64,000 nucleotides of DNA from positions 2,108,001 through 2,172,000 of the forward strand of contig OZ017761.1 in the NCBI GenBank assembly GCA_963969365.1. Direction: 5' to 3'. Positions 1-64,000 of the stretch are shown here, one piece after another. The notes beneath the pieces were generated by a model that did not search any database, was not told the origin of the DNA, and was given only the letters and a program-made list of their open reading frames with translations. Source of the DNA: Asterochloris sp. CNOR1. Lineage: Eukaryota > Chlorophyta > Trebouxiophyceae > Trebouxiales > Trebouxiaceae. Each line of letters starts with the position of its first letter. Positions within the stretch are counted from its first letter, which is position 1. A program made the translations under genes and the position numbers.

Positions 1-181
1 CTGAGGGCAGCAGCTCATCTGCCATTCTGCTTTTCATCCTGCAGTTGGCTATGTGTGGGTCTTGTGCTGAAGGGGCTGCATGATCAGATATTTGTGTGGA
101 CGATCCTGCTCAGGGATGCATTTTTGCTCATCACTCTGGACGTCGCCCCTGGCTGCTCACAAGTCGACATGCTCCCTGCAG

Positions 182-3100
182 GGTGCTGTATGTCGACATT
201 GACATCCACCACGGCGACGGCGTGGAGGAAGCATTTTATTCCACTGAACGCGTTATGACTGTCAGCTTTCACAAGTATGGGGACTTCTTCCCAGGTGAGA
301 GACTCTCATCAGATCACGCTCCAGGAGGCAGCATGGATGGCCCTCAACAAATGCTGCAGTGTGGCCATCCTGTGCAGCAGTACACTCTGCTCAGCTCCTG
401 GTTCTGCATTGGCCAGTCTTCCTTGTGGTCAGGCCAGGCGTGCAGTCGGGCAAAATGTGTGTAGGTGCTGGCATCTGTGTGGGTGCTAGCAGCTCTCCTG
501 GCCAAGCAAAGCATTGAGATTCACATGTGGGCTGGGACACAGTGCAGCAGCCGCTCCCCCTCACATGACCTGAGCCCTGCAGGCACTGGCGCCACGGAGG
601 ACATCGGTGTGGGGCGGGGTACCAACTACTCTGTCAACGTGCCACTGGCGGAGGGCATGGACGATGAGAGCTACCACTTCATGTTTGAGCCCATCATGCA
701 GCAGGTGGGGCATGGTGTCCTTGTCTTTGGTTTGGCTGGCTGTCTGCCAGCCCATGCAGCAGGACTGGCAGCCTCCCTCCTGTTTGGCTTGCTCAAGGGG
801 CAAGCGACTTGTGTCAGCAGAGCTTGTGGCTGGCTGCACTTGCGGGGACTGCTGCATTGCTGCACACAGACCTCCTTCTGGAGCCTGCACTGCTGCACTG
901 TTGCCCAGCCTGGTGGGGGGTCTGCAGCAAATGATCCTTGGCTGACAGGGCTTATCTGGCGCCTCAGCTCACCATACCGGGCATGAAGGGCGACAGGAGG
1001 GTTTCTAGCCTCTGGCTTGTGTGGCTGGCGTCCCCTACTCTTGTGCCAGACCTGCAAGGCGGGCCTGCTCTACCTGCCTGGCTGCTGTGTTGAAGGCAGT
1101 CCCTCTTCTGCAAAAACCTCGCAGGTCATGGTGAAGCTCTGCCCAGGCGCTGCCCCAGTCAAGATGCATTTCACCCAGCCAGATCTCCCTGCACCTCAGC
1201 CACCTTGTCTGCTGCAGGTGGTGGAGGGGTGCAGCCCAGCACCATCATAGTTTGAGGGGGTTGTTGACAACCTAACTGACTGCAGACACTTACTGTCAGG
1301 AGCACCTCCACTGCAGGTGATGGAGAAGTTCCAGCCAGGAGCCATTGTGGTGTGTGGGGGCGCTGACTCCTTGTCAGGGGACCGCCTGGGCTGCTTCAAC
1401 CTCAGCCTGGACGGGCACTCCCACTGCGTGGAGTTCCTGGCCAAGTTTCAAGTGCCCATGCTCGTGTTGGGGGGAGGTGAGCGTGAGACTGGACGTTGCC
1501 AGACCGGACTGAGTTGACCTGCCACGCTCCCCAGGGACGCGAGATTGTAGAGTTTCTGGGATCATTATGTTCTTTGGCCAGTTCCAAGTGCACAGGCTCG
1601 TGTTTTGGGGAGGTGAGTGTGAGACTGGAGGTTGGCAGACAGAGCAGAGTCGACCCACCATGCTGGTCTCTGGGGATCGCATGCTTGCTGTGTTTTGTAG
1701 CTGTGTGAAACGGCGTTGCTTCTTGGGGGAACAGGTAGAGATGATGTGGGAGTCTAGCTGCGCAGTGCAGACTGGTCTGAAGACTCCTGACATGGCTGCG
1801 CCCCTGCCAGACCCTGCTTGAATGCTGTGGTGCCAGCTCCAATGCATTTAGGGCACAGCTTGCTTGCGGGCATCCTGCTGAGCTCAATTGGTTCGGTGAG
1901 ACAATCATTTGGAGCCACCACAAACAGCTAGACTTATCTCTCTGCCTGCAGGCGGGTACACCATGCGCAACGTGGCGCGCTGCTGGTGCTACGAGACAGG
2001 ACGCCTGCTGGGCAAGGTGCTGGCGGATGACCTGCCCTCATCGGTGAGCTGCGAGAGCCACCATCCAATGCTGCCTCCACCCTCCACTATACCCTTGAGT
2101 GTGCCCGCTGCAGACCTTGATGCCCCAGCTGCTCACACCCTTCACTACACCCTTGAGTGTCCCCACTGCAGACCTTGATGCGCCAGCTGCTCACACCCTT
2201 CACTACACCCACACCCTCCACTCTGGCTGCTCACACCCTCCACTACCTGAACCCCAACCCAAAACCCTTGAGGGTGCCTGCTGCAGGCCCTGGGGGAGTA
2301 TGGTTACTTTGGGGACACCCGCAAGCTGCGCATCACCGTGTCCAACATGAAGAACGCCAACTCCCGGGAGGCTCTGGAAGCCACTAAGCTTCAGGTGCTG
2401 CAGCACCTGGCCAGGCTCCCCGCAAAGCCCAGCGCCCAGTTCCAAGAGGTGCCCCCAGAGGCCCAGTTGGTGAGCGCAGACTGGCACACCACAAGGTTGC
2501 GGGTGTGGGCTGGAGGCCGACCAAGTGTAGCGTCTGCTCTCTGGCGGCAGCTGTTGAGACACAGTTGCTGGGTCAAGTTGACTCCATTGGCTGCAATGTG
2601 GGCCATCATTCCGCAGTACGTGGCCAAACTCCCTGCAAAGCTCAGCGCCTAGTTCCAGGAGGTGCCCCCAGAGGCCCAGTTGGTGAGCACAGGCTGGCAC
2701 ACAAAAGGGTTGCGGGTGTGGTCTGGGGCTGGTTAAGTGCAGAACAGGGCTACGCACTACCAACTCCAGGTTTTTGTACAGCTGCTGTCGGCCCTGCAGC
2801 CTGATGCTTCAGGGAATGACACGGCCGTCTGCAGGGAGGCTTCCCAAAAGCGTTCAACAGGTTCATATCAGCCACCGCCGCTGAAAGTGCGACATTCTCT
2901 GCAGCCTGACGCTCCGGTGGAGCACAGGGCTGATGACGATGGGGGACAGGCAGCACGCATGCATGAGCAATTGCGGACTGCTCCCGAGCACAGCTGCCCT
3001 GTCTGTTTTGTCCTTTCTTCTGTGCTGCAGCTGAGCCTCCTCAGAGCACTCATCAGGTCCATGTGTGGATGCCAGCGCCGCTGAAAGTGTGAACATCTAC

Positions 3101-4815
3101 ACTGCAGCCTGACGCTCCGGAGGAGGACATGGATGTCCGTGGTGGTGGCCAGGCGGCCGACGAGCGCCACGTGCAGCGAGCCAACGGGTACGACTCGGAC
3201 GGGGAGGGAGAGGGCGCGCGGGGCAAGCCCTTTGCTAGCACTGGGGACACTGCGGATGTTACAGGCATTGGGGTGAGTCTGTGCTGTGCTTGGGAGGGTG
3301 TGAAGGCTGTTTATGAGACAGGGTGCGCAGCAAGCCCGCCAACTCCGGGGGCACAGGGGATGTCAGAGGCTTTGGGGTGGGTCTGTGCTGTTCTCAGGAG
3401 GGCATGAGGGCTGTTGAGGGAGAGGGGTGCGCCACAAGCCCGCCAGCATGGGAGATTTACACCGGCGGGGTGCATGACTGCTGCCCTGGTGAGAAGCAAT
3501 GAGGAGAAGATTACAAGACGATGTGGTGAGGTGCTGCCCTGCGTTGCTTTCAGACTTCTGCTGCAGCTGCTTGGAGGTGCGGCAAACAGGCTTGCAGATG
3601 CAGCCATCAGTTGCCTGTGGGGTGCCAGGCTAGTACAGGCGACATGGCAACGCCACAGACATCAGCAGGGCTGGGGCCTGCTTGTGCTGATCAGGCTTGC
3701 CAGCAGAAGCGCGATGTCACTGAAGAGGGCTGGAAGCGAAAGCGGGCGGATTTTGTTGACGTCCGCCTCTGGGAAAGTCAAGCCAGGGTGGCAGTGAGAG
3801 AGAGGAGGCACTGACAAGGGGAGGAGTGCAAACATCATGTCTTTGCAGAGCCTGACTCTACAGCCTTGAGGGTTTGGCTGACACCAGCTTCATGCACATG
3901 TGTGGCCCTGTCTGTACTGCTCATGTGCCTGCCACCTGCAGGCTGTCGCCCTGAGAGCCACCCCCCAACAGAGCCGGGCGGCCACGCCTGGCACAGCACA
4001 CGCGCGCGCTGCCACACCACCTGTGCATGGCGGCCCCACCTTGGCAGGGCCTGGGGCCCCAGCACAGGCAGTGGCGCAGCAGCAGTCAGGTAGGAATACT
4101 AAATGCTGTACACTTCCTGGTCCTTTTGGCTGCTCCTCCCCTGGGGTCTCAAACTGCTTTGCTGCACAGCTTGCTTGCTGCCTGTAGAGCGGGCCCTTAG
4201 CTGTATTGACCTCTCCTCATTGCAGGAATGTCCATACTTTGTGTGAAGGCATACGTGCTGTCAGTAGTCAGCGCGCTGTGGCATGATCATGTATCCTGCA
4301 TCTGAGACTGTCTGCTGCAGGGACTGCACAAAAGGATGTAGACATGTCCACTGTTCAAGCGCCTCCAGAGGTGGCGACAAGGCAACGGTCGCCATCGCCT
4401 TATCTGGCAGGTACAAGCCACTGCATCTGGTCTGCTGACTGTCACAGCAGATGGCCTCAGCCCCTGCTCTTATGTCAAGTTACATTGTCACAACTGCATT
4501 GCGAGAGCATGATGGTAGCGTCTGTGCAGGGCAAAGCAGATGGCTATCAATGTTGGCAGCCAAGTGCTTGTGTTCAGCACCCCTATCTTGAGACCTCTGC
4601 TGCAGGTCAGCTAGGCCCTGCTGGTTCCTCAGCAGGAGCGTCAGCCACTGGTGAGCTGCCCTGCCTGGCGCTATCTACTTGCTGCCACCACAGCTGAATT
4701 TACGTATGCCCAAAAATTGTGGTTCTGTGCACTCTGCCTTGAGTGCTTCTTTGGGTGTGCAGGCCATCTCCCGCAGCCCTGCACCCAGCAATTGCCTGAT
4801 GCACTCACTGCCTGA
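182..4815 (+). CDS. RPD3: class I histone deacetylase (RPD3/HDAC1 type), 5' end outside window
   Basis: Zinc-dependent lysine deacetylase of nuclear co-repressor complexes. Exons read: 182-294, 583-704, 1317-1476, 1952-2043, 2287-2469, 3108-3272, 3942-4089, 4321-4410, 4606-4650 and 4763-4815 (TGA); all phases agree. Visible are the zinc-ligand motif [15 protein letters not shown], then [24 protein letters not shown] (zinc Asp), the glycine loop with catalytic Tyr (GGGGYT) and the SNMKNANS / [10 protein letters not shown] end of the domain. The N-terminal third, including the charge-relay His-His, lies left of the window. The tail after 3108 is acidic, then Ala/Pro/Gln-rich and of low complexity, as in plant and algal class I enzymes; its exons rest on phase and splice sites only. 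Introns 5 and 6 contain degenerate copies of exons 5 and 6. It converges on SURF1. Confidence 0.9.
2400..2743 (+). repeat. tandem copy of HDAC exon 5 end plus donor site
   Basis: The stretch at about 2400-2530 (last part of exon 5, donor gtgagc and intron start) is repeated at about 2614-2743, an offset of 213 bp. The copy keeps the 30-base core around gcccagttg|gtgagc almost unchanged, but carries CAG to TAG in the exon part, so it would end translation if included. Confidence 0.85.
2794..3131 (+). repeat. three copies of HDAC exon 6 acceptor and exon start
   Basis: The block ctgcagcctgacgctccgg occurs at 2794 (diverged), 2899 and 3102. The second copy also shares the upstream gccgctgaaagtg block and encodes a degenerate version of the exon 6 start ([17 protein letters not shown] against [17 protein letters not shown]). 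Only the third copy leads into the acidic HDAC tail. Confidence 0.8.
3205..3460 (+). repeat. tandem copy of HDAC exon 6 end plus donor
   Basis: Two diverged units with an offset of about 105 bp share ggatgt..ag.catt/cttgggg followed by gtgagtctgtgctgt or gtgggtctgtgctgt. The first holds the real donor at 3273; the second, near 3377, has a weakened donor (gtgggt). Confidence 0.7.
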
Positions 4816-4942
4816 GGTCTGCTCTACCACTGCGCGCAGGTGCGGCAAAGCCTCAAAGCCAGGGGCCTTCGCACCAGAGGTCGCCTGCACCCCGGCAGGG
4901 GACTGGCCACTGACTGCCCATGAATGCTGGGCGCTTTGTTTT

Positions 4943-4947
4943 TGTAA
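4943..4947 (+). terminator. possible polyadenylation signal TGTAA
   Basis: TGTAA, the usual poly(A) signal of chlorophyte algae, lies 128 bases after the HDAC stop codon and before the convergent SURF1 stop at 5100. The motif is short, so this is only suggestive. Confidence 0.35.
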
Positions 4948-5099
4948 GGGCGTATTTGAATGCATGAATGCCTTTGTAGTCACCACATGTAGGCTTATAG
5001 ATATGGCAGGCCGAGAAGGAATGATTGCCAGGAATCTGTACACTCGACACAAGGTGACATGTACACTCAAGCTGAACTCATGACTGAAACACTGATACA

Positions 5100-7979
5100 T
5101 CATCTATGCCGTTTCACAATAACGGGGCGTTGCCGCATTGCGCGGTTGGCAAGCAGCGCTGTGGCGGCAGCCAGAGTGTACCAGGTGAGGGCATAGTTTC
5201 TGTGGTCGTCTGGGTTCACAGAAAAGCCCATCAGGTCCTGCACTCCTTGAGGCGAGGGATACTGCTCCTGTTTTGTGACGGGCTTCTGGGTTCGCAGAGC
5301 CAGCACATCCATTGCTGAGGGCAGAGCTTCATGTGAACTGCTGGGGCTAACGACCTGCAGACAACCGGTAGCCATATGAGGTGTTGAGAGCGGCCTGAAA
5401 AGGGCTGCAGCCAAGAGATTATGCAATGAGAGATGGCAGCTCGATGCCCTGTATTGCTCTTGAATGTGTGGCTTTCCCTCTATAAACACTGTATCAAGCA
5501 CCATTGCCGCAGACCACAATGCCGTCAGCCAACAACAGCAGCAGCCGCCCACCTCCACAAGGGGCGTGTCAGGCGGCAGCTGTAGGGATTGTGCAATGCC
5601 AGGAGCATCAATCCAGTACCACTCCCCTTCTGCTGGCTTGTTGTCGGGCACAAAGCCGCTGCGCGGCTCTGAATGGCGCACCACAGCCTCTACGGTTGCA
5701 GGAGCTGCACAGCAAGCAGAAAAGGGTGGCAGGGGTTGCCTGAAAGGCCGACAGCAAACGCTGCCAGGCTTGTTGCACAGCTCTCATGGGCGCGAAATTG
5801 CCCTTACACTCACATGGCCTGCACAGCAAGCAGGATCATGTCTGGGCCTTACGTGAGAGGCTGACAGCAAATGCTTGGTCTCTTGCTTGACGCAAACTGC
5901 TCAGCTCAAGTGGTGCATTCCAGCTTGCAAACTGCCAGTGCCTTCACAGCAGGCAGACAGCTCTAGTTACTATCCATGGAAACAACCAGTGGCTGCAGAA
6001 CACTTGCTAAACAGCTCAGATGGACCATTGGGGCAGCTGCAGTCGCAGAGGCTCGCTGGTCTGGACTGAGAAGTGAGAGTGAGGGCATAGCAGGGCCTGC
6101 TGGCAGCCAGGTACTGAGCCCTGCAAAGCATGACTGAAAAGGTGCCTTGTTTCCATGTTGGCATATTGAGCTAGGCTCCACCCTGCAGGGCCTGTGGTGT
6201 GGCTGCAGGCAGTAAGGCGTCCTGCTCTGCAGGGCTGGGCAAATGCGCATTCCCCTTACATTTTTGGTTCTACTGACATGGACCACCTACTGACATGGAC
6301 CACCTCACAGATGTGAAGAGTGCGGCTCAAACGTCTTACTCAGGTCTGGGCCACTGGAAGGATTCCTGGTTGGGTCGTGCTCAGCACGCGCTCAGCAAGC
6401 ACCAGCCCTTTGCTCCCAAGCTGCTGTTCTTGCTGGTTGTCACAAGTTGTGTTCAGAAATGAACAGCTGGTCAGTCTATGAGCAGTCAGCTGCCAGCACT
6501 CACCTCGTGGCTCCTGGCTCCGGCGCCAGCTTGGGTCGTCCCGCCACTGGGCCGGAACCCATCCCTGATTCACTAGAGCCCACTTGCCCCACTCAGGGGA
6601 GTACAGCGGTGTGATCAAAGTGTATCTGCACAGCAGGGGACGGGTGGCTGAGGGAGGGGCTGACAAGGCAGGCAATCACACCCAGCAGGATGCTACTACC
6701 TGCAAAAGTCTGATGTAGCAAGCCTAATTCAAGGTTGACTGCAACTGGCCTGGTGTTAAATGGGTGGCAGGCATGTGAGCTGCGGGGAGCCTGCAGCAGG
6801 CGGCCTCAGCCCTGCACCCCGTACCCCAGCTTGACAGTACCTGGCTGGCAGACAGCATCGCAGAAACATGCCTGCAATGGGGAGAGACCCTGCTGCAGGA
6901 GGTGGTGCCCGTCACGCTGGCCGCAGGCAGTGCTTGGCTGGCAGACAAGCGCGCAGGACGGGCCTGCAGCGGCAAGTCCCTGCTGTGGCCAGGCTCACCC
7001 CAGGGCCTCTCACCCTGGCTTGGCGGTGCCCATCACGGATCGCGGGCGGGGTCCCACATACACCGAGCGCTCGGTGTCCAGCCTGCCATGCAGAGCAACC
7101 CTGGTGAACTCTGCCACTTCCGCGGGCAGCTGGAACAGCTCTGCCGGCTGGGCCTGCAGGGGCAAGAGGAGAGGGTTCCGTTGCTGCCATGGTAGGGTCC
7201 TAATCACGGCGCTGGAGGCAGGGCGCAGAGGCACCTGGTCCCACTGGAGTGCATCCGCTGCTGGCGGAGCTGGTCTGGCAGGCAGCAGCACGCTGCGGCC
7301 AATGTGCTGCAGTCCACTTCACCCTGGAGGAAGGCTAGCCCAACTGGTTGCACAGCTCCAGCAAGCAGGCCGGGCCAGTATCCCCCTGCCATGTCTGTCA
7401 AGCTAGCCCACTCGAGAGGCAGGCAGAAGGGCCAGCACCACGGCATGACAGCCCTGACTGGTGCAGCACATCCATCTTGGAGCCCGCAACCTGCAGGACT
7501 GGCCTGTAGCGCAGCAGCCCTCTGCTCTATGAGGTCCATCTTCCAGGAGCGCCGCTGCACCTGCCAGGTGCCCAGGCCTGCTGCAGCAATGCAAGGGATG
7601 GCCAGGACCCAGGCAGACCTGCTGCGCCGCTGGCTGCCGTGCTCGCCTGCCTGCAGAGCAACCAAACGCAGAAGTCTCAGGCTGCCCTCTGGGACCTGTA
7701 CTGCAGCTCCATTGTGCTCCAGGCACAGTCCATGGCGTGCCAGCAGAACGCAGCAGAGGGAAGCAACCATAGATTGCCACAGGTGTGCACCTCTGAGGAG
7801 TGGGTGGAGGCCTCTGAGTGCTGAGCAATGTCTGCTGCGAAGCCCCTGCAGACTGCTATCTGCCAAGCCCCACATGCTGGACATCCTGTGTCTCTACCAT
7901 GCTGAATAGTGCCTGCTGCATTGTGATCGAGCAGCAGGAGGCTCAGCCGTCTGCTACGTCCTGCCACACCTCGTAGCAT
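5100..7979 (-). CDS. SURF1: SURF1, cytochrome c oxidase assembly factor
   Basis: Mitochondrial inner-membrane protein needed for heme a3/Cox1 maturation. Minus-strand exons: about 7898-7979 (ATG at 7979, Arg-rich presequence starting MLRGVAGRSRRLSLLLL), about 7491-7646, 7014-7153, 6504-6625, 5553-5689 and 5100-5354 (TGA). The first membrane segment and family signature AGLGTWQVQRRSWKMDLIE are clear. They are followed by EFTRVALHGRLDTERSVYVGPR, then TLITPLYSPEWGKWALVNQGW, then VVRHSEPRSGFVPDN..WYWIDAP. The C-terminal segment DHRNYALTWYTLAAATA gives the second membrane helix. Phases agree from exon 3 to the end except that the joint between exons 5 and 6 was not checked for an extra exon; the exon 2/3 joint is not resolved. 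The 3' end faces HDAC and the 5' end is 156 bp from the uS15 stop. Confidence 0.85.
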
Positions 7980-8135
7980 CTTCACTCACTCTGAAAGGCA
8001 GCTTGGGCATCTGCGAGAGCCTATCTGACTTGACTTTCAAAAACAGCAAAGGGTGGCAATGCTTTCACTTATGATGCTGAGCTTGGGGCCAGGATGAGCA
8101 GGCAATCTTGCTGAGCAGTGTCTGTCCAAAGGCGG

Positions 8136-9293
8136 TCAATTCTGGATGCCCTTCTTAGCTGGCTTCCCTGAGCCGAAATCGCGGCCCTGCAAAAGCAGCC
8201 ATGCCAGGTCTAGTATGGCCTCTTGTCTCAAGCAAGCACTTCCAAACTGCAGCAAAGCCTGGGCGGGCTCACCAGCTTGGCGTAGTTGTCTCTGAGCCCC
8301 AGTCTGCTGATCGTCATGGCATATGTTTCGAAGTCCTTTCGCCGTAAGTACTGAAGCAGCTTCCGCCGCTGGGTCAGCATGCCTTCCAAGCCCCTGCGGA
8401 GTTGGGTCAATTGCCAAGTCCAGAGTCAGTGCCGGCACACACTTTTGAGGAGCCTGGCTCTGATGCCTAACAATGCCCAGAGGCCACATTCATTTTGGGC
8501 ATGTGAACAGCAGCCAGCTGCAGCGCTGCAGTCAGCCTGACAGGAAGGCGGGACTCAGGCACTCAAGTGAGTGGTTGAAATGATGCTCAGGCATCATGGT
8601 GCATTGATCGAATGGCAGCCCACAGCTACTTGCGGGATTGACTTTGCACCCGTGAGATCTCAACAGTTCATTCTGCAGCCACAGGACCCTACCTGCGGGA
8701 TGAGAAGTCCTTGCGGTGGACCTGCATGTGCTCCGCCATGGCCTTAATCTTCTCAGTCAGCGCCGCCACTGCAGCAGCAGCAAGCAGCCTCAGTCCAAGG
8801 GCCTGCTGCCGGCATGTGATGCAGGGCTGGAAGCGGCTGCACTGCAAGGCGGGGACTGCCACAACCCAGCATCCACATCAGCTCAGAGACACCAACACCA
8901 GTGCCACCACCCATGAACAAGGCACATTGAGTTTTGGTTTGAAACCTGAAGGAAAGATGCCATTCCGTGCAGGCACTGCAGCCTGGCTGACAAAACAGCA
9001 TGCCTGAACTAGAAGTGGCGCCTCTGAACACCTTCTGGGGCTGCAGAGTGGCATGCCTTGCAAGGGCAGACACCAGTGCCACCCCTCTCTGTAAGTGCTG
9101 CAGTATGGCTCTCAAACCAGCATGCGAGAAGGATGCTCTGTACCTCTGAGCAGACAACAGCCGCCAGAGCACCCGGCGCACCTTGTACTTCTGAGCTGCC
9201 CATGTCGCCCTCTGAGCGCTGGAAGGCCGCCCGCACCTCCTGCAGGCGCTCTTTGAGCACCTCACCCCTGCTGCTTGTGGCATCAGACTGGTA
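8136..9293 (-). CDS. organellar ribosomal protein uS15, bacterial type (5' exons not found)
   Basis: Small-subunit ribosomal protein binding the central domain of 16S-type rRNA. Minus-strand exons 9182-9293, 8693-8768, 8273-8393 and 8136-8186 (TGA) join in phase to a near-complete uS15. They carry [20 protein letters not shown], then [17 protein letters not shown], then [18 protein letters not shown], then [12 protein letters not shown] short basic tail ([11 protein letters not shown]) extends past the usual bacterial end. The exon at 9293 opens with a charged helix before the uS15 fold, so a targeting presequence should lie upstream, between 9294 and 10119, but I could not define it. Whether the product goes to mitochondrion or plastid cannot be decided here. 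It sits in tandem with SURF1 on the same strand. Confidence 0.85.
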
Positions 9294-10119
9294 CTGCAGG
9301 CAGGCATGACACAAGCTCAGTCTGCAGCGGAGCAGGCTGTCAATGGGACGGAGACAGAGATGCAGGGCGCCATGTGCAGTGCCTGAAGTGGCCGCAGCTG
9401 CCAAGCGCAGTAGCAGAGGCCACTCACCTGCGCCACGAGGTCTGGTCTTGGCTCACCATAATCTAACTCTGTATGAACGCAGGCTCAAGTTGCAGAGCGT
9501 GATCAGCATGCCCTCAAATGAACATCTGAAGCACTGAATACCTCACCTGACAGTGGTCTAGCAATGGGAGAGGGGCCTGGTGCAAATCTCTGCAGACTAC
9601 TGCTTGTGGCGATGGACCGAGTCTGGGCTGCTGAGACAAGCTGTAGCTCCCTCTGCAGACTCCTGAGAGCCGCAAGGGTTGAGAACAGCATGGCTAGCAC
9701 AACACAAAGAAATGAGTGTGTCAGATGGGAGTAGTCCATGCGTAAGATCATGTTTGCGAGAAGCTGTCAGCTGCATGGATGCGTGAGCACTCAGCTTAGA
9801 TGGCAGGAGGCTGTCTGGAGCTCGGTCCGCAACATGCTTCTTCACGGGCTCTGGCAACTCAAGGCAGGTGGGGTGAAGGCTTCAATTCACCCTGGAAAAC
9901 CTCAAAACGGATGGCGTATGAAGAGAAATGGCGTTGCATCACCTCAAACACAACCCGCTGGTAGCTGAAGCGTTTCACAAAGTCAGGACTGCATGTCATG
10001 ATATGTTTTCCACAAGTCAGCCTTTGAGCTGCTTGCTTTTGATGCATAAAGTGGCCCACGTGTAACTATGTAGCAAAGGCAGCCTGGGAATGAAGCCAGG
10101 TGCACTCAGTCAACACTCA
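9294..10119. other. no gene resolved; expected 5' part of uS15
   Basis: About 0.8 kb between the first uS15 exon found and the next minus-strand stop at 10120. It should contain the uS15 start, presequence exon and promoter. I see only short open frames with no recognisable similarity. Confidence 0.3.
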
Positions 10120-10603
10120 CTAAAGGATGCTAGTGGTCTGGAGGCTGCCAATGGCATGGCAGAACATTGGCCCCTGTAGTCTAGGTACCCCTCCTAGTCT
10201 TTTTCCAATGGGACGCAGGCTTAGCTTTTGCACACAAGCCTGGCAGAAAGCAGGTCTGGCTGTTGGGACAGGTGTGACATTGTGCCTAATGACTTCATGG
10301 ACCTTCTGGTATAGGGCAGTCAGCTGTGCAGGCCCCCTCTGCAGGCAGGCAGCCTGGGCCCGGTGGCTGCTGTGCTTGTCCACATTTTCACATAGCCTGA
10401 CAATCGCATGCCAGCAGCATGAGATGAACCTGCTGCTGCTTGTTGGCTTGCTGCTGCTCTTACAGTTGGGTAAGTTGCATCCTTGATGAGCACGCCAAAC
10501 CTGAAGGCATGTTTGGCAACATTGCAGAAATGTAGGCTCCATGTTGTGGCGCAGCCAGAGAGGGGCATCTGAGGCTTCCTGGACGCTCTCAAGCTTGACC
10601 GCA
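10120..10603 (-). CDS. unidentified minus-strand gene, 3' exons
   Basis: Two exons fit in phase: 10501-10603 (acceptor ctgcag, donor gtttgg) and 10120-10323 (stop TAG at 10120). They encode about 100 residues including EASDAPLWLRHNMEPTF, LTALYQKVHEVIRHN and an FCQACVQKLSLRP stretch with a CxxC pair. A further coding-looking block at about 10700-10793 (PSDAALQQALQPIEALV, helical) may be an upstream exon, but its phase does not join. I do not recognise the family. The gene is in tandem with uS15 and SURF1 on the minus strand. Confidence 0.4.
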
Positions 10604-11903
10604 CTGCAGGTGCCCATGTGCACCAGCTGGGCTGTTCTGCTGCAGCAGGCAAGCGTGGTTTGTGTGTGTGCGGCCCTGAAGCTTCTGGACCTGGCAATTT
10701 GCTAATCAGTTGTTCAGAATGCAGTTTTGCATTCACAAGGGCTTCAATGGGCTGCAATGCCTGTTGTAGGGCAGCATCTGAAGGTGAGCTGCGCTGCAGG
10801 TGGCCAGCAGGCAGCATGCCTTACTGAAGGCGCTCTCCACATTCCTGGTAGCAGGCCTTTTGGAAGCTGGGGAGTCTCAACCCGTTGGTGAGAGCCACAG
10901 GTGCTCAGTAGGGGCTTATTCACAATCAGCTGATCATTGATATGGCACGCAAGCCCTGGCTGCAAGGTCGTCAGGAAGACAGTGATACTGGAGCGAGTCC
11001 CAGCCTGGAAGCCTTGCACAAGAAGCTGTTAGAACGTCATGATTTGATTCTTCAGTTCCCCCCCTGTCAATGTTCATCTCAGCAGGTTATCGTAGGTTCA
11101 GACAGGACCAGGTCACTTCGAGAATTTCCGAGACCATCATTTGGTGTTACTACACCTGGATCACCATCCCTGCTGCTGAGACATCCCTGATAGCCTCGTC
11201 AAGCTGAGCTTGCCCGCTTCTGTATAGGCCAGAGGTGAGAACTGGGATTCCCTGCGACAGCGCAGTTCCGGAGGCTGCCTGCTTCGCCTCGTCCCCTATG
11301 TGCAGAGCCTCGTTCTGAGCACGTTGCAGTGCAGCAAGCCAGATGTGGAGCTTTCATGCGTCAAGCTGATCTGTCGTTCCTACCCCCTGCAGACTGCTCA
11401 CCTTCAGCCACTTACCACCCCTCAAGCTCACAATTCTGAGTTCAGAGAAGCTCTTCTTCAGGCGAGCCTATTGAGTTCATGCCCCTCATGTGCTGTGCAT
11501 GGCTCCCTGATTGAGCCCAGCATTGGCATGCCAGCCCTGAAGCTTGGCTCTGCCACAGTTCAATGTTCAGCTGCCTGGTACCAGTCTGGTCTCTGGACAG
11601 GATGTCCAAGTGTTGCGCTGCTGCACTGCAGGCCTCCAGGAGGTGCTTCAACAAAGCAGCAAATCATCCCACTGAAAAAGCCTATTCGTGACCGTCAGGT
11701 GAACATCTGCTTGCTGGGACACAGTCAGCGCGTTTGACTAAACCCCTTTGTGAAGTATCTCATAAAGTGCAGTCCTGGCTGCACTGAGGATTTCCCTGTT
11801 TCACAAAAGTGCACACAGCACCAAGTGGCCTCATGCTGCAGGTCAACCTTGCAGGCGATTTTCACAAGCAGCCTTCAGGCACAGCACCAGCACTCTCGCA
11901 GAC
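10604..11903. other. no gene resolved
   Basis: About 1.3 kb between a minus-strand gene and a plus-strand gene, expected to hold both 5' ends. Plus-strand fragments at about 10990-11060 (ALHKKLLERHDLILQF) and 11238-11340 (ENWDSLRQRSSGG) look mildly coding and could be extra exons of the next gene, but I could not join them in phase. Confidence 0.25.
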
Positions 11904-12683
11904 ATGAGCACCATCGTCCTGACTAGCTTGTGAGTGTCTTTGCTGTTTACGAACCCCCCTTGAAGTTCACCGTGAACCCTGCATTCACACAGCTGCTTCT
12001 GGGGCCTTCAACCTTCTCTTGCTGCCCCTTTTCCCCCTCACCCTCTGGCATGTGCTGCACACGGGGAGAGCCCTGAGCTTTGCGTGAAAGCCTCAGGGGG
12101 CAGTGTCAACACCGCCCACACCCTGTGAAAAGCTCTTGAGCTTTGCATGACTACACGAGTGTCCGCAGTGTCGACTTTACTCACATTCCGTTGTCGTTGC
12201 CTGCAGGCTGCTGTCCCAGCTCATTGGCCTGACAGACTTCATATTCTCCCAGGACTGTAGCGATGAGCTGGAGAAGCTCACGGCCGCCACCACTGCCAAG
12301 GCACAGGTGGGCATGTGCCTTCAGTCCACACCTGCTGGGCATGCGCTTGTGTGGTGCGAGGCTGCCAATGAGCAGAAGGTGGTGTTGCTGTCGGGGGGAA
12401 GGACCAGTGGAGTACACAAATTGAAGATGTATGTTTGCTGGACCCTGTCTGTCCTGGCCTGGTGCTGCTGGAAGTGAAATACCCTCATCATCAGCAGTGC
12501 TATGGCCCCCATCCCTCAAACAATGCTCCGTCTGCACTGCAGGCATTGATGGACTCCAGCAACAAGGGAGAAGAGGGCGTGCAGCTGCAGAAGCTGCTGC
12601 CCGCGCTGCAGACAAGTCGCAGTCAGGCCTCGCTGCTGAAGGAGAGCCGCAGCCAGGCTTCGCTGAAAACAAGCCAGGCATAG
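11904..12683 (+). CDS. small orphan protein, 88 residues, hydrophobic N-terminus
   Basis: Three exons join in phase: 11904-11929 (ATG, donor gtgagt), 12207-12306 and 12543-12683 (TAG). The product begins MSTIVLTSLLLSQLIGLTDF, a hydrophobic stretch that could be a signal or anchor. It continues as a charged helix (DELEKLTAATTAKAQALM) and ends with a Ser/Gln-rich tail in which SRSQASL occurs twice. I do not recognise a family. The start is uncertain because upstream exons could exist; the second and third exons are better supported than the first. It converges on a minus-strand exon at 12733. Confidence 0.45.
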
Positions 12684-12732
12684 CCAGCGTACCCTCAAGG
12701 CTTGGTCCCCATGCTCTACAGTGCCGGGTAAC

Positions 12733-12885
12733 CAGGTCCTTGAACAGCCAGTAGTAGTCTGGGCTCTCAGCAGCCATAATATCCAATGTTGGGGCCAGGG
12801 CTGCAGCTGAATCATCATCAACTGGCAGCCAGACTGGGAGCCCCTTGTTGGCTGCGGCTGAGCTCGCATGTGCTGCAAATTGCAC
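12733..12885 (-). CDS. single coding-looking exon of an unidentified minus-strand gene
   Basis: A phase-0 exon of 51 codons between a ctgcag acceptor and a gttacc donor. It encodes ANKGLPVWLPVDDDSAA followed by PTLDIMAAESPDYYWLFKDL. The composition is protein-like and quite unlike the other five frames. Possible upstream exons lie at about 13425-13495 (FRIADDDHSPLAPRHSG) and 13725-13835 (SAYAQVVWHKSPFWP), but I could not connect them. No family is recognised. Downstream exons would have to be antisense to the 88-residue gene. Confidence 0.35.
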
Positions 12886-14317
12886 CTGCAGCAGCCAGAC
12901 CAGCAGCAGCCCCACATGAGACTTCAAGAACTTGCAGTGTATATCTGTTAGCTGTTGGCACTGGTGGCTCTTCGTGTACACAACCCATACCTGCCAGCTA
13001 GCTCTGCATGTGCAGCACACAGCAATTTTGAGGCTAGAGAGGTTAAGTGATCTCTTCCCTGAAGTGTGCTGCTTGCATTATCGTTTCATTGAAGGGCCAA
13101 GCACTTTACCTATTTGTTGTGCAACCAGACCCGTAACTGTAACCTGAGTCTACCCTGGTTGCGGGACAGTATGATGATAAGCAAATATGCAATGGGGGAA
13201 ATTCAGCATGCTCCAGCAATCCTTCAAGTTTGCTGGGGCATCATTGGTGGTCCTGTTAGCAGGGTTCAGAGTGGCTTGCTTCCTGCCCTGGAGGTAGTCT
13301 GACTTGGGGAGTTGGACCTGTCTAGGGCATGTCCCTTTGCACTCCCCATGCTGGCTCTATAGAGTGGGTGCCGGGAAGAGTTGGAGCGGCTTGGGGGAAG
13401 AAGGCTGCGCCGCTGTTCAAGGTCCTCTGTTGAATGCCGTCCAGAATGCCTTGGCGCCAGGGGGCTGTGGTCGTCATCTGCAATGCGAAAGCAGGTCTGG
13501 ATACATTGAGCAGTCTACATGTGGTGTGCAGTGGCTGGGCACGGCGTAATGCCGGGTCAGGCAGAGTACTCTTGCTGCCATACCAGCACATGGAAGGCAT
13601 CTGGGGGGGGGCCCGGCCCGATCTAAGCTGTATGTCCTGGCTGAACACCTATCGCCGCACATGCAACGATGACTCATGCTGCCTCACACCACAAATTGAT
13701 GCATGGCACGCACTCGACTGCACAGCTGAGAGATGCATGGCCAGAAGGGGCTCTTGTGCCACACAACCTGAGCGTAAGCGCTCCCCTGAGCGGACAGATG
13801 TGTGCTGGCCTGGATGCTGCTCATCTTGACTGCCAAGGCCTTGTCAAGATGACCAGCTTGTACGTATACACACACACTCAAGTACTGACAAGGACTTCCT
13901 GGCTGAGGCCTGCTCTGCTGCGCTGCAAAGCACTGTCCCACTACCGAGTGCTTAGGAATGCAGCACACATGTGTGGGCCTTTGCATGAATTGGGGGGTCC
14001 CTCTGCTGCTGCGCTTGCTGCACACAGGTGTCACGGATTGCATGCACTGCAAGCCCCCATTGCCTGCAGGTGCCCTGCCCCTGCAGCACAGCCCGCGACC
14101 TGCGCAGCGCACCTGTCGATGCATAGGGGTCCTCGGCCGCTCAGCCTGGCGCACACAGGTGTCACAGATTGCATGCACAGCGAAGCCTGACTGCCTGCAG
14201 GTGCCCTGCCCCTGCAGCACAGCCCGCGACCTGGCAGGCCGCCTGTCTGGGCCGCTGCGTTGCTCCAGGAGGCCTCTGCTGCTTGGCCGGGTGCACGCTA
14301 AACCCAAACCCTATACC
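12886..14317. other. poorly resolved stretch with scattered minus-strand exon candidates
   Basis: About 1.4 kb between the unidentified exon and the MFS stop. It holds the two candidate exons named in the previous entry, an ATG candidate near 13823 on the minus strand, and the junction repeats at 14023-14317. No complete model. Confidence 0.25.
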
Positions 14318-14390
14318 CTACAACCTACGTCCTGGCAGCGCACCTGTCTGAGCCTCAGCATCGCTCCAGGGGTCCTCCGCAGCACGTGCG
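14023..14390 (-). repeat. tandem copies of the last MFS donor region
   Basis: A unit of about 130 bp (cacaggtgtcac.gattgcatgcac...gcctgcaggtgccctgcccctgcag...) starts at about 14023 and 14154. Blocks resembling the last MFS exon end plus donor (gcagcgcacctgtc.. followed by ggggtcctc or aggcctc) lie at about 14115, 14235 and 14336, the last being the real exon border. Confidence 0.6.
14296..14327. repeat. interstitial telomere-like fragment
   Basis: The run ctaaacccaaaccctatacc continues to 14327 with degenerate CCCTAAA-like units. It overlaps the proposed MFS stop codon at 14318, between copies of a tandem repeat. Confidence 0.4.
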
Positions 14391-17300
14391 CGGGGGATAG
14401 GGTTGGCGTCCTGATGCTCTGCCAGGAGCCCCTGCCCCGACTGCCCATCGAGGGTCATTGCCACCAGAATGGCGCACACCATCAGCAATGCGCCCAGAAG
14501 GAAACACGCACCTGCAGCAGCATGACAGTCATGAGCAAAATGACCGTTCAACTAAGCAGACAGAGGCATCGCTGACTGCACTGACTGTGTCTGGTTGCAG
14601 GAGCAACTGTGGAGCTTGGGATACAGCCCAGCAAACATCACAACAAAGGCCTATTGTGTGGTGACTGTGGGCCAAGGAGCTGTCCATACAGCCTGAAAGC
14701 AGTCCTCACTGCTTTGGACGTGACCTGGTCAAAGAAGGAAAGGTGACTCACCAGGGAAGTGGGGGAGCGGCGAGCCATCCCTGCTGAAGGCCGCAAACAC
14801 GGCGGCAAAGAAGAAGGGCCCAGTCCCCTGTGCCAGCGCCCTTGCTCCATACAGTGCTCCTTGCACGGTGCCCTGCAGAGCACAGCAGCCTGTCAGATGA
14901 AGTTTGAGAAGTGTGCGACTTCACAGAACCTGGCAGGAATGAAGTGCACCATCTCCTGTGGCAGCGCCCTTGCTGCATACAATGCACCCTGCACTGGCCC
15001 GTGCATGGAGTATAGCAGCCTGTCAGAGCAACCATGTGCGGTGCAGAGCCTTTCTAGACCCTGGGAATGTGTGGGCGGATACAAAGTGCCCCATCTCCTG
15101 CGTTGGTGCCCTCGCTCCACATGATGCTTCCACCACAGGGTATCCAGCAGCCTGCCACGGCACGCTTGTGGAGCACAGGCCCACACAGTCATTCCTGAGC
15201 AACACCTCTCAGAAACCCTCTGCACCCACATGTTGCCCAGCAGGCGGGCAGGCGCGCCTGCCCGCCTGATCGGCAGTGCATCTGATCCAGAAACAGTGCA
15301 GCATCTGCTGCAAGAGGGGCTTTGCCTGGACACCTGCCCCATGCTGGAGACATACATAGCAGCTTGCATTCAGCCAAAGGACTTGGAAACAATCGCAGGA
15401 AAACAATTCGGCGATGTGTGGCACACAGTCGCACATTTTGATACCTTTGTTGACTGCATATCAGCCCACAACCCACCCACTGTCAAACCTATGTCAGCCC
15501 ACAAGTAGCCACTGTCGACAGCCAAGTCAAAAGCACATCCCAATCAGCAGTGGTCGTGCTTGTGATACCGTCTTGATGCTAATTCCCAGTGGATCTGTCC
15601 CTAGCGCGTTGGCAGCAGCTCGACAAACAGATCCGACACAACATTTCACACGCCCACCTGCTCGCTGTCGAGCACGTTGTTGGCCTTGATGCTGCTGATG
15701 GCTGGGAAGGTGACTGACCCCAGCGTGCCCAGGGCGATGGCCGCAAAGGCCAGGGTCTTGGTTGTCACAAAGGCCAGCGCCACCTGCTGAGTTAGCTGAG
15801 CCAGCATGCCTGCAGGGGCAGGTGCAGTGGTGACATGGGTGCTGTTGGGGCAGTAGCCGCCGTCACTCCTGTGAAGCTGCATCAGGGTGCTTGGCATCGG
15901 GAACACCCATTGCGGGGGCACTTGCACAAGATTGACATCAGATCCATGTCTGATCAGATTGCTGTACAGGAAGGAGAATTTGTGGGGCACCATTGGGGTG
16001 GTTTGCAAACATGCCCGCCATACAAATTCCGCTGGGGGTCGCGCTCACTGCCAAAGCATCTGGCAAGGCGGCACACAGAGCAGCCAGGCACCCTGCCAGC
16101 GGCCTCAGCAGGACAACAGGCTGTTGGTGGAGGTCTCCCTCACCCAGCTAAGGAGTTTTGAGGCAGCTCAGCATCAGTTGCAGCAAGGAATCTGGTGGAC
16201 ATGCCAGCCACACATGTGCTGGGGCTGGGACTTGCTGCCAGAGCATCATGCAAGGTAGCGCCCATGCACGCTGCCAGCTGCCTCAGCGGACTGGCAGGCT
16301 GTCGGGCAGAGGCTTGGCTCACCCAGCACAAGAACTCGCGCCTCGCTGAGGCAGCTCAGCATGAGACGCAGCAGCAGCGTCTGCACCCCCAGTCCTGCAA
16401 CGCCATAAATGATGAACAGCGTCCCCTGCGCAGCAAGAAAGCAGAAGTGGGTCAAGCTTTCACCGCAGCAATGCCTTCCCCTGCAGAACAAGGCCTCTGT
16501 TTACCATTCCCTTAGAAAGCCACAAATCTACTAGCATCCCTGCACAGCGAGCCACAGGCAGGCAGGCCGCGGTCAAGGCCGTACAGGTGCACTGGCCTGA
16601 AATGCACAATTGTGCTTTCCAACAAACTTCCAGGGGGTTGCAATGGCCTGGGTGCTCCAGCACCAATAAGGTCCCACAAGCTGAGGAGGCAGCAAGCCGT
16701 GTAGATGCATGCATGACAGCCACACACGCAGACATCTTCGCTGAACAACAGGAAGACACTGCCGGAGATAAGCAGATGTCATTGCTCTGCAAAACACGTT
16801 CATGCCTGGCAGGCAGTGTTGGAGACTGACCTGATCTCTTGTGTCGAAGCCAAGCTTCTCCTGGAGGTATTGGATCAACAGGTCTTGCAGCCCCTCCGCA
16901 ACAACACCTGCAGATCAGCACCAGACCGGCAGCAGTCCACTGCTATTCACTGAGGTCAGGAGTGTGCGAAGCCCCGACAGATGCGGGCACAGCCAGCATC
17001 ACAAAGCTAGCAGGCCACTGCATTTAAGCTGGGGTCAGGAGTGTGCGAAGCCCCATCAGATGCGAGCACAGCCAGCTTTACAGTGTTGGCAGCCCGATGC
17101 TGTTCACTGAGAGCAAGAGAGTCTAGAGCCCCAACAGATGCAAGGACATCTAGCGTCAAGCAGTCAGCAGACTAGCGTCCAGATCTCTCAGACAGGTGTG
17201 GTGGACACCTTGAGCTGCCTATGCAAGGCAACAACCCCCAACAGCCTGCAGACACAAGGCCACAGCTCGACTGCACATGACCATGGTGTGTGTGTTGTCA

Positions 17301-20300
17301 GGGAGCTGCCACAACCCTACCTGAGATCATGATGCAGAGAGTCAGGCGCTTGAACAAGGTTGACCGCAGCAGGATCTTCATGGAGCTCCACCGTGCGACC
17401 ACCCCCTGCTTGGCATCGATTGCCCGTCCCTGCGCCTGCAAGTGCAGGCAGTAGACAACACTGCTGTCTTAAACATACTTCAGGCTGTGAAGACTGCCAT
17501 ACAGACCGCCAACACCTGCCACACCTATGCAAGCTGCAGCACTGGCCTCAAGCTGCGATGAATGTGGCTGAGCTAGGTGCAGCTGCCAGCACAGGCTGCT
17601 GCTGCACAGGCCCATGATTGCAGCACGCTGTGGAGCACAGCACGTCTCAGCTGCACAGGAGCTGAAAAGGTGAATGGCCTCCAGCAGCCACTGTTGCAAG
17701 CTCTGCCACCATGTCAGCACCACCTCCCCCAAACAGTGCTGCAGCACTCCTGCACAACTTCACCATTGCACCAATCTAGAATTGTGCTGATTTCATGCGA
17801 ACATGCACTTGAGTCCTTGCATCTGTACAAAGCACATGCTCTGCATAGAGTGCTGAAGCTTGTCACAAGCAACACACATGCAAATGCACATGACTGCCTC
17901 ACTGAACCTCCCTGAATCTTGTCACGCTAGCAAGTATCAGCTCAGTACCTCCCCGCCATTGGGGTGAAGAGGTTGACAAACGAACAGCAGGCACGTCATG
18001 CACTGCATTCACCTCGAGGCGGCTCTGCTGGGACAGGCTCTCGGGCAGCATCACAGCTACATATGCCAGACAGAAGGCAACACCCCCCATGGCCACATAA
18101 GAGGCAGTCATGGCCGTCAGGTAGCGGCTCATCACAGGGCCGACCAGGATGCCTGCACAGCAGTGAGGCTGCCTGAATATCTTTTGAACCCGTTGCAGCG
18201 TACCAGATCGATGAGCATGTTCAGGCAGCCTATCTTCACATCGCTTTATGGCATGCCAGCATGAGTCACGCAGACAATGGCTGCGAGTGATGTCTGACGC
18301 AGAACCTTGGGCAAGGGACGCTCCACGACAAAGCCACAGCCCTTGAACTAAATGTGTTGCAACCTATGCCTGGCAGCTGAGGCCAGCTCACTGGAACATC
18401 TGAGCAGGCTGTCGCAGGCTCACCAACTGAAAAAGAAGCCATAATGAGGCCAAAGCAGGCTGCCCGATGCTGGGGTGCCAGCAGGTCAGCCACAAAGGCT
18501 AGTGATATGCTGAGAGAAGATATGGCGCCATTGACTGCCTACAGGGAACAGGCATGAGGCATAGACGCCGATGCTGAGGTGCAGATTGCCCTTGACTTCC
18601 ACATGCCAGGAGACTTGGCCAGCAAGCATGCGTTGCTGAAAGCTGCTGACGCTGGGCCAGGACCATGCCACAGACTCACCAACACGGGACGATTCAGGGA
18701 CAGACTCACCGACGCAGGATAATACAAGTACAAAGATATGAGTCCCGGAAAAGTAAGGTGCAGGGACACAACAGAGACGGGAAGAAGAGCTGTGAAGAAG
18801 CCGGCCAGCAGGAAGGGCTTCCTGCCATAAGAGTCGCTCCAGGAGCCAACCATGGGAGCCTGCAGGCAAATCAATCTGGTTGTCATTTTTTGATGATGCT
18901 TGCACTGAAGGAGGTCACACTGTGCCATTAGCACTGAGTAAACTTTCTGTTCCACCTCTACTGGTGTTCTGCTGCCGCTGATCTGTTACCGCAGCACAGG
19001 GCGATGGCAGCTTGCCACCAGCAGACTGACCACATGCTCCGCTGTGCAGGCAGCCGTGGCCAGAGCATGGGCATCACTATTGAGTGTGCTCACAACAGCA
19101 GCAGCTGAAGTCTTGCCCCCAAGGTGGTTGGCTGGGGCAGGAGCAAGCTGGCACTGAGATCTGCCGCGGGCAGCGTGGAGGCTCACAGTGTGTTGTGTTG
19201 AGAACATTGAAGCGTATTGGTCGCCCAGCAGGATCAGACCTCGGCTCAAGCCAAGTGCACGAGGCTGCTAGCAGCATGTAGGGGGGGGAGGGGGGGGGGG
19301 GGGGTGCACCATTGCAACAGCGCATGCTGCCTCTGCAAGCGGCGTGACAAATGCTGTCCAGGCCCCAGTGCCCATCTGCGAGACAGCATTGCTCAAGTCA
19401 CCTGTGACCCTCAGAGACTCACCAGGAGAAAGCTGAGCACGGACTGGGACACAAAACTGCTGCAGCTGCTGAGGAAGACTGCATCTGAGTGCGCCCGGTT
19501 GCAGGCCTCAGGGGCAGAGGCGCCACTCTGCCCCTCACAAGTCACAGCCTGCAGGCAGGGGGCGGTGCGTGGCAAAGGTAAAGGGTTGCACCACCTGGGG
19601 TGCTGCTGAGTGCGTCGTGACTGGCATCTGCCAAGGACATACTGCACAGGGCAACATGGGAGCTTTGCGCAGAAGCTATGACAGTTGTCGGCTGCAGCGT
19701 GGCTGCTTCGCATAGCCCTGCTGTGCCCCTAGTGCCTCATGTCCTGCAGAGAACGGGACCATGCATGGCATGCAGGACAAAGCAGTATAGATTCTTGGCA
19801 CAGACAATGGCTGCCATCAATTGGTGCGCGGCTGCTTGGCCGTGGCTGCGAACTGGCGCTGTACAGTCATTCAAAGAGCAGAGCATGGGTACTATGCAGA
19901 GTGATCCAGCTACCAGCATTTCATGCTGTCAGGCTGACGCAGCATGGGAGTGTCTCGGCGGGCACACCAGGTTGGTCTTCTGCTGGGGGTCATTCCCAGT
20001 GGTCAGCAACAGACAGATCTGGCAGCAGGCCTGTCCAGGAACAAACAGGGCATGCCTGTGTAGGCAGCGCACCTGCCCATCAACGCTGTGCTTTGATGCA
20101 AGGAAGTCGGTGATGATGGTTGGTGTGAATGGGATCAATACAGCAATGCCTGCAGACAGGGCTGTGTGCTGTAAGAGGCTGCACAGGCCGAACTGACAGA
20201 GCATGCAGAACAGGGGAGCCAGGCGTCCACCAGCTCTGCTTGTGGCAGGGCTCACTCGTGATGTACAGGAAGAGGACCTGCAAGCAGCACAGGCCGCGTG

Positions 20301-20543
20301 AGCCTGCAGCATGAGCATATCTGAGGCTAGCAGACAGTGAATGATCTAGGGGAGAGAGGACAGCCCTCGATGCCAGGACAGCCTCCTGAAGGATTGTCAA
20401 TAGCAGCAATGCAATGAGGGCAAGCTGCTGATGAAATGCCTCACCGGAAACAGCTTCCAGACCCCTGATCTCCAAAGCTCTTTCGCAAATCCGCTTCTGT
20501 CAGAGGGGGGCTGCTCCTCCTCTCCATCTGAGAGTCTGCCCAT
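14318..20543 (-). CDS. MFS transporter, TetA/HIAT1(MFSD14)-like
   Basis: Major facilitator carrier of about 495 residues; the substrate is unknown. Twelve minus-strand exons join in phase: 20445-20543 (ATG at 20543), 20073-20168, 19423-19548, 18710-18859, 18424-18538, 18013-18152, 17321-17435, 16831-16907, 16323-16425, 15658-15809, 14752-14872 and 14344-14511. The last can read through to TAG at 14318. Visible are TM1 (SAGIAVLIPFTPTIITDFLA) and the MFS motif A loop (VGSWSDSYGRKPF), followed by NGAISSLSISLAFVADLLAP and VAMGGVAFCLAYVAVMLPES. The C-half repeat includes TLGSVTFPAISSIKANNV..SEQGTVQGALYGARALAQG. These match the TetA-like subfamily to which plant MEE15/HIAT1-like proteins belong. 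The N-terminus is short, acidic and cytosolic. Several introns carry copies of the flanking exon borders. Confidence 0.88.
14832..15150 (-). repeat. two extra copies of the acceptor-side part of MFS exon 11
   Basis: The exon core encoding ARALAQGTGPF (14836 region) recurs in the upstream intron at about 14964 (offset 128) and about 15105 (offset 141). These encode degenerate ARALPQEMVHF and RAPTQEMGHF. Shared blocks are gcgcccttgct.cata and catctcctg.g. Confidence 0.75.
16047..16375 (-). repeat. duplicated donor-side block of MFS exon 9
   Basis: Two units about 180 bp apart share ctgcca.agcatc..gcaagg (16047 and 16230), gccagc.gcctcagc.gga and ctcacccagc..aag followed by tgaggcagctcagcat (16139 and 16319). 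The second unit contains the real exon end and donor at 16317-16323; the first lies in the downstream intron. Confidence 0.7.
16951..17135. repeat. 78-bp tandem repeat in an MFS intron, about 2.5 copies
   Basis: The block tcaggagtgtgcgaagcccc begins at 16957 and again at 17035, each followed by .cagatgcg.gcacagccagc. A third, diverged unit follows at about 17110 (gagtctagagccccaacagatgca). Confidence 0.75.
18671..18730 (-). repeat. 30-bp duplication of the MFS exon 4 donor
   Basis: cagactcaccaacacgggac at 18671 and cagactcaccgacgcaggat at 18701 are diverged copies with offset 30. Each contains a minus-strand gtgagt donor; only the 18704-18709 donor gives the in-phase exon. Confidence 0.75.
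19281..19304 (+). repeat. poly-G tract in an MFS intron
   Basis: Twenty-four bases that are all G except one A at 19289. On the MFS transcript this is a C run. It is a low-complexity tract with quadruplex potential, or a collapsed assembly homopolymer. Confidence 0.85.
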
Positions 20544-20905
20544 TGCTCAAAGACGTACTTTCAGGTTCTGCAGTAAATGTGATCACACCTGACCTTGCCA
20601 GCAGTGCGCCTCGTAGCAAGACAGGACAACTGGCAGCACAAACAAGATCGACATACCAACAGGGATGGAGGTAGCAGGTCTTGTCAAGTTGTCCCAGCTA
20701 CCAGGGCTCATTTGCTTGCATGCTGAATATGCCAGCCACACTGTAGCTCTTCAGCTTGTATCTCTCTGACTTGTCCCCCAAGCTCGAGGGCAGCCCAGGC
20801 GAATCAAGCTGACGTAGATTCAGGGCTACAAGACATGTGGCGTGGCATGCAATAATGGTGCCCACTTGCCTTCTTTGAGGCCCCCTGCCCCCAGCACATC
20901 AGACC
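20544..20905. promoter_or_regulatory. 362-bp divergent intergenic region, MFS and CRTISO-like
   Basis: The minus-strand ATG at 20543 and the plus-strand ATG at 20906 face away from each other, so both promoters and 5' leaders lie here. I see no clear TATA box or other motif that I would name. Confidence 0.55.
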
Positions 20906-23900
20906 ATGCTGCTGCTCCACCCATCAGTACCGCCTCTGGTATGTGTTCAAGGACGTCACAGGCAGTCAATCAGAACCTTGGCCACAGCTGCCGCTGAGCC
21001 CATTAGCACTCAACGAGCTGTCAAATCAAGACAGCACACCACAGACTTTGTGGTCATTGGCTCTGGCATAGGCGGTGACAATCTGCATGCCACTATTCAT
21101 CAGTAAGTTTTGTTTTCCTACACTGCTCTGTTGTGCAGGGCTGTCATGCGCCGCCTTGCTGGCACGTTACGGCTTTGGAGTGACAGTTTGTGAGAGTCAC
21201 TATGCCCCCGGAGGTGCAGCGCACGGTGAGATCAGTTTGGAAGCCTCAGGCGTGGTTCATCTGGGCCTGTACAACACCTGAGCACCTGCAGGTCTGGCCA
21301 CAATGGGCACGCACTGCAGACCTGTCTGCTGCCCATGCTGCAGGCTTCACTGTCAAGGGCCACCACTTTGATTCAGGTCCCTCGTTCTTCGCTGGCCTGT
21401 CAGGCAAGTTCGCTTTGCTGGCCGACAGCCTGTCACCTGCCTGGCATCACGGCGGTCCTGTGGCTGGCCTGCCTGCAACCTGGCAGATCTGCATCAGCGC
21501 CCGCAAGGCGAGAAGTGTATCTTGCGCGTTGTGCTAGGCAGCACCCTGGGTACAATTCATCAGCAGCAATGGCCGACAACCTAAAGTGTTGCCTTCGAAG
21601 CAGCAGCTATCTCAATGTGTTTGAGCCAGGTGTGCTGGCAGGGATTGGATGCATGTCTGTCACAGCCAGGCTGGCTGATGACATGTATGTCAGGTGCTGC
21701 ATCTTCAAAGGTCTGCCCAGCAGTGGATCAGCAGCTTTGACTGGGCTGCAGCATCAAGCTGCAGGCTGGCACATGGCCTGTCATGCATGCAAAAGACAGC
21801 ACGGCTGCTTGTCGACATCCAAGGCGCTGCCGCAGGGGAGGGCGTGTCGTCAAACCCTCTAAAGCAGGTCCTCGACGCAGTGGGGGAGAAGGTGGACTGC
21901 GCAGTGTATGACAGGGTGAGCCATAATGTGTACACTGTGGTTCCCACCATTCTACGGGTGGCTCAGGCCTCAGTGACTGGCAGCACTTGACCCTCTGCAG
22001 GGCATCAGAGCCACCATGGCTGCGCCAGGCGAGCCTGCTGTCCTGGGGTTGGATCAAGCACACGATCATGTTGAAGTCTGACTGCATGTCCAACATGGGT
22101 GATGTCTCAAACTTCAAAGCAACCTTGCCCTTTTGTGTGTACTAGCATGTGGAATCGGATGGCCTGGCTGCAGGCATCCTGTACTCATTTGATCTGGTTG
22201 CCCTGCAGTGGATCACCTACACCCCAGAGGGCACCTTCCCAGTGGTCTCTGATGGCAAGCAGTATGCAGCCATGATCCAGCAGCAGGGCGGGGACCAGGC
22301 CCTGCAGCAGTGGCGCCAGCTGGAAGACAAGCTGAGGCCCCTGCAGCAGGGGGCGGCGCTGTTCCCGGCGGCTGCTCTCAGGGGAGATCTTGGTGAGCCT
22401 GCTGGCTGTTGCTTCCCACAGAGATTGAGCACAGCAAAGGACAATGTCAACCCACGATAATGTCATGCTACGCAATGTGTAGCAAGAATCTTATATTGTG
22501 ACCAAAGGCAACGTCTGTTGCCATAGGCAAGACATGCATGATCTTGCTGGGCACAGAGAAAAGTAGTGGGTCAGGGGCCTAAGCCCTGATGTGCAGGTGA
22601 ATCTGCTAAGATGGAGGTGGCTTGCTGCTGGTGGTGGGTTGCTGTGGCATGCTGCCACCTGGAGCAGCAGCTGGGACCCCTGCAGCAGCAGGCCAGCGTG
22701 GTCTCCAGCCGTGGTGCTTTTCGCTGAGGTGCTCCCCTTCTGGGCTTGTTGCAATGTGATATGCTGCAAGTATAGTGCTTAGGTGCAGGGGCAAGGCTCA
22801 CCTGGTGGGGCGGTGCTCACTTACAGGTTCCCCCATGTAGGCAAGGTGCTGGCTCTGACTGGGCAGAAATCTGACTGTCAAGCAGCACTGCAAAGCAGGA
22901 ACGGGCATCGGCCACTGCCGATGCGGTAGGGTAGATGGTGCACACATGCTCGTGTGGCTGGTACTGGTCTCAACATGCAACTCACTGCTGTCAGAAGTGG
23001 GCAGTTGAGCAATCAGGGGCTGGGCCGTGCTGGTGCTAGCTGGCTGCCTTGCTGGTGAAGGTGCCTGTTGTGCGGCCCTAGCCTGCTGAGGGTGGGTTGC
23101 ACTGGCATGCTCACCTGCAGGGGTGGTGCTCACTGCAGGTGCTCAACTGCAGGCGTGGTGCTGACCATGGCGCGCTTCGGGCCCAAGCTGGCCCTCACCG
23201 GCCTCCAGGCCCCCAAGCTAACCGCCCCCTTTGCCAAAGTCGTGGACCCGGTGGTCACTGACCCCTGGCTGCGCTCCTTCCTAGACCTGGAGTGCTTTGT
23301 TCTCAGGCAAGCACCATGCATGCATGGCCCGTATCTCTGGGCTGTCGGTTTGTCAGCCGTTGCCGGCAGCGCGGACGGACCTTTGGGGCGGCGTGCCCAG
23401 CAGAGCGTGTTGCAAGATTCTCATGTGGGGATGCTAGCTTGCACAGCAAGAAGTACTAGAGTACCCCTCTGACCTGGACTGCTTTGTGCTCAGGAGAGCA
23501 CTGGTGCATGCACTCTGCAGCACCTCCCGCAGGCCAAACGCTGCTTCATCTGTGACCGCGTGCTAGCAGCATGGAGACCTTCTGTGCGGCTGATAGGCCA
23601 GCAGGGTGCCAACGTGCTGATGGGTGTTGTGTCTGGTTTGTCAAATGCTAGGGGAAGGTGCACCTGCAAAACGCGAAGGGCTTTGTTCTCAGGCTGATAT
23701 GTTGGGCAGTGGCTACATGGCAAGGGGTTGCTGGCTTGCCCAATGTTCAAGCTGGCAACGAGGTGCAATAGGTCAGCAGGCACAGTCGCCTTCTGCCACA
23801 GATAGAGCCAGTGCCTGTACTTGTGCGTGCAGGCTGCTTGGGGGCATGCTATGCTATTGCAGACGAGCAAATCCTGAGGTGCCAGGCATGATGGTGGCCA

Positions 23901-26900
23901 GGCGCTGACTCGTTGTCTGCCGTGCAGTGGGATGTTGGCCAAGGACACCATCTGTGCAGAGATGGCCTTCATGCTAATGGTGAGCTGGAGCCTCACTCTG
24001 CAGCAGCTCCACATGAAGCTCACCTTTGCTTCTGGCTGACAGGCTGATCGCAACGCAGCCCTCAGTAGCGCCATTGCCAACAGCATGCAGGCCCAGGCAG
24101 CCGCAACATAGCGCATGCGGTTGCCGACTTGCTTTCTTTGCTCTGTGGTTGCACTCTGTTGTACTCGTTGTGTGCCACCAATGCCTGCAGCTTGCCCAGT
24201 TCTGTGTTGTTGCCATGTGCAAGGCTGGTAAGTTGCACTTGCTGCAATGTCATGGCTCTGCCTGAGGCACCTGTTTGCCACATGGCGGCTGCTGTGTGCC
24301 ACACCCTGCAGGAGCACACCAGCAACTTACCGTTGGCCTCCATCTGGTGCCTTGCTATGAACAGTTGTGCCATGATTGCAGGAGCGTAACAGCGGCCAGT
24401 CCACCATCGACTACCCCATGGGCGGCTCTGCCTCCATTGTGAGCGCCCTCATCAGGGGCATCGAGAAGCATGGGGGCAAGGTGCTGACACGAGCTCACGT
24501 GGATACAATCCACATGGAAGGTGACTGGGCGGCAGGGCCACTGATGTCCAGCTGCTATTGGGTGGAGCTGTGAACTTTGTGCTGCAGATGAGCCCATTAG
24601 GGCGGTGCTGAGTCTCAAGGCTGGGCACTGAGTTGGTGAGGGCAGGCGATGCGTTGCCTGAGTCTGGTGCGGTGGTGGTGTGCCAGACCTGCAGCACGCA
24701 TGTGCCCTAGAAGCGGTGCGCACTGTGCTGTTTATCCCGCCTGCGCACGATGTCCACATCTTTCAAGACCCCATGTGATGAACACGCGCCAGGGCTGTAT
24801 CTACCTTACTACATGCAGCTCTTCCTCATCTGAACACTCCCACTCACGTTGATGGGAGGCGATTGGCAGCAGGCATCGCTGTGCAGCCCCGCTCTTTGCA
24901 CATTGGTGCAAAGGTGCAAATCCCACCTTGACCATACTGCTGCAGGCGGCAGAGCAGCGGGCGTCGCTCTGCAGGGACGTGGCAGAACCTCCAGCAGCAG
25001 CAGCAATGGCGCCTCACAGCAGCCTGAGATCATCCATGCAAGACGAGGGGTCATCTCCAATGCCTCTGTCTGGGACACCCTCAAGCTGCTGCCGGAGCAT
25101 GCCGCCCCACAGGAGTGGACACAGCAGTGCTTGCGCACGCCCCAGACTGGGAGCTTCATGCACCTGCACCTCGGTGAGGCAATGATTGCTGTTGGGCCCT
25201 GTCCCTGCGTGGGTCGTTTTGGCAGCTGTGACAAGCTGTCAGACCATCTTTATACAGTAGCTAATGCTTCTTGTGTACTTCCTGGCATGCTGTAGCACAT
25301 GGCAATGCTGGTACTCTCTGACAGTGCCAATTGTTATCACCTTCTGAACACCCCCTCCTGCCCTGCCCCCTCTCTACCCCTGCAGCCTATGCTTGCAAGC
25401 TCTACAAGCCTTTGAGTCATCAGGCAGGGTAGCGATGCACCTGGCACCTCCTCCAACCTGAAGCGCCATCTGCCAGCCTCGAAACGCTTTGTACTCTGCC
25501 TGCAGGCATTGATGCATCGGGCTTGCCCCCAGACTTGGAGTGCCATCACCTGGTGGTCAATCAGTGGCAGGACCTTGAAGCCCCACAGAATGTGTGCATC
25601 ATCTGCATTCCTTCAGTGTTTGACAAGTCCCTGGCTCCCCCGGGGAAGCACACCATCCATGCCTATGTCGCAGGTGGGCCTGCACAGCTGCATGCGCACT
25701 GCTCTTTTGAGATTATGGCGCAACTGGGATGCATCAGGGTTGCTGGGCGGCTGGCGGCTCTATGTTTGACTTAATGGCACACATCTCAGCGCTGCAGGCA
25801 GGCAGCTCGCGTCAGTGTGCAACCTGCTGTAAAAAGGCCTCAAGCATCAGTCAGGCAGCGCTCCAGCTGTGCAACACAACCTCAACTTGTGTGTGTGAAT
25901 GTTCATGGAGCCAGAGCTTTCCCTTCCTTCTGCAGCAAATGAGCCCTATGACAGCTGGAAGGGCCTGGACAGAAAGAGTCAGGAGTACCAGGACCTGAAG
26001 GTGCATTGGTGTCATTCCATCTTTAAGCTGCTTGCTGTGACAAGCTCCCACCCCTGCCTCCCCTTCTCCTCCCTGTATGTGCCTCTTCAGAGCTGACTTT
26101 TCAACACTGCATGGCTTGCAGCCAGCCTGTTTGACCAACAGCTACCCTGTCCTGTGCATCTGCACCCTTCATGCTGCTGGCTGGTGTTAGCGTGCCGCCC
26201 TGAGGCTGGCGCAATGACACATGCTTGACGTCTGCAGGAGAAGCGGTGTCAGCCTCTTTGGGAGGCGCTGGAGCGCGTGATCCCCGACATCCGGAAACGA
26301 GCAGGTTGGCCTCCACCTCAAACTGTTCCTGGTGGCCGTGCTGGTGCAATGCAACCCCCTTGCAGAGTCCCCTTGTCCCTGCCTTCATTCCCAGGGCAGT
26401 CCAGGCTGCTGGTCCGTATCCGGATCAGGCACCGACCTCTGCAGGCACTGCTGCACCAAGAGCCATGCCTGCCTGCATGGAAGACTGAGCAAGTGGGCTG
26501 TGCCGCCCTGTCAGCCTTTCAAGCCAGGTTGCAATTCAGCCTCATTAGTGGCTGGATGCCGCCTGCAGTCGAGCAGACTTGTGGGCATTGAAGCATTTGT
26601 CCTATCAGGGCTGTGCTGGGTTGAATGCCCACAGCGCGACTTTGGCTGCTCACGTCCCACTGCCAGCTACAGAGCCCCGCTGGGTTCCCACAGTGCACCA
26701 CACCCTGTGCCAGACAAACAAGAAAGAGAAACGTCGTCAAGTCTGCCTTGTGCCCCTGCAGAGGTAACCCTCACAGGGTCCCCCTTGACTCATGAATTCT
26801 GGCTGCGGCGGGATCGGGGCACCTATGGAGCGGCCATCAGTGCCCAGAACGGGAGCTTCCCGGGGTCAGGCACACCAGTCAAGGGGCTGTACAGGTGCAA

Positions 26901-27301
26901 TGCCTCCCTTGGAGATTGCGTCAGGGCCAGAGCACTGGTCTCTGCAAGTCAAAAAGGCTGCAGTCAGTACATGGGGCTGCACATGTATTGAACATGCTCA
27001 GCTGCAGTTGTTTTGCAATCTGCAACATCATCAGCAGATCGCTCATGTGTTGGGCGTGCCGCCTTTGTGACATTTCGTTGCTTAGGACATTGCTTGGGAC
27101 ATTATTGTGGCCGCGTCATCAGCACTACTGCCAGATGGCATGACAGGCATATGCACCATATTCCACTGCAATCGCAGGTGTGGGGACAGCACGCAGCCTG
27201 GCATTGGGGTGCCAGCAGCAGCGGCGTCTGGGCTCATTTGTGCAAACACACTGGCGCCAGTGAGGTCGCACCTGCAGATGTTGCAGCAGCTCAAGATGTG
27301 A
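20906..27301 (+). CDS. CRTISO-like FAD-dependent oxidoreductase (plant At1g57770 type)
   Basis: Flavoprotein of the carotenoid isomerase / phytoene desaturase / retinol saturase superfamily, probably plastidial; the true substrate is unknown. Fourteen exons join perfectly to 569 residues: 20906-21074, 21139-21225, 21344-21403, 21836-21915, 22209-22392, 23153-23306, 23928-23979, 24382-24520, 24946-25173, 25506-25673, 25936-26000, 26238-26304, 26762-26894 and 27178-27301 (TGA). The first about 45 residues (Arg/Ser/Thr/Ala-rich) fit a transit peptide. FAD site: VVIGSGIGGLSCAALLARYG, then ESHYAPGGAAHGF. Further motifs: DSGPSFFAGLSG, DLECFVLSGMLAKDT, DYPMGGSASIVSAL, VISNASVWDTLKLLP, GSFMHLHLG, LAPPGKHTIHAY, GSPLTHEFWLRRDRGTYG and the C-terminal FAD motif GDSTQPGIGVPAAAASG. 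Introns 3 and 6 have GC donors. The wording matches CRTISO-like rather than CRTISO itself. Confidence 0.92.
23115..23165 (+). repeat. 33-bp duplication of the CRTISO-like exon 6 acceptor
   Basis: ctgcaggggtggtgct at 23115 and ctgcaggcgtggtgct at 23148 are near-identical acceptors plus exon start. The downstream one gives the in-phase exon at 23153. Confidence 0.7.
23284..23710 (+). repeat. three copies of the CRTISO-like exon 6 end
   Basis: The exon end gacctggagtgctttgttct at 23284 is followed by a diverged copy at 23471 (gacctggactgctttgtgct, offset 187) and a shorter one at 23691 (ctttgttctcaggctgatatg). Only the first donor (gcaagc at 23307) joins to exon 7 in phase. Confidence 0.75.
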
Positions 27302-28539
27302 GGTGCCAGGCCAGCTGTGCTGGAAACCCATTGACTTGCCCATTTGAACTTTAAGTTCAGAAGATAAGTCTTGCAAGGTCTCGTGACATGGCTGATCAGC
27401 CATGGGCCTGCAGAATTCGTGAGCAGCAACTGCAGCTCAAAGTGCAGCTGGCTAGAGCCATGCGCCATCTTCCAGTTCATCACATGCAGGCAGGGGTCAA
27501 GTGGCAATGCACCCACTCTTCCAAGATGCCAAGTCAGAGCTTGCTTCGAAGGTAGGTACCTCACACTGCAGCAGGCATGAGGCAGCTGATTGACAGCGCC
27601 ATCCAATGCAGCACCAAAAACACTCCTCTAGGGCAAATGATGCCCCATGCGCAACATATTGAGGCACCTGCTGTGGCCTGCCATGCCTGCAGAGGCAGGC
27701 AGGATGCACAGGGCAAAGCTGTGTCAAGGTAACTGCTCTGCCGTGAGACATGCCCTGTTTGTGTACGGTAGCCTGTTGAGAGGCAGTCGTACAGTGACTC
27801 GGTGGCACCTACTAAGGAGTGCAGGGCCTGGCAAGCTAATGCATACCAGCTGCCGGCATCTCATTCTCTGCTGCCTTGGTGCCAGCAACCCTGTCCAGGG
27901 CTTGATGATGAGACCCGCCCAGCAGGAGCATGCAGCAGGACAGGTCTGGAAGCAGCACAATGGCCTACAAAATGAGCCTCCATTGCATCTTGTAGCCCCT
28001 CTCAAACGCTGCATGCACACTAGCCTGTAACCTCAGGATACAGGTGCAGCAAATTTGTTGCTTGCCAACACCAGGAAGGACCTGTTGCTGTACTGCTGCT
28101 AGGCAGAGACTGTCTCATTGCCAACTGTGCAGGCATGAGAGGCCAGCTGTCGCAGTAGTGTTGAGATTGCCCTGCCTGCAAGCTTAAGCAGGCATGCGTC
28201 TGCATGTCAAATTGCCCGGCCTCGAATTTTGGAACAGCCCTCGATGGCTACCTAGGATTCAGTTAATTATATCACTTAGTGTGGAGGCTCGTTCACCTCT
28301 CAGCGCGATCTGAAAAGAATGCAAGTGTACAAATGGGGCGGAAGGCCCATGAACCTGTCATGGCAAGGCACCACCATTTCCAGCACCTCCACATGAAAGG
28401 CTTGCGAGAGTCATGAGGCTGGGGCCCTCAGCTTACCTTTCCGCATTGGTCTTGGCTGCAACAGGCTGGGGTGCTGGTGAGAACGGCTGGAATTGCTGGA
28501 ATTCCAGAGAGCATCACTCGACCATTGGACTAATATAAC
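27302..28539. other. intergenic stretch between CRTISO-like and receptor kinase
   Basis: About 1.2 kb with the CRTISO-like 3' UTR (a TGTAA occurs at about 28027) and the presumed promoter and first exon(s) of the receptor kinase. No open frame here resembles a protein I know; a signal-peptide exon for the kinase is expected but not identified. Confidence 0.35.
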
Positions 28540-31500
28540 ATGTTTCTTGGACTGCAGGAGCCGCACTGCAAGTGGCTTCAAGTGGACCCCGCAACCAGTG
28601 AGCACTGCATGAGACCTGGAGAGATGCAGTTTTTGCTGCCTGGCTGGCTCTGTGACCAGATGCACTCTGCTACCTGCAGGACACTGTTCAACGAAGAGAG
28701 CGGGCTCTGCCTGGATGCTGGCACCATAACCCAAAATTGCAGCAATGCTGTGGTGCTGTGGAACTGCACAAACACAGCCAGCCAGCGGTGGACGGCATAC
28801 GACGACCGCAGCGTCAGGCCCGATAGCAACACCTCGATGTGCCTGGACGTGGCAGGGAACCTGTACACGCAGCAGCAGGCTGCCATTCACACATGGTGCG
28901 CATGCACTGCAGGCTGCAGATCCTGTGTAGGTTGCCTGGCAAACCCTCTAAACCTGATGCTCTTGGTCCTCCCTCATTGCATGGGCATGCACATGAGGTG
29001 TACACGCAGGGTGCCAAGCAGGCATGGTCGACTGGCGATGTATGGCATATGGCAGCATAGGGCTTTCCAAGACTGGTTGCATGTGCCTGGGTGTGGCAGG
29101 ATGCCTGAACATGCAGATGCAGGTGCAGGCCCTGTGGGCGTTGTCAGCAGTCACCCAATGCAGTGACTGTCACAGTGCTGCATGTGACGGCAGCATGGCC
29201 CCCTCTAAGGCTGGTGTTTCTGGCATGCCTCCTTTCATGTAGTGGGATGTGGCAGGGGACCTTTGCACCAAGGTGCGGGCTTCCATTCAGGCCTGGTCAG
29301 CAGACTTGCGCCACTGCAAGAGCTGCTTGACGGTGCTGAAGGCCACCACAGGTCAAGCCCTACCTAGCCCACCTCTTCGCTGCTGAGAAAGCAGCGGGGC
29401 GGCAGTCTCTGTGCCACAAGCAGCGGGCTGCTTGGAACCACATCGTGGCCCATGTGGTAGGTCGGCACAGGAGTCTTCCTGCAGCGATCGCGCTGTGGGG
29501 ACAGCCTGCAGGGGTGCAGCCTGAATCCATGACATGTGCGAGCTCAGCCACTGGCCCTGACACATCTCCCCTTACGCTGCCCTTGACCCTGCAATGCCTC
29601 TCCTCATGCTGGCCCCGGCTGAGGCATGCCGCTTATATGCTGCACGCACCACCCACACCTCTGCCTGCTGCAGTGTGTGCGATTTGATGGCCAGTTTCCC
29701 AGCTTGCTGGCTGGCATCTCAGAGGGCCCAGCATCATTGGTGTTGGGAGTTACAATATTAATGGCACAGAAGTCGCGTGCCTGTGGCCCGGCCATCAGGT
29801 CAGCCGTGAGGAACGATTGTCTGCCTGCTGCAGTATTTGCAACTTTGAAGGGCAGTCATCAGGGTTCCCTGGCTGGATTTTTGATGGGCCCAGCATCATT
29901 GACGCTGGCACATATGACATGAACGGCACAGATGTCAAGTGCCTGTGGGCAGGCCTGTGGCTCAGCCTGGAGACTCGTCTGTTGATGAACTGGAACTGCA
30001 ATGAAACGGCCTCTGTCTATGGTGCGCCCCTGGCAAATGCGCCCACCTGGCAGATTCGGGACCCCACGGACTTCGCTGTCCCACGTGAGGCCGGGCTTGG
30101 GTTGTTGCCTGACAGGTGGAGCGTTGCGCCTTGAGTTTCAGCAGGCATTGCCATTTGCATGAGGCAGCTGCATGTGTATGTCTGCGTCGGTGGCCCCCAA
30201 TTTGAGCCTCAATTTGCGCATGCACACAAGGCTGGCTGTGGCTGCACTGAGGTTTCGGCCTCACTGCCTGGCAGCTACCTACTGTCCTGCTGTGGCAGCG
30301 GCTCCAGATCCTGCTGGTGACTGGATGAGCACTTCAGATGAGGCGCTATGTGATGCATGTCCACCTTTGCGCAGGCCGCATGTGTTTCCAGGAAGAGTGC
30401 AATCACTGGACGGCTGTTGCTGTGTTGCAGAGGCAGCAGCTCAGGATGCACACAGCAGCAGCAGCAAGCTCAGCGGTGGCGCCATTGGAGGTGAGAGCCC
30501 ACAAGCAAGTTTCTCAATCTCTTTGCTTTGCAACCCACCCACAGACATGTTTCAGCTACCGACATGTGTCAGTGGCCATCAATACGCCCCAAGCTAGCAT
30601 TGCGAGGGTCGCTTGTGCAAGGTGCGTCTGCTGACACCAAGCATGCTGTCGCCTGCACCCTGTGGAGCCCCAGCACTCAGGTTGGCCCCACCCATATTAC
30701 GACCTGCCCTGCTCTGCTCAGCAGTCACTGTACCTTTTAGACACCTGCAGGCAGCTGGCTGTGTCGCCATGCAACCTCAGTACTTGCCATCAGCCAGCCG
30801 TCTTGCGAGCTCTCAACTGCAGCACTGGATGCGCAGGCAAAGCATTGTGCTTTGACACGGCTCACAAAGCCCAGACTGGAATGTCCCTCGCCTGTATCAG
30901 CATGTAGGCATGCAGCGCGTCGGCAACCCTGGCCCAAGCAGCCTTTGCCCACACCCTGCAGGGCTTGTGGCGCTGGCCGTCATGACGCTGCTGGCAGTTG
31001 TGGCTGTCCTGGCACTGGCAGCCATGCTGGCGAGGCAGAGGCGCCAAATCAGGGCGCGCCCAGGGGTCATGCTGGACAAGCCCGGAAGCACCGCCATGCT
31101 GAGTGAGCCTGCTGAGAGCCACTCCTGCCTACCTTGACTCCCTGCTGCGGTCAACAAGAGGCGCATCTAGGGTGCTGGCTGTGGTGCCCATGGTGCTCTT
31201 CAAGGACAGAAAGAGATCGACCACACTCGTTCCCACAAATGTGTGCATAGCTGCACAGTGTCTCTTTTGGAGAGTCAGGCGCAAGAACGGTCAGAAGTAA
31301 AAGTATCATCCTGCCTGCCTGCAGGTGGAGGTGCTGGGCCAGCAACGCCCATGCTGGGGATCTCGCCCTTTGCCCTGAGGAACAAGCAAGCTCAGATGGA
31401 GATGGCCGCCATTCCCAGCAGCAGTCCAGCCGGCCACGCGATGCCAATTCTGAGACCTGCGGTGAGCGCTCTCCCGAGACCTGCGCAGAGCTCAGCCAGG

Positions 31501-34500
31501 CGCGTGCATGGTACCTATGCAGCCTGCCACAGAGAGACTGTGAGTAACACTGGCTGCCCTGAGTTGCATGTGGCACATGTCTACTTCCTGCCTGCAGGAA
31601 TCCGACCAGACTGAATCACGCAGCCTGCCCCCCAGCCAGTCGGGATCTGTTCTCAGCACTGGTGGCCACCCCAGTGGAGGTTCCCACAGGCGGCTGCGGC
31701 CTACAGCAGCAGGCATGACGGTGCAGGGGGGGCAGCCAACCACCAGCCGCCACACCAGCTCCCCGATACAGAGCTACGCCCAGCAGATACATGCAAGGTG
31801 AGCACTGCTGCGCAGAATGGATGGCCTGAATGCCAGGCAGCCGAGAGGATGCTAGGTAGCCACAATGCCAGGCAGCCAAGAGGGTCCCAGGTTTCCTGGG
31901 CGCCAAAAAAATGAGAGGATGCCAGGAATCCTGACCGCCAGGTAGGCGGGAGGGTGCTAAGATATCCAGACACCAGGGGCTGCCTGCTTGTGGCTGTTTG
32001 CAGCAGTGAGCTGGGCGGGCCTGAGGGTAGCAGCCGGCTTCACGTCACTATGACTTGATGAAGGCTTTGTGAGGCAGTGAGCTGTGTGGGCCTGAAATAG
32101 CAGCCGGCTTCACTTCACTAGGAACTTGTTGAAGGCTTTGTGAGGCAGTGAGCTGTGCGGGCCTGAAATGGCAGATGGCTTCACTGTGTACTTGTTGGAG
32201 GCTTTGTGAGGCAGTGAGCTGTGGTGGGAGGGTGCAGCAAGTGGCGCAACGCACAGGGCAGGGCAGGGTTAGCGGTTTGCTGGATGCTCAGATTGCTTGA
32301 GACATCGAGCCTGGTTGACAGGGGCAAGCTGGTTGCTCAGTGCTCAGACTCCATGAGAAAATGAGCCAGGCTGGGTCGAGCACCTTCCTCTTGACTGTTG
32401 TTTTTCTGTGGTTGTTTGCTGCTGTTGAACTTGGGATGTTCTGAGATCAGACTGCATTGTCTGATGCAGCTCTGGAGCTTGGCAGACTGCTCTGCCCTCT
32501 GCTGCACCTTGCAACTGCCGCGGAGCACCTTGGTGCTAGCATCCCTGCAGCAGTGGCGTAGCGCTGCGGGGACACTCAGACATGCCTGCAGGTGCTTAAT
32601 CCTGTCAGACCTGTGACGGATACGATTGTCAGGCGTGCAGCTGTGCGACTCAGCTCTTGGCATTGCAGCTTCAGGGATCTGCAATTCTGTAGGGCGGGCT
32701 GACCTGTGCCTGCAGCTGCAGATGCAGAAGCAGCCGGACAAGGCACCTGCAAGCCTGTGTCCTGCCAAGACACACAGATCCCCAACCCAATGCTGCACGC
32801 TGCAGGGCGTTCCAGGCGGGGGAGGCGCCGCCTGTGATCAGCTGGCAGATCCCCGCGCACGAGCTGATGATCCTGCAGCAGGATGGGCAGCCTTGGCGCT
32901 TGGGCCAAGGTGGGCTGTCGATGGGCGGTCTGTGTGGGCGCAGTCGTTTGTGCAGTGCAGATGTGCTGACTGGGAGCCCTAGCTGTTGCAGGGCAAGGTC
33001 TGCTTGGTACCATTGAGACCTGCACAATGCGGCTGTTGCTGGACGCTCCAGCTGTTCGCACACCTTCCAAGGCCATGTTTGCCATGTTGAACATGTTCTC
33101 GGCTACTCTTTGGCAGGAACCATGCTGACTTGTGCAGACCTGTCCACAGTGCGTTAGAGGACTGAAGACCTGCTGAGGAAAGGCACATTGAAGGCGTGAC
33201 TTTCCGGTGCGCCAGCGTCCTTCTCATTGGTCTGCTGCAGGCGCTTACGGAACTGTGCTGCGGGGTAAACGGAATGGCTTCGAGGATGTTGCCGTCAAGG
33301 TCTTCAGCAATGTACAGGACCCCAAGCAGCATGCAGGTGAGATTTGGTGCTCAGTGCTGCTGAGATGTGTACAGCTGCCAATGCTGTGTCACATGATGGA
33401 CTGCTGTGCAGCTCTCAAGGCATGTTTTGCTGAGCAGTTGTGGCCATGCTGGCCCTCCTGCCCCTGGAGAATGTTCAACTCAGCGACTTTGCCAGCTGAC
33501 AGCTGATACATGCTCAGCACTGCTTTCACGCCGTCCCTGTCGTAAGTCTCGGCCAAGGTGCTGCATGTGCGGCGCCCCTGCATTGCACAGTTGCTCTGCT
33601 CCAGAGCATTGCCAGCTCATAAGGGTATCATTTACATGAAGCTGTCCCAAAGCTGTTGAACTCAGCACCTCTGCAGAGGACTCCCATTAGTGCTCGTAAG
33701 CTGTCTGCCATTCTCTGCAGGCATCCTCCAGGAGGTGGCCATCTTGAGGGACTGCAGGCAAGCGTCAGCTGCTTTGACAGTGGTTGGTGTTTCCAGCAGA
33801 ATTTGACACCTTTTCTGTATAAGCTTCGACACCCATAGCGGGCTTGCCTGTGCAGCCCTGAGGACAGTGTCTTGTGTAGACTTGGCTTGGACGGCTTGAC
33901 GCAACCTGCATTTTCATCTTCAGGTCTTCCTTTATCCTCCAATTCTTTGGCGCTATGCTGGACGGCAACGACATCATGCTTGTCACAGAGGTGCGTCTGA
34001 GCTGCTAGAGTGTCTGCACTGGGCTTGTGGTCAGGTGGGTGAATGCGCATAACTTGCATGTCTCCCTTCGCATGTGCCTCTTCTCGTGTCTGGGTCTGTC
34101 CCTCCTGCATTGCTTCCACTGCTGCACAGCTGGGACCATTTTTGCCCCCCTTCCAGTCCAGCTGTGTTCCACATCTGGTCTGGCACTACAGTGCTACATG
34201 CTGCTGCTGCCAAGCTTGACATGCTCAGCTGCACTCGCTTCTCGCTTGGGGAGCAAACAGGAAGCAAAGAGGCCTCCTCCTGGTAATGGCACCTTGCAGG
34301 CTGTGCACACCATTCAATGGAGATGCGGTAAGAAGGGGTTCCTTCGGTGCAGAGACTGAGTTGTAACCTGCAAGCCATGTTTCCTGCACGCAGTACATGG
34401 CTGGCGGGGACCTCTTTAGTGCTTTAGGGCGGGATGATCCACAATTTGCGTGGTACCGCCAGTGAGTGATGGTCTTCTGTGCAGCCAAGCATACCTTGGG

Positions 34501-36788
34501 GTCTGCTGTATCCCTGATGTGCTCGACTACACATCATTCTTCTTTTGTGGCATCAGGCTGAGCTGCATCTATGACATGCTACATCATGACTGGTCTTGGG
34601 GCCCTCATCCCCAACAACAATGCACTCAGCCGTACTAGTGACCTGCTATAAGCCTAACGTAACTTACCTCCCTTCCTGGGAGCCCAGGCTGAGCTGTGTC
34701 TGTTGCATGCTATATCTTGATCTGTCACAGGGACCTCGTCTTGCACGACAATGTACTGCACTCTGCCAGCAAGCTGCTGCAAGCCAGGCGCAATGCATAT
34801 CCCATGCTGCATGGATGCATCAAGCTGAGCTGAACTGGCCGCCTGATGCAGCCAACCTGTGTCTGTTCACACAGCATGGTCACAGGCCTGCATTGCATCT
34901 GTGCTGCAGGGGCAGAAATGTTGCGCTGGACTGTGCCAAGGGCCTCAATTACTTGCACAGCAATAAACTGGTCCACTTTGACTTGGTGAGGCCTTGGCCC
35001 GACCCCTTTTGCATCCTGTGCTTGCCTACCTTGCTGAGCACCCATACCCAGCTTGAGGGCTTTTGCAGCTGCATGGCGTCACATCTGGCTCCATCCCTGA
35101 CCATGGGAGTCACCTGGATTTGCAGACAGATCACTGTGAAAGTGTCTTGTGCCCCTGCAGAAATCTAGCAATGTCTTGCTCTCAGAGACGGGCAGTGCCA
35201 AAATTGGTGAGCATGCTGCCTGCTGGTGATCCCTGTCCTGCACCGTCACGCCGTCTCTTACCTCTGTTGGATGGGCAGCTTACTGGCTATGCTGGCTGCT
35301 GCTGTCCTCAATGGTTGCCTCAAGTATCCAGTGCAGGCTTGTGACTGCACCTGACAGGCAGCATCGCCCTGCTGCAGGTGATGTCGGCTTTGCCAAGGTG
35401 CTGGACATGACACATCTCTCCCAGGTTTCGGGCAGGGGCACATTTGCCTGGGCGGCACCAGAGGTGGGGTGGCAGACATGTTACAGCATCACCTGGCTCA
35501 GTAACACTGCAGCTCTGTGCGCTGCGCTCCCTCCCTCTCACTGTGTGCACTGAGCAGGCGCTGAGCTCAGACGTGCTGCTGCAGGTACTGCTTGGGCAGA
35601 ATTGCGACTTCAAGGCGGATGTGTACAGGTGACCCCCCTGTTCCCCATCCCTGTGTCATCCAAAATGCTGCCTTCTTCCACTGGCAGATGCGTCATAGGC
35701 TACAACCCTGCATCTATGGGATGCTCAGCTGGGTTTCCTGACCGATGGTCTGAAGCTGCGTGATGGGCATCTGCTGCTCAGCAGCACGGGCGGCTGTGCT
35801 GAAATGTGCACAGCTGTGGCCTGCGTTCCAGTCTCTGTGGTGCTGCCTGATGTGCATGCGCTGCTCTGTGGCTTTTGCACCCATACCGCCATGTGTGCAG
35901 CTCCGAAGTGCCCTGCTGAAAGCTATCCACCTGCTGCTTTACAGCTGCTGGGCTTCCTGCTGTGATTCTGTGCTGTGTGCAAGCAAAGATGTCAGCATAG
36001 GTCTGTGTATCTTTCTCCAAACTGTATGCAAGACGTGTTTATAACTTTGCAGCTTTGGGGTGCTCCTGTGGGAGCTGATGACAGGAGACCGGCCGAAGAG
36101 GGCGCAGCTACGTCCTGTCAGGTGCAAGCTTTATGCAGCAGACTGAACAAGGGTCTGATGTCTGAGGGCGTCGCACAGTTCTTGCATGTGCGCATGAGTG
36201 CAGCGCAGCCCTGCTGCCACTCACTGGAGCACACAACCCATGGCAGAGACAAGGGTGTGCAATCCTGACGTAAAAGGAGTCTGCCTGTGGGCGAATGCTG
36301 CATAAGTGTGCCTGGGTTGGCAGGGAGGGAGCAGTGGCTGACTAGCAGCAGACTGTGCTGATCAATGTTCCTTTGCTGCAATAAAAACACTTGCAGCACA
36401 GCACTTAGCAGACACAGTTTTGTGATGGTGCCAACCGCGCCCTACCTACAGTGGAGCATGAGAAATTGTGCACTGCTGAGCGAACCTGTTTGACGTTCTG
36501 CCGTCCAGCATGTAGCCTTGCCTAAAGCATCGACGCCCCCTCAGACACCCTGCTCTGGCACCCCAACGCCATGCAAGGAGGCCAACTCAAGTCAACAAAC
36601 CACCTGACCCTGTCTGCAGGGCACCGTTGGAGGCGCCAGAGCAGGTGGTGAGGCTCTTCCTGCAGTGTACATCTGGCAACCCTGCGGACCGACCCACCAT
36701 GCCCGAAGTCATTGCAGTACTAGAGTCGGTGCACCATGCTGTCCCTCCAGCTGGTTGGGATCAACTGTCGCGATTCACCTCATTCTGA
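28540..36788 (+). CDS. receptor-like kinase: beta-trefoil lectin-like ectodomain, TM, TKL kinase
   Basis: Plasma-membrane receptor kinase; ligand unknown. Ectodomain exons: about 28680-28895 (beta-trefoil lectin-like with QxW element ASQRWTA and CLDVAGN), 29834-30084 (Cys/Trp-rich GWIFDGPSIIDAGTYDMNG) and 30431-30490. TM exon 30962-31102 (ALAVMTLLAVVAVLALAAML then basic RQRRQIRAR). Juxtamembrane: 31325-31461 and 31598-31797. Kinase: 32806-32909, 33241-33336, 33721-33757, 33924-33990, 34394-34461, 34910-34985, 35161-35206, 35378-35463, 35585-35628, 36053-36121 and 36620-36788 (TGA). All phases from 29834 on agree. P-loop GQGAYGTV, VAVK lysine, catalytic loop HFDLKSSNVLL (non-RD), DVG in place of DFG, AAPE, DVYSFGVLLWELMTG and NPADRPTM are present. 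Phe replaces the Arg before the catalytic Asp. The 5' end and signal peptide are unresolved. Confidence 0.82.
28838..29305 (+). repeat. diverged copies of the lectin CLDVAGN block
   Basis: The block encoding CLDVAGNLYTQQQAAIHTW (28838) has diverged relatives at 29078 (CLGVAGCLNMQMQVQALW) and 29242 (WDVAGDLCTKVRASIQAW). A short fragment lies at about 28998 (VYTQGAKQAW). They are exon-end copies in the intron or extra trefoil repeats that are decaying. Confidence 0.65.
29661..29990 (+). repeat. duplicated ectodomain exon, one copy frameshifted
   Basis: Two units 160 bp apart begin ctgcctgctgcagt (29661 and 29821) and share gggcccagcatcattg and ggcacaga.gtc..gtgcctgtggnc. The second is the in-phase exon at 29834; in the first the same peptide pattern is read in another frame relative to the acceptor, so it looks like a dead copy. 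Confidence 0.75.
31831..31960 (+). repeat. short tandem repeat of about 36 bp in receptor kinase intron
   Basis: Loose repeats of tgccaggcagccnagaggrt.. start at 31831 and 31866, with weaker units at about 31905 and 31938. Confidence 0.55.
32004..32240 (+). repeat. 71-bp tandem repeat in receptor kinase intron, 3-4 copies
   Basis: cagtgagctg.g.gggcctga starts at 32004, 32075, 32146 and 32212 (spacing 71, 71 and 66), each unit ending with gaaggctttgtgagg or a close variant. It lies in the intron just before the kinase domain. Confidence 0.85.
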
Positions 36789-37646
36789 GCGTGCATGGTG
36801 CGCTTGGGCCACCTAGTCTTGTCCCAGCAGGGTGACGCCCGCTTCTTTGTCGAAACACACTGCCAAACCTTTGAGGCCCTTGTAGAGACTTCATGCCGCC
36901 TGCCTGCTCTCTGAACTGCTCACTTCCCCCAAAGTCTTGCTGCCCTGTCCAAATGTGTTCTGCAGCCAGGAAGGGCTGCCCACTGCATGCCGGTATCTGA
37001 GAGGTATTGAATCATTTGCTGTTCCCTGATTGCGTCAGCATGACTTGCTGAATCAACAATTGCGAACTCAGAGTGTCTCACAACGTGAGAAATTTATCAG
37101 TTGCTCTGTGATGACTTGAGTGCAACGACTACATCTGCCATAATTCACCCCGAGACAGGTGAATTGTGCAGGCAGAGGGCTTACACACTTGAGCAAGCAC
37201 TGTCTCATCTTGCAATCCAAGCGGACATGCTAACAGCTGATTATGAATTCAGTGGGGGCTTTCTTTCTTTCTGCTGAGAGGCAAGAATCGCTCCTCGTGT
37301 AGAGGAATGTATGTAGGATAGAGGAATGTATGACGACATACTCTTTGGCAATCGTGATCTACAGTGAGGGGCCCCCATGAGATTCTGATGTTCAAGAAGG
37401 TTGGCCACATAATTCACCTGAGCTTAAGCTATGGTGAGCCTCTGCAGGGTTGGGATGTCTCTCTTGTGTGCCAAGATCCGCACTGAGCACCACATCACCT
37501 ACAGGAGGGCAATCATGCTCAGAGCATCCCGGCCACTGCAGACCCAGATGGCTCACAGGGCAGTCCATTTGCAGGTTGGTTATGGCCCAATATCCTGACA
37601 AACTGCAATTGCAGCATCTGATATGACCATGCCCTCGTTCATGCAG
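36789..37646. other. intergenic stretch before the F-box gene
   Basis: About 0.85 kb. It contains a pyrimidine run at 37261-37272 and a direct repeat of tagaggaatgtatg (37299 and 37320). The first exon of the F-box gene should be near the right end; I could not identify it. Confidence 0.35.
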
Positions 37647-38508
37647 GCCTGCCACTGGATCTCCTCGTCCGAATCTTGTCGTTGGTGCCCCTTGGCAAGA
37701 GCAAGCTGGCCCTTCTGTCTCTTGGCAAGGCCTGGTATGCAGCCCTGACTGACCCAGAGGTGCACTCTAAGTGCCGAATGGGCGACGACTGGACTTGGGG
37801 CCGCAGCGCTATGGGGCCTGACGCCCCCAGGTTGCAGGCTGCCATCCTGGCTTTCATCCCTGTATTGCACGTGCAAGCAAAAAATGAGTGAGCTCCTGCT
37901 AGTTGATCTTCTGCTCCTCTCTTGCTTGAAGTCCTGCGGCTGCTTCTTGCTGTTTTGATGCTTGCCACCTTCCCAATGCACCGACATTGTGACCTGCCAT
38001 TCGCCTCTGTGATACAACTGCCTGCTCCCTCACTGCATGCAGGAGCAATTTCAGCTGGCTTCCCAAGCGCCTGCGTGTCTTATCCCTGCAAAACAAACAT
38101 TTGGAGGTCAAGGGGTGGGAGTGCTTCTTTGAACGGGGCCCTGGACCGCTGCCTGACCTCTGTTTAGTTGCGCCTGCGCTAAAATTGGTGATAATCACTT
38201 ACAATGTCAAGTTCAGCGACATACTGTCACTGAAACACCACCCCACACTGCAGCGGCTGTACATATCAGCCAATGGCCACCTGAGTGCTGATCACATCAT
38301 TCAGCTTCTTCACCACATGCCACCAAGCCTGCGCCTTTTGCATCTGACTGTATGTCATTGTTACAGCCAAGTATTGGCCAGGAAGTCCTTCACAAAAGAC
38401 CTCCTTCACCAGTTGGCCCCAGACTGGCATCTAGAGCCCCCCTTTTTTTTGGTGATGATGGCAAGTACGTCTTCCATCGCATCTCTGCACCTCCCAGATG
38501 AAGCTTGA
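37647..38508 (+). CDS. F-box / LRR-like protein, first exon not found
   Basis: Probable substrate adaptor of an SCF ubiquitin ligase. Two exons, 37647-37887 and 38043-38508 (TGA), join in phase to about 235 residues. The first opens with an F-box-like helix set (LPLDLLVRILSLVPLGKSKL..LSLGKAWYAAL). The second has leucine-rich repeat-like segments (LPKRLRVLSLQN, APALKLVIITYN, HPTLQRLYISANG, PPSLRLLHLTVC). The first exon needs an upstream exon supplying the ATG and one base of a glycine codon. The protein is short for the family. The F-box call rests on pattern only. Confidence 0.55.
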
Positions 38509-39087
38509 CAATGTGCCACACTCGGCTTGAATCAAATGTGAACGAGAGCTGTCCTGTCTGTCATGAGCAGGCATCTCAGCCTCTAACAGGTACCAGACTG
38601 ATGTGCCGTATCTGTCCAAATCCAATATTGAGTGGGGGAGTTGCACCAATTGCTTTTTGCATGAACCTGGCAAGACTTCTGCAATGGTGCGCGCTGCCAT
38701 GTAGCTGGGGCGTGCCAAGTGCATGACAGGGCTACACCTCGCCTCGTCCTGAGGCCCTGAACGTGCTGCAGCAGTAGAGGCATAAAAAGCGCTGCTGCTC
38801 ATCACACCTTCCATTATCTTACGCGGGAGGCTTTTTGGAAAACGTGCAGTCAGTATGCCCCAGCCGAGTGAACAGCATCCCTCCTGTCTGATAGATCAAC
38901 ATGTGGGCAACAGTGTTGATCCAGCAAAACACTGGTATCTAGATCAGCATCAGGGCAACAGTGTCATTGTCTGCCCTAGCATCCGCTGAGCTTGAAGTGT
39001 GACCTAAGCTTATTCAATATCCGCTGGCAGTTGGAGGTTGCACAAGACACAAAGCACTTGCTGTCAGCTCCTTTGCTCCCAGCTGCA
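38509..39087. other. intergenic stretch
   Basis: About 0.58 kb holding the 3' end of the F-box gene and the leader of the next plus-strand gene. A direct repeat of gatcarcat..gggcaacagtgt occurs at about 38897 and 38943. Nothing else seen. Confidence 0.35.
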
Positions 39088-41058
39088 ATGTCGCTTCGCC
39101 AGTTCCCGCAGCTCCACATCCGAGTGCCTTCACATGTCAGCAGCCTGTCTTTCTCCTCTCAGCACCAATCAGAGCCCCAGGAGCAGTTGCTCAGCAACAC
39201 CACAATCATCCGCCTGCTCGATCGGACCATAGAGGTTGAGGATGAGGTAGTTCAGGTGAGCCTCTCTCCCGCTGACTTTTTCTGCCAGAAATTGTCCTGT
39301 AACAGCACTGCCAGGTCATTGGCGAGCTGGCGCAACTTTGGGCCCTTCATCCAGGAGCGTCGAATGTAGGCGCATGGACGCTGCCCTCGGCTTGCTGCGC
39401 ACAGCAGGCATCAAACAGCAGGCACTAAGCCGCGACCAGCAACAACCTGTGCATCATGCTCAGAAATTGACGCCTTGTCATCTGCCCGCAGGGCCCCTTT
39501 CTTCGGGACCGATTTGAGGGCACAGACGCACTGGGGAGGCCCCTGCTGCTGTGCAGCTGGGCCCAGTTCTCTCCTATCCTGCAATACATCCAGGGCCATG
39601 TACCCCTGGACCTGCCCCACAGCAAGCAGCAGCTCAAAGACCTTCAGAAACTGGCTCAGCGCTGGGAGCTGTCGGGCCTGGAGCACATTGTGAAGCAGAG
39701 GCTCAGGCAGCAGCAAGGAGGTGAGCCTGCTGACGCACCCCGTCCCCGCATCGATGCATTATTGGGCTGGAGGCCAGCTGAAGCAAGACTTCCTGTGTGC
39801 AGCGATTCTGCCAAGCATGTGACAGCGGCATCCCTCAGGCAGCAGCAAGCTGGACCCTGTTGTGCACACAAGCGTGCATTCTGCCGGTGCTAGGAACAGT
39901 CAGCGCATGCGGCTTCTGCCAGGTGGCACACAAGGGTTTCAGGGCCTGTTCAGTGGACAGCAGCCTCTGACGAGACCAGGATGCATTTCTCACTCTACTG
40001 CACGTGACGGTGCTGTCTGGGGGTAGCAGCATCTGATGCACCCAGTCTCTCATTGCACGTGACGTGGCGTGGCGGCTGCACACATGCCTGGAAGGCGCCA
40101 ATCTTCATAACAGGGGTAATTTGGTGCCCTCAGGCACATGGGCTGCCTGCAAAACAGGGTTGTCTGCACCACAATAACATCCGCAAAGACGACACAGCTG
40201 CAGCACTTCGCAAGCGGCTTCCTGATTGCTCAGCAGAACTCAGCCTGACCCCTGAACATCTAGCCCTCGACCTTTTTTGAACTCTAGTTGATGTTCTGCT
40301 GTGCAGGTTGCAATCCCTTCAAGTGCTTCAGCAGCGGCAGCGCCCGCAGCGCCGACCAGATGGCCGCTTCCCGCAGTGCCGGGCTGGCGGCCCTGTTGAG
40401 CAGCGACACCATTCCTCAGCACCCTCAGGCCTCCAGCCAGCCTCGTGGCACCATCAGCAACAGCAGCCAACAACAGAATGAGTACCGCCAGGTGCGTCTT
40501 GTGTTGCTGTGCTGCAGCTGGGGGCAGGCCAGGGGACTTGCGTGCTGCAGGGTATCTGCGCTGGGCATCACAGCGGCACGCAGTGAGTGCAAGTCCCAGG
40601 GCTCGAGTGGGCCGACGTAACCAGATGCCACAGCCGGCTTAATGCTGCTGCTAGCCATCACAGCAGCACGCAGTGAGGGCAATCCCTAGGGCAGGAGTGT
40701 GCCCATATGACTGGACATTACAGGCGGCTTGATGGCCGCTGCGGACATACCTGCGCCTGCTGCTGATACTCGCTTGCGCAGTCTGCTTGCACAAGTCTTG
40801 CACTCTGCCAGCCTGCAGTACTTTTAACTTGTTGTGCTGCCCATTTTGCAGGCAACTCTTGAGCCTGTGGAAAGCCCCCTTGAAGCCAGTGCCAGGCCTC
40901 CTCAAAAGCCAACCTCCGTCATGCCTCAGGGAGGCGGTGCCAAGGCTGGCCAGCGGCGGGGTCCTATCAGCAGCATCCTGGCACAGGCGGGGCCCGCCCG
41001 GCAGCAGCGAGTCAGGCAGCCCACCAGGCGCGAGCTTGAGCAGCAGCTGCTCGTGTGA
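39088..41058 (+). CDS. BTB/POZ-like (KCTD-type) protein with disordered tail
   Basis: Four exons join in phase to about 262 residues: 39088-39255 (ATG), 39492-39720, 40307-40491 and 40852-41058 (TGA). The second exon reads like the second half of a KCTD/T1-type BTB domain. It has PLLLCSWAQFSPILQYIQ (strand and helix), then HVPLDLPHSKQQLKDLQKLA and RWELSGLEHIV, equivalent to the usual yl..G.l.lp....eLl.eA.ff.l..l pattern. The first exon (TIIRLLDRTIEVEDEVVQ) could be its first half. Exons 3 and 4 are Ser/Gln/Ala-rich, then basic, ending RRELEQQLLV. The BTB assignment is a pattern match by eye, and an unrelated fold is possible. The spacing between exons 2 and 3 leaves room for one missed exon. 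Confidence 0.5.
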
Positions 41059-41342
41059 CAGCAGTACTCCCTCTCCCTGAATCAGCGTGCTGTATTTCAA
41101 TGTGTGCCTCTGTGACTACCATAAGTACATCTGAACTGTGTAGCGCTCCTGCTGAATTGCATGCATGACTTCTGCTCCAATGGCCTGCCTTACATTTTTG
41201 CCGCCGCTCATTAGCAGGCTCAAACCTAGAACGTCCAAGATTTGGCAGTATGTGCCCTTTGTGAGCCATATGAAGTAGGGAGTAACTTCAAATGCTTGCC
41301 TGCATGCTGTTTGCAATCCCGCGCGAGGCTTACTTAGCCAGA

Positions 41343-41347
41343 TGTAA
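41343..41347 (+). terminator. possible polyadenylation signal TGTAA
   Basis: TGTAA about 285 bases after the stop of the BTB-like gene, in the 528-bp convergent gap before the IFRD stop at 41587. Confidence 0.3.
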
Positions 41348-41586
41348 TGCTCTGTTGCATTGCATCCTGTTGAAAATTCACAAGGCTAGTCTGACTAAGT
41401 CATTGCCATTGCGGCTCAGGAACATGTCAAACTAGTCATTGCACAGCACTGTGGACTGGCATCCGTTCGCATTTCAAAAGTGGCTAACAGCAGGGGAGGG
41501 GGCCTGGCGCCATGGTGGCCAGGCAGGCCGCACACAAAATGGTGAACACTCTAGAAAGCACAGCAGCCTGCCACACAGTCAGAGGG

Positions 41587-44500
41587 TCATGCCATCATGG
41601 CCCCCTTGTAGGCAGCAGATGCTGCCCGATCACTCTTGCGCTGCTGTGTGCGGCTTTTGCTCTGGGCAGAGGCTGGGGACCGATACAGGCGCTTCTCTTC
41701 AGGGGTGAGCCTCTCAGGCGGCTCCTCGCGCGGCTGGAACTTGAAGATCTGGTGCAGCAGGGCATTGTGCTGCAGATGGGCCTGAAAGCCGTTGGCCAGC
41801 AGGTTCCTGAAGGCGTTGAGCTGAATCGTGGCTGGCAGGGTGTCCACTATCAGCACATCCCCATGTCGCAATTTGACTTTGGTGGTTGGTGTTGATTGGG
41901 ACTGCAGTGCAGGAGCAGGCACCTTGAACACATGGCAGCACTGACAGCACCCAGTGTCAGACTGGGTGGGAGGCCTGCAGTCAACGTGACGCAGCCATGC
42001 TGACGCAAGGACAGGGCCGCTGCAAGGCAGAAGGACGAGGGAAACCACCCTGAACACGCAGCAGCATTGGAGGGGTGCAGCGCCATATGATGTGAGATGC
42101 CTGCACGCAGCTGACGCCAAGAACTGGGGCGCTGCAGGGCCGAAGGAGCAGGGGGACACCCAGGACGCGCAACAGCACCAGAGGCATGCGGCGCCAGGTC
42201 ATTTGAGACGCTTGCAGCCAGCTGACGCCAAGACCAGGGCACTGCAAGGCAAGAGGAGGAGGGCACACCCAGGACATGCAGCAGCATGGGAGGCATGCCA
42301 CGCCATGTCATTGGAGGGGCTTGACACTGTGGCAGGCCAGGAATACTTCAGAGGCGGTGCCAGCAGGAGGCAGCTGATGGGCGCCATCTGCTTCAGCTTT
42401 TGTGATGCTCCAAAAAGCAGCACCCCATCTTGGCACACATTAGGCTGGGACGCAGGCACAGCTGTGTGGCAGGACCAATTGCTGATCAGATGACTCTTAC
42501 GGGATGTCTTTCATGGCCTGCTTGTTGTGCGTTGCTGCGTTGTGTTGCTTGCCGTGCCTTGCTGTGTTGTATCTCATATCCAGCTATAACCAGCCATTGC
42601 CCAAGCCCCACCTCCACAATCTTGCATCACCTCCACAGTGTTGCATTGGCCCGTTAGCAGCCCTTGAGGCGGATGCATGCAGTCCCGCGTGAAGCAGCAT
42701 CAGCACTTGATGCTTCCCCTCCACAGCAGCGCAGCCATCGTGAGCAAGTACAGCCCTCCGGTCCTGTGGTCCCCGGCGCCCCTCACCTCCACAGCGCTGC
42801 ACAGCTCCCGAAAGGAGCCTGTCAGACGTGCGCGGTCCTGCTTGGAGCGCCTTTTGGGGTCCCCTCGATTTGTGGCCAGGGCCCGCATACGGTCCACGGC
42901 GTCATCCAGGCCGGACTGGAGCGCCTCAGCCTGCTCGCTGCCTGCAGCGCGTGCCACCCTGAGCGGGGGCAGTGTGTGAAAGAGGTAAAGTAAAGCCCCC
43001 ACCCGCCCCTCCCCCACCACCACCTGCCACTAACCCACATGCCATGCTCACTTCCAGGTCAGGGCGGCCAAGGTTGTCAAGACCAGGCTGGTGGGGGCTC
43101 GCATGCGCTATGACTGCGGAGCAGAGGCAGGACTTTGACAAGAGAGTGCTGCATGGAGGACAAGGGTCAGAGTTCGAAGTTTGCAGGCCGGTTGCGCCAT
43201 AAGCATGCCAGTCACAAGCATGACGGGAAGAGTGGACTGCTGTCTGGAAGCCATGGTAGTGCAAGCTGAGCTGGAGAACCTCAGCTTTTGCATTGCCTTC
43301 AGGCCACGCTCTGGGAGCAGCATTGCCAGCTTGCTTGTGTCCATCACGCCACCAAGCACTACCGACATGGTGACCACTCCCGTGAAGACCCCAACCACAG
43401 ACCCTGCGCTGTTAGGGGCCGCTGACATGACCAGTGGCAGCTGACCTCATATTCCTGTCCTTCCTGTCAAGCTGCTAGAGCCTGTTGACTCTGAATTTCA
43501 AAAGGCATGAGTCCTGCACCCACCTGCAGTACTGCTGGAGTCGTCCAAGTCCCCGTCCTCAGTTGCATCTGCTGGCAGGTCAGCCAGGCCGCTGGTCTGG
43601 TACAGCATTGCGATGCCCTCCCCTGCTGCCACGCGCACCTCAATCTGTACAGTGCATGATCGTGCATATCGGAATGTGGCCCTTGAGGGGAGGTGGGATG
43701 AATTGCTGCTTTGCAATGCAGCCCTCTAGCAGCTACCCACACGTCTACCTGCAGAACCAGACAGGTGACAGGAGGACAGGGCTGATGGTAGCAGCAATGG
43801 GATACTGACAAGTACTGGCCACAGTGGAAAGCTCTGTTCCTGCGTCTCCAGTGCGCCTGTCGGCAGGACACTTGACTGGGGCACAGCTGAGGACTCTGAG
43901 GGCTCTGCCACAGCAGAGCGCGCTGCCAGTAGAACGGGTCTTCGCTGGCGGCGGGACAGGCACTGGAGTACCCCCTTCCACAAGGCTGCAGCCTGTCTGG
44001 TGCACCCTCTGGTTGGCCTGGAGGCATCTTGCTGGTCTCATGCCAGCACGAGCGGCCCGCAGGTGCCACCACTCACCCCAGCTGTTTGAGGTGGCAGTTT
44101 CAGGCTGCCAGGAGGCCTCTACAGGGGCCTATGTTGGTGGTAAGCCGTTGGCCTCTCTTTCTCACGCAGATGCACGATTTCTTAATAGCCGGGGAGACAA
44201 GCGCCATCAGGTCATGGGATACGTTCCTGTGAAGCGTGGCACACTCAAGCGCGGGCAGGAGACCTCCCTGGAATCCCTAGCAGATCTATGTTCACAGAGA
44301 GAGCTGAGAAAGCTGAGTGAGCGCCCTGGCAAAGACACACGGCATCGACAAATGGTCCCAGCGTCAGCAATTCCTTTTGGATTTTCCTCACACCCACATG
44401 CCCTGCAGGATTTCTGGTGGCCTACCCTCTGGACTGTGCAGGGCAGTAGCCAGCCCTAAACCCAAAAGCCTTCCCAGCACCGATGCCTTCTCCCAGCTGC

Positions 44501-46833
44501 ACGTCCCTGAGGGACACCCGGTGGCCTCACCTCTGAACTGTGCAGGGCAGAAGCCAGGGCTGCCATTGAGACCTCCACAGATGATGCTGTCAGGTGCCAG
44601 GCTGGCAGACTCGACAGCAGCAGGGTCCACGCGCGAATGGCAGCGGCAGCCACCTGCCCCTTGAACCCTGCAGCCAGCAGTGGCTTGAACTTGAGCAGCA
44701 TGCACATGGAAGGCCTGTTTATGATCAAGATCCACACGTCTTCCTCATGGCGCTGGAATGTGAAATAGATGCAGGCAGACAGCTGCAGCTGTAAACAGGC
44801 TGGTATACAGTGCACAGCTGTTTGCAGTCCCAAGAAGGATGGCCTGCAGCCATGCACAGACAGAGCAGATGCTGCAAGACGCCTCTGCCTCAGGGCTGTA
44901 TCAAGCGCTATGCTAGACACCAGCCACTAATCTGCCCCACTGTGGCCCCGCTGTGGGCACACACACTCCTTAGCATGAGTCAACCAGTGCCGGCTGAAGG
45001 AAGCCTGCCAGCTGCGGCTGTGCTGGTCAACTTTTACAAGAGCACAGCCATCAGAATGTTGGTACATCACACTGACCTGCAGGTGCTGCATCTTGTGACC
45101 CCTGCTGACTAGCGTGGGAATGGTGCAGCGCCAGGCACTGTTCTGGCGGCCATGTATTTCACTGTAAAAAGCGAAGTGACATAGGCACCTGCCTGGGCTC
45201 AGCTCCAGCACCAGCACCAGCACTGTGTCCCACCTGTGACACCCCACAGGGCCTGCAGGTCCTCCATCAGCTCCCTGCAGGTGCTGTGGTCGGCTGCCAC
45301 AAAGGCTGTGATCCCTAGCATCTCAATTGCTGCCATGCGGGCTGTGCCATGTTTGGCCGCCCGCTCCAGCACAGGCTGGGCCTCCTGTTGCAGCCTGCAG
45401 TGGGGGCGGGCGCTCCTGTTGGGAACACTGGAGAAGCAACCCAGAGGATGGCAGAGGAGTATGCCCTGTGAGCTGTGTACCAACTTTGCAATGGCTGGCA
45501 GGCGGCAACTGAAGACAGCACAGCATGGAGACGCAGTCCATGCAGCTCGGGTCGATGTGAGGCAGACCGAAATGCGATGGCTTGGCATCATAAAGTTGCG
45601 GCTCGCCCACCTCTCAGCCTCATCTGAAGCACCCAGTGTCACAATGAGGAGGCCTGCAGCAGGGCAAAACACCATGGAATGGACACCTGGAAGCAATGAA
45701 AGGTGCCATGCCAGCAAAGTCATCGAGGGGCTTGGAAGGTCCCCAGACCACAGCCCTTAGGCAAGGACACATTACCAATTCCATTGAATTATTCCCTTGC
45801 ATGACTATAAGCAGGTAGCTGAAGCCACTGCTCCAAGCACAGGGTGCTGCACAGGCCTTGAAGATGCATTGCACAGGGGCCCTATTTCAGCATCTGGGCT
45901 GCCAATCTCATGTCTAAACAACATTTGGCTCAGCCAGAAAGCCATGCGGGTTTCCTGCGCCAGGCAGCAGCGCACATTCATAGACAACCTGTATAAAGGC
46001 AGCCAAGCTCACCGAGAGCTCTGGCAGCCAATGTCGCCTCAGCCGCGCCACCCCGTCGTATAGAATTGAGGAACTGGTTGCCCAGGGTCTGCTGCCTGCA
46101 AGCCAGGTGCATGTTTGATGAAAGAACGCCTGCATGCCTGGCTGGCCAGCAGCATCACGACCAGCACCAGCCACAGGCACAGACTGGGCTGGCACTTGGC
46201 AGCGCCGCTACCAGGAGCGACCTCAGCAACCCCAAACCTGTCTGCTGTTGAGGTGTCGTGCAGAGGGCCTTCAACCATCAGGTGCGGCAGATACTGCAGC
46301 GTGCTACGGTGGCAGGTCCTCACAATCTGCAGCCAGGATGCATGCATCTCGAGCAGCTCACCGTGCTATGAGCCCTACGGCATCGTGCATGCTGGACAGC
46401 AGCCCCACAACAGTCAGACACGCCCGCTCTCTGGTCGTGGCCCTGCACGGCAGCAATGACCTGCACGTGGTGCTGCACTGCAACATGTCAGCCTTGCTGG
46501 ACATGCTGCACCGCAATGTTAGGCATGCAACCGCAGCGCGCTGCATGCATGGTCAACCCTGCGGGCAGATGCTGGCAGGACATGCACCTCTTCTCCCTGA
46601 GGCCGTCAACTGCCTCATCCCATGGATCTGCCTCCTCATAGGTATCATCTTCTGCATTGCCATTGCCTGAGGCATGCGTGCTGGTGCTGACAGAGCTGGC
46701 CCCATCATCATCGTAGCCTCCATTGCCTGCCTTGTCTCTCCTGCTGGACCTCTCTGCAGCACGAAACAAAATCCTCAACAAGCTGTAAAACTCTGCTCAA
46801 CGTAAAGGCTCACTGCCACCTACTTTTGCCCAT
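41587..46833 (-). CDS. IFRD/PC4 family protein (interferon-related developmental regulator)
   Basis: ARM/HEAT-like regulator, in animals a transcriptional co-regulator and ribosome-associated factor. Ten minus-strand exons join in phase to 420 residues: 46824-46833 (only ATGGGCAAAA), 46588-46753, 46362-46442, 46013-46095, 45611-45653, 45243-45394, 44531-44667, 43524-43644, 42787-42941 and 41587-41901 (TGA). The protein starts MGKKRSSRRDKAGNGG, then an acidic Ser-rich patch. It continues through ARALGLLIVTLGASDEAER, IEMLGITAFVAADHST, VAAAAIRAWTLLLSSLPAW and VRVAAGEGIAMLYQTSG. The C-terminal IFRD motif is RSKQDRARLTGSFRELCSAVE, followed by KLRHGDVLIVDTLPATIQL and FQAHLQHNALLHQIF. Length matches the family (400-450). 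The gene is head to head with the unknown gene at 47064. Confidence 0.88.
42000..42335. repeat. 111-bp tandem repeat in the last IFRD intron, 3 copies
   Basis: ctgacgc.aag..c.ggg begins at 42000, 42111 and 42222, an exact 111-bp period. Shared blocks are acacccaggac..gcaacagca, gaggcatgc.gcgcca and gtcatttgagacgcttg. Copies differ at many positions. Confidence 0.85.
44414..44570 (-). repeat. extra copy of the IFRD exon 7 donor border
   Basis: The border block ggtggcctcacctctgaact (44520) recurs as ggtggcctaccctctggact (44416), both followed by gtgcagggcag.agcc. Offset is 104 bp. In the intron copy the minus-strand donor gtgagg has become ggtagg. Confidence 0.7.
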
Positions 46834-47063
46834 GTCGGCGAGAGGCACCACCCCTCTGGCGCAGCCAGCAAGGTATATCCATATAGATATAAGCCATACA
46901 TCTGCAAGAACACAAGGGGAATGGCATTCGCTGCGCTCAGGTCAACAGCTTGCGCCAGGCAGTTTTTAAAGCAGGGGCTCAGGCCTGAATCGCACCTGCT
47001 GGCATGTTTGACCAGACCAACCTCGAGGCTTGACTGGGGCACCAGCGTCCAGCTGGCAGGGAG
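46834..47063. promoter_or_regulatory. 230-bp divergent intergenic region
   Basis: Lies between the proposed IFRD ATG (minus, 46833) and the proposed ATG at 47064 (plus). If 47064 is not the true first exon (an acceptor ctggcag ends at 47059), the plus-strand gene starts further left and the gap is smaller. Confidence 0.4.
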
Positions 47064-50000
47064 ATGGATGCCCTACAGGCTGCCTTGGAAGATGCCTTGC
47101 CAGCTGGAATCAACGTGCCGGCAACTGGTGCTCAGATGGTGTTCATCGACAGGAATAATCCTGACCGCACTGTCAAGGTGCACATGGCTCTCACTGCTGT
47201 ACATTGAGCCTCCTCAGCTACTCCTGCTGATGTGTCAAGTCCTGCTGCAGATAGAAGTCAGCAATACCTCGAACTGGGCCGATGCTGCCTTCGTTACAGG
47301 CAGCGGCAAGCGCATCAAGGCAGTCCTTCTGCACCAGGTGAGACCCCTGTAGTCTGCCACATGGCACTTCCTGCTGCAGATAGAGTCACACACTGACAGC
47401 CTGCACCCTGCACTCTGGGCCTGCAAGCTGCATGCGCAGCGCAAAGGCTGCAACAGGGACCATAGGTGGCAGGCTGCAAAGCCTGGTGGTGTGGCCCACA
47501 CTGCTGCAGGCAGCTTTTCATTGATTGCTGCTGGCTTGCTCAGCACACGCCCTGCACTGGAGCTTGCGTGCTGCTTGCTCTGCAAGCCGTTGCATGCTGG
47601 AGAATCAATTGCTGCTGGCATGCACGGCGCAAAGCCTGCAAAAAAGGACGGCAGGCTGCATGCTGCTGATTGTGCCCACCCTGCTGGGCCTGTGAGGGAG
47701 ACTGCTGACATCTGTCCGTCGAGCTTGCAGTTTGAGATGGAAGGGGTCAAAATCCTTGGGCCCCTGGAGCCGCTGGCAGATGTGAAGTTGACAGGAGGCT
47801 GCCAATGTGGCAGGTGCTTCAGCAGCAGACTGTGAGTTGCTGCACCTGTCTCCTCACCAATGGTGTGCTGTTTCAGCCTGTGCCAGGCCGCCTGACTTGA
47901 GGCATGGTGCCTGCCTCTGCACTGCCTCCTTCTGGACCTGAAGAGGAGGCCAGCGGAACATCATATAGCAGAGCCAGGCAGCCTGTTGAGATGTGATGCC
48001 TGCCTTGCACTGCCTCCTTCTGCAGCTGAAACTTCAGCCAACAAACAATTGCACAGCAGAGCTGTGCAGGCCACATGAACCATCACTGTATTCCCTGCAC
48101 CAAAACCCAGATTCAGCAGAGTCAGGTTTGTTACTGCAGGCTGCCACTGCAGGGTGTATGCTGTGTCAGCAGACCACACCTTTGAGGCCTTCCTGGTGCT
48201 CAGCCTGCGCACGCCTGCAGACATGGAGCCGCGCATTCGGGTGAGCTGCACCAGCCTGCATCTGCTCAGCCAGCTGCACTGCCCAGGGTCAGCAGCAGGC
48301 ATCAGCACTCAGGTCTCAACGAGTATTGCAGCAGCAATACTGAATATATGGATGCAGAAGCCCTGACTTGCATGTAAGCAGCGCACCGAGTGATGCAGAG
48401 ACCTCAGCCACATCTGACTCAGTCTCGCAGCCTGCTCTGACTCAGCCGCTGCAAGCAGCACAGCAGCTTGCAGCCATCAGTGCTACTTGCGGCACCCTTT
48501 GAGGGTGCCACTGCCAGTTATGAACGCATGGCCAGCAGAGAGTCATCAGCACTCAAACATCTGCTGCCTGTGCAACCTTGCCATCCTTCCATAGTCCAAA
48601 GAAGGGTGGACCTCTGCCCGCAGGCAGTCGTCCCCTGACTATGATGTTATGCCCTGCAGGAGCTGATGCAGTACCTGCACATGGTGAACGAGGCAGCTCT
48701 CTATCCATTGGGTGTCGAGTTCAAGAGCTGGGGTGCCCCACAGCCGCTGGGCGCCCCCGTGGACTCGTGTGCCCACCCTGTCATCCTGACTATGCTCGTG
48801 GGGTAAGTCATGTGCCAGCAGGCACAGCGTGGCACCAAGAGGCTTGTGTCGCTGTTACAGCCCTGCGTATCTGGGCTGGATGCTTCTTGTTCCCTCATAC
48901 AGTCTGCTGTGTGGCATGCCTGCACCTTGTTGCAGCCCTCTATGGGCGGCAAGGGCACTGCTTGACCGCATGGAAACGCAACGCTCTTGTGTGATGAAGT
49001 GACTCCCACACACTGGCCGGGCTGGGGAAGTCTGGCGGTTGGTGGTGTGCTGTTGCGCGCAAGCAGCCCTGTGCTGCCGCCACCAGGCGCCCTAGGGTTG
49101 TCCCATGCGCTGCCCACGCATGGCTGCCCCCCGTCCAGGTCCCATACGCTGCTCACGAGCTGCTGCACCCACTGCAGGTCCCATGACCCATTGTGCAGCC
49201 TGCTGGAATCTTGTTTGAGATGATGCGGGTCCCACACGCTGCTCACGAGCTGCTGCACCCACTGCAGGTCCCATGACCCATCGTGCAGCCTGCTGGCTGT
49301 GCTTCCAAGGCATCGTTGGTCCCACATGCCGCCAATGAGCTGCTGCACCCCCTGCAGGTCCCATGACCCATCATGCAGCCTGCTGGAGTGCTTTTGAGGC
49401 GATGCGGGTCCCACACGCTGCTAACACGCTGCTGCACCTCATGCAGGTCCCATGATCCATCCTGCAGCCTGGAGGATGTGCTTTCGCGACACCGTGCAGG
49501 GGCGTCAGGCATGGACATCTCTCAGCCCTCCAGCCCTTCCATGAGCAGGTGGGCAGCACCAGCTGGTTCTGCAGCCAACACGGCATCACTGGCTGGCTCC
49601 ACAGGATGCCAGGGCCATTGCACATGGTAGAGCTGCCAGAAGCAACGCACTGGCTCTGCATTGGGCAGATCCCCGGGAGGAGGTGTGGACTAGCCAAGTA
49701 ACAGGCTTCGAGTGCCTGTGCTGTACCCCTCCAGCTTTGGCTGCTGGCCAAGCGTAGCCTCAATAGCCTGTACGGTGACAGGCGGTGCATCTGCAGTATG
49801 CCTTGATTGTGAGGAGGGCACGCCCATCAGAACAGATGACTTCTGCTGGCATGCAGCGTTTTCAGTGTGCACCAAGATTGTGTTCGTTCAAGCCCTTTCT
49901 CTCATGTCCATCTGCTGTGCAGAGCGGACAGTGATGAGGACGTGCCCAGCAGCCTTCCTGGTCAGGATCTGCCCCAGAGCCCTCACCCGCGAGACCAATC

Positions 50001-52982
50001 CAGCTGCAGGACTGGTCGACAGATGAATTGGCAGGACATGTCAGGCAAGTGCAGCATGGTCAATGGTGCCGCCAGACGTTGCGTGCTGATCTCTACATGA
50101 GCTGTGAGCCCTGCCATTGAGCTTCTGTGCAATGTGGCAAAGGAGCATGCTCTCAATGCTGTGTGCATGTAGTGCCGCACAGCTGTGCATGCTGACGCTG
50201 CATCTTGACAGGCTGCCCTGTCTAGCATGGCTAGCCTGGAGCTTTTCAGAGCTGGACATGTGTCTAGTGTCAGCTTGTGCTGCCTTCCAACAGGCGGCGC
50301 CGTCTGGCATGGTAGCCAGGAATGTGGTAGAGCCGTGCATGCTTCGGCTGGCCTCCCAACAGGCAGCCATGTTGCTACAGGGGCACAGTCACGGCATGGA
50401 AGGCATGTCCAGGCACGTAGAGCAGCGCAGCCATGCCAGGTCTTTGAGAGGCAGCCCCGGTCTCTGCAGGTGAGGATTTCAGACAGTATCTGGACGACCA
50501 CCGGGACCCAGAGTCCAGACTCCGCTGCTCCCAGCACCCAGGGCTGCCCCTCTGCCCCTGCAAGCACAAGGGCTACTGGAAGCTGGAGGACATAGCACCC
50601 GCCCTGAAGCTCTTCTTCCAGGTGCGCACTCAATCTGGGGCCTTGCCCAGATCATCTTGTCTGTTCGTCTGTGGTGGTGCCGGCCAGAGCATGTCAGCCG
50701 TTTCTGAGGCCGGCAGGTGGGCTGCTTGCAGCATGAAGGGACCCAACAGCTGGGGTGACTGGTGCTGAGAGCACAGCAAAGGCTCTACTGACTCAATAGA
50801 CCAACAGGGCATGCAGCTGATATGTGGAGGGCTTATGGTTTGCACTTCGTGGAATGAGTAGCTCACAGTGGCAAGCTGGAAGGATTGAACAGCTCACAGT
50901 GCCAAGCTGGTAGCCGTGCAGCGTCGACTGCAGCAATCATGTGCCACACTCATGTGCACCTGTGCTGCCCTGCACAAGTGCCGCTCCTGTGTTGAGCATA
51001 TAGTGCATCGCAACAATTGCCTGGAGAGGTACTCAGCTTGAGGTGGCAACAGCCTGCAGATGTCAGTCCCCATTTTGACATACATAGGACTTTGCACGCA
51101 GCCAAAGAGGTTGGCCCTGCCCTGCAGACTCGCTCCAGCTTTTAGACAGAATGTGTATCTGTCACTGACCAACATGGTATAAATTCATTTGCGATGCAGG
51201 AGTTCGCGGCCTGACAGACACCCCTGCCTTGCAGGTGCTGACAACCTTCCAGCTGCAGGGCAGGTCTTTGAACACTGTTTGACACTGCACTGAGCAGTGC
51301 AGACCTGGCCCACTTGGTGTCCTGCAGGTATGCACCATGGTCCCTGCATGGGGCAGTTGTGAGCTGAGGCACGAGCAATACCCCGCAGGCGCATGTCCAT
51401 TATCGCGCACAGCACTCATACCCAGGCATTCCCTGCGCTGCAGGTGCACGCCAGCTTTCATGCACAGGAGAGGTCTGTGACCATGGCGTGGCAGCAGTTC
51501 ATGGAGCAAGGCCACCTCAGGACCTGCCTGGCTGACCTGACAACAATCCTCCAGGCCTGCTGCGTTCAAACCAACCAGCTCATGCTCACCAGGAATCCGG
51601 TGAAGGTGGAAGGTTAGGATGCTGGACTGCACTGTTTGAACACACAAGTCTGCAGCCATGTACCCAGTGTCGTGCTGTGGCATCCATGTGCCTTTCTAGC
51701 TTCTGTTTGCCTGCTGCATGAACCCTGGTGCTAGGGAAGACTCGTCAATGCTGCCTCGTGCTCATCAGCCAGTTCTGCTTGATACACAGGCTATGGTACC
51801 TGGGCGCGTAAGTGTGCAAGTTTGCATAGTGTTTTCCTCTCTGCATTGGACCATGACAGACATGCTGAGGATGCCTGTGAGTTTAGCTCTGGCTGCTGCA
51901 AGGCATGTTGAATCACGGCTGCTGTCACAGACTCGCTGGAAGCGCTACAAGTGCCTGGCTTTGATGATGCTATTCTGCTGGTTGTTGCAGGGGAGAACCT
52001 GCTCAATGATGCCTCAGCGCGGTACATGGTGAATGTGCCCGTAAGGGACCTGCGAGCGGCTAAGGCGGCACTCACAAGTGACCTGGCTGCAGCTGCCAAG
52101 GTGGCCATGTTCAAGCCAGTGGACGTGAGTCTATGCATGATGCAGATGCGCCCCCGCGTTGTCATTGCCACAGGCACTGCCAGAAGCACAGCCCCCAGAT
52201 GCTGTGGGCGGGAGTGTGCGTGGTGCTGCCGTGGCATGCTGGCATGGCCTGAGCATGAGTAGGTGGTGATTGAGCGCATGTGCACCTTTGTTCAGGCAGC
52301 ATCGCTTCTCAAAACCATATTATACTTTGAGGTGGTGCACAGCCCTAGGCACAGCCTCTATGCCGGGCTGCCTTCCAGACGCGACACATGTTGCCGACGT
52401 CTTAGTGCTGCTACCTTCTCGCCCTTCGAGGACAGCTCATGGACATCTCCTGGCTTTGCAGGTGTACTCAGCTGCTGTGTACCTGTTTGGCCACATCTGT
52501 GGAGCACACTATACTCTGGACATTGACGAGATAGAGCAGAGCGTGGTGAGCCTCAGCACAGCTGGCAGTCTGCCAAAGCAATGCAGTCCGCCCACGGCAC
52601 CTACAAGCCTCCTGTGCCAGCGTGGGGACAGCATTGCGTCCACCTTTCATTGGTTTGCATGCCTCTAAATGACGCAAAATAATCGAGGCTGCTGGTAAAG
52701 AGTGTTTAGGCCCTGCAGGAGGCGGTGCACAGTGGGCTGGTGGGCTGGGACGAGCACCACGTCATGATGCGCATGCTGAAGGCCTTCCTGAGGGCTCCCA
52801 AGAACGTGGGCAGCAGAGGACCCACACACAAGCACGCCCTGGACTTCTTCCTGCACACACTGCACCCTCTGAAAGCTGAGCGCATGATGGCTGCTGACGC
52901 CCTGAAGCACAAGCTCTTCTCCAGGCCGGCCGATCAGACAGACAGCCTGGCTGACCTGGCTGCAAGCCTCCTGAGAATGTGA
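47064..52982 (+). CDS. unknown conserved-looking protein, 11 exons, about 485 residues
   Basis: Eleven exons join in phase without a stop: 47064-47177, 47251-47337, 47731-47831, 48153-48240, 48660-48802, 49923-50044, 50470-50621, 51444-51612, 51991-52124, 52462-52545 and 52719-52982 (TGA). The N-terminal part looks alpha/beta (FIDRNNPDRTVK, FEMEGVKILGPLEPLADV, HTFEAFLVLSLRTP). The middle has an acidic linker (ADSDEDVPSS) and a Cys/His cluster (RCSQHPGLPLCPCKHKGYW). The C-terminal half is helical (FMEQGHLRTCLADLTTILQ, AAVYLFGHICGAHYTLDID) and ends with LHPLKAERMMAADALKHKLF. I do not recognise the family. The intron after 50044 has a GC donor. An upstream non-coding or short coding exon is possible because an acceptor precedes 47064. 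Confidence 0.65.
49140..49485. repeat. 90-bp tandem repeat, 4 copies, in an intron
   Basis: ccatgaccca starts at 49181, 49271 and 49361, with a fourth unit (ccatgatcca) at 49449, giving spacings of 90, 90 and 88. Each unit holds gctgctgcaccc.ctgcaggtcccatgacccat and gcagcctgctgga. The unit length is a multiple of three, so frames stay open across it on the minus strand. Confidence 0.9.
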
Positions 52983-53230
52983 GCATGAGCAAACCCTAAA
53001 CCACTTTTGAAAGTGTAGCATCAGATGCTCAGGGCAGCAAAGCATGCCTGCTGCTACAGCTCAGTCATAGCCACCTCAGTCCTGAAGCTGCTGTCAGCAC
53101 CCAGACATTTCATGATTTCAAGCCTGCCCTGCATGAGCATGCTGCAGCACAGCTGCAAGAGACCATTGAATGGTGTCTTCTAACATTGTCCATCTTGAGC
53201 CAAACTCAGCCTGAGACCTCAAGGCCTTCA

Positions 53231-53885
53231 CTACATGGCTAGGCCTCCACTCTCATCCAGTGCCATGGGCTGTGCCCCTCTGGAGAACTTCAAGGTCTCT
53301 ATCTCCTCCTGCAGCTGCTGCAGCTGCCTGCTGTATTTTGCCAGCACTTGCTCATTCTCCTGCACAGGCGTCGCAATTCCTAATGCATGTTGCCTGCCTC
53401 AAAGTGTTACATGGCAGGACAGCCTGTGGGCTTAACGCAGCTGATACTGCAGTTCCACCTGCACAGACTCTTTGTAGAGCTGCTCATCTGGCTCCTGCAG
53501 GAGTGCTTGTTGCAGCTCCTGATTGCTCCTGTGCAGATGACTCACTGAGTTCTCCTGCATGGAGTGTGGCGGGCTCAGATTGCACATCAAGTGCTGCACC
53601 ACCAAATTCTTGGACAGCTTACCAGGCGTGCCTTCTCTGCCTCCAGAACCTCTAGCTGCAGATCATGGGCTACTGCCTCATCAGGATGGCCTGCAAGGGC
53701 TTCCTTGAGCTGCATCGTCACTGTGGAAGAGCATTCCCAGCCTTCTTCTTTCTCCAAAGATATCAGGATGGAAGGTTTGTTTCGGGGGCCACTCGAAATG
53801 TTTCTGGCTCCAGCTCTGTCTCAGAGAGCTGTCCAGTCATACGCCCAACAACCTTGAAGCTGTCATGCAACAGATCGCTTCCCAT
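53231..53885 (-). CDS. small coiled-coil protein
   Basis: Minus-strand exons 53623-53720, 53459-53554 and 53231-53359 (TAG) join in phase. A first exon ending gtt-gtt-ggg-c before gtatga would start at ATG 53885 (MGSDLLHDSFKVVG). The product is about 120 residues and almost entirely coiled coil (DEAVAHDLQLEVLEAEKARL, SHLHRSNQELQQALLQEPDE, ENEQVLAKYSRQLQQLQEE), with a short tail ending DESGGLAM. I do not recognise a named family. The last three exons are firm; the first is a phase-based proposal. It converges on the unknown gene at 52982 and is divergent from ATG2. Confidence 0.6.
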
Positions 53886-53953
53886 ATGGGCGCCTGAAGC
53901 TCTGCTGGCTGGCAGCCTCTGCAGGAGAGACACTCCTGTCCAGGAGGTCCTCA
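53886..53953. promoter_or_regulatory. 68-bp gap between divergent start codons
   Basis: Only 68 bp separate the proposed coiled-coil ATG (minus, 53885) from the ATG2 ATG (plus, 53954). The 5' leaders must overlap or lie within each other, or one start is wrong. Confidence 0.4.
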
Positions 53954-56900
53954 ATGGATGCAGCATGGAGCTTCCCAACGTGGATTGTTACCTCCACTTT
54001 CAAGCGCGTCGTGAAATGGCTCCTCAAGAGGCAGGTCGCCAAGGTGACACTACAGGTCCAGGGATGCAGGCGCTGTTTGGTGGCATTTGGCTGCCAAAGA
54101 ATGTTCACACGCCTCCAGAGTGTGCACCTCATCTCCTTGTACAGTCATTCGTGCTGCCAGACATGCAGTCAGCTCAGCAACAATGCTTATAGCAATACAG
54201 CAGTTCCTCAAGCACTTGCTGCTTCTTTTGCACCGGGAGTCGCCATGCTGTTGCCATGCGAGATGCCATGAGGGCCCAACGGTGCTTCGCATGGTGCTGA
54301 GCCTGACGCCATTTAACAGATTGTGTATGCTTGTAGCAACACGTTTACAGGCCAGCTGTGAAGAGCAGCCTGGCGGCTGCAGTTGGGCTGACTGTTGTTC
54401 TCCAGAATGCACGCCGCAATCATGCCCGCCAGCCTCGGAGTGGTGTTCATGGTCTCATGGCTTGAGCTGGCAGTGCCTGGTGCCTGCTGCAGATGCTGAG
54501 GGACAGCTCAGAGCCTGACTTGGGCCCTGTGTGCCTGTACAGGTGCTGCCTGACAGGTCCCTGTGCCCATGCAGATGCTGAAGAACGACCTGGACTTGGA
54601 CCAGCTGGATGCCCAGCTCAGCTCAGGCACTGTGGAGCTGCGCAACCTGCTGCTCAACTGCAAGTACCTCAACGACCAGCTGGTGAGCAGAGGGCTCAGC
54701 GCAGGCAGCATCTGTCTTTGAGGCCTCAGCAGGCTTTGCTGGGGCTCACTTTTCATGGAGATAGATGCTGGTCAGGCCTGGCTCTCGTGGATGGCTGCAC
54801 GCTGGACACCGCAACGATGTAATATAGGCATGGCGCAGGGCTGCACAGCGTGAAGCTTTGCTCTGCCGGACTGCAGAGGCATGCAGCTTGCCGTGCGCTT
54901 GTGCCCTGTGTACTAACTGCGCAGTATGCAACCTATGTCGTGCCAGGCAGGTTCAGCCGCACCTGACACTGCCTCGTGCTGCAGGCATGTCCAGCATGGG
55001 AGATCACAGCGGGTTATGTGGGCAGCCTGAAGGCTGTGGTCCCGCTGGCCTCACTAGCGACCTCGGCTTGCAAGCTGCAGCTGGACGAGACGCTGTTCAC
55101 AGTGCGGCCTGGGGCAGTGGGGGAGGTGGCGGGCACGTGGCGCCCAGAGGAGCGTCCTGCAGCAGGTGGTGACACAGGGGGGGGGGGGGGGAGCATGACC
55201 TGCATGCGTGCTGGCTGAGATGCTGCTCACAGTGTGGCCTGGGCAGGCAGGGGTGCAGTAGGCATGCAGAATGTCCTGCAGCAGGTCGTGATGCAGGGAC
55301 ACAGCTGGCGCCCAGATCTTAGCGTCTGCCTTGGTTGGTGTGTGGCCTGCACAAGCAGCCCAGTCCTGGAGGTGCCGGTGTGCACAGGGGACGCTATCAT
55401 GATTCGTATCACACTGTTAGTAGATGGCATGCATGAGCAGATTTCTGGGGTTGGCAAGCTCATCCATCATAACCCTTGCTTCAAGTACCATTCATTCTAT
55501 TTAGACTTGATTGCTGCCTGCAGGCACAGAGGTTGAGGCCGCTGGACTATCCACAATGTGAAGTGTGATAAGTGCACGTGAATATGCCTGCGCTGGGTGT
55601 TGGCCTGGGCCTTGAGGTTGAGGCCTTCAGACTGTTCGTAGACATCAACGCCATCCTTCTTCCTGCAGATATGGGCGGCTTTGGCCTGGAGGTGGAGGAC
55701 TTTGGGCTGGCGCAGGGCGGCCAGCAGGCCATTGCCAAGTCCGCCAAGTACATCGCGGGGGGCCTGGAGAACCTGCTGCGCAACGTCCAGTTGCAGGTGG
55801 GGCAGGGTAGGGTACCCTCTTTCACCCCTGCTCTGCGATTGCACAGCGCAGCATGTGCTGTGTTTAATGCTTCTATGAATAAGGCAAGGTTTAAGCTTGT
55901 CAACACAGGCACCTGCGTCTTTATTGTCCAAGCACAAGGAAGGACGCGCTGCGTGTGCTTGCTTGGGCTGTGCCTGGGCGCCAAGCCAGCAGCAGGGGGG
56001 CCATTCTTGCTGCCTGGGACCGTGCGCTCTGGCGCAACTGCGGCAGGTGGGAGGGCAGAGCCGGGCAGCGTGACGCAGCTGTAGTGTGGGGCTACCTGAT
56101 GAGCACGCATGGGTTTAGGGCTTAGGACTTAGGGTTGGGGCAGCATCTGCAACCAACTTGCATGGGCCTTGGCTGCTGGAACTCCATTAGGAGTTGCATT
56201 AGATGTTGCAGACGTGTTGACTGCTGAACCTGCATATGAGGTTGGCGCTGGTACTGAACCTGCATGGGAGTTGGGCAGCACAGGCTGACTGCTGGATCTG
56301 CATGAGGGTCTGGCCAACTTGGGAGTTGGTGTCTGTTTTGCCAGTCACAGAACCCTTAGTGGAGTCAGAGGCTGCTGCACCACACGCAACTTCAGCGCGG
56401 GGACTAGCCGCCGCTGGGCATGGATGAAACGTTTGATGTGTGGGTGTGACCTGCCCCACATGGCTGACGGGTCGGACTTGCCAGAGCACAGCCCAGGCAC
56501 ATGCAGCAGGGACCAGTGTACTTGCCGCCTGCACTTGGAGTACCTGCTGACGGTGCTCACAGTCAGCCGGCACCTGCAGGCTACACGGACGACCGTGCGT
56601 GTGGAGCTCCCTGGGTCCCCCGAGCGCCCGCCCTCCCTGCTGGTGCTCAGGCTGGACTCTCTGGCCATGACAGGTGACCCACAAGCTGCTGCCCTCCCAT
56701 GTGTGGTGCATTCTGTGGCCATGACAGGTGAACCAAAGTCTGCTGCCCTCCCAGGGTCGGGGCCCAGACTGGACTGTGCTGCAGGTGTGCTCCTGCAGCT
56801 GTGCTTGGACTGAGCCAGACCTCCATGATGAACCCAGTGACGGGCCTGCGCCTGTGAGCTGTGTGGTCCGGGCCTGGACTCCAGTGCTGTGTGCTCTGCA

Positions 56901-59900
56901 GCGGCGTCCTGGTTCAATTCGCTGCTGCTGCTGGGCCACATGTGTTCATCCGCCTTTGCACTGTGCCTCAGGAAGCTGCACTAGAAGTACTGTTGTGTGC
57001 CCTGCAGGGGCCATGCTGTCTCACAGTCAGGTGGGCCCCATGATGTGGCAGATCTCAGGGCATCCAAGGCTGAACTCGTGCTCTGCGCTATGCAGGCGGT
57101 GGGTTGACCGCCAGGACAACTAGGTGGCCTTTGAAGCGCCCAGTAAGATGCCTGCGCCCATGACTGAACCCCCAGCTTTGCGCTTGCAGGCGGTGCGCTG
57201 ATCAACAGTCAGGTGGCCTCTGATGGGTTGAGTGGTGTGGAGGCCCCCAGGAGCCATGCTGAGGAGCCCATGAGGAAGGAGGTGGCCTTTGAGGGGCTGC
57301 GCGTGGAGTTGTTTGAGGATGTGGCAGATCCTGCTGCAGCTGCTGAGGGCAGCCCGGTGAGTGATGATGTGGCAGGAGTGGTCTTTGTGGGGATCTGAGT
57401 AGTACTGTGGCAAGGATGCTCCTTGTGGGGTTCTGAGACCCTGTGTGCCCCACAAATCGTGCGGCAGCTGCTGAAGGCAGTTAGCTAATGTTTGTCAAGG
57501 TCAGGTAGCATGGGCCTTCCAGCAGTACTCGAGCACCTGCAGAGGGCGGCCAGGGCAGCAAGGTGCATGTGTGAATGCTGAGCATCAGCAGCAGCTGATG
57601 GCAGGCCGGTGCACCCACATCCGGGCCCACATGACATCAGCTGAGTTGCCACCATCAGACATGCAAGCATGCCCTTGGCACTGTTGCATGTGGATGCAGC
57701 AAGCCTAGATGGCTTCACTATCTGCTTCGTCTTCTGAGCAATTGCAACTCCCATTTGGCCCAGTTGTTTCTGCAAACTAAAGGCCAGATGCTGCAGTCTG
57801 TGTGAGGATGCAGCAGAGCCTGCAGCAGCAGGTGCAGGCAGCTCAGCGCCGCGCTGAAACGCTGGCAGTGCTGCAAAGCTTATACGTGCAGGCTGGCAGT
57901 GTGAAACCTTTTATGATGAACTGGTCCTCTGCAGGTGCTGAGCCAGATGCTGGAGGCAGAGGCAGAGTCCCAGCAGCCTGCCAGTGACCTAGAAGACAGC
58001 GCCGTGCTGGTGAACAGCCCCCAGCAGAGCACCCTGTCCCCCTTTGCCTCAGATGGAGCGCAGCGAGGCATGGTGCTGTCTGGGTCAGATGATGAGGACG
58101 GCAGCAACGTCAGCAGGGCAGATGACAACAGGTGGGAGCCTCTGGGATGCTGCTTCCGATCTCAGATGGTACGACCAACCCACTCTGTGGACCGCACTCC
58201 ATCGACGGTTCCCTTTTTCTCGCCCTGCAGGCACGTGGTCGTCTGCAGCCCTACTGGCCTGGGCTGCAGCGGGCGCTTACAGCTCGACATGCAGCTGGCA
58301 GGCGGCCAGGCCCCCGCCCGTCTGAGTGCCCAGCTGACGATGGAGCCCCTGCAGCTGCAGCTGCACCCCCACCACCTGCCCTTGCTGGGGCAGCTGCAGC
58401 AGGGCCTGGCGTCGGCTGCGGTGGGTGGGGGCAGCGGTGGCGCCACCGCTGCCCCTGCCGCTGCCTCTGCTGACAACTCATGGCTGGGGGAACAGGTGGG
58501 GCCGCTGCTGTCTCATGTGGAGCTACTCGCTGCCGAGAAGGAGGGCAGTGTGCTTGGGCAGGACATGCCTCAGCACTTCCTCAGAAGAGCATTGTCCTAT
58601 GGGCGCCTGTTCCTTCTCATGGTGGTCGATCGTGTTTGTAACAGCTGCAACCTACTGAAACCAGCGCCATACTGCCTGACACCTGTGCTGCCTGACACCT
58701 CCTGTGTGATGCTGCTCCTGTGCAGAGCAGCTGCCTTGCTGCCCTGACACTGCTGGTACGTAGCTGCTGCCCCGACACCCTGGTGTATCTCCTTTGCAGC
58801 GCTGCTGCCAGGCTGCCCCGACACCTCCTGTGTGGTGCTGCTGCAGGGTGCTGGGGCGCGCAGCATGCTGCAGGGCATGTTCATGCCCAACTGCGATGCC
58901 CTGGTGGCTGGAGCTCTGAGTGAGAGTCAGCACCATGCTGGTGCTGGCATCAGCGCTCAACCTGGTCGGCAACAGGGGTGAGTTAATAGCCTCTTGCTGC
59001 CGCCAGGGATGTGCATCGGCCATCAGCTGTGCGCTGCCTCGCCTTGTGTGAACGCCGCCAGCCAGGCAGGCCTTGAGCAGGCCTGCAGCCTTCTGCAGGC
59101 TGTGCCAGGCACAGCACAGCGTGTGCCGGCTTTGCTGCCAGTCTGGGACGCCGGCAAGCTGAGGTGTAGCCCTTGCCATATGCACCACACTCCCTTTCAA
59201 GGCTTGTTCCGCCCAATGTACCGCTTGCTTTCCTGCTAGCACTTGCCAAGCATCCCACACGCCCTCTCGAGCCACCACTGACCCCGTGCACAGGTTCTCT
59301 CCCCCTGCTGGCCATTGCCAAGCCTTGTTGCTGCTCCAATGGGCAGCCCATCAGGAAACACAATTGAGCCTGAAGGTACTGTTTCTGAGCTCTCTCAGTT
59401 CTTGCACTGCATGTTGTGCAGGTCAAGTACTGGTACCAGTGGTGGCAGCTCCCCACCTGCTACCGGCACACTTGGTGCTGGCAATGGCACATCATCCCCG
59501 GCCTCCATGTACATGGATTCTCAAAGCATGCTGGGCACCAGTTTCAGGACTCTGGCCAATGGCTTGTCCAGTCTTGGGGCGTCCCTGCAGCCTGCCAGCC
59601 CTCCAGGTGACGTGCTGTATGTGACTGGCCAGCCATCGCGTGGCTGATCTGTGTGCATGAGGTGCCAGGTGTACCAACCTCTGCACCATAACATCGCAAT
59701 CACTCACTTTGCCATTGCGTGTGCAGAGGGCTCAGCTCCTTGGCCGCAGCAGCAGCCATCACCTGACAGTCTGCTCCACCAGCACGACCTCACTGGAGCC
59801 CAGCAGATGCACTGGCAATTTGAGGCCTGTGCCCCCGAGGTTTCCATTGTTCTGTGGTACCCAGATGACCAACAGGTGTGCCCGCCCTGCTCTCCTGCTC

Positions 59901-62900
59901 ATCCTGCTCCTCTCAAGTGTTTTTGAGACACCTTCTCTCTGCAACGTGTTGAAAAGACTCTGGCACGCAACGCAGCTCTTGGTAGAACAAGAGTGAGCTG
60001 CTGCTTGACGAGCTGCTGCATGAAGAGCTGCCCCGACCTGGCCACACTCCCTCAATTGCTTTGTGATGTGGACGGGCCGCAAATCGCTGGCCCCCTTGTG
60101 CCCATCGTGAACTTTTCAATGTCGTCCTTGTCCACAGGCAGCTCATGTGCAAGCACAGCCCCCACAGAGGCGCCATGCCCCCCTGCATCCTTGCTCATCC
60201 GCTACGTGACTCCCACTGCAGGCAGCAGGCGACTCCAGTCCAGAGTACCGCCCGCGCTTCAGTCTTGAGGTCGGCGACCTGCACTTGACTGCAGAGGCCA
60301 CCCCGCACCCGCTAGGCGTTCGGTACAGCCTCAAGCTGTTCCGGCTGGAGGCTGCCGAGCACCTGCCCGTGCCAGCTGGCTATGAGGCTGCTGCTGTCGC
60401 TGCGCAGCTGCAGGAGGTGCGTGGTGGCTCGTCTCAGTCCACTTGGAAGCGCAACTTCTGCACATGCGTAGTGTGTGTCTGTATCAATGACCATTGCAGT
60501 CAGGCCAGCATAGCCCAGACATGAGGAGTCCTCTGGCGTAGCGATTGGTCATGCATCTGCCATCATAGACAGCCACCCTGTAGCTTTGACACCACGTAGC
60601 TTTGCACAGATGTAGTGCACCTTCCGCCGCTGCAGGCCTTGCTATTCCAGAACACACTCGAATTGATGCATTGCCTGTATAACTAGGATAGCTTAGCTGC
60701 CCTGCAGGTGTTCCAGCTGTCAGAGACACACCATACAGGCGTTGGAGGCCTTGCATTTGATGTCAAGGTCTCTCAATGCATATCTAGCATGAGACTCAAC
60801 AGCACTGATGCCCTGCAGGTGGCTCAGGCTGCCAGAAGCGCTGCCTGGGGGCGCTGCGATTCTGCTTGCTCTGAAGTAATGCGTTGCATGATGAATCTTT
60901 ACGGCAGGTGGCCGGGCTGCCGTTGGCGCTGCCCCTTGGCGCTGCAACTTTGCTTGCCCTAATGTACTCCTCTGAAGAGTCAATGTGTAAAGCTGAAGTG
61001 TCTTTGCTGCCCCCGCAGGTGGCCAGGCTGCCAGAGGCGCTGCCCCAGGGCGCTGCAGGGCCCCGTCCTCAGCCCAGCTTCTATGGCCTCTCGCAGCTGC
61101 CCGTGCGCCACAGCATGTACAGCAGCACGCTGAGTCAGCTGTCAATGCTGGGGGCATCCTATGGGCCCCTCGATCCCAGCGGCGTGCACCTCCACCAGAC
61201 ATCAGGCCAGATTCAGGTGGATCTGTTTGTAAACCTATCTTTGCAACAGCAAGGGCCACTGCGGGGCCTTCTGACCTGGCACATGATGGAAGCTCATACA
61301 AGCACTAATGTGTGTTGAGCAGTTGGCCGGGCGGCTGCTTCAAGGCTTGCCATCATCAAGCAGCCTGCAGACTAGGCCAATGTTTCCTGCAGCAGGGCAG
61401 GGAAGACTTGCAGGATTGTGAGCACACTAGCCTCTCATCATCCCTGATGACCCACTGCCCAAGATCTGCCGGTCATGTGTCCGCAGGTGTGGCCTGTGCT
61501 GTGTGTGGCAGGTGGGCGCCGTTCCACAGTGTCTGCCCCCAGCGTCGAGCTGTCCAGCGGCAGTGCCAGGCTGCAGCAGAACGAGCAGAAGCGTGCTGGC
61601 GGGCCCAGCTGCCCCGCTGGCCAGCCTGCTGGGCTCGTCCATGTCAGCCTCAGACCTGTCACCTGCTGGGTCAGCTTCCCCCTGCTCAACAGGCTGCAGG
61701 CCTTTGCCAGCCCCCTCATGCTGGCCCAGGCGCAGGCGCAACAGGCGCAGGCGGCGGCCAAGTCGGCGGTTGCAGACAGGTCTGTGGCTGTGCACAGTGG
61801 TTACTGGTTGGCACGATTGCTGCGTCTGGCGGACGTGTGCTTGCACTGATGCAGGCCTCAGCCAAGCTGGCGGCTGCTGGCCGGGGGGTGGCAGGTGCGT
61901 GGCTGTGCACAGTGTCTGGTGATTGGCACACAGTTGCTGCATCTGGCAGGCTTGGGGTTGCCCAGATGCAAGTCTCGGCCAAGCCAGCGGTCGCCAACAG
62001 GGGTGGCAGGTGTGTGGCTGTGCACCGTGTCTGGTGGCTGGCACCATTGCTGCGTCTGGCAGGCTTGGGCTTGCCCAGGTGCAGTTCTCAGCCAAGCCAG
62101 CAACCGCTGACAGGGTGGTCAAGAGGGTGGCTGTGCTGGGTGAGTGACAGAGTCGCTGTGTCTGGCTGGCTTGTGCTGTCAAAGTTGCAGCTATGCTGAG
62201 TGGGTTGGCACCATACATTGCGACTGATGGGCTTGTCCCTACGTCGTGGCAGGTAGCAGTTGACTCGATGGGAGCTAGACAAGGTGGCAGGTGTGGGGCT
62301 GAGCTGCGTGTGTGGCATGATAGGTGTGTCTGATGGGGTCGTGCTTGCAGGCGCCAGCCAAGCCTTCAGCTGGTTCAGGACTGGGCAGATTGGTGGCTAC
62401 ATCGGCTGCTGCTTGCTGCATTTCACATCAACAGCAGACTGAGGGCTGAGCCTGCTGGTTGTGCCATGTGCGGCAGTGCGTCCCACAGCCTGCCTTGAGC
62501 TAGACAGCCAGGTGACACCAGTGCAAAGCTTGGCTCTGTCCAAGTAATGGTGCCCTCTGTGCCTGTGCAGGCCGCAAGGCAGCGCCAGTGTGAACAGCAT
62601 CCTGGATGATCTGAAGGTGGGCAGCTCTGCGTCACGTTGCTCTGCAGCAGGGTCGGTCTGGCACCCCTTGATGTCAGTGGCCTGCAAATTCCCTGCAGCA
62701 GTCAGGACCTGCATGTCACAGGATCTGTCATTTCCAGTGACATATCTCATGCCCTGCTGGAGCCTCCATCACTTGGCCAGACCCTGGTCAGCCAGGTCAC
62801 CAAGAGTAGGTCACAGTCAGACCCTTGGGTTTCAGCCCTGTACGGGATGTTTGGCTGGTGGTGTACAATGGAACCCATCCCACCTGACTGTGCCTGGCCG

Positions 62901-64000
62901 CGACGCTCTTGGCCCTGCTAGCAGCCTGGCCGCCCCGTGCTGCAGGGGCACAGTGCGCCCCCGCGGCCGCCGCCTGCAGAGCAGGGTCTGTGGGCAGACA
63001 TCAGTGCACCCAACATGTGCGCCCTGCTGCTGTTTCCCACGCTGCCTGGGCCCTCTGGGCTGTCGGAGAGCCCCTTGGAGAGCCACGGCTACACCTGCCT
63101 GGCTGCAGACTTCCTGGCTGTGCCCCGACCTCCTGAGGTGAGGCTGCCGAAACACGAGATGAGGCCAAGTGTCTGTGCAGCTGCGCCAGACCGTTGTGCC
63201 CTTGAGGGGCATGGCAGGCTCTGCAGGTGCAGGTGCAGGGCGCAGACATGCCTCATCACTCCAGCTGTCAGGGGTGTGGTGCCTCAGAGATGGACCTCCA
63301 GCTGTTTGACGGCTAAAATCCCATCGCAGATAGCTTGTGGCAACAACACCTCCAGCTCAAAAGCAAGGCAGGGGCTGCAGTGAGAGTCTGCCAATAGGAA
63401 GGCGCGTCAGCAAACATGCTGGGGCTGTTGCATGTTGGTATCAGTCAAGGCAGTGCCATTAGAGGCTGCGCTTGACCTTTTGATTGAGTGAAGATGCTGC
63501 AGCTGTTGCGGTAAGTGACACCAATACAGTCAGTGAAGGGAGGGTCTGCCAGTAGGACCTAACCTCAGTGAAGTGGTGCTGCTGCTGCTGCTGCTGCGCA
63601 CTGGCGGCACTGCTGTTGTCATTGTACTAAGAGTCTGCCAGCAGGGTCCACCTCAGTGAGGATGCTGCTGCAGGTTGTTGACAAGGGTCGTAGGTGCTAC
63701 GAGCCGATGATACAGATTCGGCCGTTGCCCCCGAGCCATCCCAGCAAAGCCCATGCTGCCTCGAGCAGACTCTGGGGGGCAGACATGGCTGTGGGGCAGG
63801 TCAAGCTGTACCTGCTGGGGCAGGCAGTGGGGACAGCCTCCCTGGGGGGTGTCCAGCTGCAGGCAAGCCCTTTGTGTGACAAGGTGCCCTCACATTAACT
63901 GGCAGGTCAGGGGCGTGGCAGGGCTGGTTCCTGGCATCGGCACTGCCTGCAGTGGTCTCCTTTTGTGGGTTGCTTTGCAGTCTGCATCCCTGACACATTT
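53954..64000 (+). CDS. ATG2: ATG2, autophagy lipid-transfer protein, 3' end outside window
   Basis: Chorein-type bridge protein moving lipids from ER to the growing autophagosome. Well-joined 5' exons: 53954-54034 (ATG), 54575-54682, 54985-55165, 55669-55796, 56580-56673, 57190-57356, 57935-58131 and 58231-58495. They give the hallmark N-terminus TFKRVVKWLLKRQMLKNDLD, then AQLSSGTVELRNLLLN, then AWEITAGYVGSLKAVVPLAS, then KYIAGGLENLLRNVQLQ. Later exons are less sure: about 59428-59607, 59727-59875, 60222-60416, 60708-60767, 61019-61216, about 61488-61780, about 62545-62615, about 62946-63138 and about 63691-63864. They include FEACAPEVSIVLWYPDDQQ, RFSLEVGDLHLTAEA and LWADISAPNMCALLLFP. The chorein wording fits ATG2 better than VPS13. 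Only the N-terminal part is present. Confidence 0.8.
55098..55290 (+). repeat. copy of ATG2 exon 3 end plus donor
   Basis: The exon end cacagtgcggcctgggg..gcgtcctgcagcag|gtggtga (55098-55172) recurs as cacagtgtggcctgggc..tgtcctgcagcag|gtcgtga (55228-55290). Offset is 119-130 bp. Confidence 0.8.
55177..55191 (+). repeat. poly-G tract
   Basis: Fifteen consecutive G, directly behind the exon 3 donor of ATG2 and between the two junction copies. A likely slippage site and a likely place for sequencing error. Confidence 0.85.
56111..56140. repeat. interstitial telomere-like fragment
   Basis: gggtttagggcttaggactt followed by agggttgggg: four degenerate TTTAGGG-like units in an ATG2 intron. Confidence 0.5.
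56662..56758 (+). repeat. 54-bp copy of ATG2 exon 5 donor border
   Basis: tggccatgacaggtgaccca (56662) and tggccatgacaggtgaacca (56716) are each followed by .a.gctgctgccctccca. The first is the real exon end; the second lies inside the intron with an intact donor. Confidence 0.85.
57002..57225 (+). repeat. three copies of ATG2 exon 6 acceptor region
   Basis: Acceptor plus exon-start blocks begin at about 57002 (ctgcaggggccatgctg..cagtcaggtggg), 57091 (tgcaggcggtgggttga..aggtggcctttga) and 57185 (tgcaggcggtgcgctga..cagtcaggtggcctctga). The third is the in-phase exon. Confidence 0.75.
60815..61065 (+). repeat. three copies of an ATG2 acceptor plus exon start
   Basis: gcaggtggc..ggctgcc followed by gcgctgcc....ggcgctgc begins at 60815, 60904 and 61015 (offsets 89 and 111). 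The last leads into the long exon at 61019. Confidence 0.8.
61765..62150 (+). repeat. 115-bp tandem repeat containing an exon border, 4 copies
   Basis: ggctgtgcac or ggctgtgctg begins at 61786, 61901, 62016 and 62129 (115, 115 and 113). Each unit includes gccaag.cagcggt.g..acag followed by g.gtggctgtgcac, where the first is the end of an ATG2 exon (AAKSAVADR) with donor gtctgt. The later three are intronic copies. Confidence 0.85.
63541..63690 (+). repeat. duplicated acceptor block with (GCT)n run
   Basis: gtctgccagtaggacct..cctcagtgaagtggtgctgctgctgctg (63544) and gtctgccagcagggtccacctcagtgaggatgctgctgcag (63633) are diverged copies with an offset of about 89 bp; a weaker one lies at 63386. 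The first has expanded to about six GCT triplets at 63577-63596; the second ends at the real acceptor. Confidence 0.7.

Follow-up and report, generated by a model that had tools for sequence, protein, structure and literature searches.

In the window, a 64-kb stretch of DNA analysed at its full length, the end of an exon with its donor, or an acceptor with the start of its exon, recurs in the adjacent intron of several genes, raising the question of whether a duplication process acts on splice junctions, as the first-pass annotation proposed, or whether duplications arise irrespective of junctions. The preferred reading, with a probability put at about 0.8, is that short tandem duplications arise without regard to junctions, extend introns and leave behind dead copies of splice sites, with exon-anchored pairs persisting longest as fossils. 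The apparent aim at exon edges is probably an illusion produced by the longer recognisability of coding-anchored pairs.

Local direct duplications and exon calls

The sample comprises 314 kb from six contigs, namely the 64-kb window and 250 kb from five other contigs. Local direct-repeat segments with a score of at least 18 number 141 in this sample, 50 of which lie in the window. Ten locally dinucleotide-shuffled versions of all 314 kb average 0.0 such segments, and three earlier ones covering 264 kb contained 0, 1 and 0. The local copies seen by the first-pass annotation in the window therefore exist. The segments merge into 92 loci (27 in the window and 65 outside), present in all six sampled contigs, where one can be detected roughly every 3.4 kb, and so the process extends beyond the window, as had been supposed. 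The offset between the copies is 20–200 bp in 109 segments, 201–380 bp in 26, 381–560 bp in five and 561–740 bp in one; most offsets are below 400 bp, the middle half spans 77–178 bp, and six sampled windows of farther offset contain 0 or 1 segment each. No inverted pair reaches the same score in the sampled sequence as against the 141 direct segments, and an inverted-repeat tool lists 16 pairs in the window, which are short or poor. The absence of inverted counterparts fits slippage or another tandem-duplicating mechanism, and slippage or microhomology-mediated tandem duplication may be the molecular process involved. The copies at a locus are close to each other and direct; the alignment covers less than 0.75 of the offset in 63 of the 92 loci, and tandem here means close and direct, not necessarily head-to-tail.

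Of 908 windows taken at exon borders, 50 match their own adjacent intron at a score of at least 16; against unrelated introns, one comparison in 3632 does so. In agreement with this, a search of the 56.4-Mb genome with five duplicated units finds each of them at its own place only, among the best candidates that the search tool scores. As far as these five units and 908 border windows reach, each locus copies its own sequence and the copies do not form a dispersed family, which upholds the earlier description.

The genome, probably that of an alga, is intron-rich, with 787 predicted introns in the sample. Exon borders are the output of a self-trained predictor that uses no RNA data, and a trusted exon is one that passes a score threshold of 18 with a coding score of at least 5. 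Exons in real and shuffled sequence number 676 and 206 at a total score of 15, and 472 and 17 at a total score of 20. Two rounds of gene prediction were dropped, the first one for an excess of coding sequence, many GC donors and short introns, and the second one for a drift to short introns; the third round, later retrained, was adopted.

Duplicated loci in the window

A junction copy (class BI) is defined as a pair with one copy over a trusted exon–intron junction and a partner that contacts no trusted exon. The HDAC gene on the + strand contains four such pairs at trusted junctions. The exon end at donor 1476 (1433–1528) has an intronic copy at 1569–1664 (whole feature, 1433–1664; offset 136, 79% identity), and the exon end at donor 2469 (2400–2513) has one at 2613–2726 (2400–2726; offset 213, 88% identity), the latter unit being found at one place in the genome. 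Acceptor 3108 with its exon start is copied into the intron within 2871–3135 (offset 200–203), and donor 3322 with its exon end within 3243–3445 (offset 104, two copies in tandem). An array with a period of 58 at 2070–2246 of the same gene is wholly intronic. The MFS gene on the – strand, identified by an MFS_1 match, shows an intronic copy of the trusted acceptor 14872 with its exon start (14813–15005, offset 128), a duplication with an offset of 131 bp in its 3' region (13995–14233), which contacts weakly predicted exons only and has one place in the genome, and a wholly intronic array with a period of 79 (16950–17095). The CRTISO-like gene (+ strand) contains an exon-interior copy, from 22315–22349 to 22654–22688 (22315–22688), that spans no trusted junction.

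The receptor-kinase region (+ strand) has an upstream intronic copy of the trusted acceptor 29834 with its exon start (29660–29972, offset 160–162), an array of about 71 bp at 31992–32223 that overlaps a weakly supported exon only and has one place in the genome, and an intronic copy of the exon end at the weak donor 34592 (34554–34757, offset 131), whose exon lies below the trust threshold. The IFRD gene (– strand, IFRD match) carries an intronic copy of the trusted donor 44531 with its exon end (44416–44557, offset 104) and an array of about 110 bp over a weakly supported exon (42046–42323). A four-copy 90-bp array at 49100–49484 (+ strand) is almost entirely intronic, runs up to acceptor 49468 of a weak exon and has one place in the genome. 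In the ATG2 gene (+ strand), which has an ATG2_CAD match below the curated cut-off, the exon end at the trusted donor 55165 is copied 119 bp downstream into a weakly predicted exon (55154–55298), and a three-copy array of about 115 bp, also with one place in the genome, lies over the predicted exon ends 61789 and 62009 (61777–62136). ARAGORN with bacterial settings finds no tRNA in the window, and Rfam gives no match there at the gathering threshold.

Junction copies had been assigned to all of these named genes; they are found in the HDAC, MFS, IFRD and ATG2 genes and the receptor-kinase region, but the CRTISO-like gene has an exon-interior copy only. Of the 27 loci in the window, eight are clear junction copies, 12 touch no trusted exon, three match the inside of an exon to sequence outside exons, and four fall into other classes; the cases at 31992–32223, 34554–34757 and 42046–42323 rest on weak exons. 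Over the whole sample there are 30 junction copies and three junction-plus-exon copies (class BE). This agrees with the claim that the true site is usually the one nearest the exon body, but the figure of 30 out of 30 largely follows from the class definition.

Junction excess, preservation and rival explanations

When loci are shifted circularly relative to trusted exons, 30 of the 92 loci are junction copies compared with 12.2 expected, and 0 of 3000 shifts reach 30; in the five control blocks alone the numbers are 22 and 8.1. A first permutation of 81 loci against all predicted exons gave 27 against 14.1 and has been superseded by this version. These excesses favour the view that splice-site sequence (CAG/GTGAG, CTGCAG/G) or co-transcriptional splicing initiates or promotes duplication, with junctions copied preferentially. 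Neither circular-shift permutation is a fair null, however, because decay and selection are ignored. With preservation as a stand-in for age, a locus is called well-preserved when its aligned length is at least 0.75 of the offset. The 29 well-preserved loci of the 92 include six junction copies compared with 4.0 expected (p 0.18, not significant) and seven loci with any junction compared with 9.7, although with only 29 loci an excess below about twofold could escape this test. The 63 decayed loci include 24 junction copies compared with 8.2 expected and 28 loci with any junction compared with 14.2. Thus, the permutation suggested by the first-pass annotation does return an excess, but the excess falls in decayed loci and is not significant in well-preserved ones. 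The median aligned fraction is 0.82 in wholly intronic pairs, 0.54 in junction pairs and 0.22 in exon-interior pairs.

A simulation with random placement of duplications, constrained exons and free decay elsewhere reproduces much of this pattern. At a per-copy divergence of 0.20–0.25, 47% of the accepted junction-spanning duplications are still detected in the simulation, compared with 11% of the wholly non-exon ones. At the same divergence the simulated exon side, intron side and aligned fraction are 41, 14 and 0.50, and the observed values are 43, 14 and 0.54; the aligned fraction is used because identity values from this comparison step are too low at indels (one offset, merged segments). 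The simulated class shares are 0.39:0.18:0.42 at a divergence of 0.15–0.20, and the observed counts are 30:17:31; no one simulated age class fits both the anatomy, best matched at 0.20–0.25, and the class shares, best matched at 0.15–0.20. Ages derived from intron-only pairs predict 53.0 junction pairs with trusted exons and 31.6 with all predicted exons, compared with 30 and 27 observed, but this fit is an ill-posed one and predicts too many exon-interior copies (75.1 and 33.4 compared with 17 and 19 observed). When ages are spread evenly to 0.3, exon-touching pairs are under-predicted in all six settings (0.40–0.63 compared with 0.60–0.69 observed) and the intron side comes out at 49, longer than the observed median of 14. 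These mismatches call for an age mix in which old events abound. The short intron side was considered as a mark of precise copying of an exon plus its splice site, an idea dropped since age accounts for the length.

Random placement with exon constraint and decay thus gives as many junction copies as observed, as well as the lengths on the exon and intron sides, and the claim that the process acts on splice junctions is not sustained. Junction-directed duplication is accordingly considered unlikely. It is likewise improbable that junctions are true hotspots, whether because of co-transcriptional splicing or of slippage at CAG/GTGAG and CTGCAG/G, which resemble each other, and that the null result among the 29 loci reflects their small number.

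A functional role of the copies as decoys, selected for splicing regulation or nonsense-mediated decay, would agree with the 19 of 30 copied sites that retain an in-register GT or AG, and with the TGC before AG kept at 45 of 46 positions in acceptor copies, a share above the 0.88 of the simulation and thus a point against random placement with decay. In donor copies, however, the splice site (25 of 28 positions at GT, 48 of 56 at +3 to +6) is about as conserved as the exon part of the copy (436 of 515), which the simulation also shows. The offset has no frame preference: among the 26 pairs that include an in-register segment it is a multiple of three in seven and not in the other 19. Selected decoys are therefore quite unlikely. 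Intron gain by tandem duplication (the Rogers model), in which the duplicated segment provides the donor and acceptor of a new intron, is suggested by six of the 787 predicted introns, whose donor and acceptor contexts are repeated in register at a score of at least 12, compared with 0 of 4000 cross-intron pairings. In the best case, at 8412–8500 of L007, the intron length of 89 equals the duplication offset of 89, whereas the HDAC case at 1218–1316 has a weak upstream exon and may be a plain acceptor copy. This model explains only these six introns and not the main class, and pairs with junctions in both copies show no excess (two compared with 3.9 expected), making it a very unlikely account of the whole. 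An assembly artefact, in which repeated read ends or mis-joined haplotypes produce false local copies, is scarcely credible since the copies have diverged, with the best segment below 90% identity in 64 of the 92 loci and at 98% or more in three.

Non-directed duplication followed by unequal decay offers the likeliest course of events. Short direct tandem duplications would occur at many genomic places with no preference for junctions. Those inside exons would usually be purged by selection, those inside introns would be harmless, and those spanning a junction would be harmless while the site adjoining the exon body is used. The intron would then grow and carry a dead junction copy, which would decay with time, and a pair whose coding copy is held by selection would stay recognisable longer than a wholly intronic one. 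Such selection on the duplications, and disuse of the copied splice sites, would be expected under this reading. With one copy coding and kept by selection, old duplications would be seen mainly where they touch exons, and junctions would therefore look targeted. A permutation blind to decay reports a 2.5-fold enrichment at exon borders, of which the preservation of one copy by coding sequence is the likelier cause, and reports of a preference of duplications for exon edges elsewhere could suffer from this bias too. The earlier view that introns are lengthened and decoy sites left behind is retained; the duplications make introns grow and may now and then supply new ones.

Comparison with known systems

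Internal gene duplication in eukaryotes, described by Gao and Lynch in 2009, reportedly involves short intragenic duplications, some with exon–intron borders, and the duplications described here resemble it in both respects. Together with a boundary duplication in potato, it qualifies the statement of the first-pass annotation that no named description of the pattern exists, although dead junction copies at such a density are not described in the literature listings consulted, in which most subscription papers are out of reach. Nor is the preservation effect described in the accessible parts of the literature on such duplications.

In the potato RdRp gene, a tandem duplication crosses an intron–exon boundary (Ma, Lan and Niu 2016, PMC4974935), and an 83-bp tandem duplication lies wholly inside an intron. 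As far as the available text of that report goes, the likeness lies in a local tandem duplication over a boundary with copied splice signals; in potato the outcome was an additional intron together with extra exon sequence, whereas most copies here appear dead, do no more than extend the intron, and are densely spaced across the sampled sequence. The six introns with in-register end repeats resemble intron gain by tandem duplication (Hellsten et al. 2011, reviewed in PMC3443670, in the part available), but the main class here makes no introns. Novel intron positions in Drosophila have been attributed to sliding or tandem duplication, with purifying selection against exon-including duplications mentioned in the accessible part of that work (PMC2891723). 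Duplicated proto-splice sites are common to both systems, although dead junction copies here lie inside existing introns rather than at new intron positions. Introners, in the portion available of their description (PMC9860276), likewise affect intron content genome-wide. Similar sequence in the introns of many unrelated genes was not found with the five units and 908 border windows, and, unlike introners, which copy themselves into many genes, each locus here copies itself alone.

Local direct duplications and the sampled DNA

The window sits on a 2.25-Mb contig, with 79 kb between it and the contig end; the whole genome comprises 56.4 Mb in 21 contigs. The GC content of the window is 57.7% by base counts. 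Together with a control sample of five 50-kb blocks (250 kb) from contigs C1, C2, C3, C4 and C11, the studied DNA amounts to 314 kb, about 0.6% of the genome. A self-trained predictor has placed 787 introns and 741 internal exons, with median lengths of 195 and 121 bp, in these 314 kb, and the predicted introns have the donor consensus CAG/GTGAG and the acceptor consensus TGCAG/G. To judge by this consensus and the genes present, the organism is probably a green alga. The core CAG/G is common to both across the whole sample, which means that an acceptor copy with a T after it can look like a donor. An excessive share of each block, 95–98%, falls within predicted genes, and weak exons are accordingly common among the predictions; 545 exons have been taken as trusted by scoring against a shuffled control (total score at least 18, coding score at least 5). 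Of ten predicted protein segments of the window that were scanned against Pfam (E 0.001), seven have a match: histone deacetylase (HDAC), SURF1 (about 5118–7650, minus strand, also from predicted exons), MFS_1, the FAD/NAD-binding oxidoreductase of the CRTISO-like gene, protein kinase, IFRD and ATG2_CAD, the last at 39.2 bits, under the curated cut-off of 50. The other three have no match at this threshold. The SURF1 gene sits between the HDAC and MFS genes and is missing from the genes listed by the first-pass annotation.

Short tandem duplication, local and direct, is present on all six sampled contigs; its molecular cause is inferred. At offsets of 20–700 and a score of at least 18, the window holds 50 ungapped direct matches and the five blocks together hold 91 (9, 18, 22, 17 and 25 block by block), against a mean of 0.0 when all 314 kb are put through local dinucleotide shuffling ten times. 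The matches are concentrated at short offsets (109 at 20–200, 26 at 201–380, 5 at 381–560 and 1 at 561–740), and six 181-wide offset windows sampled from 1000 to 25180 hold 0 or 1 match each. Of 908 border windows, 50 have a match in their own intron at a score of at least 16, compared with 1 of 3632 tests against introns elsewhere; in a genome search, each of five duplicated units matched its own place alone among the best candidates scored. Inverted matches in the 314 kb number 0 versus 141 direct ones at an equal score threshold, and an inverted-repeat search of the window yields 16 pairs, all short or poor. Merging and clustering the matches and keeping one best pair per locus gives 92 loci, 27 of them in the window. 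The identity of the best segment is below 90% in 64 loci and at least 98% in just three, and so assembly error is an unlikely source of the copies. The window has 4.2 duplication loci per 10 kb, compared with 2.6 for the blocks (p 0.04), possibly a subtelomeric effect.

Junction copies: targeting or survival

With trusted exons, 30 of the 92 loci pair a junction with a copy free of trusted exons, 31 have a trusted exon in neither copy, 15 have an exon interior and 2 a partial exon in just one of the copies, 8 are exon–exon, 3 have a junction plus an exon, 2 have a junction in both copies and 1 has a partial exon in both. A circular-shift test, which is blind both to selection against exon-internal duplications and to the longer recognisability of a copy under coding constraint, puts the expectation for the first of these classes at 12.2 (sd 3.2), with 30 or more in 0 of 3000 shifts; the values are 22 versus 8.1 for the five blocks alone and 8 versus 4.1 (p 0.04) for the window alone. 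On its own, this excess would support the claim of the first-pass annotation that exon–intron junctions are tandemly copied into adjacent introns. The position of the true site nearest the exon body (30 loci versus the 3 with a junction plus an exon) is the expectation under selection for an unchanged protein.

Preferential copying of junctions is not borne out by a simulation-free split in which preservation serves as a proxy for age. In the 29 well-preserved loci (alignment at least 0.75 of the offset), a number that leaves room for a modest junction excess, junction copies number 6 versus 4.0 expected (p 0.18) and any-junction loci 7 versus 9.7, whereas in the remaining 63 they number 24 versus 8.2 and 28 versus 14.2, respectively. 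With all predicted exons, junction copies number 7 versus 5.3 (p 0.28) in the well-preserved loci and 20 versus 11.4 (p 0.002) in the others. The median aligned fraction is 0.82 in wholly intronic pairs, 0.54 in junction pairs and 0.22 in exon-interior pairs; that wholly intronic pairs rank highest is what survivorship predicts. The junction excess is probably something other than targeting, and the best interpretation is that fossils anchored in exons survive better.

In simulation, a junction preference is unnecessary to explain the data, although the model is imperfect. Random tandem duplications were accepted if wholly non-exon or spanning one junction, decayed freely in non-coding sequence and slowly in exons and splice motifs, and were detected as in the real data. 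With even ages to 0.3, the simulated junction share is 0.44–0.51 versus 0.40 observed for all predicted exons and 0.33–0.37 versus 0.385 for trusted exons, and exon-touching pairs overall are under-predicted in all six settings (0.40–0.63 versus 0.60–0.69). At a per-copy divergence of 0.20–0.25, the simulated exon and intron sides are 41 and 14 (observed, 43 and 14), the intron side is at most 15 in 0.53 (observed, 0.57) and the aligned fraction is 0.50 (observed, 0.54); at 0.15–0.20, the class shares are 0.39:0.18:0.42 (observed, 0.385:0.22:0.40). Since no single age class matches both anatomy and class shares, and evenly spread ages make the intron side too long (49 versus 14), the ages must be a mixture in which old events are plentiful. 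When ages are derived from intron-only pairs, which is an ill-posed fit, the predicted number of junction pairs is 53.0 or 31.6 versus 30 and 27 observed, and exon-interior pairs are over-predicted (75.1 and 33.4 versus 17 and 19).

GT or AG is retained in register in 19 of the 30 copies in junction pairs. In donor copies, GT (25 of 28) and the exon part (436 of 515) are about equally conserved, as in the simulation; in acceptor copies, TGC is retained at 45 of 46 positions, compared with 0.88 in the simulation, and this slight departure may be an ascertainment effect. The offsets have no frame preference, with multiples of three in 7 of 26. A tandem duplication with a 54-bp offset lies inside a predicted ATG2 exon (window 56653–56753) and would give an 18-residue protein repeat.

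Known forms and a candidate intron gain

Short tandem duplication across junctions or in introns is already a known kind: one duplication across an intron–exon boundary and another inside an intron have been described in potato (PMC4974935). The duplication density and the demonstration of preservation bias may be of use to others.

Donor and acceptor contexts are repeated in register in 6 of the 787 predicted introns at a score of at least 12, versus 0 of 4000 in a cross-intron pairing control, and in 10 versus 1.4 expected at a score of at least 10. The best is a predicted intron at L007 8412–8500, on the minus strand, whose length of 89 equals the duplication offset of 89 and whose flanking exons have coding scores of 45.8 and 13.5. 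This intron may have been gained by tandem duplication: its donor and acceptor contexts are a direct repeat in register, the form described for such gain (PMC3443670).
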